Notes under the pieces: generated by a model | The model's database searches: none | What the model saw: the letters and a program-made list of their open reading frames with translations, nothing else | Told to the model about the DNA's origin: nothing | NCBI GenBank assembly: GCA_022606425.2 | Contig: JAHDVF020000875.1 | Coordinates: 1,302,001-1,366,000, forward strand | From: Lepidostoma basale | Taxonomy: Eukaryota; Arthropoda; Insecta; Trichoptera; Lepidostomatidae | Length of the DNA stretch: 64,000 nucleotides | Direction: 5' to 3' | Made by a program: the position numbers and the translations under genes | Shown: piece after piece, positions 1 through 64,000 of the stretch | Layout of the letters: each line of letters begins with the position of its first letter | Position numbering within the stretch: the stretch's first letter is position 1

Positions 1-335
1 AATACTAACATGGAGGCTATTCCACGCCAACGGACCCGCAACGCTAAAAGCACGATCGTAGAAACTTGCTTTATTGGGTCTGACTGGAATTGTTATGTTG
101 TTTGCACTTGTTTCTACAGATCGGAGTAAACGTTGCCTTTTCGTTGGCATGGGTGTCACGCAGAGGTCCGAAATATACGTTGGCGCTCTCTCTTTGTCAA
201 ACGCAATTTGTATTTTACTCGCTCTCGGATTTTAAGCCAGTGAAGTTCCTTCAGGAGCGGCGTGATATGACAGTATTTTTATTGCCCCATAATCAATCGG
301 GCAGCAGCATTGAATACGCTATGTATTCTGCTCAA
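1..335 (-). mobile_element. LC LINE (CR1/L2-like) 3' ORF fragment
   Basis: The minus strand reads FYDRAFSVAGPLAWNSL near the window edge, the same 'DRAF.VAGP.AWN.LP' block as near the C-terminus of the longer LC copies at 7.9-9.9 and 30.0 kb. Around 230-330 the DNA also matches the 8.38-8.46 kb copy (the segment reading TTTTAAGCCAGTGAAGTTC). It is broken by frameshifts and lies at the edge of the window, so it may extend further. Confidence 0.75.
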
Positions 336-424
336 TTGATTATTTGGCACCTATCCACACTTCCTTGACTTTGGTCTCCTTTGGAAACTATTCGAAATGT
401 TAGAGATCGAGTAATTAACCTCGA

Positions 425-935
425 TGGATAATATAGCAAACCACCAAAGCGGCTGCAATATCTGGATACTTAAAAGATTTTGTGTGGAAAAATAAGCATA
501 TGCGAGTGGAAAGCAAAGTGCGAATATATAAGCTATGTGTGTCAGACCCATAATGACCTATGGTATAGAATCGAGGGCTGACACAAAAGAACCAAAGTAC
601 TATTACGAACCGCCGAAATGAAGACACTCCGCGCTATTCTGGACAAAACACTGAGGGACAGAATCAGAAACACAGTAATACGTGAGACCTGCGATACCGA
701 AGATATTGTCAGATGGGGCAGGAAAAGAAGACGCTTCTGGCGCGACCACGTAGAACGAATGAGCGACGATAGACTCCCCCAAGCAGCCGCAAACAACGTG
801 CCAATGGGAACTCGCCAATCCGGAAGACCTGCGAAGAGATTGCGAGACAGTTGGAGTTCTGTGTCCCAGGAGACCTCGACGCCATAAAAACAGATCCACA
901 GATCTATTAAAAAAGGAAGAAAAAGAAGAAGGATA
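425..935 (+). mobile_element. L3 LINE, RT C-terminal fragment
   Basis: The fragment reads IMTYGIESRADT, then MKTLRAILDKTLRDRIRN, IVRWGRKRRRFWRDHVERM and SGRPAKRLRDSW. This is the usual C-terminal tail of an insect non-LTR reverse-transcriptase ORF ('YG.E', 'FWRDHVERM', 'GRP..R.RDSW'). It ends in an A/G-rich stretch after CAGATCTATTAAAAAAGG, the 3' end shared with the copies at 10.3, 33.3 and 36.3 kb. Frameshifts separate the first and second parts. It is 5'-truncated and non-functional. Confidence 0.8.
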
Positions 936-954
936 ATATTGATTCATAGGCCAT

Positions 955-1085
955 CGTAGAAGGACACCACAGGGGTCTGGTAAGCGTGGCGTTGTAATGC
1001 CAACCACCCCCCGTATGACATGTCATACGTGGAGAAGTATGGGGGAGGCCTATGTCCAGCAGTGGACGTTAACAGCTGTTTAAGA
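955..1085 (+). mobile_element. RTE-like LINE 3' tail
   Basis: It contains GGAGGCCTATGTCCAGCAG followed by a GTGGACG motif and an A/G-rich end, the classic 3' terminus of lepidopteran RTE-like elements (protein '..EAYVQQW'). Only the last ~130 bases are kept. A perfect small hairpin, TATGACATGTCATA, lies inside at about 1013. Confidence 0.65.
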
Positions 1086-1089
1086 AGAG

Positions 1090-1865
1090 AAAAATAATAA
1101 TATGGAGCTTTACATCATTGTTCAAGAGTCGTATGTCTTTGTGGAAAATTTACATTACGTTTCCTGAGAAATTTCGTTCGCAGAACTAATATTTTACAAG
1201 AGAACGAATTTGACAAAACATCTGTAAATTCCGTATTATCTGTGGGAGAATTATTGTTAAAAAAAGTGTGGTAATACCCTACCGCAGCTTGAAGTAAAGA
1301 ATACACGTGTTCCAAGATAAAAATTATGTCAGTTTCATGGCCCTTAAAAGAAAATATGGCGCTGGAGAATTCAGACAATTTGAGGGTGCATGATACGGGA
1401 AAACAACGTTTTTATGTGACACTGGCGGTAAAATATCTTTTACAAGATACAAGACACATAATAATATAATATATAGCCTCATAAAGGTCTATTATTTACA
1501 CCAATGGGTGCATATATACGTGTATTAATACATGATAATGGCATTGTGTGTTACTACATACACCTATGTATACACAAAAGATTCAGAGAAACTTTGTCAT
1601 GATCAAGATTAAGTTAATTTTGAAACACTGTTATTATACGCGTTTAATTTTATTTTCGTGAGATTGTCGCTACAGATGTTTCTCCAACCTATATTGGCAT
1701 CATCAAACTGAAGTTGTTGACAAACATATGTCGCTATGAATAAATATAAATATACATACACATTTCAAAATATTATTAGATACCACAAGAATATACAGAG
1801 GGAAGCATAAAAGGGGCAAAGTAGATTAATGCGGAATGGGAAAAAATGGGAAGTACAGTTTGTGA
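1090..1865. other. No gene; HF-F and HF-A remnants in AT-rich DNA
   Basis: At 1095-1130 there is a terminal piece of HF-F (TTTACATCATTGTTCAAG). At 1625-1735 lies a degenerate HF-A arm, with CAATATAGGTTGG then AGAAACATCTGT on the minus strand. The rest is AT-rich sequence with no supported feature. Confidence 0.5.
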
Positions 1866-2560
1866 TATGAAATCAAATCAGTTTATTTCATCAATAGACA
1901 TTACAAAAGATTTAAGGCATCTATTGAGAACATGTAAAATAATATATTGTATATTGTATACTACCAGAAACGCATGAGAGATGGTTCGATATTAGGAAGA
2001 CCAGGTACTCTCCAAAATCAAGATTTTTGGCCTTTTGAACGTACTTTCACTAATATGAAAGACGGCGATCTCAGAGGAAATCGCGTTCACCAGATTAATT
2101 GCTCTTCCCACCGGTGTCACCAGAGGCAGGTTGGTTCTGGCGGCCGGTAGGTAAAACAATATATGCTGTCGCTGTCGGAGATATCTATCAGGGACAAAAA
2201 GCCGAACATCCTCTAGCACGGCTGAGTTCTCAAAATATACCCTGAGTAATCTATAGAAATAGGTTATGAGATGCCCATCTCTTCGAAGCTGCAGAGAGTT
2301 GTTCCCAAGCATTCCCAAAAAAATGTCGTGGGATAGAGTCACGGATACCTACCATTTCTCTTATGTAGAAATACCTCAGAAACTTTTTCTGAACCCTCTC
2401 CAGCATAACGGAAAATCTCGCTCGTGAGGACTCCATAACCACTTTCGAGTCTGTTCCGAACCCAATGCGTTTTATAGAACTCTGAGCACATGGGGATCTC
2501 TGAAAAATCTTCCGGTCCGGACGATGATGCCCAAAATCCTTAGTGCAGTGCCACAAATCG
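1865..2560 (-). mobile_element. L6 Jockey-like LINE 3' end with 3' UTR
   Basis: On the minus strand the fragment encodes LERVQKKFLRYFYIREM, then LRRDGHLITYFYRLL, RLFVPDRYLRQRQHILFYL and PVGRAINLVN, split by one frameshift near 2340. These are the hallmark C-terminal blocks of Jockey/CR1-type RT ORFs ('LE.VQ..FLR', 'VP...LR', 'RTN...P..R....N'). The 3' UTR down to about 1868 matches the isolated UTR copy at 11870-11965, including AATAAACTGATTTGATTT. It is 5'-truncated. Confidence 0.75.
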
Positions 2561-3060
2561 TTTCGATTTGTGCACGAACAGTCAGTCTACTCATCGTAGA
2601 TACATGTGCTAGTTGCTGGTTGTTCAATATACAGTTCTCAATGCTCTAGTAAAAGATAGCATAACGCACTTAGAGACAGTGAATTGCATTTGATTACTGT
2701 GACTCCAGTTAACAATAAAAAAATTCAGTAAAAAATAAATAATAATAGTATCATTTTCTTTATTTTCCTTAATATAATATTTGAAAATTTACTTCTCTCA
2801 GGAAAGTTTTCTTCAAATTACGAGTAAATATTCTCGCTGTCTATTGTAGTCCCTTAATATTCAAGGTAAATAATATTCCAGAAGTATTTCGTAGAACTGA
2901 ACGATTGTGGATGGAGTCCAAGACAGACTCTCACGTTCACGACGAAGACGCGAATAGAATGCTTAAAGCGGGAGTATTCAATCGAAAGAAATCGTGGTTA
3001 GAAATATCCGAATGGCCATATTGACTAAAAATTACATTAAATCTAATTGCTGTTAAAATT
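2560..3060. other. No recognisable feature
   Basis: AT-rich sequence; I see no coding motif, inverted repeat or known repeat end here. Confidence 0.4.
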
Positions 3061-3063
3061 TAA

Positions 3064-3330
3064 AACAAAAACTAACTAACTAACTAACCATCACGCCGTC
3101 TCCCCGAAAGGGTAGGCAGAAAGAATGGACTGTCACACTTTAACCGATGCGGCACTCCATCCTTCTCTTTTCGCCCTGCGGGAGACGCGGTGTGATGGGT
3201 TGCGAACCTCATCGCCACCAATAGGCATCTCCCGCGCACACTTCGATCTTCCAACATCCACAAAATAAATCTAAAACAAATAATATAAAATACAATGATA
3301 TAAAATAAAATAACAAAATAAAAATAATTT
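3064..3330 (-). mobile_element. S4 SINE-like element with L4 3' end
   Basis: On the minus strand it runs from an AT-rich leader through a GC-rich hairpin core (TGTGCGCGGGAGATGCC...) to the L4 LINE 3' end (CTACCCTTTCGGGGAGACGG, then CGTGATGG and a (TTAG)4 tail). Two more copies, at 24.24 and 39.63 kb, share the leader and core. L4 LINEs share only the last ~60 bases, so this is a separate non-autonomous element that uses the L4 tail, as in known LINE/SINE pairs. A box-B-like motif (GGTTCGCAACC) lies in the core; no convincing box A. Confidence 0.7.
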
Positions 3331-3334
3331 AAAA

Positions 3335-3590
3335 CACTGTTATAATATCACAATTTATTTTTATTCACTGAGAGTGTCGCGACAGCTGTTTCGCCAACCG
3401 ATGTTTGGCATCATCAGGTGTTACAATAAACTCTTTATTGTTACACCTGATGATGCCAACCTCAGTTGGCAAAACAGCTGTCGCGACACTCTCAGTGAAT
3501 AAAAATAAATTGTGATATTATAACAATGTTTTAAATTTCAACAGTAATAATGTTGAAGTTAGTGTTTCGGCCAAAACAATGGACTATTAA
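3335..3590. mobile_element. HF-A foldback with hammerhead-like core in each arm
   Basis: A near-perfect palindrome of ~100-nt arms centred at about 3430. On the minus strand the left arm has a complete hammerhead core: CTGATGA (3411-3417), one extra U, stem II GCCAAA/GGTTGGC, GAAA (3389-3392), palindromic stem III CAGCTG and UC (cleavage after 3381). On the plus strand the right arm has CTGATGA (3447-3453), stem II GCCAAC/GTTGGC, AAAA in place of GAAA (3471-3474), CAGCTG, UC (3481-3482). Stem I is weak here. The right flank carries the HF-A outer end 'GTGTTTCGGCCAAAACAATGG'. Confidence 0.8.
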
Positions 3591-3599
3591 ATCTAATAT

Positions 3600-3735
3600 T
3601 AATTCACTTTTAATTTGTTTTTATACCACTTTATTTTGGAACAATATACCTGTTTCGCTCCCACCAGAGCATTTTCAGGGTTACAAAAGATACAGAGTCC
3701 ACAATGCGTCGTTTAACCACTTGAATACTGTAAGG
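3600..3735 (-). mobile_element. HF-D foldback arm, degenerate hammerhead-like core
   Basis: The minus strand reads CTGAAAA, extra U, stem GCTC/GGAGC, GAAA, CAGG, UA, matching the HF-D element at 41.3 kb. G8 of the hammerhead core is changed to A and stem III is no longer palindromic, so it is probably inactive. Outer part 'TACCACTTTATTTTGGAAC' is shared with the 41.3-kb copy. Confidence 0.55.
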
Positions 3736-3739
3736 CCAC

Positions 3740-4535
3740 TGGTGGCCGCTACGTAGGCGCACCATGAATACCGTAAGCCCCTTTGCATTAATAATGATTC
3801 CAGTAGGAATTTTAACAACTTTTTTTGGAGTGGCTAGCGACATCTATACAATATCTCTGCAAGAAAAATGAATCTTCTGGGGTTGTTCGATCTTATTGAA
3901 AAACGGATTTTTGTAGAAGTCGAGTACTAGATAATACACAAGAACTGATATAAAATACTTTTTATTTTTTAATGTTTGCTTTCAATAAATATTTTGTTTA
4001 CAAAAATGAAAAAAATATATTTATTTAAGCTTGTGAGAACCCTGAAAGAAAAATAAAATATACGAAATTTCGAGAATACAACTTGATATATCATTTTACA
4101 GGTAAACTTTAAACATAAAGCATAAAATCCATTATCCCTATTTTTTTAAAATAATTAAAAACCTGCGGTATGTTAGTGTTCCTAACCTTAAAACATCACT
4201 GTACTCAAACGGTTAATGCATACATAAGATATAACCGGATAGGTTGTCGATGAATCAGTATTTTTACGTCAAAGAAACGCAAGAACAAAAAAAATGTGGC
4301 AATATAACTTAAACACGTTGTTTTATTTCATTTCAAAGTTTGAGCACTCTTAATAAAAAAACTCTTTACAAATACTGGTCTCAGTAATGTTTTATTCAGT
4401 AATAATTTGGTGTTTCTTGTCAGCAAACGAGATTTAACGTGTTTGTGGATTCCAAAATAATATATAAATTGATATTGACCCCTTTTATAAATCAAAGGAA
4501 CCATAACTGTAATATTCCTTCCATATATTCAGACC
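3740..4535. other. No gene or repeat recognised
   Basis: AT-rich sequence between two foldbacks. Only very short open frames; nothing I can assign. Confidence 0.4.
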
Positions 4536-5130
4536 CATTTAAAAATATATCCTTAAGAAAAATATTTAAAAAAACATGACATGTTTCGGAGGATACCTCC
4601 ATCTTCAGGTGTAAAAATATAATAGAAACTAAACAAAGAAAGACTAATATAAAAACGCATTTAAAATTCGATACAATAATTCAAATTTAAGAATTAACCT
4701 GGGCCATTTGTTATATGTAAGCACTTATAATTATTTTTTTACAGTAAGAACTAATAAATAATAATAATACATAAAAAATTGTAATTTCGAAAAAAATATA
4801 CATTTGAAAATACATCATTTATAAATGATTAATTTGCATTTGATTGGGAATGAGAGCTTAGGAGATTAAATGTAGACAAAGTATTTAAGGAAAAAGGAGT
4901 AAAAGGAGGAATCTGATTATTAATAATGTTTACAATTTGAATTTTAAATGTGTTTTTATACTAGTCTTTCTTTGTTTAGTTTTTATTATATTTTTACACC
5001 TGAAGATGGAGGTATCCTCCGAAACATGTAGTGTTTTTTTAATTTTATTTAATAATTAGTGGATTAAACAAAATTATTTTCAATTTCCTAAGTATATTAC
5101 TATGGAATGCCATAGCGTTCAATAAGTTAA
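4535..5130. mobile_element. HF-B foldback, full-length, hammerhead in each arm
   Basis: Inverted repeats of ~130 nt flank a ~300-nt AT-rich interior. Right arm, plus strand: ACAC (4996-4999), CTGAAGA (5000-5006), extra U, stem II GGAGG/CCTCC with loop TAT, GAAA (5021-5024), palindromic CATG, U-A (5029-5030), then GTGT, which pairs with ACAC as stem I. Left arm, minus strand: CTGAAGA (4602-4608), GAAA (4584-4587), CATG, UC with cleavage after 4578; its stem I is weakened (ATGT instead of GTGT). Outer ends match the 10.0, 38.8 and 41.6 kb copies (CAATTTCCTAAGTATATTAC). Confidence 0.85.
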
Positions 5131-5439
5131 AAAATATATTAACTACTGTTGTGACGCCTTAAAACAATTTTCACAGCGGTCTATTTTATGTTTTATCTCC
5201 AAGCAAAATCGAGATATAAAAGCGCGATTAAAGTTTGTAATACAATATCTGTGAATTAATTACATTTTAACAAAAGTTTTTAAACCAACGCAGTCGAATT
5301 GAGTAGAAGTTTCCAGACGTGGATAATATTTAACTTCTACTTATACTTGTATTTTGTTTAAACCGCCTAGATGTACAAAATTAAAACAAATTAATTAGAA
5401 GTTATTTATATTCTGCTGCAACCAAAGGGAAAATTATAT

Positions 5440-5735
5440 AATCAAATGATTTTACTGAAATCTCTTGAAGGAAGTTCATTTTAAATAATAATTAAATAAA
5501 ACGATGTTTTTTAACTACTTCCACTTTTGTCTTTATTTAGACAGCGACCGGTTTCGCCAGGCTCGCTGGCATCGACAGACTGGTAACCACCCCTGATCTG
5601 TATGTATATAAAGGACTAAGTTTACAATAGTGTTACCAGTCTGTTGATGCCAGCGAGCCTGGCGAAACCGGTCGCTGTCTAAATAAAGACAAAAGTGGAA
5701 GTAGTTAAAAAACATCGTTTTATTTAATTATTATG
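5440..5735. mobile_element. HF-C foldback with hammerhead-like cores
   Basis: Two ~100-nt inverted arms. Right arm, plus strand: CTGTTGA (5641-5647), extra U, stem II GCCAG/CTGGC, GAAA (5664-5667), palindromic CCGG, UC (5672-5673); stem I CAGT/GCTG pairs over 4 bp with one G-U. Left arm, minus strand, has CTGTCGA (5572-5578). The core deviates at position 6 (A to U), which in hammerheads is expected to impair cleavage. Flank 5440-5490 is homologous to 13087-13143, so the element is larger than the foldback. Confidence 0.75.
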
Positions 5736-5924
5736 GAAAATTATATTAAAATGTTTGTAAAACTGCTCAATTTTAAGTAACTAATAAAGTATTTATGTAA
5801 TTAGTTATGTTCTTCGGCAGACTGAAAAGTGACACTGTCGAAACCATTCAGAAAAATGTTAATTATGATTTCTTTTTTGAATGTATACAAACACTTATAG
5901 ACAAATACTGGATTTTACCCATTG

Positions 5925-6205
5925 CGGGTTAATGCTTACATCTAATCTTAATAGATGGCGCTAGTGTAGATTGACTTAAAAAATGTGAAGTGTTTCTCAA
6001 CATAGTAATCTTTCAAAAATTTGTCAGACGTGGCGGTCGTAAGAAGGGCGCAATGATGAATGTTGTTAGCATAAAGCGATCGCTTAAACCAATCAATGAC
6101 AGGTCATAAGTCCTGTAAACGCCCCGACCAGCATATTCTGTTTCCAAAAAACAATTACATTTTCGTCTCTTTTGAGATACAATTAATTGAGATACAAGAA
6201 ATACT
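5925..6205 (-). mobile_element. T1 non-autonomous element
   Basis: It contains the T1 blocks 'GATGGCGCTAGTGTAGA', 'TTTGTCAGACGTGGCGGTCG', 'CAATGACAGGTCATAAGTCC' and 'TTCGTCTCTTTTGAGATAC', in the same order as copies at 18.4, 19.2-19.9, 23.5 and 49.2 kb. No ORF and no RNA polymerase III boxes that I can support; class unknown. Confidence 0.6.
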
Positions 6206-6517
6206 ATATTTTCTGATGACTTTTACTTTTCTATAAAAAAATACACTGAAGAAGGACGTGTACATTCCGGAATGTTTTGATAGTTTCAATTCAAGGGTTT
6301 GTTTTGTACTAAACATTTTTACTGGTTCTTATGATGGCACTTGGGCCTTTAATGTGGTAGTTCCCGTTGTTTTCCACATTTGTGTACAACAGAAAACTAC
6401 CACATTAAAAAGACCCACGTGGCATCCCAAGAATCAGCAAAGATGTTAATAGTCTTTGCTGGAAACCATCCTTAGAATTGAAACTAAAAAAGGGTTATTG
6501 TTATAATTTATACAAAT

Positions 6518-6583
6518 AAAAACGTCTGTTTTTTAGGAGTTTTATTAAATTTTATGTGAATGACATGTTTCATCTGCCTAAAA
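6518..6583 (-). mobile_element. HF-F foldback arm
   Basis: A single arm reading, on the minus strand, GAAACATGTCATTCACATAA followed by the HF-F outer sequence ending at ACAGACGTTTTT. The core is degenerate. Confidence 0.55.
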
Positions 6584-6589
6584 ACAAAA

Positions 6590-7085
6590 TATTGAACGGA
6601 CCACTAAGATGGTTTGGACACATGGAAAGAACGACACATGAAGAAATAATGTTAAATACGACATTCACGGAAAAATAAATAGAGGATAGGGATATTGAAA
6701 GAAGGGTTGGGGCAGGCAACAAAGTGAAAGGTGCACTTAAAGTTGTCATCGCGAACAAAAACATATCCAAAAAAGCCAAAATGGCAGTGCACAATGGTGT
6801 TCGTATACCGACCCTTATGTGGAAAAAGAAGGATGAAATTAGAATAAATGTAGTAGAAATGAGATCTTTTAGACGAATGCGTGGATACTCTGTGTTTGAT
6901 AGAATGAAAATATAAGAAGTGAATGCGGTGCAAATGATAGTGTTATGAACAAAATAATAATAGGATCATTAAGATGGTTTGGACTTATGGAAATAATGAA
7001 TGAAGAAAGAATGGTAAAAAAATTATATGTTAACGATGTAAATCGCAGTGCATTTTTACTCCCCACGGCGTGATGGTTAGTTAGA
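6590..7085 (+). mobile_element. L4 LINE tail, rearranged
   Basis: It encodes the blocks RRVGAGNKVKGALKVVIANKN, KKAKMAVHNGV, KKDEIRINVVEMRSFRRM, GSLRWFGL and ends in CGGCGTGATGGTTAGTTAG. Segments are missing or out of order: a 'PLRWFGHMERT' block lies upstream of the part it should follow, and the 3' end is joined directly after the 'KLYVNDVN' block. Frameshifts throughout; non-functional. Confidence 0.75.
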
Positions 7086-7089
7086 AATA

Positions 7090-7890
7090 GAGGAAAACCG
7101 AGGAAAACGCGAGATGGTAAAATAAATTAAATGTGCTAGCGTGACACAATATCTGAATTATGAGGAAATGAAAGAAGAAACCTCAAGAAAACAGACTTTT
7201 TCGTTCGAATTTATTATTTAGTATAGAGTTTTACATCATTGTTCAAGAAACAATAACATAGGTTATTTAGATGATTATTAACTTCCTTTATTATGAACTT
7301 ATTGCAAAGATGAAGTCATTATAAAAATAATAAAAACAATACCAAAACCTTTACGCTTTTACGTTTGTAGAGAAAGATGTAGAATTTGATACAATATTTG
7401 TGTAGAGTAAACGGTACTTTAAGTAAACATGAAAATTTGATCTTATCCCGGGAATCTTAAGTTAGACACGTATTATATGGTTGCAATATCTTATCACCCT
7501 CTCAGTTAGTGTTTCCGGTGCAGGGCGGATATCCCCGTGATGCTGTAATGCAGCTAAGACCACGTGATTGCCCGGAACCGGATGTGTGCGGGTCTCTCGC
7601 CCTCGGCTCCGACGCCGGCGACAGGGGATGAATATTTATAGCCTTGAGGATGCAGACTGCGGTGGCTATAATAAAGGCTAAGATTTATGTATAAAGCGGC
7701 GTTTACGTCCATATAATGCGCTGGTTAGTAGCGCTCGCAAGCATTTATATTTAAGTAAATTTTCATTCGATTAACCTCTACTGAATAATGCAAGATGGTT
7801 AAATTAGTATTTGCATATTACTGTCGATCTTAATTTTGCAGTGGCAACAACAAGGCAAGTCAATTTAAATAAATATAATTCGACTGATCG
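7090..7890. other. No gene; HF-F end and a GC-rich patch
   Basis: An L4-like scrap lies at 7085-7190 and an HF-F terminal piece at 7195-7255. At 7500-7640 there is a GC-rich patch, out of character with its surroundings, that I cannot assign; it has no convincing splice sites or protein motif. Confidence 0.4.
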
Positions 7891-7895
7891 TTGAT

Positions 7896-7921
7896 CTTCT
7901 ATAATAATAATAATAATAATA
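7896..7921. repeat. (ATA)n microsatellite tail of the LC LINE
   Basis: Trinucleotide repeat at the 3' end of the minus-strand LC element, equivalent to the ATT tail at 30532-30556. Confidence 0.8.
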
Positions 7922-9915
7922 TGCTAACTTTCAAAGCGCCGTTTTTGTGATGTAATCACCTCAAGGGCGCATTAAGACGTGTTTTAAATCTAAAAATCTA
8001 AATATGACAGCTAAAAAAGCGATCGGTTTAAAAGTATAGTAGTACAAAGTATAAATGTTTAACTTGGGTATGAAATATGAAAAAGATGGGTTTTCAATTT
8101 AGATCTGAAATCTGTCGGATCATTTATGCATCTAAGGTGTGAAGGGAGATTGTTCCAAGCTGATGGACCGGCTACCGCGAACGCTCGATCCCCAAAATTT
8201 GTACTTGGGCAACGCTTGGGCTCAACTAATCTTCCTATTGCTGAGGAGTTCGCCGAGCGAAGTGTGGATTTCCTTGAATTTAGGCTGTCCGTTATACAGA
8301 GTTCAGATATATGACTTGGTGCCATTCCATGTAGCGCTTTGAAGACTGTCCAGCAGAGTTTATACTGGATTCTTTCTGGACTTTTAAGCCAGTGAAGTTC
8401 TTTGAGATGTTGTGTTATATGAGACTTTTTTGGAATGCCTTTAATGAGCCTTGTTGCTGCATTGAACGCAGATTGAAGTTTGTTTATTTGTTGTTTTGGA
8501 ATGTTTGCATAAATTCCATTACAATAATCAAGTCGTGACACAACGAAGGAATTTACAAGAGTTTTGAAAGTGTCATGGGGAATACTCCTTTTGACGGATT
8601 TTAATCGTCTTAGGTGGAAGAAACTAGCGCTGACCGTGTTATTAATTTGGGATTTTAGAGACAGATTTGCGTCAAGATAAACACCAAGAAGCTTTGTAGA
8701 GTTTTTGGGAACGATATCATTGTCAGCTGTTGAAATTGAGGAATGATCGATAAGATGTTGACGCTTTGCGGAAGAAGTCCAGAGAAATTCCGTTTTGGAT
8801 TGATTTAGTTTAAGTTTGTTTGATGCCATCCATCTGGATATGGCATCAATGCAGTTGACAGTTATTGACGTAAGATGTTTGGTGTCATCAGGGTTGCAGA
8901 AAAAATAAAGTTGCTGATCATCAGCATAGCAATGTGAGAGGAGGCTAAAGGATTCTATTATTTTGGCAACGTCATTTGTAAACATTATAAATAAAAGGGG
9001 TCCTAAAACAGAGCCTTGTGGCACACCAGATTGGATATTAGTAAATGAGGATTTTTCACCTGCTAGCTGCACAGCTTGTGAACGATCCGACAGATATGAA
9101 TTTAGCCAGTCTATGGCATTACCTCTAAAACCATACGTGATCGCTAATCGTTGGATAAGATATGAGTGATCAATTGTGTCAAACGCAGCGCTCATGTCCA
9201 GAAGGGAAAGCAGTGCCAATTTGCCCGATTCGTTTGCCAGGAATAAATCCGACATGACTCTAAGCAATCCCATCTCCGTTGAATGGAAACGTCTGTAGGC
9301 GGATTGTAATTTAGACAAAATATTATTTGTGGAAAGGTGAGTTGAAATTTGGGAGGCTACAATTTTTTCAAGAACTTTAGAGATGAAGGTAGATTTGAGA
9401 CGGGCCGGAAGTTACTAAGATTTTCGGAATCTAGTTGAGGTTTTTTTAATATGGGAGAAACAATAGCTTTCTTGAGCAAAAAGGGGACTTGTCCTGTTAG
9501 TAGAGATTTGTTAAAATTTTTACTAAAAATGGAGCAACATGGTGACAGCATCTCTTGAGAAGCCATGTCGGAATTGGATCAAGCGAACACTGCTTATTAG
9601 GTGCGTTTAAGATAAGTTTAATCACTTCCTGAGGTGTTGTGATATTAAATTTAGTTAGAAGTTTTCCCTCATATGTCGTGAAAGTTGGTGGTGTTGTAAA
9701 TGAAGTCGTTGCACGAATCACAGCGATTTTATCTTCAAAGTCATGAGGAGATAACTTGGTAGAGGCCTTTTCTTGATGATTTTTTCCGAGTACTGATTTA
9801 ACGGAATTCCATAGATGTCGGGGATTTTCCTTTTCCGGTTCAATTTTACATTTCCAGTACTCCGATCTTCTCGGAGCTTCTATATTTGCCTTCACTTTGT
9901 GTTGTGGATTCATAT
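7896..9915 (-). mobile_element. LC LINE (CR1/L2-like) with broken reverse transcriptase
   Basis: The longest reverse-transcriptase remnant in the window. The minus strand 9318-8059 is open for 419 residues: LLSLLDMSAAFDTIDH at residues 37-51, GVPQGSVLGPLLF at 98-110, the catalytic box YADD at 131-134, thumb and C-terminal 'DRAFAVAGPSAWNNLPSHLR' near the end. Upstream pieces (9913-9497, 9566-9357) hold the linker between endonuclease and RT ('LDPIPTWLLKRC') in other frames. Frameshifts near 9540 and stops near 9360 break the ORF; the endonuclease domain is missing, so it is 5'-truncated. The 3' UTR ends in an ATT microsatellite (7896-7921). RT copies RNA at the nicked target in intact relatives. 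Confidence 0.9.
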
Positions 9916-9999
9916 TTTTATAAATAGAAACGCACTTTGTTTTATCACAACACTTTATTTTTTTTAGTAGACATCAACTATTTGAACGCTAAGGCATTA

Positions 10000-10225
10000 A
10001 CACTGTGGAATTCTATAGTAATATACTTAGGAAATTGAAAATAACTTTGTTTCATTCACTAAGTATAAACAAAATATATTTAAAAACACAAGTTTCGGAG
10101 AATACCTCCATCTTCAGGTGTAAAAATATAATTTTTTTTACACCTGAAGATGGAGGAATCCTCCGAAATATGTCGTGTTTTTTAATTTTCAATTATTATT
10201 TTCAATTTCCTAAGTATAATTGTTA
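10000..10225. mobile_element. HF-B foldback, short palindromic form
   Basis: Palindrome without the long interior. Right arm, plus strand: ACAC (10140-10143), CTGAAGA (10144-10150), extra U, GGAGG/CCTCC stem, GAAA (10165-10168), TATG, UC (10173-10174), GTGT (10175-10178); stem I pairs 4 bp. The left arm (minus) starts with AATACCTCCATCTTCAGG on plus. Outer flank 'GAACGCTAAGGCATTAACAC' marks the family end. Confidence 0.85.
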
Positions 10226-10640
10226 TGTTTTTTTTTAATTGTAGACATGTTCTGAAAAAACCCTACGAGATCGTGTCCGCAACGTAGATATAAGAAAAAC
10301 TTGCGAAATAGAGGATATCGTTCAGTGGAGTAGATCCAGAAGAAGATACTGGAGGGACCATGTAGCCCGAATGGATGGTGACAGACTTGCATATACAGCC
10401 GCTAATGAAATCCCCTCCGGACACCGCCCACCTGGAAGACCGCCTAAGAGATGGAGGGACAGCTGGATCTCATCATCCGACGAGACATGATTTCTGTGTC
10501 ACAGATCGTCAGATCTATTAAAAGAAGAAGAAGAAGAAGACATGTTCTCAGCAGGAATACCAAACTTTTAATATATTAGAAGACTATCATAAGACCGGGA
10601 GTCACCTATGGCTGTGAGACATGGTCTCATGTTATATAAG
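10225..10640 (+). mobile_element. Old LINE fragment split by an L3 insertion
   Basis: The sequences before 10254 and after 10538 join into one LINE block (NTKLLIY..KTIIRPGVTYG, then CETWSH), a conserved 'RP.(V/M)TYG.E.W' motif of RT tails. It is interrupted by L3 with an 11-bp target duplication. Confidence 0.6.
10254..10537 (+). mobile_element. L3 LINE tail inserted with 11-bp target duplication
   Basis: It encodes KTLRDRVRNVDIRKTCEIED, RSRRRYWRDHVARM and RPPKRWRDSWISSSDET, and ends in CAGATCTATTAAAAGAAGAAG with a GAA tail. Flanked by AGACATGTTCT at 10243-10253 and 10538-10548, a perfect duplication, as expected of target-primed reverse transcription. 5'-truncated on arrival. Confidence 0.85.
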
Positions 10641-11510
10641 AAAGGAGTGTAGAGCGGAATAAGGTATTATGAACAAAATTATGAAAGGATCGTTGCGTTG
10701 GTTTGGACTTGTGGAGCGCATGGATGGAAAAATAATGGCCAAGAAAGTATACGTTAACCATGTAAGTAGAGTTCGGAGTCGAGGTAGACCGAGGAAAACT
10801 TGGCATGATCAAATTAATAAAATTTAAAAGGTTGGTTATGTAAGAAGTCGGAGGAATCGACGTGCGTGTGTGACTCGTTATATGAATTTATGGGATAGCT
10901 CTATCTTAGGGAGTATGGATATTACCCGTGGCTCTTGCTAGGGATGCTAGGCTACCAGTCACTCGAGAGGAGACGAGACATTCACTTGGGTGTCCATTTC
11001 TTTCGACTGATAGGCGGTTGTATACACAACTCAGAAATCCTGAGTGATGTAGGTCTATTCGTCCCCGATAATTATCTTCGACAAAGGGGCCATAGATTGT
11101 TTTATCTCCCACGATGCAAAACCAACCTGCCAATGGTTATGCCGGTAGGTAGAGCAATATCTTTGCATAATCGTATCACCTCGGAGTTTGCCATATTTTG
11201 TGATAGTTTGGCTCATCTGAGGGAAGTGCTATCTTTATTATAATTGTATGGTATATTTATTTTATTAATTTGTCATGTATCTTATGTTTCTCGCTCTTTT
11301 TATTAATCTATTATGTATTTCTTATTATTGTTTATCTCTAACTTGTATCTTTAGTTTATTGGAAAAAAATTCTGTAATGCTTTAGATATGTTCAAAATAT
11401 AAATGAAAAAAAAAGAATTTGAAGGAAGCTAGAGAGGTGTCAGGATAGAAAAGTGAGGCGGTACATTCTCTTTGCTTACCCCTGCGGGGAAACGGCGTGA
11501 TGGTTTATTG
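10640..11510 (+). mobile_element. L4 LINE tail split by a Jockey-like LINE
   Basis: 10640-10889 encodes the CRAE..IMNKIMKGSLRWFGL block and PRKTWHDQIN; 11415-11510 continues with EGS-REVSG and ends ACCCCTGCGGGGAAACGGCG then TGATGGTTT. The split falls in the expected 'RCMN(V/L)EEARE' segment. A GAATTT repeat flanks the insert. Confidence 0.8.
10890..11414 (+). mobile_element. L6 Jockey-like LINE 3' end with poly-A
   Basis: Open from the start with LGMLGYQSLERRRDIHLG, VGLFVPDNYLRQRGHRLFYL, KTNLPMVMPVGRAISLHNRI and FAIF, then a stop at about 11241 and a ~160-nt AT-rich 3' UTR ending in an A-rich tail at 11403-11414. 5'-truncated and inserted in L4 with a GAATTT target duplication. The frame is intact over this stretch, suggesting a fairly recent copy. 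Confidence 0.85.
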
Positions 11511-11514
11511 TAAA

Positions 11515-12120
11515 AATTTAATTCAGCTTAATTCTAACATTTATATTTGAAATACGAACTCTACATTAAAAATGAGTTTATTTCAATGTGCCCAACTTAA
11601 CGATTCACACAGATCCTTTCGGAATCCTTGTCGTTCATTTCAGCTTTAAAAATGTTGTGAAAAGAGCCTGAAAAATTGTATTGCCTTATTACTTTGATAG
11701 TGGTCTTATGTTTGACTCTTTGGAAAGTCCTTGAAGGTCATGCGATCGTATTTGATCTTTTGTATCTTAGAAAAACAAATAATTGGTACAAACTAGGAAA
11801 AATACAATAATAGTAAATCTCTTGATGGATGTACATTTATATTTAAAAATACCGATTTTTATCGTAAGAAACAAATAATATTTCACCTGTACTCAATAGA
11901 TGCCTTAAACATTCATACTGTTTGTGATGTCCTTAGAGTAAATAAACTACTTTGATTTGATTTAACGATGCTTTAATTATTTTTAAATTTTCTTTTTATA
12001 ACTTTCGATTGCGAAAGATATAATTGTTTCTTTGATGATTAATTGTTCTAGTATAGTGCCTAAATTAAAAATAAACAAATAAGAAATATATAGATAATTT
12101 TAATATTGTTGGATTAAAAC
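11515..12120. other. No gene; L6 3' UTR fragment at 11870-11965
   Basis: The block 'AATAGATGCCTTAAACATTC' to 'ACTACTTTGATTTGATTT' is the L6 3' UTR also seen, inverted, at 1868-1950. The remainder is AT-rich with no assignment. Confidence 0.5.
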
Positions 12121-12124
12121 TTAC

Positions 12125-12216
12125 TTGAAGTATGTGAGCAGTCCAAGAGAGAGAAGCAAGGCGATAAGCGAGATAGAGTATCCTATTTCATATACAGTAT
12201 TAACTGATTGTCTCAT
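12125..12216 (-). CDS. Class B1 GPCR exon, transmembrane helix 1 (calcitonin/DH31 receptor-like)
   Basis: A 92-nt internal exon on the minus strand. It is preceded by a T-rich tract ending in TTTCAG and followed by the strong donor GTAAGT. In phase 0 it reads MRQSVNTVYEIGYSISL then IALLLSLGLLTYFK; the second half is a hydrophobic helix starting at the 'GYSISL' motif typical of TM1 in secretin-family receptors, and TYFK marks its cytoplasmic end. It ends in phase 2, so the Lys codon is completed by the next exon, which should encode intracellular loop 1 and TM2 and was not found at lower coordinates. The upstream exon at 16514-16620 ends in phase 0, matching this start. Insect DH31 receptors are plasma-membrane peptide-hormone receptors coupled to cAMP; that subtype is inferred from the combined exons, the family is clear. 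Confidence 0.85.
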
Positions 12217-12299
12217 CTGAAACAAAACAAAACAAAAATATTAGAATACATATGCAGAAGTGAACACAACTCACCTAAGGATTTATTCAATTTACACCT

Positions 12300-12375
12300 T
12301 TTTTCAAACGTTTGAAAATGGCTTAGACAGGCGAAAAATGTCATTCACTTAAAATAAAATGAAATTTCTAGACAA
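12300..12375 (+). mobile_element. HF-F foldback arm
   Basis: Reads GGCTTAGACAGGCGAAAAAT then GTCATTCAC and the ATAAAATGAAATTTCTAGA end. Degenerate hammerhead-like core. Confidence 0.5.
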
Positions 12376-12889
12376 CGGTGATTACGAGATACCTGTAGAA
12401 TTGTGCATTGTAATCTAAGCTATTGTTTGTGAATAATTGAAGTGTGACGTATTGCTCAATAAAATATTCTTCACTACTCTGTCGCTCAGTAGAGTAATTA
12501 AAACGGTGGATACTTAAGTATTAATCAATTATCCATTTACGTTAGACTCAAGTGACGTTCTGCTAGTTTAGGGGCTAATCCGGGATCAGCGAGAGTTATG
12601 TTTCTAGTTTCAATCAAGCTATAGAGCAATAAACCAAAGGTTAAGGCGGTACCTCATCGGAAACCAGTGGCGGCTCGATTGTAAAATATAAAGTGGGACT
12701 GTTTACGAAACAAAATTACCGACCGAATCCATTACTCAAATAATGAAAAACAAGACGGCCGTAATTTAACATAAAAAGAATCATACCTTCGTCTGAAGCA
12801 ATTAATTTCTAGTGAAGCATTATCATAAATAATTTAAAAAAAACTTTTATTAATTTTAGATAAACTTAATGCGTTAGTTATTTAAAAAG

Positions 12890-13090
12890 ATTCAATCCTG
12901 GAATTGGTTTGCAGCAATTTCTTCTATTATTCTCTTCCATTCTTCCCTGTCTTGTGCGGCTCTTTTAAAATCTGCATATGATGAGCAGCGCACGTCCACC
13001 AACAGGTCCTCCAGATACTCTCGGCGTGGGCGTCTTCCAGAGTTTGTCCCCTCGGTCATACCCTCCATTATGGCATTCAAGAGACTATGA
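12890..13090 (-). mobile_element. L5 LINE RT tail
   Basis: The minus strand encodes MEGMTEGTNSGRRPRREYLE, DLLVDVRCSSYADFKRAAQD and EWKRIIEEIAANQ, the same C-terminus as the longer copy at 52.8-53.3 kb. Only the last ~65 residues remain. Confidence 0.75.
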
Positions 13091-13262
13091 GATAATCAAA
13101 TGATTTTACTGAAATCTCTCGATGGAAGTTCATTTTAAATAATATTATGTTTTTTTTAAACTATTTCCACTTTTGTCTTTATTAAGGCAGCGACTGGTTT
13201 TCGCCAGGCTCGCTGGCATCGACAGACTGATCTATCGATGCCAGCGAGCTTATAAGTTGAAT
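13090..13262. mobile_element. HF-C foldback, truncated
   Basis: Left arm with the HF-C sequence 'CTTTTGTCTTTATTAAGGC', a hammerhead-like core on the minus strand (CTGTCGA; GCGAAAACCAGTCG), then a short start of the right arm (GATGCCAGCGAGC). The upstream flank matches 5440-5490. Confidence 0.6.
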
Positions 13263-13369
13263 TAAATGCAGATATTTATTAAGTTAAAATAAATACTCAA
13301 AATGAATAAAGTTCAATAAATGTGTAAAAATCAAAATATAAAGTATTTGAATTACATTGATATAAATGT

Positions 13370-13640
13370 GATTCACATGGCAGCAAGGGATTTGCTTATT
13401 GAAGTGAATCGAAATGATCACGTAGCATTATTGCACTACTTTCTATTAAATTGGATGGGATGCACTCGTGTCGATTTTTTTCCAATTTTTGAATAGTTAT
13501 TCTGCTATTCGGGACGGAGACAAATCCCAAAAATCAAAGATCATCAAAATCGGTCCAGCCGTTCTTGAGTTATAAATGGTGTAAATAGCACGACTTTGAA
13601 AATAAGTATGAAAATAACACGTAAATTTAATACCGATAAC
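13370..13640 (+). mobile_element. S2 SINE body
   Basis: Shares with 21.05-21.37 kb the blocks 'GATTTGCTT.TTGAAG', 'TGGATGGGATGCACTCG', 'ATTCGGGACGGAGACAAATC' and 'AAAATCGGTCCAGCCGTTCT'. The tRNA-like head is lost here. The last block resembles a widespread insect LINE 3' end. Confidence 0.65.
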
Positions 13641-13671
13641 ATCGTGGAGTCCACATATCACAATTACTTAA

Positions 13672-14095
13672 CTAACTAACTAACTTTTCACTTTTCTTAC
13701 TTACACTCTAACACACTTTTCTTTCCTGACATATTTCTCTCGCTTCCTCAACATTCTTACATCGCGTCATGCACGCGCGTCGATTTCTCTGACTCCTCAC
13801 ATGGCCAACATTCGATATTTGATTTATTTGATCGTGACATGTTTTCCTCGGTTTTCCTGTATTTCTGGTTCCATTTACATCATTAACATATAAATTTTTA
13901 ACATTATTTCTTCATTCATTCTTTCCATATGTCCAAACCATCTTAATGATCACCATCACCATCATTCGCACCGCATTCACTTCTTATATTTTCATTCGAT
14001 ACTCTATCATACACAGAGTAGCACACATTCGTCGAAGAGATATCATTTCTACTGCATTTATTCTACTTTCATCCTTCTTTTGCCAGTTACTTTGA
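13672..14095 (-). mobile_element. L4 LINE tail
   Basis: Minus-strand blocks KWHDQ-like to RNRRACMTRCKNVEEARE and KCVRK are visible; it begins at a (CTAA)4 tail but the 3' hairpin region is deleted. A short CCATCACCATCATT insertion-like repeat lies at 13950. Frameshifted. Confidence 0.7.
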
Positions 14096-14602
14096 CTATA
14101 AAATATTAACGATTGGACTTGAACAAGCGGAAGAGGTTTCCACTTAAGTAATAGTCACGACACGGTAAAAAGAAAAAGCTTTAGATACATTATTAAGTAT
14201 CTCATTAATGGGGTGTCTTGAATCGCCGTCCCTGATCTGAGATACTGCTATTAAGTGACGTGACAAATGATTTGTAATTAATTGTAGCTCGCAAGTAAAC
14301 AATATCACGGATAACATAATTGAACATTGATTACAATGGGTTTATGGAGTTAGCGTTTGATTGCTTCCATTATTCTCTGGCTTAACTATTCATATTGTCT
14401 GGTGTCAATCCAATCCTGAATGTTTACTTATGGATCTGTTAGGCGACAATCAATTGCTGTTTCACACGGTTATCTGTTCCCTCAAATTGATTGTGAACCA
14501 AAATATAAAACTAATTTAAAACATGCGTTAATAGATTTGAAAAAATATATATTTTGTCCGTCGTTAGACTGACTTTATTATTTTTCATCTTCTTTCCATA
14601 TT

Positions 14603-14990
14603 TCATATTCCCGTCCACTCCTGGACAAAGGCCTCCTCCATTTGCTTCCATGTAATTCTGTCCTGTGCAGACTGCATCCAGGTTATTCCGACGTGTCTGT
14701 TTAGATCATCCTTCCACCGTAGTTGCGGTCGCCCTGCACTTCTCTTCGCCGTCCACGGTCTCCAAGTCAGCAATCTTCTTGTCCACTTTTCATCTGGGCT
14801 TCTAGCTACGTGACCCGCCCATTGCCATTTTAGAGTCGCCATCCAGTGTATTATGTCAGTGACCTTTGTTTTTTCTCTCACCGTATCGTTTTTGACTCTG
14901 TCTCTTAGGCTTATTCCTAACATGGCTCTTTCCATGGCTCTTTGGGTCACTCGCAGTTTCTCGGCATTTTTTTTGGACAATGTAACAGTT
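14603..14990 (-). mobile_element. RTE-like LINE RT tail
   Basis: The minus strand is open: TVTLSKKNAEKLRVTQRAME, RAMLGISLRDRVKNDTVREK, WQWAGHVARSPDEKWTRRLL, AGRPQLRWKDDLNRHVGITW, ITWKQMEEAFVQEWTGI. This is the C-terminus of insect 'endonuclease-reverse transcriptase' ORFs of the RTE type. The element is 5'-truncated; upstream residues of the open frame belong to the adjacent S3 SINE. Confidence 0.85.
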
Positions 14991-15014
14991 TCAAGACCAT
15001 AAGTACATCGTTGA

Positions 15015-15100
15015 TTATCACGTAGAAGGAATCGAGTCGTGTCCAGGTTCGAAACCATGTCCCCTGGATCAGAAGCCAAGCGTTCCTAGACCATGACCCG
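15015..15100 (-). mobile_element. S3 SINE, tRNA-derived head
   Basis: Minus strand begins CGGGTCATGGTCTAGGAACG (box A within) and has box B GGTTTCGAACC (15046-15056 on plus: GGTTCGAAACC). The middle, CTTGGCTTCTGATCCAGG, looks like a tRNA anticodon arm with UCU in the loop. The same head recurs at 49.91-50.00 kb, so it is a repeat, not a tRNA gene. The acceptor stem is not formed. Confidence 0.6.
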
Positions 15101-15644
15101 ATAAATACAGAAAACATTTTTCTTTTAAGTTGATCCACTGAAGCCTACATTTTCCTAGCGTTAGATCATAAATAACTTGAATCTGCCAAATCAAATAAGA
15201 TGAATTCAACAAATATATATTATATGTATTATCATATGTCAAGAGATTCTTCTCTCGAAAATCAAAAGCGTAAAGGAAGCCGTAAATATCTGTTTTGATC
15301 GACAGTTGTTACTTCATCAATATCCATTAGAGTCAACATTTCGCATCGAAATCATCTCCCTACGATTTGATCAAAATATTTTTTCAAGCTGTTTTCAACC
15401 TACTTCCACCGACAGAATGTTCTAAATAAATATATTCTTTCAAGTAGAATTGTACTCAAGAATTCTCTTTGTGCTTATAATAAGTAATTAATGGATTTAA
15501 GAGTGTTTTTTTTTAATTAGAGAGATATTAATATAATTAGCATTCACTTTTTAAAACGTACATCTAAAGCGTAAACACAAAGATGACTTTTTCCATCTTT
15601 ATTTTGGTTGTTTCTCTCGTCTTGTTTCCAAGGTATTATACAAA

Positions 15645-15900
15645 ACATTTGATAATGCCTTAGAAGGGCGAAACGTGTCATTCCCATAAAATATAACAAA
15701 ACATCTTGAAAACCGACGGTTTCATTCGTATTAATGATTTAATATGGAGTTTTACATAATTGTTCTAGAAACAATAAATAAGAAGAATTATTTGTGATAA
15801 TGTGTTAAATATGCCTTTGACAGGCGAAACATATCATTCACATAAAATATGAAAAAGCTTCTAGAAAACTGACGTTTTCATTCGTATTAACTTTTAAATG
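15645..15900 (+). mobile_element. Two HF-F arms in tandem
   Basis: First arm 15645-15783: TTTGATAATGCCTTAGAAGG then GCGAAACGTGTCATTCCC and the outer end TTTACATAATTGTTCTAGAA. Second arm 15800-15895: GACAGGCGAAACATATCATTC to GACGTTTTCATTCGTATTAA. Both lack the opposite arm. Their core reads UUGAUAA, changed at C3 and G8 relative to a hammerhead. Confidence 0.65.
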
Positions 15901-15949
15901 TGTATTTAGGAATATATTTCATTAAATTTCATTAAACACATTAATTTCA

Positions 15950-16495
15950 AAATGTGCAGGTCGTTTACAAATTATAATTTTTATTCCTTGGACTCTCTCG
16001 AAAATAGGCGAACAATTAATGATATGATGTTGCTTCACAAAATCATTCACTTCAAAATAGACAACTCCGAACTTCTTAGTAAATTATTACTGAATACCCC
16101 TATGCTTCGCACAAGACACACTGCGAACCAAATATTCTACCTTCCTGCTTATCGGACTAACTATGCTCAGAGTGCGGCGGTGTACCGGACGTGCGACATG
16201 TACATACTTTAGTAACATCGATGTGTTCCATCTAAATGAAAGTGATTTTAAAAAAAAATGGTTGGAGCAACCCTTCGGGGCGAATGAAATTAGTTAGTCT
16301 ATTTTTTTTCTTTTCTTGTCTTTTTCTTTTTTTTCACATTTTAAAATTATATTTCATTTTTAATTATTTTCTCTTTAACTTATATTATGTTACTTTATTA
16401 TTCTTATATATTTAACCTTATGTCAGTTGTTATATAATATTTGTGGTAGCATGTAATTACCCTCAATAGTAAAAATTAAAAAATAAAATAAAATA
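15950..16495 (+). mobile_element. Jockey-like LINE 3' end (second type)
   Basis: Encodes YSLDSLENRRTINDMMLLHK, then NTPMLRTRHTANQIFYLP and AYRTNY, the 'LE.RR....LL.K', '(V/N)P...RTR', 'RTNY' blocks of Jockey/CR1 RT C-termini. The 3' UTR runs to an A-rich end at 16465-16495. It lies in the GPCR intron, 20 nt from the HRM exon. 5'-truncated, ORF broken. Confidence 0.7.
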
Positions 16496-16513
16496 TTTAA
16501 AAAGCATAATTAC

Positions 16514-16620
16514 CGATAGATCATCGAGGTTGACACACGTCGTGTAGTTGGACCAGTACTTGTTGGACTCTGGATGTCGAAACCAGGTGCCATTAGGCTC
16601 ACAGATCTTGTGGGCAGATC
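16514..16620 (-). CDS. Class B1 GPCR exon, end of hormone-receptor (HRM) domain
   Basis: A 107-nt minus-strand exon with acceptor TTTTCTTTTCAG and donor GTAATT. Entered in phase 1, it encodes 35 complete codons including SAHKICEPNGTWFRHPESN and then KYWSNYTTCVNLDDLS. The spacing C-x(4)-G-x-W-x(9)-W-x-x-YT-x-C is the conserved end of the extracellular HRM domain; the two cysteines normally form disulfides, and NGT and NYT are N-glycosylation sequons. The 'NGTWFRHPESN...WSNYT.C' pattern is closest to calcitonin/CGRP receptors and their insect DH31-receptor relatives, rather than CRF-like or PDF receptors. It joins in phase with the TM1 exon across a 4.3-kb intron. The preceding exon, with the first part of the HRM domain, was not found in this window. 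Confidence 0.85.
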
Positions 16621-16734
16621 CTGAAAAGAAAATAAATCATTATTATTAAACCACAAAGCAATACTATAATTTATCAGCATATCGAAAAACTTGTTTAACT
16701 GGAAAGAAAAAATATTTAAGAAGAAGTAAAAACT

Positions 16735-17230
16735 AAATTCACTAACTAATCATCACGCCGTCTCTCTCGAAAGGGTAGGCAGAAAGAATGGACTGCCACA
16801 CTTTTCTTTTCTGACATATTTTAGTCGCTTCCTCAATATTCATACATCGTGTCATGCACGCGCGTCGATTTCTTTGACTCCTCACGTGGCCGATATTCAA
16901 TTTATTTGATCGTGCCACATTTTCCTTAGTCTTCCTCCATTTCTAGTTCCATTTACATCGTTAACATATAATTTTTTTACCATTCTTTCTTCATACATTC
17001 TTTCCATGTGTCCAAACCATCTTTATGATCATTTCATCACTTTATTAATAATACCACCATCATTCGCACTGCATTAACTTCTTATATTTTAATTCGACAC
17101 TATCATACACAGAGTATTCTACACACTCGTCTAAGAGATCTCATTTCTACTTTTCATCCTTCTTTTGCCAGTTCATGCTTCACTTTCATACATAAGGGTC
17201 GGTACAAGCGGACATTTATTCTAACTAACG
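16735..17230 (-). mobile_element. L4 LINE tail, (GTTA)n type
   Basis: Starts at the tail (TTAG) and TGATTAGTTAG, then the 3' hairpin with CCCTTTCGAGAGAG, and runs back through the CMNIEEATK, HVRSQRNRRAC and WHDQ.N blocks to KHELAKEG. Many frameshifts. Confidence 0.7.
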
Positions 17231-17364
17231 GAGTTTGTTAGTTAAAATAAATGTTCGCTGCCCGAAGGCTTTCAGAACCTCGAAATGGCTCATCTTTTGA
17301 TATCACATTCATAATTTCTATCTTTAAGATTTGTATTGAGTATTTAAATAATCTTCTTATTTTT

Positions 17365-17620
17365 CTTGCTCAGACTATTCCCGTCAACTCCTGGTCAAAG
17401 ACCTCCTCCATTCGCTTCCACGTCACTCTGTCTTATGCAGACTGCATCCAGGTTATTCTGACATATCTGTTCAGGTCATCCTTCCACCGTAGTTGCGGTC
17501 GCCTTGCACTTCTCTTTGCCGTCCACGGTCTTCAAGTCAGCAGTCTTTTTGTCTATTTTACGTCTGAGGATCTGGTTACGAGACCTGCCCATTGCCATTT
17601 TAGAGTCGCATTAAATATTA
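17365..17620 (-). mobile_element. RTE-like LINE RT tail, decayed
   Basis: Minus-strand DNA matches 14.6-14.9 kb: ...WQWAGLVTRSSDVK, RLLT-RPWTAKRK, RPQLRWKDDLNR, WKRMEEVFDQELTGI. Broken by several frameshifts. The open plus-strand frame over it is antisense to this tail. Confidence 0.7.
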
Positions 17621-17624
17621 TATA

Positions 17625-18360
17625 CCAATATCTCTGTAATCGTAAACATGTTTGTGCGTTCTGTAAATCCGACCCTTTGAGGGGGTGTCGGACTCCTCGC
17701 CGGGAGAGGGGGCACCTTGCGGGGGCCCCATTCTTTCCTCTTGGATCAATTTTCTTTTTAAATTATACACATTAAAATGTTAGGTTCCATGTGTTCGTGT
17801 CCCTAGTTTCCATGACTGTTTTCTCTATTTACTCAAGATTTGATTATTATTTGTCTTTCATCATTCCAAGTTTTTTCTCCCATCCCACACACTGTCACAA
17901 TTTTATAATAGGCCATAAAATCATGTACCATATTTTGCTTTGTTTCGTAAGATAGGGACATAGAAGTGGATTGAAATTAAACTGGATTAAATGTGGCCTA
18001 GATACCCTTATTGCCATTTGCTTTTTTTTCTGAAATGGTGCATTCTCCAGCTAATATAAGTCCTGCGTGGATGGGAGGCAAGCCTAGGGATTGTTTGAGC
18101 AAAGTTGACGAAAGAGCGCCGCTGCGTCCTACAACAGCTTCGGGTAAGCGGCGGGTAACCTTCTATATACGAGTATATATGCGAAATAATTTAGATCTGA
18201 TCATTACAAACGTGATGATGTTTTTTTATTATCTCAATTGGTGTTAAACATATGAGCCAATAATTTTCCAAAGGTAAAGCGATTGAATAATATATTGTAG
18301 TTCAAACTTCCCGATAAAGATACTACACTATGCTATATGATACATGTGACTATAAACAGT
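17625..18360. other. Unassigned stretch with an exon-like segment
   Basis: A GC-rich patch at 17660-17735 and an exon-like plus-strand segment 18051-18143 (TTCTCCAG before, CGG/GTAAGC after) whose frame reads NISPAWMGGKPRDCLSKV. I cannot link it to a gene, so it is not called as a CDS. Confidence 0.3.
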
Positions 18361-18364
18361 TTTT

Positions 18365-18705
18365 TTTATAAGGATTAATTGTATCTCAATAGAGACGAAG
18401 ATGTTAATTGTTTTTCTGGGAACATAATATGGTGGCCGGACGCTTACAGGACTTATGACCTATCATTGGTTGGGTTGAGCGATCGCTTTATGTTTAACAA
18501 CATACCCCATTCTGCCCTTCTTACGACCACCACATGGGACAATTTTTTTTGAAGTTGTATATATGCTAGAATGCTGCGTCTATCTTCACATTTTTAAGTT
18601 CACTCTATACTAGCGTCATCTATTGAGATTGGGAAGCATTAAGCAGAAATTTTTTATTAATGCACTGAGAAAGGCTCTGTAAATCATACAGTACTAGATT
18701 ACGCC
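18365..18705 (+). mobile_element. T1 non-autonomous element
   Basis: Begins AAGGATTAATTGTATCTCAA and TAGAGACGAAGATG, then GACTTATGACCTATCATTGG, the GCGATCGC block and the far-end block ACTAGCGTCATCTATTGAGA. Same order as the other T1 copies; AT-rich, no ORF. Confidence 0.6.
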
Positions 18706-19145
18706 TGTTTTTTGTCTTCTTTCTGGAAATTATTGCTGTTAGAAAGTTTCAAAATGTTGATCGGGTATTTGTTTCTGTTAAAACCACCCTTATTAGCTAT
18801 TATTTCACTTGTCGATCAGTTCTATAACACTCCAATTTACATAATCCCTCGATTCGCCAAATGACAAGAAAAACATGTATTTACCTGTTATCGTCAATTC
18901 GGAGTTTGAGGATTTCGAAGGTTTACCGCGTAAGCCCGGGATTTGTGCAAAATTCATTGGCTTTTATAGGTAAAAAACTCTTGTAAGCGATGGAAGGCAA
19001 ATATTAGAAAAATAAAATATTTACTTATTTATTCTTTCTGATTCGGTAGAACACAGTTTTTATTTTGTACATTGTAAATATCTGGAATTAATGAATGCGA
19101 ATGAAAATTGAGAATTACATGTTTTGTTTTAAAAAAACATTATAT
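18705..19145. other. No assigned feature; isolated donor-like open segment
   Basis: At 18888-18961 on the minus strand an ATG opens a frame (MNFAQIPGLRGKPSKSSNSE...) ending at a CAG/GTAAAT donor in phase 1, the phase needed to join the HRM exon. It lacks the cysteines and tryptophans expected of that part of the receptor, so I do not call it. Confidence 0.3.
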
Positions 19146-19147
19146 AA

Positions 19148-19945
19148 TACAACAACATTTTGAATGTATACAAATTATTGTAGACAAATACTAGATTTCA
19201 CCCATTGCGGATAAATTATTTTTATTTTACAAGGATTAATTGTATCTCAATAGAGACGAAGATGCAAGTTGTTTTCTGGGAACAGAAGGTGGTGGCCGAG
19301 GCGCTTACAGGACTTATGACCTGTCATTGGTTGGGTTGAGCGATCGCTTCACGTTAAACAACATTCCCCATTCCGCCGTTTTCCCAGAAAACAACTTGTT
19401 CCCAGACTTCTGTTCCCAGAAAACAACTTGCATCTTCATCTCTATTGAGATACAATTAATCCTTGTAAAATAAAAATAATTTATCCGCAATGGGTGAAAT
19501 CCAGTATTTGTCTACAAGAATTTGTATACATTCAAAATGTTGTTGTATAAATATAACTGGTACATGCAGGCAAAAAATTGGAGAGACATCTCCAGGCGAA
19601 ATCTAGTACTGTATGATTTGCATAGACTTTCACAGTACATTTAATAAAGGTTTTCTGCTTAATGCTTTCTAATCTTAATATAGATGACGCTAGTGTAGAG
19701 TGAACATAAAAATGTGAAAATAGGTGTAGAAACCTACCATATATACATGTTCCAAAAAGTTTGTCAGACGTGGTGGTCATAACGGCGGAATGGGGAATGT
19801 TGTTAAACGTGAAGCGATCGCTCAACCCAACCAATGACAGGTCATAAGTCCTGTAAGCGCCTCGGCCACCACCTTCTGTTCCCAGAAAACAACTTGCATC
19901 TTCGTCTCTATTGAGATACAATTAATCCTTGTAAAATAAAAACAT
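19148..19945. mobile_element. Composite of inverted T1 elements
   Basis: A plus-oriented T1 left half (19148-19385) is followed by its inverted copy (19390-19548); arms of ~150 nt match almost perfectly, including 'AATTTATCCGCAATGGGTG' (plus side inverted). A third, nearly full T1 copy follows in minus orientation (19590-19945). The arrangement yields a long hairpin in any transcript. Confidence 0.7.
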
Positions 19946-19954
19946 TATATAATA

Positions 19955-20065
19955 TTTGAGGTCGAAAGGCGAAACATGTTATTCCCACAAAATATAATAA
20001 ATCTTTTAGAAAACTGACGTTTTCATTAGCATTTATTATTTAATATAGAGTTTTACACCATAACT
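19955..20065 (+). mobile_element. HF-F foldback arm
   Basis: AAAGGCGAAACATGTTATTCC to AAAACTGACGTTTTCATTAGC and the outer end AATATAGAGTTTTACACCAT. It abuts T1 on the left and HF-B on the right. Confidence 0.6.
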
Positions 20066-20480
20066 TAGGAAATTGAAAATAACTCTGTTCATTATCCACA
20101 AAACATAATAAAAACATGACATTTTTCGGAAGATACCTCCATCTTCAGGTGTATAATATATAATAAAAACTAAACGAAGAAAGGTGGCAACATATGGGCA
20201 CCCAGGATACTCAGTTGGAGACCATGGGAAAATAGGCGAAGTGTCGGAAGGCCACCGATGAGATGGACCGATGATATTATCAAAAGGGTTGGAAAATCTT
20301 GGACACAAAGGGGGCAGGATAGAGACAAGTGGAAGAAATTGGAAGAGGCCTATGTCCAGCAGTGGAGGGAAGAAGGCTAGCAAAGAAGAAAGAAGAAGAA
20401 GAAACGAGGAAAGACTAATATAAAAAACACATTTTTAATTCGATACAATAATTTAAATTTAAAAATTAACCTGGGCTAAT
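20065..20480. mobile_element. HF-B foldback, interrupted by RTE
   Basis: Left arm 20065-20184 (minus-strand core CTGAAGA, stem GGAGG/CTTCC, GAAAAATGTC), then the RTE tail, then the interior resumes at 20401 with GGAAAGACTAATATAAAAAAC. The right arm is missing. Confidence 0.7.
20185..20400 (+). mobile_element. RTE-like LINE tail inside HF-B
   Basis: Encodes AHRILSWRPWENRRSVGRPP, MRWTDDIIKRVGKSWTQ, DRDKWKKLEEAYVQQW then stop and an AAGAAGAAAGAAGAAG tail. Flanked by AAACGAAGAAAG (about 20172-20183) and AAACGAGGAAAG (20401-20412), a target duplication differing at one base. Confidence 0.85.
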
Positions 20481-20679
20481 TGTTATAAGTAGTAATAATT
20501 ATTTTTATCAGTAAGAACTAATAAATAATATTAAACAATAATAAAACATAATGATAATATAAAGAAATCATCATTCAAGAAACAATAAATAGGGAAATAT
20601 ATTTTTTCTTTATAATTGAAAATAAACCATTTCAAATATTGTTATTTTCGAAGGCATTATTTTAACATTTGGAGGCGAA

Positions 20680-20815
20680 GAGTGAAAGGCGAAACATGTT
20701 ATTCCCATTAAATATAATATATGTTATAGAAAACTGACGTTTTTATTAGCATTAATTATTTAAGTTAAAGTTTTTCATCATTATTTAAGACACAATAAAT
20801 TAATAATTAAAAATA
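20680..20815 (+). mobile_element. HF-F foldback arm
   Basis: GAAAGGCGAAACATGTTATTC to GAAAACTGACGTTTTTATTAG, outer end TTATTTAAGACACAATAAAT. Confidence 0.6.
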
Positions 20816-21039
20816 AACTATAAAAAGATATTTCTGCTATAATTATAAATAAACTCTAAAAAGATAATTCTGCTACAATTAAAAATAAACTATAATTTAA
20901 TTGTTATATATCAAGAAATTTTGTTTATTGACTTAAGGCGACAGTGGATTTCCACAATGAACCTTTTTTCTTTGAGTGCATGCCTTTAATTTTATTAACA
21001 ATTGAATGTGAAATTCATTATTTTTCAAATATACATAAC

Positions 21040-21380
21040 AAAATTATGACGACCTACGTGGCAGAGTAGTAAGAGCTGTGACTGCAATACCGAAATCTCG
21101 GATTCGATTCCCGGCGATGGCAGTATGTGGGGATTTGCTTTAATGAAGCAAATCGAAATGATTCGCGTAGCTTTGTTGCATTACATTCCGTTAAACTATT
21201 ATATTAGCTGGATGGGATGCACTCGGGTCTTTTTTTCCCGATGTTTTAATAGTTATTCTGGTATTCGGGACGGAGACAAATCCAACAAATCAAAGATCTT
21301 CAAAATCGGTCCAACCGTTCTTATATTGAATTATCTCGTTGGATTATAAATGGTGTAATTAACACGACATTGTTTTACAT
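21040..21380 (+). mobile_element. S2 SINE, tRNA-derived, full length
   Basis: The head GACGACCTACGTGGCAGAGT holds box A (TGGCAGAGTAG) and is followed by box B GATTCGATTCC; it is the same head as in S1. After GGCGATGGCAGTATG the body diverges to 'GGATTTGCTTTAATGAAGC', 'ATTCGGGACGGAGACAAATC' and an end resembling a LINE tail (AAAATCGGTCCAACCGTTCT). RNA polymerase III transcription and LINE-driven copying are expected for such elements. Confidence 0.75.
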
Positions 21381-22300
21381 CTAATAGATACATTTAAGTC
21401 GCCGAATTGAAAGAATTAATAGACTTATAACACATAAACAAGTACGATATTAATGAGGTTGAATACTTTCCAATATTACGAGTATTTTCCTTTTAAATAT
21501 TGCTTCATGGGGACCTTAGGGCAATAGATGTTACAAATTGAAGAATGCAGGCGATGGACCGGATAAAAGGGCGAAAAATCCTAGAAAAGACCGGGGTTTA
21601 CGGTGGGCTAAGTAACATTATTGACACAATGTTCTCCTAAATGTTTTTTTTCTTCAAATGAATAATGCATAAGAGCAAAGGTATTTTATTAAGGGCATAA
21701 AGGAACTTGCGCGCTGAAATTCTGAAAGGTCCCATGCCGGGCGTCGGATTAATTTTCATCAAAAAACTTCTAAAGGTCATAAAGATTCTTTTTAATAGAT
21801 TCTTACCTGTCTTCCGATATCATGTGGCATTGTTACGCCGGATATCCGGGACACTAAAGAGGGAGGCCCGTAGTTATATTATACGGAGGGATTTTTATGG
21901 TTTTACATATTAAAATCTCCGGGGAGATTGTAGCGCGCCCCTGTTCGAAAGGAAACCAATGAAGTCGATCGTAACGCTTTTATTGATACGCCCTATTACA
22001 CGGAGCGGTTTGCAAGTATAGTGTGTATATAAAACATATCGGAGGCTATCAGCAAATGAGATTCCGTAATAAATATATAGAATCAGCATCTTATGAAATG
22101 CTAAGCTTCTGAGAAACCATTATATTACAATACTTCTAATGAAAAATTAAAAGGACACAGGAACAGACATTAAAGATAATGAATGAAAAAAAAAAGAAAA
22201 ATTATATGTTAATGAAAAAACAGAACAATTACACAGAGGAAAACTTGGCATGGTCGAATCACCTAAGAGTTAAACTACTTAAAAAAAACTTACTAAACAA
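21380..22300. other. No assigned feature
   Basis: Mostly AT-rich; a moderately GC-rich patch at 21690-22020 contains a short plus-strand open frame (21707-21913) without recognisable domain or codon signature. I do not call it a gene. Confidence 0.35.
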
Positions 22301-22304
22301 ACTT

Positions 22305-22560
22305 AGCAACCATCACAGGGTAGTCATCAACCAAAGAGGTAGGCAGAAAGAATGGACCGCTACATTGTTCTGTCCTGACGTACTTCTCTTGATTTTTTTA
22401 CATGTATACGTTTCTCTGGATCCTTACATGATTGATTGTGCCACGTTTTCCTTGGTTTTCCTCTATTTCTAGCCGCGTTCACGTCGTTTGCATACATATT
22501 CTTCACCATTCTGTCTATATTCATTCTTTCTATGTATCGAAACAATCTTAACTACCCTAT
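22305..22560 (-). mobile_element. L4 LINE tail, decayed
   Basis: Minus strand blocks FRYIERMNIDRMVKNMYAND, VNAARNRGKPRKTWHNQS and the 3' end with AGGCAGAAAGAATGGACCGC on plus. Internal deletions. Confidence 0.7.
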
Positions 22561-22564
22561 GTGT

Positions 22565-22705
22565 AGTTCATTACACTTTCAATCAATACAAATGAAAACG
22601 TCAGTTTTGTAAAAGCTTTAAAGCCAAATAGCGCATAAAATATATTAATGTATTTTATGCGAATGACATGTTTCGCTCTTCTAATGCATTATCAAATGTG
22701 GCAAA
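22565..22705 (-). mobile_element. HF-F foldback arm
   Basis: Minus strand: ATTTGATAATGCATTAGAAG, AGCGAAACATGTCATTCGC, then AAAACTGACGTTTTCATTTG. GAAA-CATG-UC is intact; the CUGANGA box is not (UUGAUAA). Confidence 0.65.
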
Positions 22706-23030
22706 ATTTCATTAATATATAATACTTAGAATCATTAGTCACCTTGAAATATGTAAAATCATTTGTAAACAATTTATAAAAATATGTTTTTATTAGAAAC
22801 CCTTTATTTCTTTCTACCTCAAATAACTTTTTTTCGATTTATATAATGTCATTTAGTATTCCTTACTTATGTAATCTGTGTCATAAAATGTCTTAATGAG
22901 GTACAAGAAACACTTTTCAGTATTTTTGGGCCAACCCAAATAATAATTTGTTTAAAATGTATAAAGTCACATCAGTTTTCGTTAATTGGCATATTCTGTT
23001 CCATTTACTAGTGTATATAAAAAGCAACGA
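22705..23030. other. No assigned feature
   Basis: AT-rich, possibly the interior of the HF-F copy that ends at 23.2 kb (AACGAGGTGAAATTTCGTCAC resembles the long HF-F interior at 37.2 kb). Confidence 0.35.
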
Positions 23031-23034
23031 GGTG

Positions 23035-23195
23035 AAATTTCGTCACATTTGATAATGACTTAGAAGGGCGAAAGATTTCATTCCCATAAAACATAATAAA
23101 ACTTATAGAAAGCTTAAGTTTTCGCATTAAATACTCGTATTTAATATGGAGTTTTACGAAATTGTTCAAAAAAACAATAAATAATTTTGATTTGG
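23035..23195 (+). mobile_element. HF-F foldback arm
   Basis: TTTGATAATGACTTAGAAGG, GCGAAAGATTTCATTCCC and outer end ATATGGAGTTTTACGAAATT. Stem III is lost (GATT). Confidence 0.55.
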
Positions 23196-23214
23196 TAAAT
23201 AATATAAATTTATT

Positions 23215-23455
23215 AGTCCATTATTTTGGCCGGAACACTATGATACCTTAACATTTTAAACTGTTAAATTAAATAACTTTGTTTTTGTATCACAATTGTA
23301 TTTTATTTTACGCGACAGCTGTTTCATCATCCTATGTTGACTTCATTTAAACACCTGAAGATGTCAACATAGGTTGAGAAACAGCTGTCGCGTAAAATAA
23401 AATACAATTGTGATACAAAAAACAATGTTATTTAATTTAACAGTTTAAAATCCAT
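23215..23455. mobile_element. HF-A foldback, full length
   Basis: Outer end CCATTATTTTGGCCGGAACAC, then inverted arms. Right arm, plus strand: ACAC, CTGAAGA (23355-23361), stem with TCAAC/GTTGA, GAAA (23378-23381), CAGCTG, UC (23388-23389), GCG. Left arm (minus) keeps GAAACAGCTGTCGCG but the CUGANGA box is degenerate. Confidence 0.75.
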
Positions 23456-23765
23456 AGATGGCGTTAGTGGGTGGATTTTATAGGTTAATCTTGAAAAGAT
23501 TCACAAGTGTAATCAAATCTACATAGATGGCCAGTTAAAACTGACACGTGCAGATAGATATGGATTTGAAGTATATATACAGCTTCCAAAATTTGTCATG
23601 CATGATCATAATAACAAAAGTGGAATGGGGAATGTTGTAATTACATAAAGCGTGCGCTTAACCCAACCAATGACAGGTCATAAGTCCTGTAAACACCTTG
23701 ATCATCCATATTCAGTTTCCAGTTTGCTTCTTCGTCTCTATTGAGATACAATTAAATTTGAATTA
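23455..23765 (-). mobile_element. T1 element, subtype shared with 49.2 kb
   Basis: About 300 nt nearly identical to 49175-49485: 'GATGGCGTTAGTGGGT', 'TCTACATAGATGGCCAGTTA', 'CAATGACAGGTCATAAGTCC', 'TTCGTCTCTATTGAGATAC'. It abuts HF-A directly. Confidence 0.7.
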
Positions 23766-23969
23766 ACCACCCTTTGGTGAAAATCCAGGATTTCGTAAAC
23801 AAGTATAAGTATACATTCACAAAATTTTTTATAATATCAATTTAAATGTCGATAGACGTTTAACGTTTCGGCATTTTAAAATCTGAGTTTTCTTTCCATA
23901 TTTTAGGAGTAAAATGTAAGAATAGTGGCCACGAATGATGCAACAAAACCTTTTGAATTTCAAACAACT

Positions 23970-24090
23970 AAAATATGCCATAGATTCGAGTTCCTACCTC
24001 TGCCTTTGGTGATACCAGTGGGAAGAGCAATCAATCTGCTCAACACGATCTACTCGGAGGTTGCTGTCTTTTGAGTTTAGTTGCCAGTGA
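23970..24090 (+). mobile_element. L6 Jockey-like LINE fragment
   Basis: Encodes FEFLPLPLVIPVGRAINLLN and TIYSEVAVF, the last RT block, matching the copies at 2.1 and 11.1 kb. Too short to place further. Confidence 0.65.
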
Positions 24091-24239
24091 ATGTTTAGTT
24101 TAATTAGTGAAAGAAATCCGTTTGTAGTTAAGTTTAAAAATATAAGCGTTTGAACAACATATGTGATTATATTTATCCTGAAATATATGGTAACACCTCA
24201 AAAAAAGTGCTTCTTATGAAAATATTGTATTTTAACCAT

Positions 24240-24660
24240 TAATAAAAGTCCGGATCGTCCATGTCAACATGTGCAACAACGAAAAAAACATTATGTGTTA
24301 TTACATTATGTTCTAAATTAAAAAAAGCGGTGGATATGTGGAACATAAATTAAATAGACAATATGTGCACCATCTAAAAAGAACATTTTGTGTTAAATTA
24401 TTTTTATTTTGTTATTTTATTTTATATCATTGTATTTTATATTATTTGCTTTAGATTTATTTTGTGGGTGTTGGACGATCGAAGTGTGCGCGGGAGATGC
24501 CTATTGGTGGCGATGAGGTTCGCAACCCATCACACCGCGTCTCCCGCGGGGCGAAAAGAGAAGGATGGAGTGCCGCATCAGTAAAAGTGTGACAGTCCAT
24601 TCTTTCTGCCTACCCTTTCGGGGAGACGGCGTGATGGTTAGTTAGTTAGTTAGTTATAAA
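24240..24660 (+). mobile_element. S4 SINE-like element, full copy
   Basis: ~410-nt unit almost identical to 39628-40023. AT-rich leader ('CCGGATCGTCCATGTCAACA'), hairpin core at about 24485-24547 (CGCGGGAGATGC ... GCGTCTCCCGCG, 11 of 12 paired, with GATGAGGTTCGCAACCCATC inside), then the L4-like end CTACCCTTTCGGGGAGACGG and GTTAGTTAGTTAGTTA. Box-B-like GGTTCGCAACC at 9 of 11 informative positions; no clear box A. Confidence 0.75.
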
Positions 24661-24739
24661 AATATTATTCGCATACAAACATTTTTGAATTATCGAAACA
24701 CTACATAACAGTTTTATTCGCACCGCATTCAGTTGTTAT

Positions 24740-25345
24740 ATTTCGCCGTTTCTCCGTTTCTCCGCCGTTTCTCCGCAGGGGTAGGCAGAGAGAACCCACC
24801 TCCACACTACTCTATCCTGACATACCTCTCTAGCTTCCTCCACATTCATGAATCGAGTCATACACGCACGTCGATTCTTCCGGCTTCTGACATGACCAAC
24901 CGAATATTTGGTCGTGTCATGTTTTCCTCGGTCTACCTCGACTCCTTACTCCACTTACATCGTTAACGTATACTTTTTTAACATTTCTTTCTTTACTCAT
25001 GCGCTCCTAGGTCCGAACCAACGTAGTGACCCTTTCATAATTTTGTTCATAATACTTTCTTTCGCTCTACATTCCTTCCTAATATCAGCATTTGAGATTC
25101 TGTCGTACATCGTTCTACCACATTTATTCTGCTCTCATCTTTCTTCTGCCAGTTCCATGCTTCGCTTCCATACATAAGGGTTGGGACCAGAACTCCATTG
25201 TAAACGGCCTTTTTCGCTTTCATTGATAAATTCTCGTTTCCAATAACTATTTTTAAAGCTCCATTCAATTTTTTACCCGCACCAATCCTTCTTTCAACAT
25301 AACTGTCCGTTCGTTTGTTATATTGAAGCAACTTTGAATCCTGCG
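24740..25345 (-). mobile_element. L4 LINE tail, long copy
   Basis: The minus strand extends further upstream than other copies: LLQYNKRTDSYVERRIGAGK, KLNGALKIVIGNENLSMKAK, KAVYNGVLVPTLMYGSEAWN, WQKKDESRINVVERC, then frameshifts through CRAK..IMNKIMKGSLRWF and the end CCCCTGCGGAGAAACGGCGG. The 3' end has extra CCGTTTCTCCG repeats. Confidence 0.8.
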
Positions 25346-25754
25346 TGTGCGCTTACAAAAATTTCGAGTTTCGACGATTTGAGGTTTTCCAAGTTGGGGA
25401 GACTAATCGCGTTTATGTTTCGTGCCCATTTCGTGACATTAATATTCATAAAACCCAAGTTGTTTCGGCGATTCGTACACTTTAATGGTTCAAAGTGAAA
25501 TTTGTCTTCATGAAAGTGGCCGAGCTTGATCTCAAATTTTAATAACCGGCCATTTTAAATTTACCGAAGTTATAAACCCTCTCCGCCGCTGGTCGGACTC
25601 TGCACCCCATCCCTCCGGTGGATGCAAAGCCTGACGGTAGAGTAAACTTCAATCAAACTCTTGGGCTAATGCAATTATTTGGGATTCATTTACGATTCAA
25701 TTAATTATGTAACTTCCCACGCAATAACATACGTGATGGTAAGTTAGTACGTTA

Positions 25755-26530
25755 ATATTACTTACTTGCTTACTAACCATCACGCTGTCTCTAAGGGGTA
25801 GGCAGAAAGAATATTAATATCGATCTTCGTGGTAGAGTGGTAAGAGCTCTGACTTCCATACTGAAGATCCCGGGTTCGATTTCCGGCAATGACAGTGTGA
25901 TTGTCACACTGTCTTTGGTCTGGTGTAGAATTCTTGTGACAATAAAATGGTGATAAATTGGTTACCTATCACATGTCATAAGAATCAATATACTAGCTAA
26001 AATAAATTGTAAACAGTTCTTTTTCAGTTTCAGATTTTTTCTGTATACAACAGGGTTCAAACGACCTGTTGTATACAGAAAAAAAATTGACTGTCCCTCT
26101 TTTCTTTCCTGACGAATTTCTCATGCTTTTTGAACATTTATACATCGTGTCATGCCCGCGCGTTAATTTTTTCGATTCCTCACGTTGTCGACATTCAATA
26201 TTTGATTTTTTTCGATTGTGCCACGTTTTCCTCTATTTTTAGTTACATTTACATCGTTAACATGTACTTTTTTACCATGCTTTCTTAATTCATCCTTTAA
26301 ATGTGTCCAAACCATCTTGATGATCCTTTTATTATTTTGTTTACACCACCATTATTCGCATCGCATTCACTTCTTATATTTTCATTCGACACTCCGTCAT
26401 GCACAGAGATTTTGAACATTCGTCTAAGAGATCTTATTTATACTGCATTTATTTTACTTTTATCCTTCTTTTGCCAGTTCCATGCTTAGCTTCCAAACAT
26501 AAGGGTCGGTACAAAAACACCGTTTATAGT
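25755..26530 (-). mobile_element. L4 LINE tail split by an S1 SINE
   Basis: 25755-25816 is the L4 end (CTTACTAACCATCACGCTGT, AAGGGGTAGGCAGAAAGAAT). The S1 SINE follows, then 26086-26530 resumes at GACTGTCCCTCTTTTC and runs back through L4 coding blocks to the YGSEAWNW region. Confidence 0.8.
25817..26085 (+). mobile_element. S1 SINE, tRNA-derived, full length
   Basis: Head with box A TGGTAGAGTGG and box B GGTTCGATTTC, then GACAGTGTGATTGTCACACT (a hairpin), 'TTTGGTCTGGTGTAGAATTC', the segment GACAATAAAATGGTG, and a 3' end with CTGTATACAACAG and its inverse CTGTTGTATACAG. Inserted in L4. Copies at 37.6 kb (minus), 51.7 kb (minus), 59.3 kb (plus) and a scrap at 47.0 kb. Confidence 0.8.
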
Positions 26531-27020
26531 ATACAAAATACATATTTTTTTAAATACCGTATTTTTTATGACCTGAACTTGGGTTTTGCAAAGCATTCGA
26601 AATAGCACTGCAAAAGCTAGGCACACACAATGATAGAGATAGTTAAATTGGATCAGAAGAGTAACAAGAATGTTTAAGGAGTGATCTGCATGGAGGAGTA
26701 TTCAATTATAATAAATTTAAATACAAAAATATTGAAAGTTTGAAAATTCTTATAACTCGGAAGCTTTGTGCGAGGAAAGTTGGATACTTAGTTTGCATTG
26801 TATCACAATTTTGTTGGAAATTAACTTTTCTCGTGGAAAACCTTTGAAAATATTAAAAAGATGAAGATATTAAGACGATAAAAGTCTTGGATTTGTAGCA
26901 GAAATAAAATTTATAGTATTAAAAAGTAGTTTTTCAAAATTATAGGAAGCTTTCTAAATTTTGAATGATCCAATCATACATTTATTAAACACTTAAATTT
27001 GACAACCATTTCAACATATT
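26530..27020. other. No assigned feature
   Basis: AT-rich sequence with no open frame, repeat end or motif that I recognise. Confidence 0.4.
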
Positions 27021-27215
27021 GAAATTAAATAAAACGATGTTTTTAACTACTTCCACTTTTGTCTTTATTTAGACAGCGACCGGTTTCGCCAGGCTCGCTG
27101 GTATCGACAGACTGGTCTGTCGAGCAGACCAGTCTGTCGAAACCGGTCGTTGTCTAAATAAAGACAAAAGTGGAAGTAGTTAAAAAACATATATTTATTT
27201 AATTATTATTTAAAA
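27020..27215. mobile_element. HF-C foldback, compact
   Basis: Two arms with almost no interior (centre about 27122). Left arm, minus strand: CTGTCGA, TACCAGC/GCCTGGC stem, GAAA, CCGG, UC. The right arm has lost the stem-II hairpin: CAGTCTGTCGAAACCGGTCG. So only one arm keeps the full layout. Confidence 0.7.
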
Positions 27216-27310
27216 TTGGTCTTCTACCACCTGGGTGCCACTCCAGCAATCTTTTTGGGGTTCGCGATGACGGCATCCTCTGCACGTGACCGGCCCATCT
27301 CAGTCTATTC
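27215..27310 (-). mobile_element. LINE RT tail fragment, family undetermined
   Basis: Minus strand: IRLNRLRWAGHVQRMPSS, RTPKRLLEWHPGGRR. The 'LRWAGHV.RM' and 'R.P.R.L' blocks are typical of LINE RT C-termini; not one of the other families in this window. Confidence 0.6.
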
Positions 27311-27384
27311 AGTCTGATTATGTTGAAATTATTTCTTTTTTCTTCTACTTTCAATAGATCTGATGAAATACGAAAATACCCATT

Positions 27385-27775
27385 GACTTAAAAAGGAGAG
27401 TATTCAACGCCTGTGTTCTGCCAGTGTTCATGTATGGTATTGAGATGGTCACAATGTCATAAAAAATAGACAACAAGTTGAGAGTCGCACAGAGAGCAAT
27501 GGAGAGAACCACGTTTGGTATTAGCTTCCAGAGTCAGGAATGCAGACATACGAACCAGGACATAAGTCTCCGACGTCATCAAGTTTGCCGCAAGTGGCGT
27601 TGGGTGGGATACGTCGCTCATCACCCAGATGAAAAGAAGAACGACAAAGCGTGGAGTTGGGCGCCCACAGTTGCGTTGGCGCGACGATATCTAGATAAGT
27701 GCGGATGATAGAAAGGAGTGGAAAATATGAGAGGAGGCCTACATTCAGGAGTGGACGGCCACATTGTGGTGAAGA
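27385..27775 (+). mobile_element. RTE-like LINE RT tail
   Basis: RVFNACVLPVFMYGIEM, LRVAQRAMERTTFGIS, then a deletion and 'WRWVGYVAHHPDEK', 'VGRPQLRWRDDI', 'EEAYIQEWTAT'. Closest to the copies at 35.4 and 43.9 kb. Frameshifted. Confidence 0.75.
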
Positions 27776-27794
27776 AAAAAAGAATAAACATCTA

Positions 27795-28325
27795 AATCTG
27801 ACTCAAAATATCTTCATCTTTCGGTGCCGTGTTAGGTGCCCTCATCGTTGGCGATTACTGCAGCAAAGGCATCTCTGTCTTGCGCCACTTGAAACAGGTT
27901 CTGAATTCTTGTAATTCCTGTCTATTATTTTATGTTCCGCAGTCAGAACAGCTGCCTTCTACCAACTCCCCGACGTCCCTCCACTTTACCCATTAATATC
28001 AGTCGAAGGAGGTAGTAATTTTCTCCCCCTAGCACATGACCCAAATATGACACCTTTCTAACTTTCACACTCGACAACAGCTCTCTCTGGCTCTCTGTTA
28101 TACTTCTGCATTAACTTTCGGTCCACGGTTTACGGAGCATTCTGCAGTTTATCTACATCTCAAACGCCTCCTAACGGTTCATTACATTCACTGTTAGACT
28201 CCAGGTTTCACAGCCATATAGAAGAACAGACCACATATAACTTATCATTCTGTATCGGAGTTTCAGGTTAAGATTACCGTTGCAAAAGAACGTTCTCATT
28301 TTATTAAATTCAGTTCGTGCAACTT
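27795..28325 (-). mobile_element. L9 LINE RT tail
   Basis: Minus strand: MRTFFCNGNLNLKLRYRMIS, YMWSVLLYGCETWSLTVNVM, RELLSSVKVRKVSYLGHVLG, LMGKVEGRRGVGRRQL, RIQNLFQVAQDRDAFAAVIA. Same family as 60.5-60.87 kb. Several stops and a frameshift; it is the longest copy of this family here. Confidence 0.75.
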
Positions 28326-28720
28326 TAATTTTGCATTTTATTATAATACAATATCAATATCAATGTCAATGTCTCTTAATATGCAAAAATGGATTTTATT
28401 CAAGCCGACTTTGCCGCTTTATCTGACCGCGAAAGGGGGATGGATTTTAGGCGTCATAAGTGGATAATGCTGTAAACGCCGGCCTTAAGCTAGGAATTTA
28501 AAATTTGATCCCTCTGTTAACCCTTTGCGACAAGGAATTCTCATTTCTCTCGAAGCGTTAATTTGTATTTATTTCGTAAATAATAAACTTCTCACAAAAG
28601 GAATACTCCTGATTGGGTGAATAATAATACATATTCATTATTAATTAAAGCAATTGATTAAATTCGGTCATCTACTCCGGTTGGATCATCACCCACTGCG
28701 TATGGATATGCAAATTGGTT
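28325..28720. other. No assigned feature
   Basis: A moderately GC-rich patch at 28400-28500 and AT-rich surroundings; possibly unique intronic DNA. Confidence 0.35.
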
Positions 28721-28724
28721 AAAA

Positions 28725-29760
28725 GATCGGTTTCTTGCTTAGAATCAGAAATAAATTGAATATAAATAGTAGAAAGCTGGTCTATAATGCTTTAATATTG
28801 CCTCACTCTAATTATTGTTCTTCTGTATTGTTTTTAGCAAATAAAGGAGATATTGATAAACTACAGGTTTTATAAAATAAAGGAATAAGGGCTATACTTG
28901 TTTGGGGTAGATATAGTAGTATTTTAACAATCATCAATGAAAGCAAAAACGACCGTTCACAATAGAGTTCTGGTCCCAACCCTAATGTATGAAAGCGAAG
29001 CATGGAACTGGCAGAAGAAGGATGAGAGTTGAAAAAAAGCGGTAGAAGTTGAGGTCCCTAAGACGTATTGTGTGGTAGAACGATATAAACAGAATCTCAA
29101 ATGCTGATATAAGAAACGAATGTAGAGCGGAAGAAGATATTATGAACATAATTGTGAAAGGATCGCTGCGTTGGTTCGGACATATGGAACGCATGGATGG
29201 ATAAAGAATGGTTAGGAAAGTATACGTTAATGATGTAAATGGGATACGAAGTCGAGGCAGACCGAGGAAAACATGGCATGACCAAATTAATTAAATTTTA
29301 AAGGTGCGTGTATGACTCGTTGTATGAATGTGGAGGAAGCTAGAGAGGTTTGCCAGGATAGAGTAGTGTGGCGGTCCATTCTCTCTGCCTACCCCTGCGG
29401 GGAAACGGCGTGATAGTTTGTTTGTTTGTTTGTTTAAGAATGTTCAACAAATAATGAAAAATTTATTCAAGAAAACTAGTTCTTTGCAACACTTTGATTT
29501 TTGTTTATAAAATTAAGAGTAATAAAGTGCCTGCATATCTTACTAAAAATGTAATATATAGTTATGAAATACATGACTATTTGACAAGAGATAGATTCCG
29601 ACTCCGGACACCCAGAATTGAAAGTACAGAGAAGTGTGTTTTTTTTATAGAGGATTAAAAATATATAACGAATTGCCAAATGAGGTAAGAGATGCCGATT
29701 CTCTTGCGATCTTTCGTCGAAAAAGCTTTCAATATGTTCTAAGTACCGATATTTAATGTT
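28725..29760 (+). mobile_element. L8 LINE RT tail interrupted by L4
   Basis: 28740-28930: RNKLNINSRKLVYNALILPH, SNYCSSVLFLANKGDIDKLQ, NKGIRAIL. After the L4 insert, 29450-29757: FVYKIKSNKVPAYLTKNVIY, SYEIHDYLTRDRFRLRTPRI, EGLKIYNELPNEVRDADSLA, IFRRKSFQYVL. These are the 'YC...(W)', 'Q..NK.IR', 'THNTR-like' and 'YNELP' blocks of a CR1/Jockey-group RT. The L4 insertion splits it between RYSSILTI and the following MLNK-like block. Confidence 0.75.
28935..29438 (+). mobile_element. L4 LINE tail, (GTTT)n type, inside L8
   Basis: From 'MKAKTTVHNRVLVPTLMYES' through EAWNWQKKDES, RRIVW..YDRNSNAD, ADI-NECRAEEDIMNIIVKGS, LRWFGHMERMDG, SRGRPRKTWHDQIN, ARE.CQDRVVWRSILSAYPC to the hairpin CCCCTGCGGGG and (GTTT)5. 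Frameshifted in several places. Confidence 0.85.
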
Positions 29761-29999
29761 TTTGTTGTTTTTTTCATTTGCGATTTTTATATTAAATAAA
29801 TAAATATAATTATTAAGTGGTTTAACCGCATTAAGAATACTTTGCTTATGGAGTTTACTATCAAGGTTCAAGTTTCAATACCACATAAAAAAAACATCGA
29901 TACCTTCATGATTTAAGTAGCATAGTGTGTTCAAAATGGGCAATGGGCTGACTTGACTGTTCGCATAGTATTTTTTTTAATCAATCAGACCAGTTTATT

Positions 30000-30556
30000 T
30001 TTCACAAATATATTTAGAGTTAAGGAGCTCCACTGGCTGAAATGTCCAGAAAGGATACAACACAAGCTCTACTGGACGGTCTATAAGGCGTTGCATGGAA
30101 TGGCACCAGCTTATATATCTGAACTCTGCATCAAGGAGAACCTGAATGCTAGACAGTCTACATTGCGATCAGCTAAGTCTTCTGCGATCGGTAGATTGAC
30201 TGTGCCAAAACGCTGTCCAAGCACAAACTTTGGCGACCGAGCCTTCGCGGTAGCCGGCCCTTCAGCCTGGAACAGTCTTCCAGCAGACCTTAAGTGCATT
30301 GCGAATCAATCAGAGTTTAGATCGAGACTCAAAACGCACCTTTTCAAATTATCATTTCCTGACAGGAAGGGCTTATCGACTTCGTCAGGTGCAGCCCTCA
30401 TACTAAATATGTTTATTTATTTTTTTATCATTATTATTATTATTATTATTATCTAGTTGATAAAACGGAGCATATTCTACAGCGCCCTTGAGATAAGTAA
30501 TTCATAAAAATGGCGCTTTATAAATTATCCAATTTATTATTATTATTATTATTATT
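30000..30556 (+). mobile_element. LC LINE 3' fragment
   Basis: Plus strand open from 29953: LHWLKCPERIQHKLYWTVYK, ALHGMAPAYISELCIKENLN, CPSTNFGDRAFAVAGPSAWN, LKTHLFKLSF. This is colinear with the C-terminus of the 8.1-9.3 kb copy. The 3' UTR has an internal ATT repeat (30427-30452), a GCGCCCTTGAG...ATGGCGCT hairpin and an ATT tail (30532-30556). Confidence 0.85.
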
Positions 30557-31125
30557 AAGAGCATCGACCAAACCGCAGAGCTCAAAATAAGAATTGGACT
30601 AAGTTGGGCAGCTTTCGGAAAAATGGTTTACATCCTTAAAAACCGGAAAATACCGATCAACCTGAAACGAAAAGTTTATAAAGCCTTTGTTCTGCCAGTT
30701 GGTACTTATGGTCTGGAAACTATAACAATGTCCAAACAATGTGCCGAGAATTTACGAGTGACCCAAATAGCCATGGAAAGAGCCATGTTAGGAATAAGCC
30801 TAAGAGACAGAGTCAGAAACGATACGATGAGAGAAAAAACAAAGGTCACTGACATCATCCACCTAGTGGCGACTCTAAAATGGCAATGGGCAAGTCACAT
30901 AGCCAGAAGCTCAGCCGAAAAATAGACAAGAAGACTGCTGACTTGGAGACCGTGGACGGCAAAGAGAAGTACAGGGCGATCGCAACTACGGTTGAAGGAT
31001 GATATGAACAGACATGCCGGATTAACCTGATGCGAGTGAATGTGAAAGACTGAGTGACGTGGAAGCGAATGAAGGTGGCATTTGTCCAGGAGTAGACGGG
31101 AATAGGCTGAAGAAGAAGAAGAAGA
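30557..31125 (+). mobile_element. RTE-like LINE RT tail
   Basis: RIGLSWAAFGKMVYILKNRK, INLKRKVYKAFVLPVGTYGL, ETITMSKQCAENLRVTQIAM, LRDRVRNDTMREKTKVTDII, WQWASHIARSSAEK, then a stop and frameshift before 'GRSQLRLKDD' and the AAGAAGAAGAAGAAG tail. It starts exactly at the LC tail. Confidence 0.8.
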
Positions 31126-31134
31126 AGGGCATCT

Positions 31135-31360
31135 ATTTGAGAATAGGCAGAATACCAGGAACGCATGAGAGATAATTCGACGAAGACAATATACTCTCAT
31201 AAGTCAAGAGTATCTGTCTTCTGAACGTACTTTAACTATTATGAAAGACCTCAATCCTCGCGAAGATCGTGTTCAGCAGACTGGTCGTACTCTTACCACC
31301 GGTATCACCTGAGGCAGGTTGGTTCTGGCGGCCGGTAGGTAAAACAATATATGCTCGGGT
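31135..31360 (-). mobile_element. L6 Jockey-like LINE fragment
   Basis: Minus strand: HILFYLPAARTNLPQVIPVV, RVRPVC.T.S-RGLRSFIIV; closely matches 1.95-2.18 kb. Confidence 0.65.
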
Positions 31361-31735
31361 TATCTGAGATATCTTTTAATAGGTTACAGCGCCCAGGAGC
31401 ACATAACAATAGGAAGGTAGATTTTATGTTTCGCGTTCGGCAGGCACTACATTAATCACAAACTTTGAAATCCCATGATCGATCGATCGAGTAGGATATT
31501 CCGTAAGATTCCGGGGTGGTTAACTTCAAAGTAGGCGTGACAGTTGACAAGCAATGAGAATTTATGGGGGGGTTTCTAAATGAGTTTCAACTTGCGGGCG
31601 CTAATTGTTCCCACGCGGATAATTCCGAGGTTTTAACTTCACGATTTACACATACCTACATTATAACTCATATATAAACAATTGTTACTTCATAATGAAG
31701 ATTTTGATTGGTAATACAAAAATGGTGACATGTTT
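31360..31735. other. No assigned feature
   Basis: Contains a GATC tandem (GATCGATCGATCGA at 31479-31492) but no repeat or coding signal I can assign. Confidence 0.35.
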
Positions 31736-32135
31736 CTTGAATCATGATGTAAATATTCATATTAAATAATCAATACGTCTGTTTTCTAGAAGTTTTATTC
31801 TTTTGCTAATGCATATCTGCTGGGTCCTACCGGTGTTACTTTCTTCATGTTCTTGTCGTCCTGGATTTGGACATTTTCAGTGTCAGTGAGGCAGTGTTCA
31901 TAAAAAAAATATATTTCAAATGATGGAAAGAGTACTGCCTCAGTGACGTCGACATATTTGGGTTCCTTCTGATATGTATGATTTTTTTTATTTCATTTGA
32001 CCTTTATTACACCGTTTTGGGTCCAAATGAGTAAAATGTGTTTTGTTTGTAATGTCTAATTTGTGTATTATGTATAAATAAATAAATAAATTCTTCTGGA
32101 CAAAGGCCTCCTCCATTCGCTTCCACGACTGTGGA
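31735..32135. mobile_element. HF-F end, inverted repeat, RTE stub
   Basis: 31735-31800 is an HF-F outer arm (minus). 31880-31950 has a 14-nt inverted repeat (GTCAGTGAGGCAGT / ACTGCCTCAGTGAC). 32095-32133 is a stub of an RTE 3' end (CTGGACAAAGGCCTCCTCC). Confidence 0.5.
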
Positions 32136-32530
32136 TGTAAAGCGAAGGTTATTCTTGGAGGCAGATTATACGATTACTTTTATTAATTATTCAGATATAT
32201 GCGCGTATAAGGAGATTGGCTTCAACCCCAAATCAAGAAATCATTTCATCTCGTTAGCACGAGTTAGGAAACGGGTCTGGTTCAAATGGTCAGAGATCCC
32301 CTCGGGATGTGAATCAATTTCGCTACAATTAATAACGAATTGCTTAAATTAATTCCTTTTGGTTCGAAACGACCCCTGATATTAAAAGGATAATTGAAAT
32401 TCTCCTATGAGGTGGAAAATAATACGGAAGATAATTTTAGCAGGTCATTGGTTAATTTAATACGAGTTCAATATGTTCGTTCAACCTTTTACTATATTTC
32501 ATTTAAAAGTGTTTTATAAAAAACTTCATG
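32135..32530. other. No assigned feature
   Basis: A short plus-strand open frame (32131-32352) without a recognisable motif; otherwise AT-rich. Confidence 0.35.
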
Positions 32531-32768
32531 GCCTTAATACTATGAATTCAAATGTCTGTTTTCTAAAAGTTTTATTATATTTTATTTAGATGACATGTTT
32601 CGCCTGTCTAAGGCATTATTAAATGTCTATTACATTTGAATACCTCAGACAAGAGAAACATGTCATTCACAAAAAATAAAATAAAACTTCTAGTAAACAG
32701 ACGTTTTCATTCGTTTTAATTATTTAATATGGAGTTTTACATCATTGTTCAAGAAACAATAGTTATTA
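32530..32768. mobile_element. HF-F foldback, both arms
   Basis: Left arm (minus core: GGCATTATTAAATG on plus, GACATGTTTCGCCTGTC) and right arm (plus: TTTGAATACCTCAGACAAGA then GAAACATGTCATTCAC), then the outer end TTTACATCATTGTTCAAGAA. GAAA-CATG-UC is intact in both; the CUGANGA box is not. Confidence 0.7.
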
Positions 32769-32769
32769 C

Positions 32770-33180
32770 TATATGAGGGTATTAGTTGCAAACCTGGCAA
32801 ACTCCATCATTAAATGTTTTGAGTAAATCGCAAAAAAACTGATACGTGAATAAAATGCGTTTTTTTACGATATTTATTTTTTCATCTCAACCAGTTAGTA
32901 TTTTTAAAGTAATCAGCCATGAAATAATCATCATTATGTTGATAATTAATGTAAAATAATGAATTTCATTTTGGAGTTTTATCAGCTTTGCAACACTCAA
33001 GTGGAGGTTGGCATGTTTGCAACAAACCCTATATTTTAATAGCAAAATTCTTCAGAATGAAGCCGAATTTGAAACTGAAAATCAATAAAAATTGTGTGCA
33101 AATGTATTATAAATCCAATTCATATCTCCTTTTTGATTGTTTGTGGAGTTTGCCGGGTTTGCAAATAATACCCTCATATA
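32770..33180. mobile_element. 411-bp terminal-inverted-repeat element (MITE)
   Basis: Ends TATATGAGGGTATTAGTTGC and GCAAATAATACCCTCATATA are inverted repeats for ~36 nt (AAACC.GGCAAACTCCA continues the match). No transposase. Target duplication is ambiguous (TA or TATA) because the ends are self-complementary, so superfamily is open (Tc1/mariner-like is one option). Confidence 0.7.
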
Positions 33181-33224
33181 ATGATGAATCCCGAAAAATA
33201 AGTGAGGTGCAGAATAGAGATTGC

Positions 33225-33415
33225 GAGGGCCGCATTCAATAATATGAGACCATTCTTCTGCAATGACAACATCAACTTCAAATTGAGACAGAGGATGGTC
33301 AAGTGCTATATTTTGTTCATTAAGGGATGGACGGAGAGTTGGACGTCATCAACCCAGGAGATTTGAGTTATGTGTCACAGATCGTCAGATGTATGAAAAG
33401 AAGAAGAAGAAGATG
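33225..33415 (+). mobile_element. L3 LINE 3' end
   Basis: RDGRRVGRHQPRRFEL-type frame followed by GTGTCACAGATCGTCAGATG and AAAAGAAGAAGAAGAAG, as in 10.5 kb. Coding part shifted and short. Confidence 0.6.
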
Positions 33416-33960
33416 ACATTTTTCGTATTTCTAAGGCATTATCTAATGTGGTATAATAAAACTTCAAGTACATATAATAACACTTTTAAAAAGCTGACGA
33501 TTCATTCGTATTAATTTAATATGGGTTTTTATATCATTATTTAAGAAAAAATAAATGCAGTGGAATTCAATACTGACGTTTTATATAATCCATTGTTTTG
33601 GTGGAAACACTTTGATATTTCAACATTATTAACTGTTCAATTTAAACACTGTTATATTATCCATTGTTTTGGCCGAAACACTATGATACTTTAATATTAT
33701 AAACTGTTTAAAAATAACGCATAAAACATATACATAAAAAAGTTTTATTAATTTAACAGTTTATACTGTTATATAATATCACAAATTGTCACGACTGCTG
33801 TTTCGATAAGCAAAGTTAGCATTATCAGTTGTTACATTCAACTGATTGAAAACAATGGATTATATATCATTACTATAAAATAATATAAAGTTTCTAGATA
33901 ATGCAAGTTTTTATTCGTTTAAGTAATTTTATATGGAGTTTTACATCATTGAAACACTAA
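33415..33960. mobile_element. HF-F and HF-A fragments, mixed
   Basis: HF-F arm at 33415-33560; two HF-A outer ends (CCATTGTTTTGGCCGAAACA) at 33593 and 33660; HF-A arm on minus at about 33785-33835 reading CTGATAA, GCTAAC/GCTTATC, GAAA, CAGCAG, UC, GTGACAA; HF-F outer end to 33955. Junctions are not resolved. Confidence 0.55.
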
Positions 33961-34620
33961 ATATATAATTCAAAAGAACTTTTGTTCGCAAACGGAAAAC
34001 TTTATAAAAACCGTTGCCCGCACAGACACTGTTAGTGAAACAGATAAAAATACCTGGGCAGCAGAAAATCCCAATGATCGTAAGAAGTTATTTACTGGAG
34101 CCTCTGAGGTCGGTTTCCCGCTGTACTTTCATCCCCTATCCTCCCTTAATTGGTCAAACAATGGTAATGCTGCACAGGGGCTGTATTTTAAACCGTTTCT
34201 GTTCCACGATCCAGGGATTGTAAACAATCCCACAAACAAATGTAATAAAATGTTATTCAGTAGTATGTTTTAGTAACCGTGACGAAGCTCAACTTGTGCG
34301 AAACCAGTTGGTTCGATAAAACATAATTAAGTGATATAAAAATAATGTATTCAAGAGTTTTTAAATATTTTTAACTAGCGGATCCAGCAACGCTTCTCTA
34401 TTGCTATATTCGAGTATTTGATACTGTGATAAAAAAGTAAGGTAAAATTTCACCTTACTTTAATTTTATTTAAAATACGTGGGCTCTTCGATTCTGAAAA
34501 ATCTTTTTTAAGGTTGGTAGTACTGTCACTGATATCTGCATCAAATTTCATGTCATTATCTTTATTTGTCCAATAGTTACACACTTGTTTGTGAACAACA
34601 ATTTTTTTTTTTTAAATTAT
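33960..34620. other. No assigned feature
   Basis: A moderately GC-rich patch at 34010-34230 with an open plus frame but no recognised domain; HF-like sequences absent. Confidence 0.35.
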
Positions 34621-34624
34621 ATAT

Positions 34625-34715
34625 TTAGTTGTTCCATGATGTAAAACTCCATTTTAAATTACTAATACGAATAAAAACTTATATTATCTAGAAACTTCAT
34701 TTTATTTTATAGTAA
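34625..34715 (-). mobile_element. HF-F outer arm
   Basis: Plus strand GATGTAAAACTCCATTTTAA to TCTAGAAACTTCATTTTATT, the HF-F outer sequence inverted; the core is missing. Confidence 0.55.
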
Positions 34716-34724
34716 TAATGGTCT

Positions 34725-35165
34725 CAAAACTGTTACATTGTCCAAAAAAAGTGCCAAGAAACTTCGAGAACTTATGATCTTGAGACTGTAACATTGTCCA
34801 AAAAAAGTGCCGAGAAACTACGAGTGACCCAAAGAGCCATGGAAAAAGCCATGTTAGGAATAAGCCTAAGAGACAGAGTCAGATACAATACGGTGAGAGA
34901 AAAAACAAAGGTCACTGACATCATCCACCGGGTGGCGACTCTAAAATGGCAATGGTCACGTAGCCAGAAGCTCAGATGAAAAATGGACAAGAAGACTGCC
35001 GACTTGGAGACCGTGGACGGCGAAGAGAAGTGCAGGGAGACCGCAACGACGGTGGAAGGATGATCTAAATAGACACGTCGGAATAACCTGGATGCAGTCT
35101 GCCAAGGACAGAATGACATTGAAGCAAATGGAGGAGGCCTTTGTCCAGGAGTGAAGAAGAAGAAA
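34725..35165 (+). mobile_element. RTE-like LINE RT tail with a 58-bp duplication
   Basis: SKKSAEKLRVTQRAMEKAML, GISLRDRVRYNTVREKTKVT, then a one-base deletion after WQWSR and 'RPWTAKRSAGRPQRRWKDDL', 'HVGITWMQSAKDRMTLKQME'. Near the 5' end, ATTGTCCAAAAAAAGTGCC occurs twice 58 nt apart (34734 and 34792). Confidence 0.8.
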
Positions 35166-35309
35166 ATAAGTAATAATATATAATCCATTGTTTTCAATCA
35201 GTTGATTGTGTACTGTATTTTCCTGGCGTTAAGAGATTTATTACCTGTCACACTACGAACGCATTCATATACATTTTTTGATACATTTTAACTCTGTTCT
35301 TATCAAATT

Positions 35310-35375
35310 CAGGTCATTCCCAAAAAATATGATAATTCTTCCAGAGAATATTAGTTTTCTTTCGTATTAATTAAA
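35310..35375 (+). mobile_element. HF-F foldback arm end
   Basis: Short piece reading GGTCATTCCCAAAAAATATG, TTTTCTTTCGTATTAATTA. Directly upstream of an RTE tail. Confidence 0.45.
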
Positions 35376-35379
35376 AATA

Positions 35380-35785
35380 ATGTCACAATGTCACAAAAAA
35401 GTGCCAACAAGCTAAGAGTCACTCAGAGAGCAATGGAGAGAACCATGTTGGGTATCAGTTTACGGGACAGACTCAGAAATGAGGACATAAGAGTCAGGAA
35501 AAAGGTTTCCGATGTTATCAAGATGGCCGCAACCCTCAAGTGGCGATGGGCGGTACATGTCGCACGCGATCCAGATGAAAAGTGGACAAGGCGACTGCTG
35601 TGCTGGTGGCCAAGGACGGCAAAGCGTAGAGTTGGGCGCCCACAGTTGCGTTGGCGCGACGATGTCCGGAGAAGTGCGGGAAGTGCCTGGATGCGGATCG
35701 CTCAGGATAGAAGATAATGGAAAATGCGAGAGGAGGCCTACGTCCAGGAGTGGATGGTCAATACAGGCTGAAGAAGATGAAGAAT
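35380..35785 (+). mobile_element. RTE-like LINE RT tail, second subfamily
   Basis: SQKSANKLRVTQRAMERTML, GISLRDRLRNEDIRVRKKVS, RWAVHVARDPDEKWTRRLLC, RVGRPQLRWRDDVRRSAGSA, WKMREEAYVQEWMVNTG with one in-frame stop (after DRR). Nearly identical to 43.87-44.33 kb in inverted orientation. Confidence 0.85.
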
Positions 35786-35789
35786 TAAA

Positions 35790-36180
35790 AATATGATTAT
35801 TTGATTCCCGGATCACTGGTGAACGATCCCTTATAAAACTACTTTACTTTGCAAGAAGTTCACTTTATATCGCGGCTATGTATTGTGTTGATGTTTCTGC
35901 TGTGTAAGTATACGTGAAACTATTACATATAATGCGCTGAAAGCATCGGAACGCTCGCTTAGTTACTCAAGAACTTATTAAAACCCGAACAGAAAGCCAA
36001 CTTTCATAGAGTGTATCATGTTCTCATTAGCGCGGTAGGACCTAACATGTCATCGCCAGTTAATTCACCCTGTTCAATGCATTCTCCGAACGTCATTTTG
36101 TATTCAATATTATAATAAACATCTCAATAGACGAACTGAAGTTTCAAACAGCTTTTAAGTTCCTAGAACATCTATGTTCA
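35790..36180. other. No assigned feature
   Basis: Possibly unique DNA; a donor-like CTGTGTAAGT at 35900 has no supporting exon. Confidence 0.35.
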
Positions 36181-36184
36181 GTTG

Positions 36185-36650
36185 TTGTTTCTTTATTGTT
36201 TCTTGAACAACGATATAAAACTCCATATTAAACTTAATAAGAATGGAAACGTCTGTTTTCTAGAAACAACAAAAATAAAAGAGAGAATTTGGAGCCGCTA
36301 CCAATAGAACTAAGAACCTTCTTAAAGTAGCAGAAATACGAACCCGACTCTCCATCGCAGGCAAAACCCTCAGAGATCGGATCAGAAAGGAAACGATAAG
36401 GTATGTCTGTGGTGTTGAAGACATAGTTATATGGGAAAGAAGCAGAAGGCGCTTTTGGAGAGACCACGTGGACCGCATGGAGAATACAAGAATTGCAAAA
36501 GTTAAAGATGAAAACCCAAGCAGCAAGAGATTACCGGGAAGGGCGCCAAAGAGATGGAGAGATGGCTGGACATCATCATCCCAGGACAGCCCACCGTCAC
36601 AAATTGGTCATATTACCTAAACTAATAGAAGAAGAAGACAAACAACAACA
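36185..36650 (+). mobile_element. HF-F outer arm followed by an L3 LINE tail
   Basis: 36185-36270 is an inverted HF-F outer arm. 36275-36645 encodes NLLKVAEIRTRLSIAGKTLR, DRIRKETIRYVCGVEDIVIW, RSRRRFWRDHVDRMENTRIA, RAPKRWRDGWTSSSQD, with one frameshift near 36500, ending in AATAGAAGAAGAAGAC. Confidence 0.75.
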
Positions 36651-36654
36651 AACC

Positions 36655-37112
36655 ATCGCAGCGGTAGGTAGAGAGAATAAACCGCCATACCTCTCTATTC
36701 TGATCCACCTCTCTAGCTTCCTTCACATTCATACAACGAGTCATACATGCACGTCGATTCCTTCGACTTCTCCGACGTGACCAACCCTTAAACTTTGTTT
36801 AATTTGATCATGCCATGTTTTTCTCGGTATATCTTGACTCCGTTATCCATTTACATCGTTAAGGTAAACTTTTTTGACCATTCTTTCTCCATCCATGCGC
36901 TCCAAATGTCCGAACTAACGCAGCAATCCTTTCACAGTTTTGTTCATAATACCTTATTCCGCTCTACATTCCTTTCTTATAGATCGTTCTACCCCACATA
37001 CGTCTTAGCGCCCTTATCTATACTCCATTTATTCTGCTCACATCCATCTTCTGCCAGTTTCATGTTTCGATACATAAGGGTTGGGACCAAAACTCTATTA
37101 TGAACGGCATTT
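36655..37112 (-). mobile_element. L4 LINE tail
   Basis: Minus strand blocks YRNMKLAEDGCEQNK, GVDKGAKTYVG, ERNVERNKVL-TKLKGLLR, FGHLERMDGERMVKKVYLND, PRKTWHDQIKQSLRVGHVGE, RRNRRACMTRCMNVKEARE, QNREVWRFILSTYRC. Broken by frameshifts; the 3' hairpin is partly lost. Confidence 0.75.
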
Positions 37113-37114
37113 TC

Positions 37115-37530
37115 TCTGGCTGTTTTCTAGAAGTTTTATTATATTTTATAGAAATTTGTAGTTTCGCTTATCTAAGGGATTATCAAATGTAGTAAAAATC
37201 AAACGCGTTGTTGTTTATAAACACGAGTTAAAGGAGCAGAATACGGTAATTAAGGTAATTGAAGTGGTCCTATACATTGTTGAGAACAATAAGGGATAAA
37301 CCTCAGAATATAGGAAGTATTACCACACATTTTCATAAATTTAACAAGTTCCAGTCAATACTTTCCTGTATTCTGGGGTTTATCCCTTTATTGTTTCATC
37401 CCTCTATCCCTCAATTACCTTAGTTACTGTATTCTGATCTTGACCTCGTGTATATAAACAACAACGCGTTTGAATTTTGCTACATTTAATAATGCCTTAT
37501 ACAGGCGAAACATGTCATTAACATTAATTA
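37115..37530. mobile_element. HF-F foldback with long structured interior
   Basis: Outer arms flank a long interior that is itself inverted: AAACGCGTTGTTGTTTATAA near 37199 and TATAAACAACAACGCGTTTG near 37452, with matching AGAATACGGTAATTAAGGTA / TACCTTAGTTACTGTATTCT. Right core, plus: AATAATGCCTTATACAGGCG, AAACATGTCATTAAC. Similar interior pieces occur at 22.98 and 42.1 kb. Confidence 0.7.
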
Positions 37531-37550
37531 TTATTATTATTATTATTTTT
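37525..37550. repeat. (ATT)n microsatellite
   Basis: About seven ATT units followed by a T run, between HF-F and the S1 SINE. Confidence 0.7.
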
Positions 37551-37555
37551 TTTTA

Positions 37556-37787
37556 TGCATACAACAGGTCGTTAAAACCCAATTACTGTATACAATTATT
37601 TTTTTTAGCTATTATATTGATTCTCGTGACATGTGGTAGGTAGCCAATCTATCGCCATTTTATTGTCACGTGAATTCTACACCAGACCAAAGACAGTGTG
37701 ACAATCACACTGCCATCGCCGGGAATCGAACCCGGGACCTTCGGTATGGAAGCCAGAGCTCTTACCACTCTGCCACGAAGGTCGTCA
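37556..37787 (-). mobile_element. S1 SINE, tRNA-derived, best copy
   Basis: Minus strand: box A TGGCAGAGTGG (37765-37775 on plus, CCACTCTGCCA), box B GGTTCGATTCC (37722-37732), then GATGGCAGTGTGATTGTCAC, TTTGGTCTGGTGTAGAATTC, CGTGACAATAAAATGGCGAT and the tail with GTATACAG and CGACCTGTTGTATGC. It matches 25.8 kb along its length. Confidence 0.8.
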
Positions 37788-37952
37788 ATTATAATATTGT
37801 GATAAAATTTCTATAAAACATACGTTGACTTAGCATTATTTATCTTGTTCTACAGTTTCATTTGGGTTTGAACCTTGATTCTGGCAGAGATCTTTGCCAA
37901 TACAATCCAATAGCTGTAATTTCTTATTCCTTGGGTCTAACCGTATTCCCAG

Positions 37953-38557
37953 CAGTGGCGTGCCTAGGGTCAACCAGTAAGGCAAGCCAAGGAATTATAA
38001 ATAAATATTCGTGAAGAAATCACGTTATCTTTCTTTTCATAACATTTTTACACAAAACGTAAATGATAGATAACATTAGTAACATTAGAAATGAAGTTCG
38101 TTACACACCGAATAGTACCATACTTCAGAGTGATAAAGCCCGGCTTCAAATGCATACAAAAAATTATAGATATCTTCTGGTATATATGCACCTAGCTATA
38201 TGAATACAAGCCAAAAATACGTAAGTGCGAAAAAAACCCTTTTACATTTTGCAAGCCCAATATGAAGAACATCGAAAACACGTGGACGTAGGCGATTTCG
38301 GGGACGTCTTACCTGCGGTACGCATGAGTGAAATAAAATACGGCGCGTATGAGTGAAACAAAACATACACGTAGGTCATTTCTGCACATGACGGCGGAGT
38401 CATTTCCAGCTCAACGAATTAAATTGCTTTAATGCCCTCGCGCGAAATTCAAAATATTATTTGATTCATAGACAGCTCAAACGTGCAAAAACATCGTTTT
38501 AAAACAGATTTTTAGGGCAAGCCCGGCTTCTCGGCTTGTATGGACGTACCGCCACTG
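37953..38557. mobile_element. hAT-like MITE with 8-bp target duplication
   Basis: Ends CAGTGGCGTGCC and (inverted) CAGTGGCGGTACG; flanked by ATTCCCAG at 37945-37952 and 38558-38565, a perfect 8-bp duplication, the length used by hAT transposases. No ORF. The right end resembles the hAT MITE at 61.8 kb (GCCCGGCTTCT...). Confidence 0.85.
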
Positions 38558-38594
38558 ATTCCCAGCCGGTGTTTTTTGTGATTTTCTTAACAAT

Positions 38595-38775
38595 AGTCAC
38601 AGTAGAGTTCTGGTCCCAACCCTTTTGTATGTGGGCGAAGCACGGAACTGGCAGAAGAAGGATGATATAAATTAAGTACGGAGTCGAGGTAGACCGAGGA
38701 AAACATGGCATGATCAAATTAATCAATTTTTTTAGGTTGGTCATGTGAGAAGTCAGAGGAATCGACGTGCGTGTA
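38595..38775 (+). mobile_element. L4 LINE tail with internal deletion
   Basis: VEFWSQPFCMWAKHGTGRRR joins directly to RSRGRPRKTWHDQIN and VRSQRNRRAC; about 200 nt of the family are deleted. It ends at the HF-B outer end. Confidence 0.65.
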
Positions 38776-38799
38776 TTAATTTGTACATATTTTTCTCTT

Positions 38800-39190
38800 A
38801 TTGAGCGCTTAGGCATTAACACTGTGGAATTACATAGTAATATACTTAGGAAATTGAAAATAACTTTATTTAATCCACTAATTACGAAAAAAATATTTAA
38901 AAACACAACAGGTTTCGGAGGATACTTACATCTTCAGGTGTAAAAATATAATAAAAACTAGACAAAGAAAAAATAATATAAAAACGCATTTAAAATTCGA
39001 TACAATAATTCAAATTAAAACGGATATAAAATTAAAGTTTTTAAGTCTTTCTTTGTTTAGTTTTCATTATATTTTTACACCTGAAGATGAAGGTATCCTC
39101 CGAAACACGTCGTGATTTTTAAATATTTTTAAAATAATTAGTGGATAAAACAAAGTTGTTTTCAATTTCCTAAGTATATTTTTATCTGTG
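38800..39190. mobile_element. HF-B foldback, full
   Basis: Left arm, minus core CTGAAGATGTAAG.. (stem II changed: GTAAG/CCTCC). Right arm, plus: ACAC, CTGAAGA (39081-39087), extra U, GAAGG/CCTCC, GAAA (39102-39105), CACG, UC (39110-39111), GTGA; stem I 3 bp. Outer flank ATTGAGCGCTTAGGCATTAA. Confidence 0.75.
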
Positions 39191-39625
39191 TATTTTATGT
39201 ATTTAATTTATAACTTAGGTAGGTCGAAGGTGTAACGTTTATAAAATGCATACAAAACCGCGGTATCTTCACGGAAGAAATACACCCTGTTCAGAAGATT
39301 AAACAGTACAGTCTGTGATGTCGCGTGTAACGAATGGGAATCCGAAATGCAGCCACTCTGTAGTCTCTGCTAGCCCTCTTCGGCGGCGACGTGTGAAATA
39401 TTTGCAAAGTTCAGAGTTAACCCTTCAAATCTGCATGAACGTTAATATAAAAATATATAGTTTTTATAAAGAATTTTCACAGGTGTAAAAAAAAAATTCA
39501 TTTGTTCCAATGACAATTTGAATAATTTCTTGAATATTGTTTTAAAGTTCTTGCTGGTTAAGTGCCTAATTACAGCTAATTTAAAAAACGATGGATACGT
39601 GTAGGTAACATAAATTAAATAAACA
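39190..39625. other. No assigned feature
   Basis: A GC-richer patch at 39270-39420; no repeat or ORF I can name. Confidence 0.35.
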
Positions 39626-39627
39626 CA

Positions 39628-40023
39628 AAAGTCCGGATCGTCCATGTCAACATGTGCAACATCGAAAAAAAACATTATGTGTTATTACATTATGTGCTAA
39701 ATTAAAAAAAACGGTGGATTCGTGGAACATAAATTAAAAAGACAATATGTGCACCATCTAAAAAGAACATTTTGTGTTAAATTATTTTTATTTTGTTATT
39801 TTATTTTATATCATTGTATTTTATATTATTTGTTTTAGATTTATTTTGTGGGTGTTGGACGATCGAAGTGTACGCGGGAGATGCCTATTGGTGGCGATAA
39901 GGTTCGCAACCCATCACACCGCGTCTCCCGCGGAGCGAAAAGAGATGGATGGAGTGCCGCATCAGTAAAAGTGTGACATTCCATTCTTTCTGCCTACCCT
40001 TTCGGGGAGTTAGTTAGTTAGTT
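39628..40023 (+). mobile_element. S4 SINE-like element
   Basis: Near-identical to 24243-24655 over leader, hairpin core and the L4-like end; the last part reads CTACCCTTTCGGGGAG and goes straight to (TTAG)4, missing the ACGGCGTGATGG segment. Confidence 0.75.
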
Positions 40024-40024
40024 A

Positions 40025-40420
40025 GAAAAATATCCACTCAAGTAAAGATGGCAGTACATTTCTAGTGTCAACCCTTATGTATAGAGGATGTAATTAGGAT
40101 AAATGCCGTAGAAATTAGATCACCGAATGTGTGAGAAAACGATATATGATAGATTACCGAATGACAAAATAATAAAGAAATGTAATGCAGATGATTGCAT
40201 CGTAAGAAAAATTAAAAAAGCAAGCAGTGCGAGTGGAGAGAGAAGCCGTGGAAGACTAAGGAAATGATGGAATGCCCTTATAATAATTAAATATTGAAAG
40301 GCGGCCACATTCGAAGTCGGAAAAATGGTAAGAAATGTTACGATGTATGAATGCAGAATAATCTAACGAGTCAGGACAGAGCAGTTTGGCAGTCTATTCT
40401 CTCCGCCTACCCTTCTCTCA
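40025..40420 (+). mobile_element. L4 LINE tail, decayed
   Basis: Blocks KNIHSSKDGSTF, RINAVEIRSPNV, EKTIYDRLPND, KKCNADDCI, KKASSASGERSRGRLRK, and 'SGQSSLAVYSLRLPF'. Segments deleted and frames lost. It directly follows the S4 tail. Confidence 0.6.
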
Positions 40421-40424
40421 TTTA

Positions 40425-40525
40425 TTATACTTTATGGGAACGACATGTTTCGCTTGTCTAAGGTCTTACCAAATGTCTACATTAATTGTACATTTCATAG
40501 CGTTTTCATTCGTATTAAGTATCAT
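40425..40525 (-). mobile_element. HF-F foldback arm
   Basis: Plus strand GGGAACGACATGTTTCGCTT then GTCTAAGGTCTTACCAAATG, followed by a compressed right arm (CGTTTTCATTCGTATTAAGT). Confidence 0.55.
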
Positions 40526-40529
40526 ATTG

Positions 40530-41280
40530 CCTAAATACTAATCTCTTAATTATTTAGTATACCAAGTAGGCCAATTGTAAGTCGAAAGCTATAGATTAAA
40601 TAACGCAACCGCCTGACAGGAGTAACCAGAAATTGAATTAAAAATAAAATTCTTATTTCAAAATATCCACGTGCCAATGAATGGGTAAATCATTCGGGCG
40701 ATGTTCAGACTGCAAGCGGAATTCAGTGCACTTAAGATTCGCCCGGCAGTTCCTACCCTAGATGGGGTGTGGACTGGGACGAAGAAGAGATTGGGGATTG
40801 CGAAATGTGACTCCCTGGAGCGAGATGAGGTAGCGGGGAGCTGTCTTCCTAATCTGTCCGTCGGGCAAACTATATTAAATGTGCAAAGTCATTGCTTGTC
40901 GACAGACTGTGAAAGTTACATACTTTTAATTATTTTTTTTATAAATACATACTAGTCGAGAGACGAAAGCATCCCTGTCGTGGCGCTGGACAGATTTGCT
41001 TTCGCTACAGTGATCGCCAACGTTAGGGAAACCTTATAAAAGAGTATCGTATATTCGACTGGTTACTTAAGATATTTAAATTAGATTTTTTTATAGTTTA
41101 CATCTTATATCAAATTCCGTGTTAAGGCACTATCAAATGTAGTTAAAAAAATACTTTCGTATGAAGCACTTAATTTGTGATGTGGCGTTATTATTTGACA
41201 AGTACTAGTATATTAATATTATATTTAATATAATATTATTAAATTTAATAGATTATAATTTTATTTAATATAATATTAAT
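40530..41280. other. No assigned feature; GC-richer patch
   Basis: 40680-40920 has balanced base composition and an open plus frame (MFRLQAEFSALKIRPAVPTL...) with no recognised domain and no clear splice sites; may be unique DNA. 41200-41285 is AT palindromic sequence. Confidence 0.35.
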
Positions 41281-41284
41281 TCAT

Positions 41285-41475
41285 CATTTCAGTATTTACA
41301 CCACTTCATTATTTTCCACAACCAACCGGTTTCGCTCTCGCCGGAACTTCGTCGGGGTAACGAAAGACCCTGTACCTTTGACAAAGTGTATTTTATAATC
41401 ATAACGAAGGCGGGAGCGAAACCGGTTAGTTGTGGAAAATAATAAAGTGGTGTAATTACAAAATTAACAAGTGTA
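41285..41475. mobile_element. HF-D foldback with hammerhead-like cores
   Basis: Left arm, minus: ACC, CCGACGA, extra A, stem GTTC/GAGC, GAAA, palindromic CCGG, UU, GGT; stem I ACC/GGT pairs 3 bp; the only core change is U4 to C. Right arm, plus: ACGAAGGCGGGAGCGAAACC then GGTTAGTTG; the CUGANGA box is lost. Confidence 0.7.
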
Positions 41476-41589
41476 TTATTATTATATTTAATGGAAAAAA
41501 GTTAGATAATGCACAGTTCTGGCCGATACACTATAATACTTCACCATTATTAACTGTTTAATTTTATAGATAATAACAAAAATTTGTGA

Positions 41590-41830
41590 AGTTTATACTT
41601 AGGAAATTTAAATAACTTTGTTTAATTCAATAATTATTAAAAAATATGAAAATGTTTCGGAGTATACCCTCCATCTTCAGGTGTAAAAATATATTTTTAC
41701 ACCTGAAGATGGAGGTATCTTCCGAAATATGTCGTGTTTTTTTATATTTTTTTAATTATGAGTGGATTAAACAAAGTTATTTTCAATTTCCTTAGTATAT
41801 TACTATGGAATTCCACAGTTTGCTGTGCAA
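41590..41830. mobile_element. HF-B foldback, short palindromic form
   Basis: Right arm, plus: ACAC, CTGAAGA (41703-41709), extra U, GGAGG/CTTCC, GAAA (41724-41727), TATG, UC (41732-41733), GTGT (41734-41737); stem I 4 bp. The left arm is the inverse with GAGTATACCCTCC. The right outer end runs into the minisatellite at 41832. Confidence 0.85.
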
Positions 41831-41831
41831 A

Positions 41832-42042
41832 GCAATGCCTTAGCTTTCAATGCAATGCAATGCCATGCAATGCAATGCCTTAGCATTCAATGCAATGCAA
41901 TGCCATGCAATCTAATGCCTGAGCATTCAATGCAATGCAATGCCATGCAATGAAATGCCTTAAAATTCAATGCAATGCAATGCCATGCAATGCAATGCCT
42001 TAGCGTTCAATGCAATGCAATGCAATGCCTAAGCGTTCAATA
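41832..42042. repeat. TGCAA-based ~40-bp minisatellite at the HF-B end
   Basis: About five units of 'TTCAATGCAATGCAATGCC' plus 'ATGCAATGCAATGCCTTAGC', diverging by a few bases. It starts in the HF-B outer end (AATGCCTTAGC.TTCAA), so the unit arose from the element's terminus. Confidence 0.85.
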
Positions 42043-42044
42043 TG

Positions 42045-42170
42045 TGAAGTTTTTTTTATAAATTTTACTATATTTGGTAAGTGACATGTTTTTATCTTGC
42101 CAGGGCGTGATCAAATGTGAACAGAATCAAACGAATATCCATTAGATATACGAGTTTAGAGAGCAGAATA
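42045..42170 (-). mobile_element. HF-F arm with interior start
   Basis: GTGACATGTTTTTATCTTGCC, GTGATCAAATGTGAACAGAA and the interior ATACGAGTTTAGAGAGCAGA as in 37.2 kb. Core degenerate. Confidence 0.5.
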
Positions 42171-42224
42171 ATGTTAGTAGATTGTTCGAGTTGTCTACGT
42201 AAAACATTACTTATTTATTAACTG

Positions 42225-42350
42225 TTTAATGTGGAAAACTGTTGTTATATTACAATTAATTTATTGAATTTCTATGAAATTGTCACGACAACCATTTCGC
42301 CAACCTACGTTGGCATCATCAGGTGTTACACAAACTAAATTATTACGCTA
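42225..42350 (-). mobile_element. HF-A arm with complete hammerhead core
   Basis: Minus strand: ACAC, CTGATGA (42316-42322), extra U, GCCAAC/GTTGGC with loop GTAG, GAAA, TGGTTG, UC with cleavage after 42287, GTGA. Stem I CAC/GTG pairs 3 bp; stem III has drifted from CAGCTG. Confidence 0.7.
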
Positions 42351-42489
42351 ACAATGGAAAGAGTATAGCAATGCACACTTCTATTATTAACGTGTAAAAT
42401 TATAACACGGCTTTATTAAACGAATATTTTTTTAATTAGGTGGTGGGCGAATTCTTCTTAAACATAATGTAGATCTTGAGATCTGATTA

Positions 42490-43275
42490 GACTAACTAAC
42501 CAACTAAACCATTAAGCCATTTCCCCGGAGAGGTAGGCAAAGAGGATGGATTGCCACATTGCTCAATCCTGACATAATTCTCACGCCTCTTCTATATTCA
42601 CACATTGTGACATGCACGCTCGTCGATTGTTTCTATAATACTTCGAACATGGCCACCTTTCAGTAATTCTTTGGCTTTCCTCGACTTCTTTTTCCATTCA
42701 TACTACTTGTATATATCGTTTAAACCATTCTTCCCTCATCCATTCGTTCCATATGTCCAAACCATCTTAGTGACCCTTTTTTAATTTTAATACTCACGCA
42801 TTCATCCGCCCGACATTCTTTTCTTATTACAAAATTACATATTCTATCATACATTGTTTTTCCGCACATTCTTCTTAGTGACCTCACTTCTACTGCATTT
42901 ATCCTACTTTCGTCCTTCTTCTGCCAACTCCAAGCAATAATGGCAGTGCACAATGGGGTTCTAGCGCCAACCTTTATATGCATGGAAGTGAAGCTTGAAG
43001 TTTGCAGAGGAAGGGGATAATAGTAGGATAAAAGCCGTTTAAATGAGATCACTAAGAAGAATGTGTGCAAATAATGAATACCGAAACTCAAATGAATGTA
43101 GAGCGGAAGAAGGTATTATGAACAAAATTATGAAAGGATCGCTACGTTGGTTCGGACAAACGGAGCGCATGGATGGAAAAATATGGTTAAGAAGATTCGA
43201 GGTAGACCAAGGAAAAGATGGCATGACCAAATTAATCAAATTTTACAGGTTGGTCATGTCAGAAGTATGAGAAAT
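42490..43275. mobile_element. Two L4 LINE tails head to head
   Basis: 42490-42935 is a minus copy: SLEWQKKDESRINAVEVRSL, RRMCGKTMYDRICNF, KKRMSGGC, LRWFGHMERMDEG, ending at the CCCCGGAGAGG hairpin and a (TTAG) tail. From about 42938 a plus copy begins: MAVHNGVLAPTFICMEVKLE, SLRRMCANNEYRNSNECRAE, EGIMNKIMKGSLRWFGQTER, RGRPRKRWHDQINQILQVGH, and is cut off at 43275. The 5' ends abut. Confidence 0.75.
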
Positions 43276-43279
43276 TGAG

Positions 43280-43860
43280 TTGGATTGTAACCGAAACATG
43301 TCTGAGTTCAGTAAAAATAAAAAGTGTTGTAATATAAAGTGTAACTGTATTTATTCAAATATAAATTTGTTTTGATCGTTATGCGAAACACTCGTTAAGC
43401 GAGGTATTCGTTAACCTTTCCCTTACGGTGCTAAAATAAAAACGTGCGTTCCGGTGTAGGGTAGTCAGTACGCGTTACAAAATTAGCGATTTTAAATCGG
43501 AAAAATAGGAACATTCACAGCTAATCCCCTTATATAATTATAATTGAAGTCAAAAATTATAATAATTGAGATTGAATTGCTAAAAACATTAAAAAAACCA
43601 TCTGGCAACGCTTACGGAACGGGCATAGACCCGCTCTGGTTGCAAGCCCGAAAGCGACTGCCACCGGGGCGTGGCGGGTCGGCGAGAGTGAGAACATTAA
43701 GCTAGAACATATGCAAGAGTGAGATGCAAATATAGTGTGGCGCACTGAAAGCGCTGTTTATACGCGACTTTGTTTTCGATTTTCACAAAATACTTCCGAT
43801 GTACCCGATAAATTCTGATTATTATTAATATTATTTTTTACATGGTAAATCAATGCGTAA
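43280..43860. other. Unassigned stretch with a GC-rich patch
   Basis: 43590-43760 is GC-rich (CCACCGGGGCGTGGCGGGTC) in an AT-rich neighbourhood. A minus frame (43745-43557) is open for 62 residues but shows no domain. No repeat partner in this window. Confidence 0.35.
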
Positions 43861-43864
43861 ATTT

Positions 43865-44335
43865 ATTCTTTTTCTTCAGCCCGTATTGACCGTCCATTCC
43901 TGGACGTAGGCCTCCTCTCGCATTTTCCATTCTCTTCTATTCTGAGCGATCCGCATCCAGGCACTTCCCGCACTTCTCCGGATATCGTCGCGCCAACGCA
44001 ACTGTGGGCGCCCAACTCCACGCTTTGCCTTCCTTGGCCACCAGCACAGCAGTCTCCTTGTCCACTTTTCTTCTGGATCGCGAGCGACATGTCCCGCCCA
44101 TTGCCACTTGAGGGTTGCGGCCATCTTGACAACATCGGAAACCTTTGTCCTGACTCTTTTGTCTTCATTTCTGAGTCTGTCCCGTAAACTGATACCCAAC
44201 ATGGCTCTCTCTATTGCTCTCTGAGTGACTCTTAGCTTGTTGGCACTTTTTTGTGACATTGTGACTGTCTCAATACCATAAGTGAACACTGGCAGGACAC
44301 AGGCATTGAACACTCTCCTTTTCAGGTTAATATAT
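43865..44335 (-). mobile_element. RTE-like LINE RT tail, intact frame
   Basis: The minus strand is open over 145 residues: MFNACVLPVFTYGIETVTMS, LRVTQRAIERAMLGISLRDR, WQWAGHVARDPEEKWTRRLL, GVGRPQLRWRDDIRRSAGSA, RREWKMREEAYVQEWTVNTG. Truncated 5', ending in a CTGAAGAAAAAGAATAAA tail. The unbroken frame makes it one of the younger copies. Confidence 0.9.
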
Positions 44336-44501
44336 TATGGTGGAATAACTAAAATCTTGTATTTATTATATTTATAGAGATATTGATGGTTTTTAGAAGC
44401 AACGTGTAGAAGATACCCATCATAGGGAAGGGAGGGTTAAGCATGGTTCCATTATTATTTATTATTGCGTGTTGAATTATTCGAATCATTTTGTACGTGA
44501 A

Positions 44502-45007
44502 CAAGGTATATAGAATAAATATGGTAAGATATTCCGCGTTTTATTTTTGACATCTACTGCGCAGCTACGTCACGTGGAGACCCAAGCATTAGGTTGTGTA
44601 GTATGAGTTGAGTATATATTTATACATTGGGTATGGAATTTTTCTTTGTTTATTTATTACGTCTAATTAAAAGAAGTTTTTGTAATTGTATTAAATAAAT
44701 TATGACAAATCGTTTTCTTTATTTAAGTTATTGTTTTTTTATTTTTCTTTTTTTAGAGTTAGCATCTTCAATGAGCTTTAAGTTCATTGTTCTTATTTTG
44801 AAAAACATTTTACATCGATAAAAAAGATTTTTAACTGGATATGGCAAATCAACTCCATTTGATTTAGCTTGTTTATAGTTATTTAGGTTTGTTTATAGTT
44901 TCGTTTCGATTTCGAGTTCACCACATGACGTCACTTGACAGCAAATTATTAGAAAGGGATAGCATGCTACGTGCGCAATATCTTACCATATTATTCTATA
45001 TACCTTG
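44502..45007. mobile_element. MITE with 9-bp target duplication (Mutator-like candidate)
   Basis: Terminal inverted repeats CAAGGTATATAGAATAAATA... and its inverse match over 31-32 nt with a single-base indel. The flanks are GTACGTGAA at 44493-44501 and 45008-45016, a perfect 9-bp duplication. A 9-bp duplication fits Mutator-like elements best (8-9 bp is also seen with Merlin). The ~506-bp AT-rich interior has no transposase. Confidence 0.85.
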
Positions 45008-45009
45008 GT

Positions 45010-45330
45010 ACGTGAATGTCTTGCCGCAATTTCCATAAATAAAACGACTGTAATTTAATGGGCGCGTCTTTTATCGGACTGCGCAAGTCTCCGCGCCGGT
45101 CCAGAGAGAATTTCATTATCCCGCGATGTGCGGGAATGTATGTAGCACGATATGTTTTGTCCTGAACAATAAAAACTTGACCGCTATGTGAATCGCTTCG
45201 TTAGAGGATTCCTTCTTATAGAACACATTTGCCCCCCTTTCCTCCGCCCAGTCAAGGTCTTTGTAGTCATATTCAATGAAACATGTTACCTCGTTAATAT
45301 TTTAATAGTAAGACCGAAAATTAATACGAA
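45010..45330. other. No assigned feature
   Basis: Balanced composition around 45040-45130; no ORF or repeat I can name. Confidence 0.35.
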
Positions 45331-45334
45331 TGCA

Positions 45335-45500
45335 CACATCTGTTATTTAAGAAGTTTTATTTCATGTTTGTTTCATCTTTCTAAGTTATTATCAAATTTA
45401 AAAATGCGAAACATGTCATTCTCATAAACTATAATAGAATTTCTAGAAAATAGACGTTTTCATTCGTATTAATTGTTACATATATGGCATTTACAAACAT
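45335..45500. mobile_element. HF-F foldback, compact, both arms
   Basis: Left arm TTAAGAAGTTTTATTTCATG and right arm GCGAAACATGTCATTCTCAT to TAGACGTTTTCATTCGTATT with almost no interior. Very similar to the unit at 46085-46272. Confidence 0.7.
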
Positions 45501-45596
45501 TTTTATTTTAAATTTTAAATTGATTCATAATACCTATTTGTTATAACAAAAGCATAACAACTTATCATATTTGTAAACAATTTTATAATATTTTAA

Positions 45597-46080
45597 CTAA
45601 CTAACTAACTAACCATCACGCCGTCTCCCCGAAGGGGTAGGCAGAAATAATGGATTGCCACACTTTTCTTTCCTGACATATTTCTCTCGCTTCCTCAACA
45701 TTCATACATCGTGTCATGCACGCGCGTCGATTTCTCTGACTTCTCACCTGGCCGACATTCAATATTTGATTTATTTGATCGTGCCACGTTTTCCTCGGTT
45801 TTCCTCTATTTCTGGTTCCATTTACATCATTGACATATAATTTTTTTCCCATTCTTTCTTCATTCATTCTTTCCATATGTCCAAACCATCTTAATGATCC
45901 TTTCATTATTTTGTTCGTGACACCATCATTCGCACCGCATTCACTTATTATATTTTCATTCGACAATCTATCATACACAGAGTATCCACACATTCGTCTT
46001 ACAGATCTCATTTCTACTATATTTATTCTACTTTCATCCTTCTTTTGCCAGTTCCATGCTTCGCTTCCATACATAAGGAA
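45597..46080 (-). mobile_element. L4 LINE tail, intact frame, (GTTA)n tail
   Basis: The minus strand is open over 152 residues: MYGSEAWNWQKKDESRINIV, EMRSVRRMCGYSVYDRLSN, GANDGVTNKIMKGSLRWFGH, MERMNEERMGKKLYVNDVNG, NRGKPRKTWHDQINQILN, RSQRNRRACMTRCMNVEEAR, QSIISAYPFGETA and stop. The 3' end is CTACCCCTTCGGGGAGACGG, CGTGATGG, (TTAG)4. Best-preserved copy of the commonest LINE here. Confidence 0.9.
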
Positions 46081-46084
46081 ATTT

Positions 46085-46965
46085 CTTCCGTTTTTTAAGA
46101 AGTTTTATTTCATGTTTGTTTCATCTTTCTAAGTTATTATCTAATTTAAAAAGGCGAAACATGTCATTCTCATAAACTATAATAGAACTTCTAGAAAACA
46201 TATGTTTTCATTCGCATTAATTGTTACATATATGGTGTTTTACATCATTGTTCAAGAAACAGTAAATAGGAAGAGGGATTGAAAGCATCCGTTTTCTAAC
46301 TAACTAACCAACACACCGTCTTTCTGGGGGGGTAGGCAGAAAGAATGGACCGCCACACTGTTCTGTCCTGAAGCGAGAGAAGTACTCTTGCTTCCTCTGC
46401 ATTCATACATCTTGTCATCCACGCACCACGATTTCTTCGAATCCTCACGTCTGTTCTCTAGAAATATTATATAGGTTTAAAGGAATGACATGTTTTGCCT
46501 TTCTAGGCGACACATGTCATTTCCATTAATTATTTAATATGGAGCTTACACCATTCTACGAGAAACAAAGAACAGATCGAGTGATTGAAAGCGTCTGTTT
46601 TCTAGAAGTTTTATTAAAGTTTATGGGAATGAAATGTTGCTTCGCCTAGAGAAGCCAAACTTGTCCTTCCTATAAACCATAATAAAACTGCTAGAAAACA
46701 TACGTTTTCATACGTATTTATTATTGAATATGGAGTTTACATCGTCTTCAAGAAACAATTAAAAGAAATATGATTAAAGCGTCTGTTTTCTAGAAGTTTC
46801 ATTATAATTCATGGAATCCACATGTTTAGCCTAGAAACGCCAAACATGTAATTCATTTAAACTATTATGTAATAAAACTTCTAGGAAACATACGTTTTCA
46901 TTCATATTGATTATTTAATATGAAGTTATACATCATTGTCCAAGAAACAATAAATAGTGTGCGAA
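46085..46965. repeat. Tandem array of HF-F foldback units (~185 bp)
   Basis: Units start at about 46088, 46275, 46589 and 46773, each running CGTCTGTTTTCTAGAAGTTT, a core with ACATG.TTCGCCT / AGGC.AAAC.TGTC, and the outer end GGAGTTTACATC.TTCAAGAA followed by ACAATAAA. The second unit carries an L4 insert (46298-46452). With 45335-45500 this makes five near-adjacent copies in head-to-tail order. Confidence 0.75.
46298..46452 (-). mobile_element. L4 LINE 3' end inside the HF-F array
   Basis: CTAACTAACTAACCAACACA on plus, then AGGCAGAAAGAATGGACCGC and back to VRIRRNRGAWMTRCMNAEEA on minus. Only ~155 nt are present. Confidence 0.75.
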
Positions 46966-46969
46966 AGAT

Positions 46970-47475
46970 ATTTTAAGGAACACGATTTTATTTATAATAC
47001 AACATTTAAGCTATTGATTCTCATGTCATGTTATATGAAGCTAATCTATCGCCATCAAGTAGTCTAATAGATTGTGAATATGTCTCTCAAATTCACATAA
47101 ATAGAACTTTAAAAAAAAAAAGATTTATTTAGGGGTAACTTTCACGAGTGAGCTTTATTTTAAGATCTCAATTTTATTTTGGGAAAGCTTTTGGTATTGG
47201 AAATGCATTATGGAATCCAGCCTATAAATCGCGAATGTTTTTCCTTTATTGTCTCGTGCAAGCTTCCTCTCTTCGAAAGCTCTGCTGCGTAATCACTGGG
47301 ATATTACGTACTTAGCATAAAGCGGCTTAGAGAAATTCTCGTAAAAGGGGGAGCCCCTCTTTATCTGCGCAGGTCTTATATGAATAAAAGGTATGTGTCG
47401 TATTTTTCAACCGCATCTTTGAACGGGTTTTTGAATGCATATATTAGTTAAGCTTCAATCAAGACTCTAAGGGGG
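46970..47475. other. S1 SINE scrap and unassigned DNA
   Basis: 47015-47085 keeps S1 3' sequence on minus (GATTCTCATGTCATG, CTAATCTATCGCCATC). 47100-47475 shows no feature that I recognise. Confidence 0.45.
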
Positions 47476-47800
47476 CCATATAATTGTAATATTATATTTC
47501 TTCTTCTTTGTCCTTTGACTGTGTCCGGTTATTTCTCGGGGCCTGTTCCTGGGATGCAGATGTCCAACTGTCTCGCCATCTTTTAGATGGTATTCATGTA
47601 GGTCGATTTCCTGTTGGTACCTTATTTATCACTCTTTCAGAACATGCTCTTTCCAAATGATCTCTCCAGTAGCGTCTTCTCAGTCTTCCCCATCGTACGA
47701 CATCTTCCTCATTGCAGATCTTTCTAATTTCAAAATTTCTTATTCTGTCTCGGAGTGTCGTTCCCGCAACGGATCGAAGAGTCTTCATTTCTGTGGTTCT
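47475..47800 (-). mobile_element. L3 LINE RT tail
   Basis: Minus strand: MKTLRSVAGTTLRDRIRNFE, IRKICNEEDVVRWGRLRRRY, WRDHLERACSERVINKVPTG, NRPT then a frameshift to 'RWRDSWTSASQEQ'. The internal 'HLERA' lacks the usual RM. Confidence 0.75.
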
Positions 47801-48195
47801 TAGGAGACTTATTTGACATGTCTGTTCAGATCATCCTTCCACCGTAGTTGCGGTCGCTCTGCACTTCTATTTGCCGTCCACGGTCTTCAAGTCAGCAGTC
47901 TATTTGTCCAATTTTCCGTCTGAGCTTCTGGCTACGTGACCTGCCCATTGCCATTTTAGTGTCGCCACCCGGTGGATGATGTCAGTGACCTTTATTTTTT
48001 CTTACACCGTATCGTTTCGGACTCTGTCTCTTAGGCTTATTCCTTACATGGCTCTTTGGGTCACTCGTAGTTTCTCGGCACTTTGTTTGGACAATGTTAA
48101 GATCATAAGTACCAACTGGCAGAAGGCAGACTTCATAAAGTATTCGTTTCAGGTTGATCGGTATTTTCCGGTTTTCAAGGATGTAACCCATAAAT
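47800..48195 (-). mobile_element. RTE-like LINE RT tail
   Basis: Minus strand: MGYILENRKIPINLKRILYE, VCLLPVGTYDL, LRVTQRAM.GISLRDRVRND, WQWAGHVARSSDGKLDK, RPWTANRSAERPQLRWKDDL. Cut off at the 3' end by the adjoining L3. Confidence 0.75.
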
Positions 48196-48229
48196 ATATT
48201 AAATATAAAATATTAGTATTTTTAGTTAG

Positions 48230-48435
48230 TTAGAAAATTTCAATCTTGGGATTGGTTTGCAGCAATTTATTCTATTCTTCTCTTCCATTCTTTCCTGTCT
48301 TGTGCGGTTTTTTTGAAATCTGCATATGATGAGCAACGCACGTCCACCAACAGGTCCTCCAGGGGTACTCTCGGCGTGGGCGTCTCCTAGAGTTTGTCCC
48401 TCGGTCATACCCTCCATTATGGCATGCAAAAAACA
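48230..48435 (-). mobile_element. L5 LINE RT tail
   Basis: Minus strand: HAIMEGMTEGQTLGDAHAES, TPGGPVGGRALLIICRFQKN, TRQERMEEKNRINC, a frame-shifted form of the 52.8-kb copy. Confidence 0.7.
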
Positions 48436-48439
48436 CGTT

Positions 48440-49170
48440 TCGCACTGTAAACGTCCTTGTAATTACAAGTTTTTGAATTCCAAAACAACGCGTGGTCTTA
48501 TTGTTTCAATGGTGTGATTTAATCTTGCAATGAAGAGTTCATTTTTAAATTGAGTCTAAGCAATTTCAGTATTAATAAGAGTCTGAATAGTGTATGAGGT
48601 TAAACTAACTTAACCCTAGACACGACTCGAATATTCGTGATAAGTATTAGTGTGGAACATAAAATCTTCACAACGAACCGCTAAGAAAATAGGAGTAAAA
48701 AATGACGCCTTCAAACGGAAAGTCTGAACAACTCGGCAATCACTCTATACGTGAGGTTGTAAAGTTCAGAAAGCTTGTAAAGGTTTTATATTCCACGAAA
48801 TTACTCGTTCAGCTTAGCCAATGCCACTATTTGCGAAAATTAAACGTAAGTCTGGGAAAGAAAATTACAAGCAGTTTCCACCGAGATTTTCATTACAGGT
48901 GAGTCTTTTTAATTTGGATAAGGGTTGAGGCGATAGTTTTCTTGTAAATTGCATTGCTTAATAAGTTTTTGCAGGCAAACTTTTAAGTACAAAATTTTAC
49001 GCGTCCTCATTACGTAGATACCATTTTCGTGATTGGCAAAAAGTACTTAGCAAAATGTTTATCTGAGCAGACTTTAATTAGATAAAAACACTTTAAATTT
49101 ACATCTTTAAGAAATTATTATAAAATTTCAATAATAATTTCTAAATAAGAGTGTATAGGTTAATAATAAT
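48440..49170. other. Unassigned; open frame ending at a strong donor
   Basis: 48702-48902 on plus is open from ATG and ends over CATTACAG/GTGAGT, a strong donor sequence. The residues (MTPSNGKSEQLGNHSIREVV...) match nothing I know, and I see no partner exon, so it is left uncalled. Confidence 0.3.
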
Positions 49171-49174
49171 TTCT

Positions 49175-49485
49175 TAAGATGGCGTTAGTGGGTCAGTTGT
49201 ATAGATTAATCTTGAAAAGATTCACAAGTGCAATCAAATCTACATAGATGGCCAATTAAAACTGACACGTGAAGATAGATATGGATTTGAAGTATATATA
49301 CATCTTCCAAAAATCTGTCATGCATGATCATAATAACAAAGGTGGAATGGGGAATGTTGTAATTACATGAAGCGTGCGCTTAACCCAACCAATGACAGGT
49401 CATAAGTCCTGTAAACACCTTGATCATCCATATTCAGTTTCCAGTTTGAGTCTTCGTCTCTATTGAGATACAATTAAAAATATAT
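49175..49485 (-). mobile_element. T1 element
   Basis: Nearly identical to 23455-23765 over ~300 nt; the two flanks differ, so it is an independent insertion, not a segmental duplication. Confidence 0.7.
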
Positions 49486-49554
49486 ATGAGATCTAACAGT
49501 AAGGTCAAAGTATACAAAACTTGTATACAGTCTTAACTGACATACATTTATAGT

Positions 49555-49715
49555 ATTGATACCAGTGCGGATACCACCAGAACGAAGGCTAAAGTGCTGG
49601 TGGCAGAGATGCGGACGCTGAGGACAATAGCAGAGAAGACTCTTTGAGATTTGGTGACGAGCACGGCTATCCGCGAAATCTGCAAGGTGGAAGATATCGT
49701 AAGATGAGGTAGAAA
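49555..49715 (+). mobile_element. L3 LINE fragment
   Basis: TRTKAKVLVAEMRTLRTIAE, KTL-DLVTSTAIREICKVED, the start of the conserved L3 block; truncated at both ends. Confidence 0.65.
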
Positions 49716-49904
49716 ATAAAATAAAACAATTTGTTGGTGAGACGTTTTAAGTTTGAATCAAAATTAATAAAATAGTTTTAGCGAAGATGAATTTAACTAA
49801 TTTTGTTCAATCTGTTAATTAAAAAAAAAAAAAGACTAATATCAAGGATTTACATCAATGATATTAGAATTTATTTTACAATCTTCAATGTGAGCAGAAA
49901 ATAG

Positions 49905-50000
49905 CTCATTATTATGAAGAAGGAATCTGGTCGTGTCCAGGCTTGAGCCCCTGTCCCCTGGATCAGGAGCCAAGCGTTCTATCCCCTAGACCACCACCCG
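49905..50000 (-). mobile_element. S3 SINE, tRNA-derived head
   Basis: Minus strand CGGGTGGTGGTCTAGGGGAT, GAACGCTTGGCTCCTGATCC, box B region GGGCTCAAGCC, then GGACACGACCAGATTCC. Matches the 15.0-kb copy. Confidence 0.65.
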
Positions 50001-50280
50001 AATTAAATAACTTTGTTTTATGTATCAAAATTGTATTATATTTTATGCGACAGCTGTTTCGTAAACCTATGTTGACATCATCAGGTGTTACAATAATATA
50101 TCAAATGTCAAATTTTTGTGATTTTTCGAACCTTTGTGTTTATTTGTTCCTATGTCAATTTGAATAATTTCACTTTCCATTTAATACGATTGTGATACAT
50201 AAAATAAAGATATTTAATTTAACAGATTAAAATGTTAAGGTATTATAGTGTTTCGGACAAAACAATGGCCAATTTAATTT
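50000..50280. mobile_element. HF-A foldback with one complete core
   Basis: Left arm, minus: ACAC, CTGATGA (50076-50082), extra U, GTCAAC/GTTTAC (one mismatch), GAAA, CAGCTG, UC with cleavage after 50047, GCAT. The right arm keeps only its outer part (ATTGTGATACATAAAATAAA and GTGTTTCGGACAAAACAATG). Confidence 0.75.
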
Positions 50281-50880
50281 TGTTCAATTTTCGCCCCCTC
50301 TGAAGCACGTGTTATTATTAAATAAAAATTACAAAAAATACCAGCTACTTACTACTCCTAAAGAAAAATATTTTTTTAAGGGCAACCCTAATGTATCTTA
50401 TTTTGGTGTTTCCCATGCAATCTCTTTGTGTTGAGCCTACTTTAATTCTCAGTGTCTTTATTTTGGAAGTCCTCTGAACTTGTTTGGTTCTGAATGTGAC
50501 TGCGTATGCTTTGAATGCTATTTAATATAAAACACAATGCAAAAGATATTTAAAACTTATTAAATTCCTTCATTCATTATATAATATATTATAATAACGG
50601 TGTGAAGTTTACAGCTTACTTCACCTGAATATTAAGTGTATGCATTTAGGTACGTTCTCTTATGTACGTTCTCTCTCATAGAATTATAATAGCTTTCAAG
50701 GAATTTAATACGGTAACCGTAGTCACATTGGCACCCAACGTGGGGCTCTATTATAAGATCTTACATTGAAGATGATATTACACCGAGGTTAATAGCAAAA
50801 ATTATGTATTTATACTTTTGACTAAATTTTTCAACTAATACGGATGTAAACGTCTATTTTAAGTTTTAAAACAATATATT
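50280..50880. other. No assigned feature
   Basis: AT-rich; no coding or repeat signature. Confidence 0.35.
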
Positions 50881-50899
50881 TTATAGGAATAAAATGTTT

Positions 50900-51230
50900 C
50901 GCCTTTCTTTTTCTTTTTCCTCTCGTAACGAAGGTTGTAACAAGGGGGACACCGTGGAGCAAGATTGGGGTGGAGTCATTTGTGGACACTCGTAGGTCCA
51001 CTGTCTTGGACATGTTAATCTGGTGCTCTATGGGGGGAAAGAGAAAGCGAGGCAGATCTAGAGCCACCTGGAGAAGAGCCCTGCAAGACGAGGTTAAGGC
51101 AACAGGCCTCACTTCGGATGATGTTAGGCATCAGGCATGCGATAGAGTCGGGTGGAGAAGATTCCTTGAGGCCTTATGCACCACGGAGGTGGGACAGAAC
51201 AAAAAGAAGAAGAAGAAAAACGAAGGTTGT
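50900..51230 (+). mobile_element. LINE RT tail, separate family
   Basis: MGGKRKRGRSRATWRRALQD, EVKATGLTSDDVRHQACDRV, GWRRFLEALCTTEVGQ, stop region with AAGAAGAAGAAGAAA. The 'G.R.RGR...TWRR...E....GL' pattern is common to insect LINE C-termini; no other copy in this window. Confidence 0.65.
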
Positions 51231-51309
51231 ACAATATCATGGCTATTTGTACCCTTGATACAGCAGCTTTAAACAAACCGCAAGTGATTGATTCTTGAAA
51301 GTTTTCTAG

Positions 51310-51440
51310 ACAGAATTTTATTCGTCTTTTTCTTTTTATATGCTATATATATACAGCACTAACTTTAAAAAAATTAAAATTAAATATCAGACATGTTTCA
51401 GACAATCCGATACTTCCTCAGTGATATTATAAAGATATTT
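51310..51440 (-). mobile_element. HF-H arm with a 7-bp stem I hammerhead
   Basis: Minus strand: AATATCA, CTGAGGA, a 15-nt stem-II segment, GAAA, palindromic CATG, UC, TGATATT. The 7-nt flanks pair perfectly as stem I, and every core nucleotide matches the hammerhead consensus, without the extra U seen in other families. Stem II is poor (only the AG/CT base is clear). Confidence 0.65.
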
Positions 51441-51459
51441 AAAATGATCAGTGTTGACA

Positions 51460-51570
51460 AATGTTATTAAGTTTTCATTTTTTTTTTTTTTTTAATTATG
51501 TTTTTATGTGTTTATGTTTTGGTTTTTATGCTTTTAAGTTTTTATGTTTTTATTGATATTATGTTATTAT
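51460..51570. repeat. T-rich TTTTTATG low-complexity repeat
   Basis: Irregular tandem of TTTTTATG/TTTTTAAG motifs; a similar stretch lies at 63760-63830. Confidence 0.7.
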
Positions 51571-51659
51571 GACAGATGTTACTTTATCCGACACCTTTTC
51601 CAGTAATTTTATCTTGGACAATCGGTTGTAGCACTTTGCACTTGTCTCTCATAATAATA

Positions 51660-51782
51660 TATCCAACTAGGTGACTAGCTTAGGTAGCTAATCTATCGCC
51701 ATTTTATTGTCACGTGAATTCTACACTGCACTCGCCTTTGGGGTGGCAGTCAATGCACTTACCACTAGGCCACGAAGGTCGT
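51660..51782 (-). mobile_element. S1 SINE, decayed
   Basis: Plus strand AATCTATCGCCATTTTATTG, TCACGTGAATTCTACACTGC, then the head CACTTACCACTAGGCCACGA, AGGTCGTC. The central hairpin is deleted. Confidence 0.7.
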
Positions 51783-52200
51783 CTATCGTGACATGATTCT
51801 CGCGCATCTTCTACACTCACACATCGTGACATGCCCGCTCTTCGATTGTTCCTACTTCGAACATGGCCGCCTTTCAGTAATTGATTAATTTGGTCATGCC
51901 ATGTCTTTCATGGCTTTCCTCGACTTATTCCGTTCACACTACTTGTATATCTTTCTAACCATTCTTCCCTCATCCATTCGTTCCATATGTCCAACGCATC
52001 TTAGGGACCCTTTCTTAATTTTATTTATCACGCATTCATCCGCCTTACATTCCTTTCCTAATTCATCATTAGATATTCTATCGTACATTGTTTTTCCGCA
52101 CATTTTTCTTTCTACGGCATTTATCTTACTTTCATCCTTCTTTCGCCAACTCCAGGCTTCACTTTCATACACAAGGATCGGCATAACTCATTTTTTTAAT
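51782..52200 (-). mobile_element. L4 LINE tail
   Basis: Minus strand: MPILVYESEAWSWRKKDESK, INAVERKMCGKTMYDRISND, ELGKECKADECVINKIKKGS, LRCVGHMERMDEGRMVRKIY. The 3' end is replaced at the S1 junction. Confidence 0.75.
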
Positions 52201-52217
52201 GACATTAATTTTAATAA

Positions 52218-52473
52218 TAATACCAGAGGTTTGATTCTTGAACAATGATGTAAAATTCCATATCAAATAATTAATACGAGTGAAAACGTAAGTTTTCTAG
52301 AAGTTTTATTATATTTTACGGGGATGACATGTTTAGCCCTTCTAAGACATTATCAATTGCCTCATTACCAAACCCATTTGATAATGCCTCAGTAGGGCGA
52401 AATATGTTATTCCCATAAAATATAATAAAAATTCTAGAAAACTGACGTTTTCATTCGTATTAATACCAGAGGT
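52218..52473. mobile_element. HF-F foldback between 13-bp direct repeats
   Basis: Both arms are present; the left core on minus reads GGGCTAAACATGTCATC, the right core on plus TTTGATAATGCCTCAGTAGG, GCGAAATATGTTATTCCC. Flanked by TAATACCAGAGGT at 52218-52230 and 52461-52473. The right arm lacks the outermost ~35 nt that the left arm has. Confidence 0.7.
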
Positions 52474-52489
52474 ACTCGTATTTGGATAT

Positions 52490-52595
52490 TTGTTTTAAAT
52501 ACTGTATTTTCACAACATTTATTTACACTTTTCATAAACATGTTTCAGGCCACAGACGCTCTTCCTCAGTGCAAAAATTCTAACAATAAGATGAA
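52490..52595 (-). mobile_element. HF-H arm, second copy
   Basis: Minus strand: TGCACTGAGGAAGAGCGTCT, GTGGCCTGAAACATGTTTAT; CUGAGGA, GAAA, CATG, UU are present, stem I is weak. Confidence 0.55.
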
Positions 52596-52829
52596 ACAAT
52601 GTCGTTATTTATGTACAAAATGAAATGGGGAGGAGTAGGAGTTAATACTTGAAGTAGAAGTAATTTTTATTTAATTAGAGTTGTGGGACAAATGAAACAA
52701 ATCAAATATTGGGCTTGAAGTGAAGTTTATATGGTTATTAAAAATAATTCCTAAGTTTAAAATGGCTTTTTAACTTCATAAATTATTTTATGGTTATTTA
52801 ATTAGAAGAAATAACAAATATGCTTTATA

Positions 52830-53320
52830 GCAAAAATCTGTAAAGCTAGTCAGAGTCATTCCTTGAGTGTTTTGTATCATCAAGACCTATGTATGGAGTG
52901 TCTTGATGTACGGCTGCGAGACATGGTGCCTATCCGAAAGGGATAAGCGGAGACTAGAGGCTTTTGAGATGTGGTCCTATAGAAGACTCTTTGGAATTTC
53001 CTGGAGAGACCACATCACGAATGAGGAAGTTCTTCAAGGAATCGAAGGAGGAAGGCACCTGCTCAGGACCTTGTCCGAAAGGCGTGCAAGATGGATCGGC
53101 CATGTCATACGTCAAGAAGGTCTCTTGCATGCCATAATGGAGGGTATGATCGAGGGGACAAACTCTAGGGGACGCCCACGCCGAGAGTACCTGGAGGACC
53201 TGTTGGTGGACGTACGCTGCTCATCATATGCAGATCTCAAAAGAGCCGCACAAGACAGGGAAAAGTGGAAGAGAATAATGGAGGAAATTGCTGCAAACCA
53301 ATCCCAGGATTGAAACCAGA
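52830..53320 (+). mobile_element. L5 LINE RT tail, intact frame
   Basis: Open over 148 residues: IIKTYVWSVLMYGCETWCLS, RRLEAFEMWSYRRLFGISWR, DHITNEEVLQGIEGGRHLLR, RRARWIGHVIRQEGLLHAIM, SRGRPRREYLEDLLVDVRCS, YADLKRAAQDREKWKRIMEE. The 'LEAFEMW.YRR...ISW.D..TNEEVL' string is the standard tail of insect LINE RT ORFs. 5'-truncated; unbroken frame. Confidence 0.9.
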
Positions 53321-53620
53321 GAAGAGAATATGACAATTTATTTACGTATCTGCGTTAAGTTATTTACGTCCTTAAATATCATAAGAGCATCAGTCATTAC
53401 TGAGCGGCTCTAAGTATACTTTTGTCTAGTTCTGTAGATACGGGAAAGCTACCCTTAAAGATGCCACTTTGCTTCCATTATGTGTAATATTCAAAGCTGA
53501 TAAAAGCAACTCCGTCGTCATTGCCTTAACACTATAAGACCCGGGCTCATTTAAATACTGATATTATTACATCTGCGCGACATAAAATTATGTAAAATAA
53601 TATGCCTACAATATATATAC
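53320..53620. other. No assigned feature
   Basis: Mixed-composition DNA without recognisable repeat or ORF. Confidence 0.35.
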
Positions 53621-53624
53621 AATC

Positions 53625-54172
53625 AAACCGCAGAGCTAAAAAGAAGAATTGGACTAAGCTGGGCAGCTTTCGGAAACATGGATTACATCATTAAAAACAA
53701 GAAAATACCAATCACCTGAAACGAAAAGTCTATGAAGCCTGCGTTCGGCTAGTTGGTCTTGAAACTGTTACATTGTCCAAACAAAGTGCTGAGAAACTAC
53801 GAGTGACCCAAAAAGCCATGGAAAGAGCCATGTTAGGAATAAGCCTAAGAGACAAATTCAGAAACGATACGGTGAGAGAAAAAACAAAGGTCACTGACAT
53901 CATCCACCGGGTGGCGACTCTAAAATGGCAAAGGGCAGGTTACGTAGCCAGAAGCTCAGATGAAAAGTGGACAAGATTACTGCTGACTTGGAGACCGTGG
54001 AAGGCGAAGAGAAGTGGAGGGCGACCGCAACTACGGTGGAAGGATGATCTGAACAGACACGTTGGAATAACCTGGATGCAGTCTGCACAAGACAGAGTGA
54101 CATGTAAGCGAATGGAGGAGGCCTTTGTCCAGGAGTGGACGGGAATAGGCTGAGGAAGAAGAAGAAGAAGAT
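53625..54172 (+). mobile_element. RTE-like LINE RT tail
   Basis: RIGLSWAAFGNMDYIIKNKK, then LETVTLSKQSAEKLRVTQKA, LRDKFRNDTVREKTKVTDII, WQRAGYVARSSDEKWTRLLL, SGGRPQLRWKDDLNRHVGIT, RMEEAFVQEWTGIG and stop, GAAGAAGAAGAAG tail. One frameshift near 53740; otherwise open. Confidence 0.85.
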
Positions 54173-54249
54173 ATAAACAACGTATCAATGAGATAAGAAT
54201 ATTTGAAAATGACTTCACCAAATTAAGATTTCCGTAAAAAAATTAATAT

Positions 54250-54500
54250 AAAGAATTATAAATACTGTTATTAAAATAAACAAAAGTTGTTTAAAAATAG
54301 AACAAGTAAAAATTCTATAAGTGATATGAAATATTCACGACACGTGTTTCGTCTTATGAGGACATCTTCGACTGTCGAACTCTCGAAGAAGTCCTCATAA
54401 GACGAAACATGTGTCGTGAATATTTCATATCACTTAAAGAATTCTTAGTTCTTCTATTTTTAAACAATTTTTGTTTATTTTAATAACATCATCATGGAAT
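54250..54500. mobile_element. HF-E foldback with hammerhead-like cores
   Basis: Arms of ~100 nt with a 20-nt centre at about 54376. Left arm, minus: UCGAAGA, extra U, GTC/GAC stem, GAAA, palindromic CACGTG, UC, GTGAA. Right arm, plus: TCGAAGA, AGTCCTCATAAGAC, GAAA, CATGTG, UC, GTGAA. Core changes at C3 and U4. Outer ends pair (TGTTATTAAAATAAACAAAA). Confidence 0.7.
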
Positions 54501-54529
54501 TCTATACACTTAATCATACATCGATTAAT

Positions 54530-54790
54530 AAATTATAAATACGTTTGGACGCCAGTGACACGTTGCGAAAATACATCGAAATCATTATCCAAAAAGCCCT
54601 CAGCATTCTCACAAAATCAAAACGTAGAGGCTACCCAATAGCAACATGGTGGGCCAACTTGGAAAAGGAGGTACACCATAAGAACTTGACAGTAGAGATG
54701 GGTCAGGATAGAAAAGTTTTTTGTCTTCGTACGAGGAAAGCCGACTCTAGATAATGCGGAATGCTAAAGGAAAAGCAGAAGAAAAAAGAA
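54530..54790 (+). mobile_element. LINE RT tail, separate family
   Basis: RRGYPIATWWANLEKEVHHK, NLTVEMGQDRKVFCLRTRKA, DSR stop, followed by AAAGCAGAAGAAAAAAGAAG. Resembles the 'W...RTRKADP' C-terminus of certain insect LINEs. Confidence 0.55.
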
Positions 54791-54824
54791 GTACATGTAA
54801 TGTTTTTTTTCCAAATGGAGATAT

Positions 54825-54965
54825 AACACACATCTTCTTTTTGTTAATCAGATTCGTTCCATTGCTGGACATAGACACCTTCTAAACTCTTTCAATATTT
54901 TCTTAAGCTATCTGCTGCCATCTACGGCTCACAACCTGGAAAATGTCACCTGTCCACCTTTTTGT
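54825..54965 (-). mobile_element. RTE-like LINE 3' end, distinct subfamily
   Basis: Plus strand TTCGTTCCATTGCTGGACAT, CTATCTGCTGCCATCTACGG, the inverse of an RTE 3' end ('RRWQQIA', 'SLEGVYVQQWNE'-like). ORF broken. Confidence 0.55.
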
Positions 54966-55295
54966 GGGAATCAGACTTATATAACAATACAATTTTTATT
55001 TTGAAAGAATACATCGACCGAGAACACAATAACAAGTGCGATACTAAGAATGGAGTATTAGCCTCTTGAGCATTGTAGCATTGTTTCATTAATGTAAAAA
55101 TGTCCAGCTTCAAAGCGACCATGTTCGGCAGTTTGATGGATTTTACCACTAGCATTAACAAATATAAGTTGTTATTGCGTTTAATGTTGGGAGATAAAAC
55201 AATCGATGAATACCTTGTCGAAGATACTTAAATATAAACTCGCCAAGATGGTGAAGTTTTAGAGTTTTGAAGAAATTTATAAGTTAGAAACCATT
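54965..55295. other. No assigned feature
   Basis: AT-rich, no recognised motif. Confidence 0.35.
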
Positions 55296-55299
55296 CCGG

Positions 55300-55690
55300 A
55301 TGATATCTAAACTATAGAAGATGGATGCGAGACATGGATATTGATAAGAGAAGTAATGAACAATATCAAAGTTGCACAACGGGCCATAGAAAGATCCATG
55401 TTGGGTAGTAGCTCACTTAGAGACCATAGAGCTAACGTGGAAAAAAAAGACCCACCAGTGTCACCGATGGATGAAGTGACAATGGGCTGGACATGTGTGC
55501 CGACGGGATGATGGAAGATGAAATCAGAGGGTTACTGAATGGAGGCCAAGGTTAGGTGAAGCGATGGTATTGTACGGATGGTGGAAAGGGTCTGGAGAAC
55601 ACTGGCGAGAGACCGAGAGGGATGGCGTGGGGGTGGAGAGGCTTACGTCCAGTAGTGGATGGAGACAGGCTGACGAAGATAGTAGATAAT
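55300..55690 (+). mobile_element. RTE-like LINE RT tail, decayed
   Basis: YEDGCETWILIREVMNNIKV, AQRAIERSMLGSSSLRDH, then stops, and RVWRTLARDREGWRGGGEAY, VQ-WMETG at the end. A third RTE subfamily. Confidence 0.7.
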
Positions 55691-56480
55691 TATCCATAGT
55701 AGATAGTAGATAATGGGTTACAAATGAAAACGCTCTTTCAAACCCGACATAGAAAGTGCTTATTCATTCAATATAATAGGACCAAGCTTTTAAAGGTTTA
55801 ACCCTTCTCTTGATACTTTCATTCTATTTTAAAAATTGCTCAACCGATGTTAATTTTTTTAAAGGGCCTTATACATGTTTAAAATGCTGGACATGAAAGA
55901 GTTAAAGCGCTGTTGACGTTTTGACGTCCTTGTTTGACGTTCCGACACATCTGACACAGGCAGAATGTTGTAGGTAGCACGAATGTTAATAAAGTATGAA
56001 AAAATTCACGCGTCGACGGGTAAAACTGACAAACTTTTGACGTGCGCCAGAAATGATGCTACACGATTTAAATTTTAGAATGCCTCCGCGAGATTTGCAA
56101 ATGGCGGGGAATATTTGACATTCCGTTTATTATTTGAGGGAATGTTATTTTATTCAAATCGTGTTGACAGATTATGTGACAGCGGATTGTTAGTATTAAG
56201 GACGTGTTTAAGAAGAACGTATTGTATTTAAAATGTAATTATCCGAATAAACAACATCATTATACGAGTAAATCGTTAAGACTACGGCTACCCCGAAGTG
56301 TTTCGGTTGGTGACTCGCTTGGTGTCTGTCCATAAATGACAGAAACTGCTATAAATTGCACAAAATTAAATAAATAAATAAATATTCAAACGTTACCAAA
56401 TTTATTTCAATGCCTAACTAATAAATTAATAATCGATTTGAAAAAAACATGAGTTTATAAATAGTTGTCCATTAACTTAA
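55690..56480. other. No assigned feature
   Basis: AT-rich with a few GACGTTTTGACGTCC-like short palindromes near 55915-55940. No ORF or repeat family I recognise. Confidence 0.35.
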
Positions 56481-56484
56481 ACAA

Positions 56485-56890
56485 ACTAACCATCACGCCG
56501 TCTTTCCATACGGTTAAGCAGGAAGAATGAACTTCCACATTGTTCTGTCCTGAAATACTACTCCATTCCTGTATGTTCAAATATTGGGCCATGCACGCAC
56601 GTCGAGTTTTCCGACTCCTCACGTGGCCGAATATTTCATTGATTTGATAATGCCACGTTTTCCTCGGCCCTCGTCTATTTCTAGGCTTATTTCGTTCATA
56701 AAACTTTCATTCGCATTGCGTTCACTTATTATATTCACATTTGACACTCTATCATATATAAATTTGCACACATTCGTCTAGTCTAAGAGATCTCATTTTT
56801 ACTGCATTTATTCTACTTCTTTCATCCTTCAGTTGCCAGTTTTATGCTTCACTTCCAAACAGAAGATTCGGTACAATAACACGATTTTAC
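56485..56890 (-). mobile_element. L4 LINE tail, decayed
   Basis: 3' end ACCATCACGCCGTCTTTCCA on plus; minus blocks RNIRPREESENSTCVHGP, PRKTWHYQIN, NVNKIMKG deleted, and KLATEG at the far end. Internal deletions. Confidence 0.65.
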
Positions 56891-56954
56891 TCTACCATTA
56901 TAGCATTTTTAGATACTTCTTTTTGCGATAATCAAATAATATATATTGCACTAT

Positions 56955-57095
56955 ATAATTAGCCTCACAGGACTTGTCTTCGTGAGAAACCTACTAAAAG
57001 ATGGAAGGATAGCTGGGAATCACCTCACAGAAGAAGCAACTATCTGGAAAACAGACCACGTAGGTCTACAATACGGAAGAAGAAGAAGAAGAAAT
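56955..57095 (+). mobile_element. L3 LINE 3' end
   Basis: GLVFVRNLLKDGRIAGNHLT-type frame (RPTKRWKDSWESPHRRS in frame) followed by GTAGGTCTACAATACGGAAG and AAGAAGAAGAAG. Confidence 0.6.
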
Positions 57096-57099
57096 TAAT

Positions 57100-57810
57100 A
57101 AATTAAATATTCTTTCTCCGACAGCGTGTTAAGACAATATGCAATTGTATTACTTTGATTATGCAAGAGTAAGACAAAAAATTACAAATAGCCCTGAGAA
57201 TGCCCGTTACAGAGTGAAACCGGTTTGCGCTTCTAACTCAAATAAAATGGTTTACACTAAGTGAAAAGTGTTTAATTTTATTTTTAAATATGTTAAAGTA
57301 CCAAGGTATTCATATGAAAGTTCAAGATAACTACATTTCAGTAATAACAAGATTAAAGCTTTTTGAAAACGAGTTTTTCAAATAATCCGATGTTTTGTTT
57401 ATTTGTTCATGTTTTGAAAAGTTTTGAAATGTTGTTTAGGCAACTTTGAATAAAGTTCAGAAGATAAAACTTGTCACCCTAAATTAAATGCTAATAATAT
57501 GAATAAAAAACATATGATAATACTTTGCAAATCGGTCAAAGAACACACCAAACACAATAATATTTTTTGTTTTCTTGTTTTTACTTCTTTATACAAGTAA
57601 TCTATTACTTTGAGACAGTATTTTTATCTATTGTATAGTACAAAAACATGATTTATTCTCGGAAATAGATATTTCTAAACCTTGGAGTATTCTTGAAGAA
57701 ACAATAGTGCCTAAGTAAACGTGTCAACTAAGTTTTTTAAGAGAATATTTCTATCAGGAGCGTAGCGGCTTTTTAAATGGATTGAAGGGGCAGAATTCTA
57801 TACGAGTATA
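57100..57810. other. HF-D arm, otherwise unassigned
   Basis: 57185-57275, plus: CTGAGAA, extra U, GCCC.../GAGT, GAAA, palindromic CCGG, UU. G8 is changed to A. The rest of the stretch is AT-rich with no feature. Confidence 0.5.
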
Positions 57811-57814
57811 GAGA

Positions 57815-58695
57815 TTGTCGAGTTGATTTCTGGGTCCTCACGTGGCCGATATTCAATATTTAATTTATTTGATCGTTAACATATATTATACTTTTTTACC
57901 ATTCTTTCTTCATTAATTTTTTCACAGGGGAATAAAATAAATGGCGCACTCAAAATCATTATAGTATAGAAATAGAAATATATCCACAGAAGTAAAGATG
58001 GCAGTACACAATGAAGTTTTAGTGCCAACCCTCGTGTATGGAAGTGAAGCTTGGAGCTGGCAAAAGAAGGATGAAAGCAGGATAAACGCCGTAAAAATGA
58101 GATCACTAAGAAGAATGTGCGGGAAAACGTTGTATGATATAATACCGAACGATGAAATAAGAAAGAAATGTAATTGCGTAGATTTTCACAGTTAGGAAGG
58201 AATAGCCGATGGTCACTGAGGTCTCCATCTTCAGGGTACCCTGAAAATGGAGACTGCAACGATCTCCGAAACGTCGGTCGAGAAGAAGTTACCGAAATCA
58301 CACGGTGTTACCCAAAAACACAACAAACATAAGAAAGAAATGTAAGGCAGATGACTGCGTCATGAATAAAATTAAAAAAGGATCCCTAAGATGGTTTGGA
58401 CATATGAAACGAATGGATGAGAGTAGAATGGTTAAAAAGATGTACACAAGCAGCGTGAGTGGGAAAAAAAGCCGAGGACGACCGAGGAAATCATAGCATG
58501 ACTAAATTAATCAATTACTATAAGGCGGCCACATTCGAAGTCGGAATAATCGACGTGCGTGCATGGGACGTTGTATGAAAGTAGAGGAAGCCCGAGAGTT
58601 ATGCCAGGACAGGGCATTGTGGCGATCCATCCTCTCTGCCTACCACTCCGGGGAAATGGCGTGATGGTTAGTTAGTTAGTTAGTTAGAGTCATTA
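57815..58695 (+). mobile_element. L4 LINE tail with an inverted 5' stub and an HF-G insert
   Basis: 57815-57925 is a short L4 piece on minus; at 57925 the orientation switches and the plus copy runs NGALKIII, NRNISTEVKMAVHNEVLVPT, LVYGSEAWSWQKKDESRINA, SLRRMCGKTLYDIIPNDEIR, (HF-G insert), KKCKADDCVMNKIKKGSLRW, FGHMKRMDESRMVKKMYTSS, KKSRGRPRKS, VRSRNNRRACMGRCMKVEEA, RELCQDRALWRSILSAYHSG, EMA stop, ACTCCGGGGAAATGG and (GTTA)4. Confidence 0.8.
58174..58328 (+). mobile_element. HF-G foldback inserted with 17-bp target duplication
   Basis: 155 nt between perfect 17-bp repeats ATAAGAAAGAAATGTAA (58157-58173 and 58329-58345). Plus-strand core: ACC, CTGAAAA, extra U, GGAGA/TCTCC with loop CTGCAACGA, GAAA, CG, UC, GGT; stem I ACC/GGT pairs 3 bp; only G8 is off consensus. 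The centre AGGGTACCCT is palindromic and the left arm repeats CTGAAGATGGAGAC on minus. It ends in an A-rich stretch (CCCAAAAACACAACAAAC). Confidence 0.8.
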
Positions 58696-58885
58696 TTTTA
58701 TTCATTATACCATCATTCGCACCGCATTTACTTTATATATTTTCATTCGACACTCTATCATACACAGAATATCCACACATTCGTCTAAGAGATCTCATTT
58801 CTTTTGAATTTATTCTACTTTCATCCTTCTATTGCTAGTTCCATGCTTCGCTTCCATACATAAGGGTCGGTACAAGAACACCATT
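58690..58885 (-). mobile_element. L4 LINE fragment
   Basis: Minus strand: YRPLMYGSEAWN-Q-KDESRI, RSLRRMCGYSVYDRVSNENI, NAVRMMV. It abuts the (GTTA)n tail of the previous copy. Confidence 0.7.
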
Positions 58886-59124
58886 ATGCATTGCCATTTA
58901 AGCCACTTGTTTCCTTATCAAAATAGTATTTTTAAATTTGTTGTGGCTACAGTTGCATAGATCTACTTTCAATTCCAAAATACCAAGAAGGCAAATCGAG
59001 TTTAATAGGTACCTCACAGTTTTGAAATACGTTAGTGCAGCAATCTGAAGCAGGCATAAGTCTGCTCTTTTGAATTTGCAGAGATAATTTCGTTAGCTTA
59101 ATTTTGTGACGAAGTTTTTCTTAA

Positions 59125-59705
59125 TAATATCTTCTTCTTCACTTTTGGTAGACTCAGGAGTCTGTTATTTCAGGCGGGATCTCTTGAGACGCTGAACTCG
59201 GGGGTCTTCCTGGTCGGCGTTGTCAGTTTGGCGTTCCATGGAGAGCTATGTGTAGTATCCTATTTGAGCTCATCCTTTCTACGTGTTGAGTTCCAGTATT
59301 GCCGTATTTGCCGTGTCTGTTACACCGATAGTCCCGGGTTCGATTCTCAAGGATGGCAGTGTGATTTTCACACTGTGTTTGGTCTGGTGTGGAAATCACG
59401 TGTCAATAATAATGGCGATAGATTCTATCTATAACATGTCATGATTCATGAGACTCAATATGATATCTATAACCCTTTACATCCCCATCTGACCACATGT
59501 TCGACCTCGCAGATTTATCGGATTGCTGTATTCCTAACTCGATCACGTAGGGTCTTGCCAGCTATAGCGCGGAGCGTTTTCATCTCGGTTGTCCAGAGCA
59601 TGCTCTTTGTCTTGACAGTGTCTGCCCTCGATTCAATGCCATATGTGAGGATTGGTCGCACACATGTCTTATATACCTTGCTGTCGGTCCTCATGTGATT
59701 GTTTC
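59125..59705 (-). mobile_element. L3-like LINE split by an S1 SINE
   Basis: 59480-59700, minus: VRPILTYGIESRADTVKTKS, MLWTTEMKTLRAIAGKTLRD, RVRNTAI..ICEVEHVV. After the S1 piece, 59130-59305, minus: RQIRQYWNSTRRKDELK, SPWNAKLTTPTRKTPEFSVS, RDPA and AAGAAGAAG end. The two parts fit one RT tail in order. Confidence 0.65.
59310..59465 (+). mobile_element. S1 SINE, 5'-truncated
   Basis: Box B GGTTCGATTCT, then GGATGGCAGTGTGATTTTCA, TTTGGTCTGGTGTGGAAATC, ACGTGTCAATAATAATGGCG. The box A half is missing. Confidence 0.7.
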
Positions 59706-60475
59706 TCCATATTTATGACAAATTTCAGGCAGCCTGCAGCAGCCCTATCCATATTTTTATTTTTTTTATTTCGTATTTTAATAATATGAAATAAAAAATA
59801 TTCTTTATCGCTTTAGAAAGTCCTATTATGTGAATTATTGAACAATTACGTTATTTGCATTGTTATGTTGGGGCCAAAGCGTTTCCTTTACGCCCTTGAG
59901 CGAGCACAAAGGGCTGAGCTATACTCCAATGGTTTTAGGATAAAGGAATCGAACTTTCAATCGACTTTGGAGTAGTTTTCTGACACGTTGTCGATTTAAG
60001 TACCAAAACTAGCGAAAGAAAGGAAATTCTCAAGGAATTTGACTTGTTTTTTAAGATTAAATAGAATTCTTAATAAACCGACCCCAACTTTTAGATATGG
60101 ATACCTGTATCCGCAAACTTTAAAAGTGTTTTCTTACTATTCGGATCTTTAAATGAATTTTCGGCTCAAAGTTTTTAACTGTATTTTTTTTTTAAATAAA
60201 GCTCTTTTATGTTAATGTGATATTTTGAGAATTAATAAATTGAAACGCAAGACAGAGTGCACTTAAAAATAGTGCAAAAATTGTCTCTCTTAAAATTGCT
60301 TTCCTTAATTTACCAAACACTTCAATGCAAAGAATTGTTTGTTTAATGACGTGAAAATTTTAAACGTTAATAATGGAAACATTACACCTTGAAATTTCAT
60401 GAAATAAGAATGGAAAAAATATTATAAAAAAAACATATAAATTTTAAGTGATAATCTTAACTTGAAACTCCGACA
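59705..60475. other. No assigned feature
   Basis: AT-rich; no coding signature or repeat end. Confidence 0.35.
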
Positions 60476-60479
60476 AAGA

Positions 60480-60870
60480 ATGATTTAATATTATATATGG
60501 TATGTTCTACTACATGGCTGCAAAACCTGGACTCTAAAAGTGAATGTAATGAACCAGTTGGAAACGTTCGAAATGTGGATATACCGCAGAATGCTCCGTA
60601 TACCGTGGACCGATAGGGTCAGTAATGCAGACGTACTGCAGAGAGCCAGAGCCAATAGAGAGCTGTTGTCAAGTGTGAAAATTAGAAAGGTCTCATATTT
60701 GGATCATGTGCTAAGGGGAGAAAAATACCACCCCCATCGACTGATATTAATGGGTAAAGTGGAGCGACGTCGGGGAGTTGGTAGAAGGCAGCTGTGCTGG
60801 CTGCAAAACATCAAAGAGTGGCCAGGAATACCAAGAGTTCAGAACCTGTTCCAATGGTGCAGGATAAAGA
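60480..60870 (+). mobile_element. L9 LINE RT tail
   Basis: MNQLETFEMWIYRRMLRIPW, TDRVSNADVLQRARANRELL, SSVKIRKVSYLDHVLRGEKY, LMGKVERRRGVGRRQLCWLQ, NIKEWPGIPRVQNLFQWC. The 'LE.FEMW.YRRML.I.W.D.V.N..VL' string is diagnostic of insect LINE RT tails. The frame is open; 5' and 3' truncated. Confidence 0.85.
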
Positions 60871-61430
60871 TAAAGATTATTTTATGTTTCTTTTCTCTTA
60901 TCATTACACTAAATTACAATTTCCCTTACCTTTAGACTATACTCCACTCCACCTCTTTAATTTAATAAATAAGTGTCATTTTCTAGCTTGATTTTGTTGT
61001 ATTTTTTATTTGAATATGTTTATTTTTATTTTTTACAACGAGGAAGGAAATCTACGTTTCAAAATATGAGAACAGATCCTTAATTATTTAAGACAATTGG
61101 GATTATGTCAAGATAAAAAAAGTACAAGATCGTCTTTATTATTTCACATAATATTATAAATTTATATTATTATTGTTATATTACATATTAGTCGCATGTC
61201 AGATATTAAAAGGTTGATACGCGACAGGAGAATAATGACGTCATGGAATATTTAAAATGTGAATTATTCCGTCGATATTATAGTTACATTGCTAAAAACT
61301 TCGAACATTTGTGACAAATGGTTCACAGATGCCGGTATCGTTCAGTAATCGGGAAGAAATTGAGTAATACATTATTTTAAGACACAACCGTACCTCTATT
61401 GGCTTACCACCAGACAGCTTAAGATGGTTT
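60870..61430. other. No assigned feature
   Basis: AT-rich; a short L4 end (TTCGGGGAGACGGCGTGATG, GTTAGTTTG) follows at 61430-61495. Confidence 0.4.
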
Positions 61431-61534
61431 GGAAAGAATAATGTGGCTGTTCATTATTTCGTATTCCTTCGGGGAGACGGCGTGATGGTTAGTTTGTAAG
61501 TCAATTAGTTTAACATAATTACTGTACATCAACT

Positions 61535-62190
61535 CACTAAACTAACTAACTAACCATCACGTCATTTCCCCGGAGGGGTAGGCAGAGAGGATGGATCGCC
61601 ACAATGCTCTGTCCTGGCATACCTCTCGGCTTCCTCTACATTCATACATCGTACCATGCACGCACGTCGGTTATTCCGACTTCGAATGTCACCGCCTTTT
61701 AGTAATTGATTAATTTGGTCATGCCGTGTTTTCCTAGGCTTCTTTTTCCACTCACGCTGCTTGCGTACAGCTTTTAAACCATTCTATTCTCATCCATTCG
61801 TTCCATACGAGTATGTCCAAACCAGTGGCGGTACTCCCATAAAAGCCCAGAAGCCCGGCTTGCGTAAGAAATTTTGAATCAAAACCTCTTCTGGCTCACA
61901 GAGGTTCAGCTCTTGTGGCTATTCCTCTTACGTCTGATGGGAACATTGTTGGAACGTGATTTGGTGAGTTGTTGGTTTATGCGGGGGCATGATTACCAAG
62001 ATTTGTGGGTTTTGATTCAAAATTTCTTACGCAAGCCGGGCTTCTGGGCTTCTATGGGAGTACCGCCACTGGTCCAAACCATCTCAGGGATCCTTTTTTA
62101 ATTTTATCCATGATGCAGTCATCTGCCTATCATTTCTTTCTTATTTCATCGTTCATCACTGTAGATCAATGCGCATTAAATTACTTTGAT
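61535..62190 (-). mobile_element. L4 LINE tail split by a hAT MITE
   Basis: Tail (TTAG)3 and hairpin CCCCTCCGGGG at 61555-61580, back through RALWRSILSAYPSGEMT, MNVEEAERYARTE, KNTA-PN, to the GHTRME stop; continues after the MITE at 62080 with IKKGSLRWFG.. and KKCMADDCIMD. Confidence 0.8.
61823..62071. mobile_element. hAT-like MITE with 8-bp target duplication
   Basis: 249 bp with inverted ends of ~60 nt (CAGTGGCGGTACTCCCAT, ... AGCCCAGAAGCCCGGCTTGC). Flanked by GTCCAAAC at 61815-61822 and 62072-62079. No ORF that matters. Inserted in L4; removing it restores the L4 sequence. Confidence 0.9.
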
Positions 62191-62640
62191 ATATTTTTCT
62201 AATACGCCATTAAGCAGGGTAAAACCTCGTTTCCTTAGCATTTTTTCAGCTGAAATCTCTCACGTATTACGTTCTTTTTAGCAAACAAAACGGATTTAAC
62301 GAGTATTTGCAGGCTCGGCCGTTACGAGGGATGGTACAGAGGCACACAAAGGGTAGGTCAGCGGACTAAAAGGCAAAATTGTGCTTTTATACGCTCGGAG
62401 CTTAGCGACGGACCCCTATACCGGAACAACGAGATGTTACAGTAGATATCAAGCCTATTTTTAGACTTTCGCCTTCGAAGTACCACAAAACGGTAAAAAT
62501 ACGTGTTACTATAAGGTTTATTCGAACATTTAATATAATGGGTATATAACTAATAGATGGGGTATTTTCCCGGTAATAGGTATACGTTAAGAGGGCTGTT
62601 GCACTTAAAAATTATTGTCTTATTTAAATATTATTTAAAT
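62190..62640. other. No assigned feature
   Basis: Balanced composition near 62300-62480; no ORF, splice pair or repeat partner seen. Confidence 0.35.
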
Positions 62641-63262
62641 ATAAATGAAACCTCTATACGCTATACTCCCTCTTCTACAAAATACAAAATTACATACCAA
62701 GAAAAGAAAAAAATATGATGTACGAAGCGTATGTTGAAAGCCGACCTACATACATGATTCCCTTTTGGGGGACAGAAAACATAAAGGGCTTCTCCAGATT
62801 CCAAAGACAACAAAATAAAATAATAGAATTAGCTTATAACATTAACAAACTTACCCCAAACATACAAGTATTCAGACAAACAAAACAAATGGACATATCA
62901 GACCTGACCAAATTTGAGACCTTGAAAATTGTACACAGAGTGACCAAGGAAGAGACAACAGACAGCAGCTACAAATTAACTAAAAAATCAGACATACACA
63001 GACACTGGACCAGGAACTGTGACAGATATCACTTACCGGAATGCACGAACTAAGACAGGATAATCAAGGATATTAACCAATGGACTGAAACTTTACAATG
63101 AACTACCAAAACACACAAGGAGTCTCACTAAAACTCAATTTAAAAAATACCTGAAACAATTCATAATTAAAAGTTAGATCTAAAAATGTATCCATATAAC
63201 CCAATTGGGTTCCTTAAAAAATACATTAAAAAAAAAAATAATAATAAAAAAAAAAAAAAACG
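62640..63262 (+). mobile_element. L7 LINE 3' end (CR1/Jockey group)
   Basis: Encodes MMYEAYVESRPTYMIPFWGT, FSRFQRQQNKIIELAYNINK, ISDLTKFETLKIVHRVTKEE, HRHWTRNCDRYHLPECTN, then a frameshift to a 'GLKLYNELPKHTRSLTKTQF' reading. The 'Y.I..WG', 'Q...(I/L)' and 'LYN.LP' blocks identify an RT C-terminus. The 3' UTR ends in an A-rich tail (63227-63262). Confidence 0.75.
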
Positions 63263-63770
63263 AAAACAGCCGTTCACAATGGAGTTCTGGTCCCAACCCT
63301 AATATATGGAAGTGAAGCACGGAACTGGAAGAAGAAGGATGAAAGCAGAATAAATGCGGAAGAGATGAGGTCCCTAAGACGTATGTGTGGTAGAACGATA
63401 TATGACAGAAACTCAAATTCTGATATTAGGAAGGAATGTAGAGCGGAAGAAGGTATTATGAACAAAATTATGAAAATATCGCAGCGTTGGTTCGGACATA
63501 TGGAGCGCATGGATGGAGAAAGAATGGTTAAGAAAGTATACGTTAATAATGTAAATGGATTACGGAGTCGAGGCAGACCGAGGAAAACATGGCATGATCA
63601 AATTTATAAAATTCGGAAGTCGGAAGAATCGACGTGCGTGTATGACTCGCTATATGAATGTGAAATAAGCTAGAGAGGTGTGCCAGGATAGAGCAGTGTG
63701 GTGGTCCATTCTTTCTGCCTACCCCTACGGCGAAACAGCCTGATGGTTTGTTGTTGTTGTTATGTTTTTA
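63263..63770 (+). mobile_element. L4 LINE tail
   Basis: AVHNGVLVPTLIYGSEARNW, KKDESRINAEEMRSLRRMCG, RTIYDRNSNSDIRKECRAEE, GIMNKIMKISQRWFGHMERM, DGERMVKKVYVNNVNGLRSR, GRPRKTWHDQIYKI, frameshift, QDRAVWWSILSAYPYGETA and a GTTGTTGTT tail. It starts exactly at the poly-A of L7. Confidence 0.85.
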
Positions 63771-63855
63771 TGTTTTTATGTTCTATGTTTTTATGTTTTT
63801 ATGTTTTATGTTTTTATGTGTTATGGCGTGATGGTTTGTTGTTGTTGTTGTTGTC
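63745..63855. repeat. GTT/TTTTTATG low-complexity tail, duplicated
   Basis: GTTGTTGTTGTT, then TTTTTATG units, then GGCGTGATGGTTTGTTGTTG again: the last ~20 nt of the L4 end are repeated around the low-complexity stretch. Confidence 0.7.
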
Positions 63856-63924
63856 TTATATAAAGATTATTCTATTATATATTCAAATAATGTTTGGGGT
63901 CGCAAAAAAAGTAATATGTTTGAA

Positions 63925-64000
63925 TAATACAATGGTTCTTAATGCAGATAGAAGGGAGGCTGGCAGCTTTGAGAGAAAGATTCTGAGAACAATTTTTGGT
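63925..64000 (+). mobile_element. LINE RT fragment at the window edge
   Basis: Reads LNADRREAGSFERKILRTIF, matching the 'L..FERKILR.I(F/Y)G' block of insect LINE RT C-termini. Cut off by the end of the window. Confidence 0.6.

Follow-up and report, generated by a model that had tools for sequence, protein, structure and literature searches.

The foldbacks in the window, by which we mean the whole 64,000-nucleotide stretch of Lepidostoma basale DNA that was analysed, are probably truncated insertions of several families of Penelope-like elements (PLEs), and each arm would be a pseudo-LTR end that carries its family's minimal type I hammerhead. The original prediction described eight unrelated families of separate non-autonomous elements. 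Instead, we find a single layout shared by several lineages, of which at least three are PLEs, and the ends, the duplications and the GIY-YIG loci point to truncated PLE insertions arranged as inverted pairs. The class is already described (PMC6155905, PMC7229834, PMC3846280), in that both minimal PLE hammerheads and inverted pseudo-LTRs that may or may not bear a tail have been published; the foldbacks are known in kind, and the useful part here is the one-tail rule together with the fixed core changes. The features of the window are listed below, with a strand where one applies and the evidence in brackets.

3326-3537: F2 foldback, cores 3417 (minus) and 3447 (plus) (inverted arms, strict cores; model E 0.059 and 0.37)
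3604-3703, minus: F4/F5 copy, core at 3678 reading CTGAAAA (G8->A) (strict search, homology; model E 3.8e-6)
4553-5055: F1 foldback, cores 4608 (minus) and 5000 (plus) (inverted arms, strict cores, model)
5428-5439, plus: left target-site duplication GGAAAATTATAT of the F3 foldback (end analysis)
5440-5734: F3 foldback, tailed minus arm with core 5578 and tailless plus arm with core 5641 (strict cores, ends, model)
5735-5746, plus: right target-site duplication GGAAAATTATAT of the F3 foldback (end analysis)
10046-10218: F1 foldback, cores 10117 (minus) and 10144 (plus) (strict cores, homology, model)
13153-13233, minus: single F3 arm (strict search, homology, model)
15624-15723, plus: F6 arm, core TTGATAA (U3, A8) (strict search, homology)
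20102-20174, minus: single F1 arm (strict search, homology, model)
22651-23123: F6 inverted pair (homology)
27040-27190: F3 inverted pair (homology, model)
32554-32708: F6 inverted pair (homology)
37122-37531: decayed F6 inverted pair (inverted arms, homology)
38787-38798, plus: left target-site duplication of an F1 foldback, 11/12 bases identical to the right copy (end analysis)
38799-39175: F1 foldback with a tailed minus arm and a tailless plus arm (ends, model)
39176-39187, plus: right target-site duplication of the F1 foldback (end analysis)
41281-41459: F4/F5 inverted pair, core 41355 (minus) (strict search, homology, model)
41617-41843: F1 foldback lacking a spacer, core 41680 on the tailless minus arm and core 41703 on the tailed plus arm, exact plus-strand end uncertain (strict cores, ends)
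42248-42347, minus: F2 arm, core 42322 (strict search, homology; model E 0.021)
51382-51429, minus: F9-type hammerhead (homology; model E 1.7e-6)
52282-52452: F6 inverted pair (inverted arms, homology)
54314-54440: F8 foldback, weak hammerhead-like cores (inverted arms, Rfam relaxed, homology; model E 0.28 and 0.36)
58216-58315, plus: F7 hammerhead-like site, core CTGAAAA (strict search, homology; model E 0.32)

Association with PLE coding frames

Longer foldback copies contain PLE frames. At 25 of 30 GIY-YIG loci, which are the best 30 of 62 matches and include some that are two arms of one foldback, an F1, F2 or F3 hammerhead lies downstream on the same strand (F3 17, F1 7, F2 1). Moreover, an F3 element, L062, has a 758-aa frame with RVT_1 at 302-478 and GIY-YIG at 651-734, the PLE assignment of the reverse transcriptase being based on a homology list. 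These loci and this frame bear out the PLE context that had been suspected. F1, F2 and F3 at least are PLEs, and from layout alone we infer that F4 to F8 are as well.

Ends and sources of the foldbacks

The outer ends of the foldbacks fall at two points that lie approximately 45 nt from each other, every foldback having one end of either kind, and exactly one end carries the tail of approximately 45 nt in 61 of the 62 classifiable pairs (F1 42/42, F3 19/20). The exception, an F3 pair, was read as tailless at both ends on a short fragment. One end was unclassifiable in 12 more pairs, and 8 apparently "both tailed" pairs, in which the self-complementary stretch of the tail matched itself, were excluded by an overlap rule; L001, the window's own copy, was omitted from the pair count. 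The tail variants and the flanking duplication were also seen by eye in two window foldbacks. A supposed rule that the longer arm always carries the tail failed on visual inspection and was abandoned.

Target-site duplications of at least 8 bases occur in 30 of 74 pairs compared with 52 of 2220 controls (F1 19/53 vs. 42/1590; F3 11/21 vs. 10/630), and the remaining 44 pairs have no 8-base duplication at the computed ends. The duplication of L062 sits in an AT repeat. A further 39 F1 and 19 F3 sources yielded no pair, although the stretches used were short and some of the F3 sources are not F3. Each foldback looks like a single insertion. In addition, F3 arms differ by a median of 0.27% within a foldback compared with 1.8% between foldbacks (permutation 0.0008) in 10 pairs, that is, the 11 taken from 21 F3 pairs less one with an arm that lacked the anchor; in one of the ten, L038, the arms differ at 7/169 positions. 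The two arms of an F3 foldback come from a common source, and their identity could alternatively have come about through gene conversion or self-priming.

According to the origin that we propose, the PLE protein would cut both target strands, reverse transcription would begin on each strand at either of two internal start sites, the template would be one RNA or a pair of RNAs of common source, and the resulting cDNAs would be joined mid-element. Self-priming, in which a cDNA (proposed to be made on an antisense template) would fold back and serve as its own template in place of synthesis on two strands, is a plausible but rather unlikely route. It has been proposed for rotifer PLEs (PMC3846280), and it fits the near-identical arms and the short palindromic centres of several F1 pairs. 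However, a self-copied arm should end at the start of the first arm, and the two ends are unequal in all of the classifiable pairs except one.

The hammerhead fold and its use

Stems I and II covary: in six hand-chosen families, a set that leaves out F2, F6, F12 and others, 95.8% of the cells are paired compared with 54.6% after shuffling, and 0 of 500 shuffles reach the observed value. Stem I support over nine families is 30/36, with 2/4 each for F2 and F6. At the level of sequence, a hammerhead-type fold with covarying stems is supported for the core. The F1 and F2 cores fit CUGANGA...GAAA...UH, except that one additional base precedes stem II. Among the matches listed, A6 is present in 100/100 for F1, 98/100 for F2 and 0/100 for F3, and exact copies of F6 have U3 in 68/73 and A8 in 70/73; F3 and F6 carry changes in the motif for which low activity was seen in a double-mutant scan of another hammerhead (PMC9901934, section 7). 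Read by eye, 10 of the 13 family representatives have a perfect palindrome, namely CATG, CCGG or CAGCTG, between GAAA and UH. F5 was rejected as a fixed G8->A family, as the CTGAAAA at 3678 (minus) is unique to the window copy among 100 of 119 matches, and F4 and F5 look by eye like one family. Automatic clustering merged and split families, and its result was not used.

The insertions give no sign of the ribozyme cutting the copied RNA. Of 40 arms sampled independently of the hammerhead, 32 span the predicted cut site and none starts within two bases of it; the reading of inner ends as traces of ribozyme-cut RNA was rejected (0/40 within positions 30-34). Inner ends at -11 to -19 before the core occur in 29 of 79 arms from F1 samples picked by hammerhead or tail compared with 3 of 40 in the independent sample; this cluster is therefore partly a product of picking. 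The probability of stem II is 0.000 in the fold of the whole foldback, whereas three isolated arms give 0.98-0.99 and two others 0.31 and 0.21; the row for the 38821 copy is uninformative, since its tested stem II pair is A-C. In a foldback transcript, the hammerhead would be trapped in a long hairpin. The start points, the changed F3 and F6 cores and the stem II value do not support self-cleavage of these copies, as it had been predicted, and the hammerhead would be a part of the parent element's RNA that stayed uncut in the RNAs that were copied.

The origin first suggested, non-autonomous retrozyme-like elements that spread via self-cleavage and circular RNA, appears very unlikely. Although the covarying stems and the intact CTGANGA cores of F1 and F2 agree with it, no tandem hammerhead-bounded units were found: adjacent members of a family in the window lie in inverted orientation (minus, plus order 15 times and plus, minus order once, by eye), whereas animal retrozymes are tandem. 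Furthermore, no sampled arm starts at the cut site, F3 lacks A6 in the matches listed, and the hammerheads lie downstream of PLE endonuclease frames. Foldback DNA transposons or MITEs, with ends that are hammerhead-like by accident, would share the long inverted arms, short target duplications and high copy number, but they are scarcely credible given the unequal ends where equal terminal inverted repeats are expected, the truncation of arms at varying inner points and the PLE frames within longer copies.

Occurrence of the layout in the window and the genome

With a strict descriptor (box and stem II separated by 1 base; at least 4 bp in stem II), the window holds 16 cores, 9 of which have no mismatch in the box or GAAA and 7 of which have one, compared with 0.05 and 1.3 in first-order and 0 and 2.65 in second-order Markov controls (1.35-2.65 in total). 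When the spacing between box and stem II is set to 0, 2 or 3 bases, the corresponding counts are 0-1 and 3-4. A looser descriptor (26 sites vs. 8-16 in random sequence) was too weak alone, and the strict one was used instead; with three mismatches allowed, the 92 sites of the window are no real excess over the 79-85 of random sequence. Homology to the hammerhead families, with queries partly drawn from the window itself, gives 49 window sites, many of them decayed. The hammerhead-like layout that had been claimed is real, and the estimate of more than 30 sites holds. In the genome, matches with at most 3 mismatches number 8748 for F1, 19748 for F2, 15198 for F3 and 20065 for F6 (sum 63,759), and the reversed-pattern controls give 0. 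It is extremely unlikely that the layout is a chance outcome of AT-rich repeats, as only the loose descriptors, which hardly exceed random sequence, speak for it, and the strict cores, the shuffles and the thousands of genome matches all speak against it.

The covariance model built here finds 18 window sites at E<0.001, 2 of which are training sequences and most of the others from trained families; held-out families reach E 0.02-2.8. An Rfam scan of the window gave no hammerhead at the gathering score (34). Under relaxed settings, Hammerhead_1 was placed twice, once on the minus strand at 54333-54380 with 23.3 bits (E 0.39) and once on the plus strand at 54371-54421 with 19.6 bits (E 6.4). 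Among the examples originally quoted, 3381-3417, 5000-5034, 5641-5677, 41724-41737 and 51385-51427 lie within family members, whereas 58174-58328 reaches just E 0.32.

Comparison with known elements and possible function

Like the minimal type I hammerheads of PLEs (PMC6155905; PMC7229834; PAc of Anolis, PMC11167929), those described here have a short or absent stem III and lie at a pseudo-LTR end beside a frame with RVT_1 and GIY-YIG; unlike them, they comprise several families in one genome, with changed cores in F3 and F6 and mostly short inverted pairs. In PAc, the start codon overlaps the hammerhead core (PMC11167929), and such an overlap may account for the additional base that precedes stem II here. 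The Anolis study saw the start site differ in no way between strands in vitro and therefore leaves the strict one-tail rule unexplained (PMC11167929). The Penelope elements of Adineta vaga (PMC3846280) also have inverted ends, with duplications of 8-10 bases and a 31-base tail on one inverted end. However, their tail is optional, whereas exactly one tail is the rule here, and many of our foldbacks are hardly more than two ends. Animal retrozymes likewise carry a type I hammerhead within short repeats, but these are tandem repeats of approximately 170-400 bases that give circular RNA, not inverted pairs (PMC7229834). Insect hammerheads with a palindromic stem III, including that of Aedes aegypti, share a palindrome that would permit dimers (PMC3088659); the insect passage does not mention PLEs, and "Penelope" occurs 0 times in the text searched.

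The palindromes in the family representatives and the stems kept in F3 despite its changed core suggest that the PLE hammerhead fold might be retained chiefly to link RNA into dimers rather than to cut it, a speculation that we consider improbable. If it were true, an RNA dimer and a protein dimer would provide one template per target strand and yield one-tailed inverted pairs, and families with a broken core could still spread. A partial search of the freely available literature found no statement of the exactly-one-tail rule or of a dimer role for the PLE hammerhead. Because matches to four hammerhead families are so numerous in this genome, the completion of PLE insertion and the reason for hammerhead retention both become addressable by counting. 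For annotators, foldbacks of this kind can be PLE ends.

Core layout and covariation

The foldback arms in the window were originally described as having in common a CTGANGA box followed by a hairpin, GAAA, a self-complementary segment and T-H, and this layout is borne out. Strict cores with one base between the box and stem II occur nine times without mismatch and seven times with one, whereas the same rule yields 0.05 and 1.3 cores, respectively, in first-order random sequences and 0 and 2.65 in second-order ones. Other spacings give 0-1 cores without mismatch and 3-4 with one, and a looser descriptor is hardly above random (26 window sites vs. 8-16). Homology to the families finds 49 window sites, and no window match reaches the gathering score of the Rfam hammerhead models.

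In six representatives of our own choice, stems I and II are paired in 95.8% of cells, against 54.6% when shuffled and 31-51% when slid, and both sides are altered in seven of eight pairs. Across nine families, 30 of 36 stem I pairs are formed (15.6 expected; 0 of 20000 permutations equally good), with two of four in each of F2 and F6. A covariance model built on the six representatives finds 18 sites in the window at E<0.001, two being training sequences and most others coming from trained families; sites of the held-out families F2, F6, F7, F8 and F13 reach E 0.02-2.8. Three matches lie outside all family queries: 34271-34317 (+), 52529-52577 (-) and 57186-57233 (+), at 28.7, 24.2 and 18 bits.

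Carrier elements

The assembly holding the window comprises 769 Mb in 1572 contigs. One F3 element has a 758-aa frame containing RVT_1 and GIY-YIG, whose named-organism relatives (best 120 of 1343) are insects, e.g., Phthorimaea, Euphydryas, Diabrotica and Schistocerca. The best 30 of 62 GIY-YIG matches include some foldbacks represented by both arms; downstream of 25 of these 30 loci lies a hammerhead match of F1 (7), F2 (1) or F3 (17), starting 107-1024 bases past the locus (339-448 in 21 of the 25). Therefore, F1, F2 and F3 are ends of Penelope-like elements (PLEs), and we infer the same for the other families; the class of hammerhead-bearing elements is already known. No such hammerhead was found downstream of L031, L032, L033, L040 or L049; the bacterial-looking genes in this group are those of L031 and L033.

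At L063 (G000:C102, a 1.64-Mb contig) and L064 (G000:C729, 0.25 Mb), long unbroken frames have a bacterial look, their GIY-YIG genes resembling uvrC by eye; symbiont or contaminant contigs thus seem to be present in the assembly. The covariance model has no match at E<=1 on these two loci.

Proposed use of self-cleavage

The further claim that the elements use self-cleavage is unsupported for these copies. In an independent sample of 40 F1 loci selected by the sequence downstream of the hammerhead, 32 arms extend across the predicted cut site, and no arm begins within two bases of that site; five of the 40 have a common inner junction and may go back to a single event. The start sites lie 3′ of the cut and would be missing from cut RNA, so every arm that crosses the site suggests that its template was uncut. 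In vitro, the Anolis PLE likewise worked mainly on unprocessed RNA (PMC11167929).

Position A6, left free in the search, is U in 98 and C in two of the 100 exact F3 copies listed; it is kept in 100/100 F1 and 98/100 F2 copies listed. Of 73 exact F6 copies, 68 have U3 and 70 have A8, and none combines C3 with G8. In a double-mutant scan of another hammerhead, activity was low for every change in the motif except the C3-G8 swap (PMC9901934), and a natural A6-to-C hammerhead is reported to cleave at below 0.1 per minute (PMC3088659). When whole foldbacks are folded, the probability of stem II is 0.000 in each of six cases, of which one is uninformative. The predicted F1, F2 and F4/F5 hammerheads may be catalytic; F6, F7 and F8 are hammerhead-like at least in outline.

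Origin of the foldbacks

The outer ends group at two positions: in F1 near +93 to +105 and +135 to +151, in F3 near +93 to +108 and +138 to +141. All 42 classifiable F1 pairs have one tailed and one tailless end, as do 19 of 20 F3 pairs, the exception being tailless at both ends and read on a short fragment; another 12 pairs (11 of F1, one of F3) are unclassifiable. No pair came from 39 F1 and 19 F3 sources, where the fetched stretches were short. Exact flanking duplications of at least 8 bases accompany 19/53 F1 pairs (42/1590 controls) and 11/21 F3 pairs (10/630 controls), although that of L062, probably one event with L061, sits in an AT repeat and carries little weight. The F3 foldback of the window is flanked on both sides by GGAAAATTATAT. 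Median F3 arm divergence is 0.27% within vs. 1.8% between foldbacks (10 pairs; permutation 0.0008).

The unequal ends, the flanking duplications and the near-identical F3 arms fit a single insertion in which both target strands would serve for copying one RNA source, synthesis beginning at either of two sites. For the Anolis PLE protein, in vitro work shows cutting and extension of both strands, with two adjacent internal start sites and no strand difference (PMC11167929). Self-priming, put forward for rotifer PLEs in an earlier paper that also notes an optional tail on one inverted end (PMC3846280), accounts for identical arms but leaves the unequal outer ends unexplained.

Five of the 40 sampled F1 loci (L098, L109, L114, L121 and L124) have an inner junction in common, and three of them (L098, L109 and L121, probably one event) also have the same target duplication once orientation is allowed for; one foldback seems to have been copied along with its surroundings. 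F1 inner ends lie 11-19 bases before the core in 29/79 cases of a picked sample (L001-L030, L071-L090 and the window) and in 3/40 of the independent sample; this clustering may reflect a short palindrome or a start of transcription. A satellite of 40-base CAATG-rich units (41826-42028) directly adjoins an F1 foldback tail, and its unit resembles, by eye, the GCCTTAGCGTTCAAT stretch of that tail.

Extra base following the box

The start codon of the Anolis PLE lies across part of the core: C3 and G8 precede it, and the cut follows it at a distance of 26 bases (PMC11167929). This is a likely precedent for the extra base after the box in the window cores: CTGANGATG in the window families could represent the same overlap. 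The F3 frame from the ATG in CTGANGATG is closed after 11 codons.

Other features in the window

8059-9411, minus strand: 450-aa frame reading by eye like a LINE reverse transcriptase
37711-37782, minus strand: tRNA match, 32.9 bits
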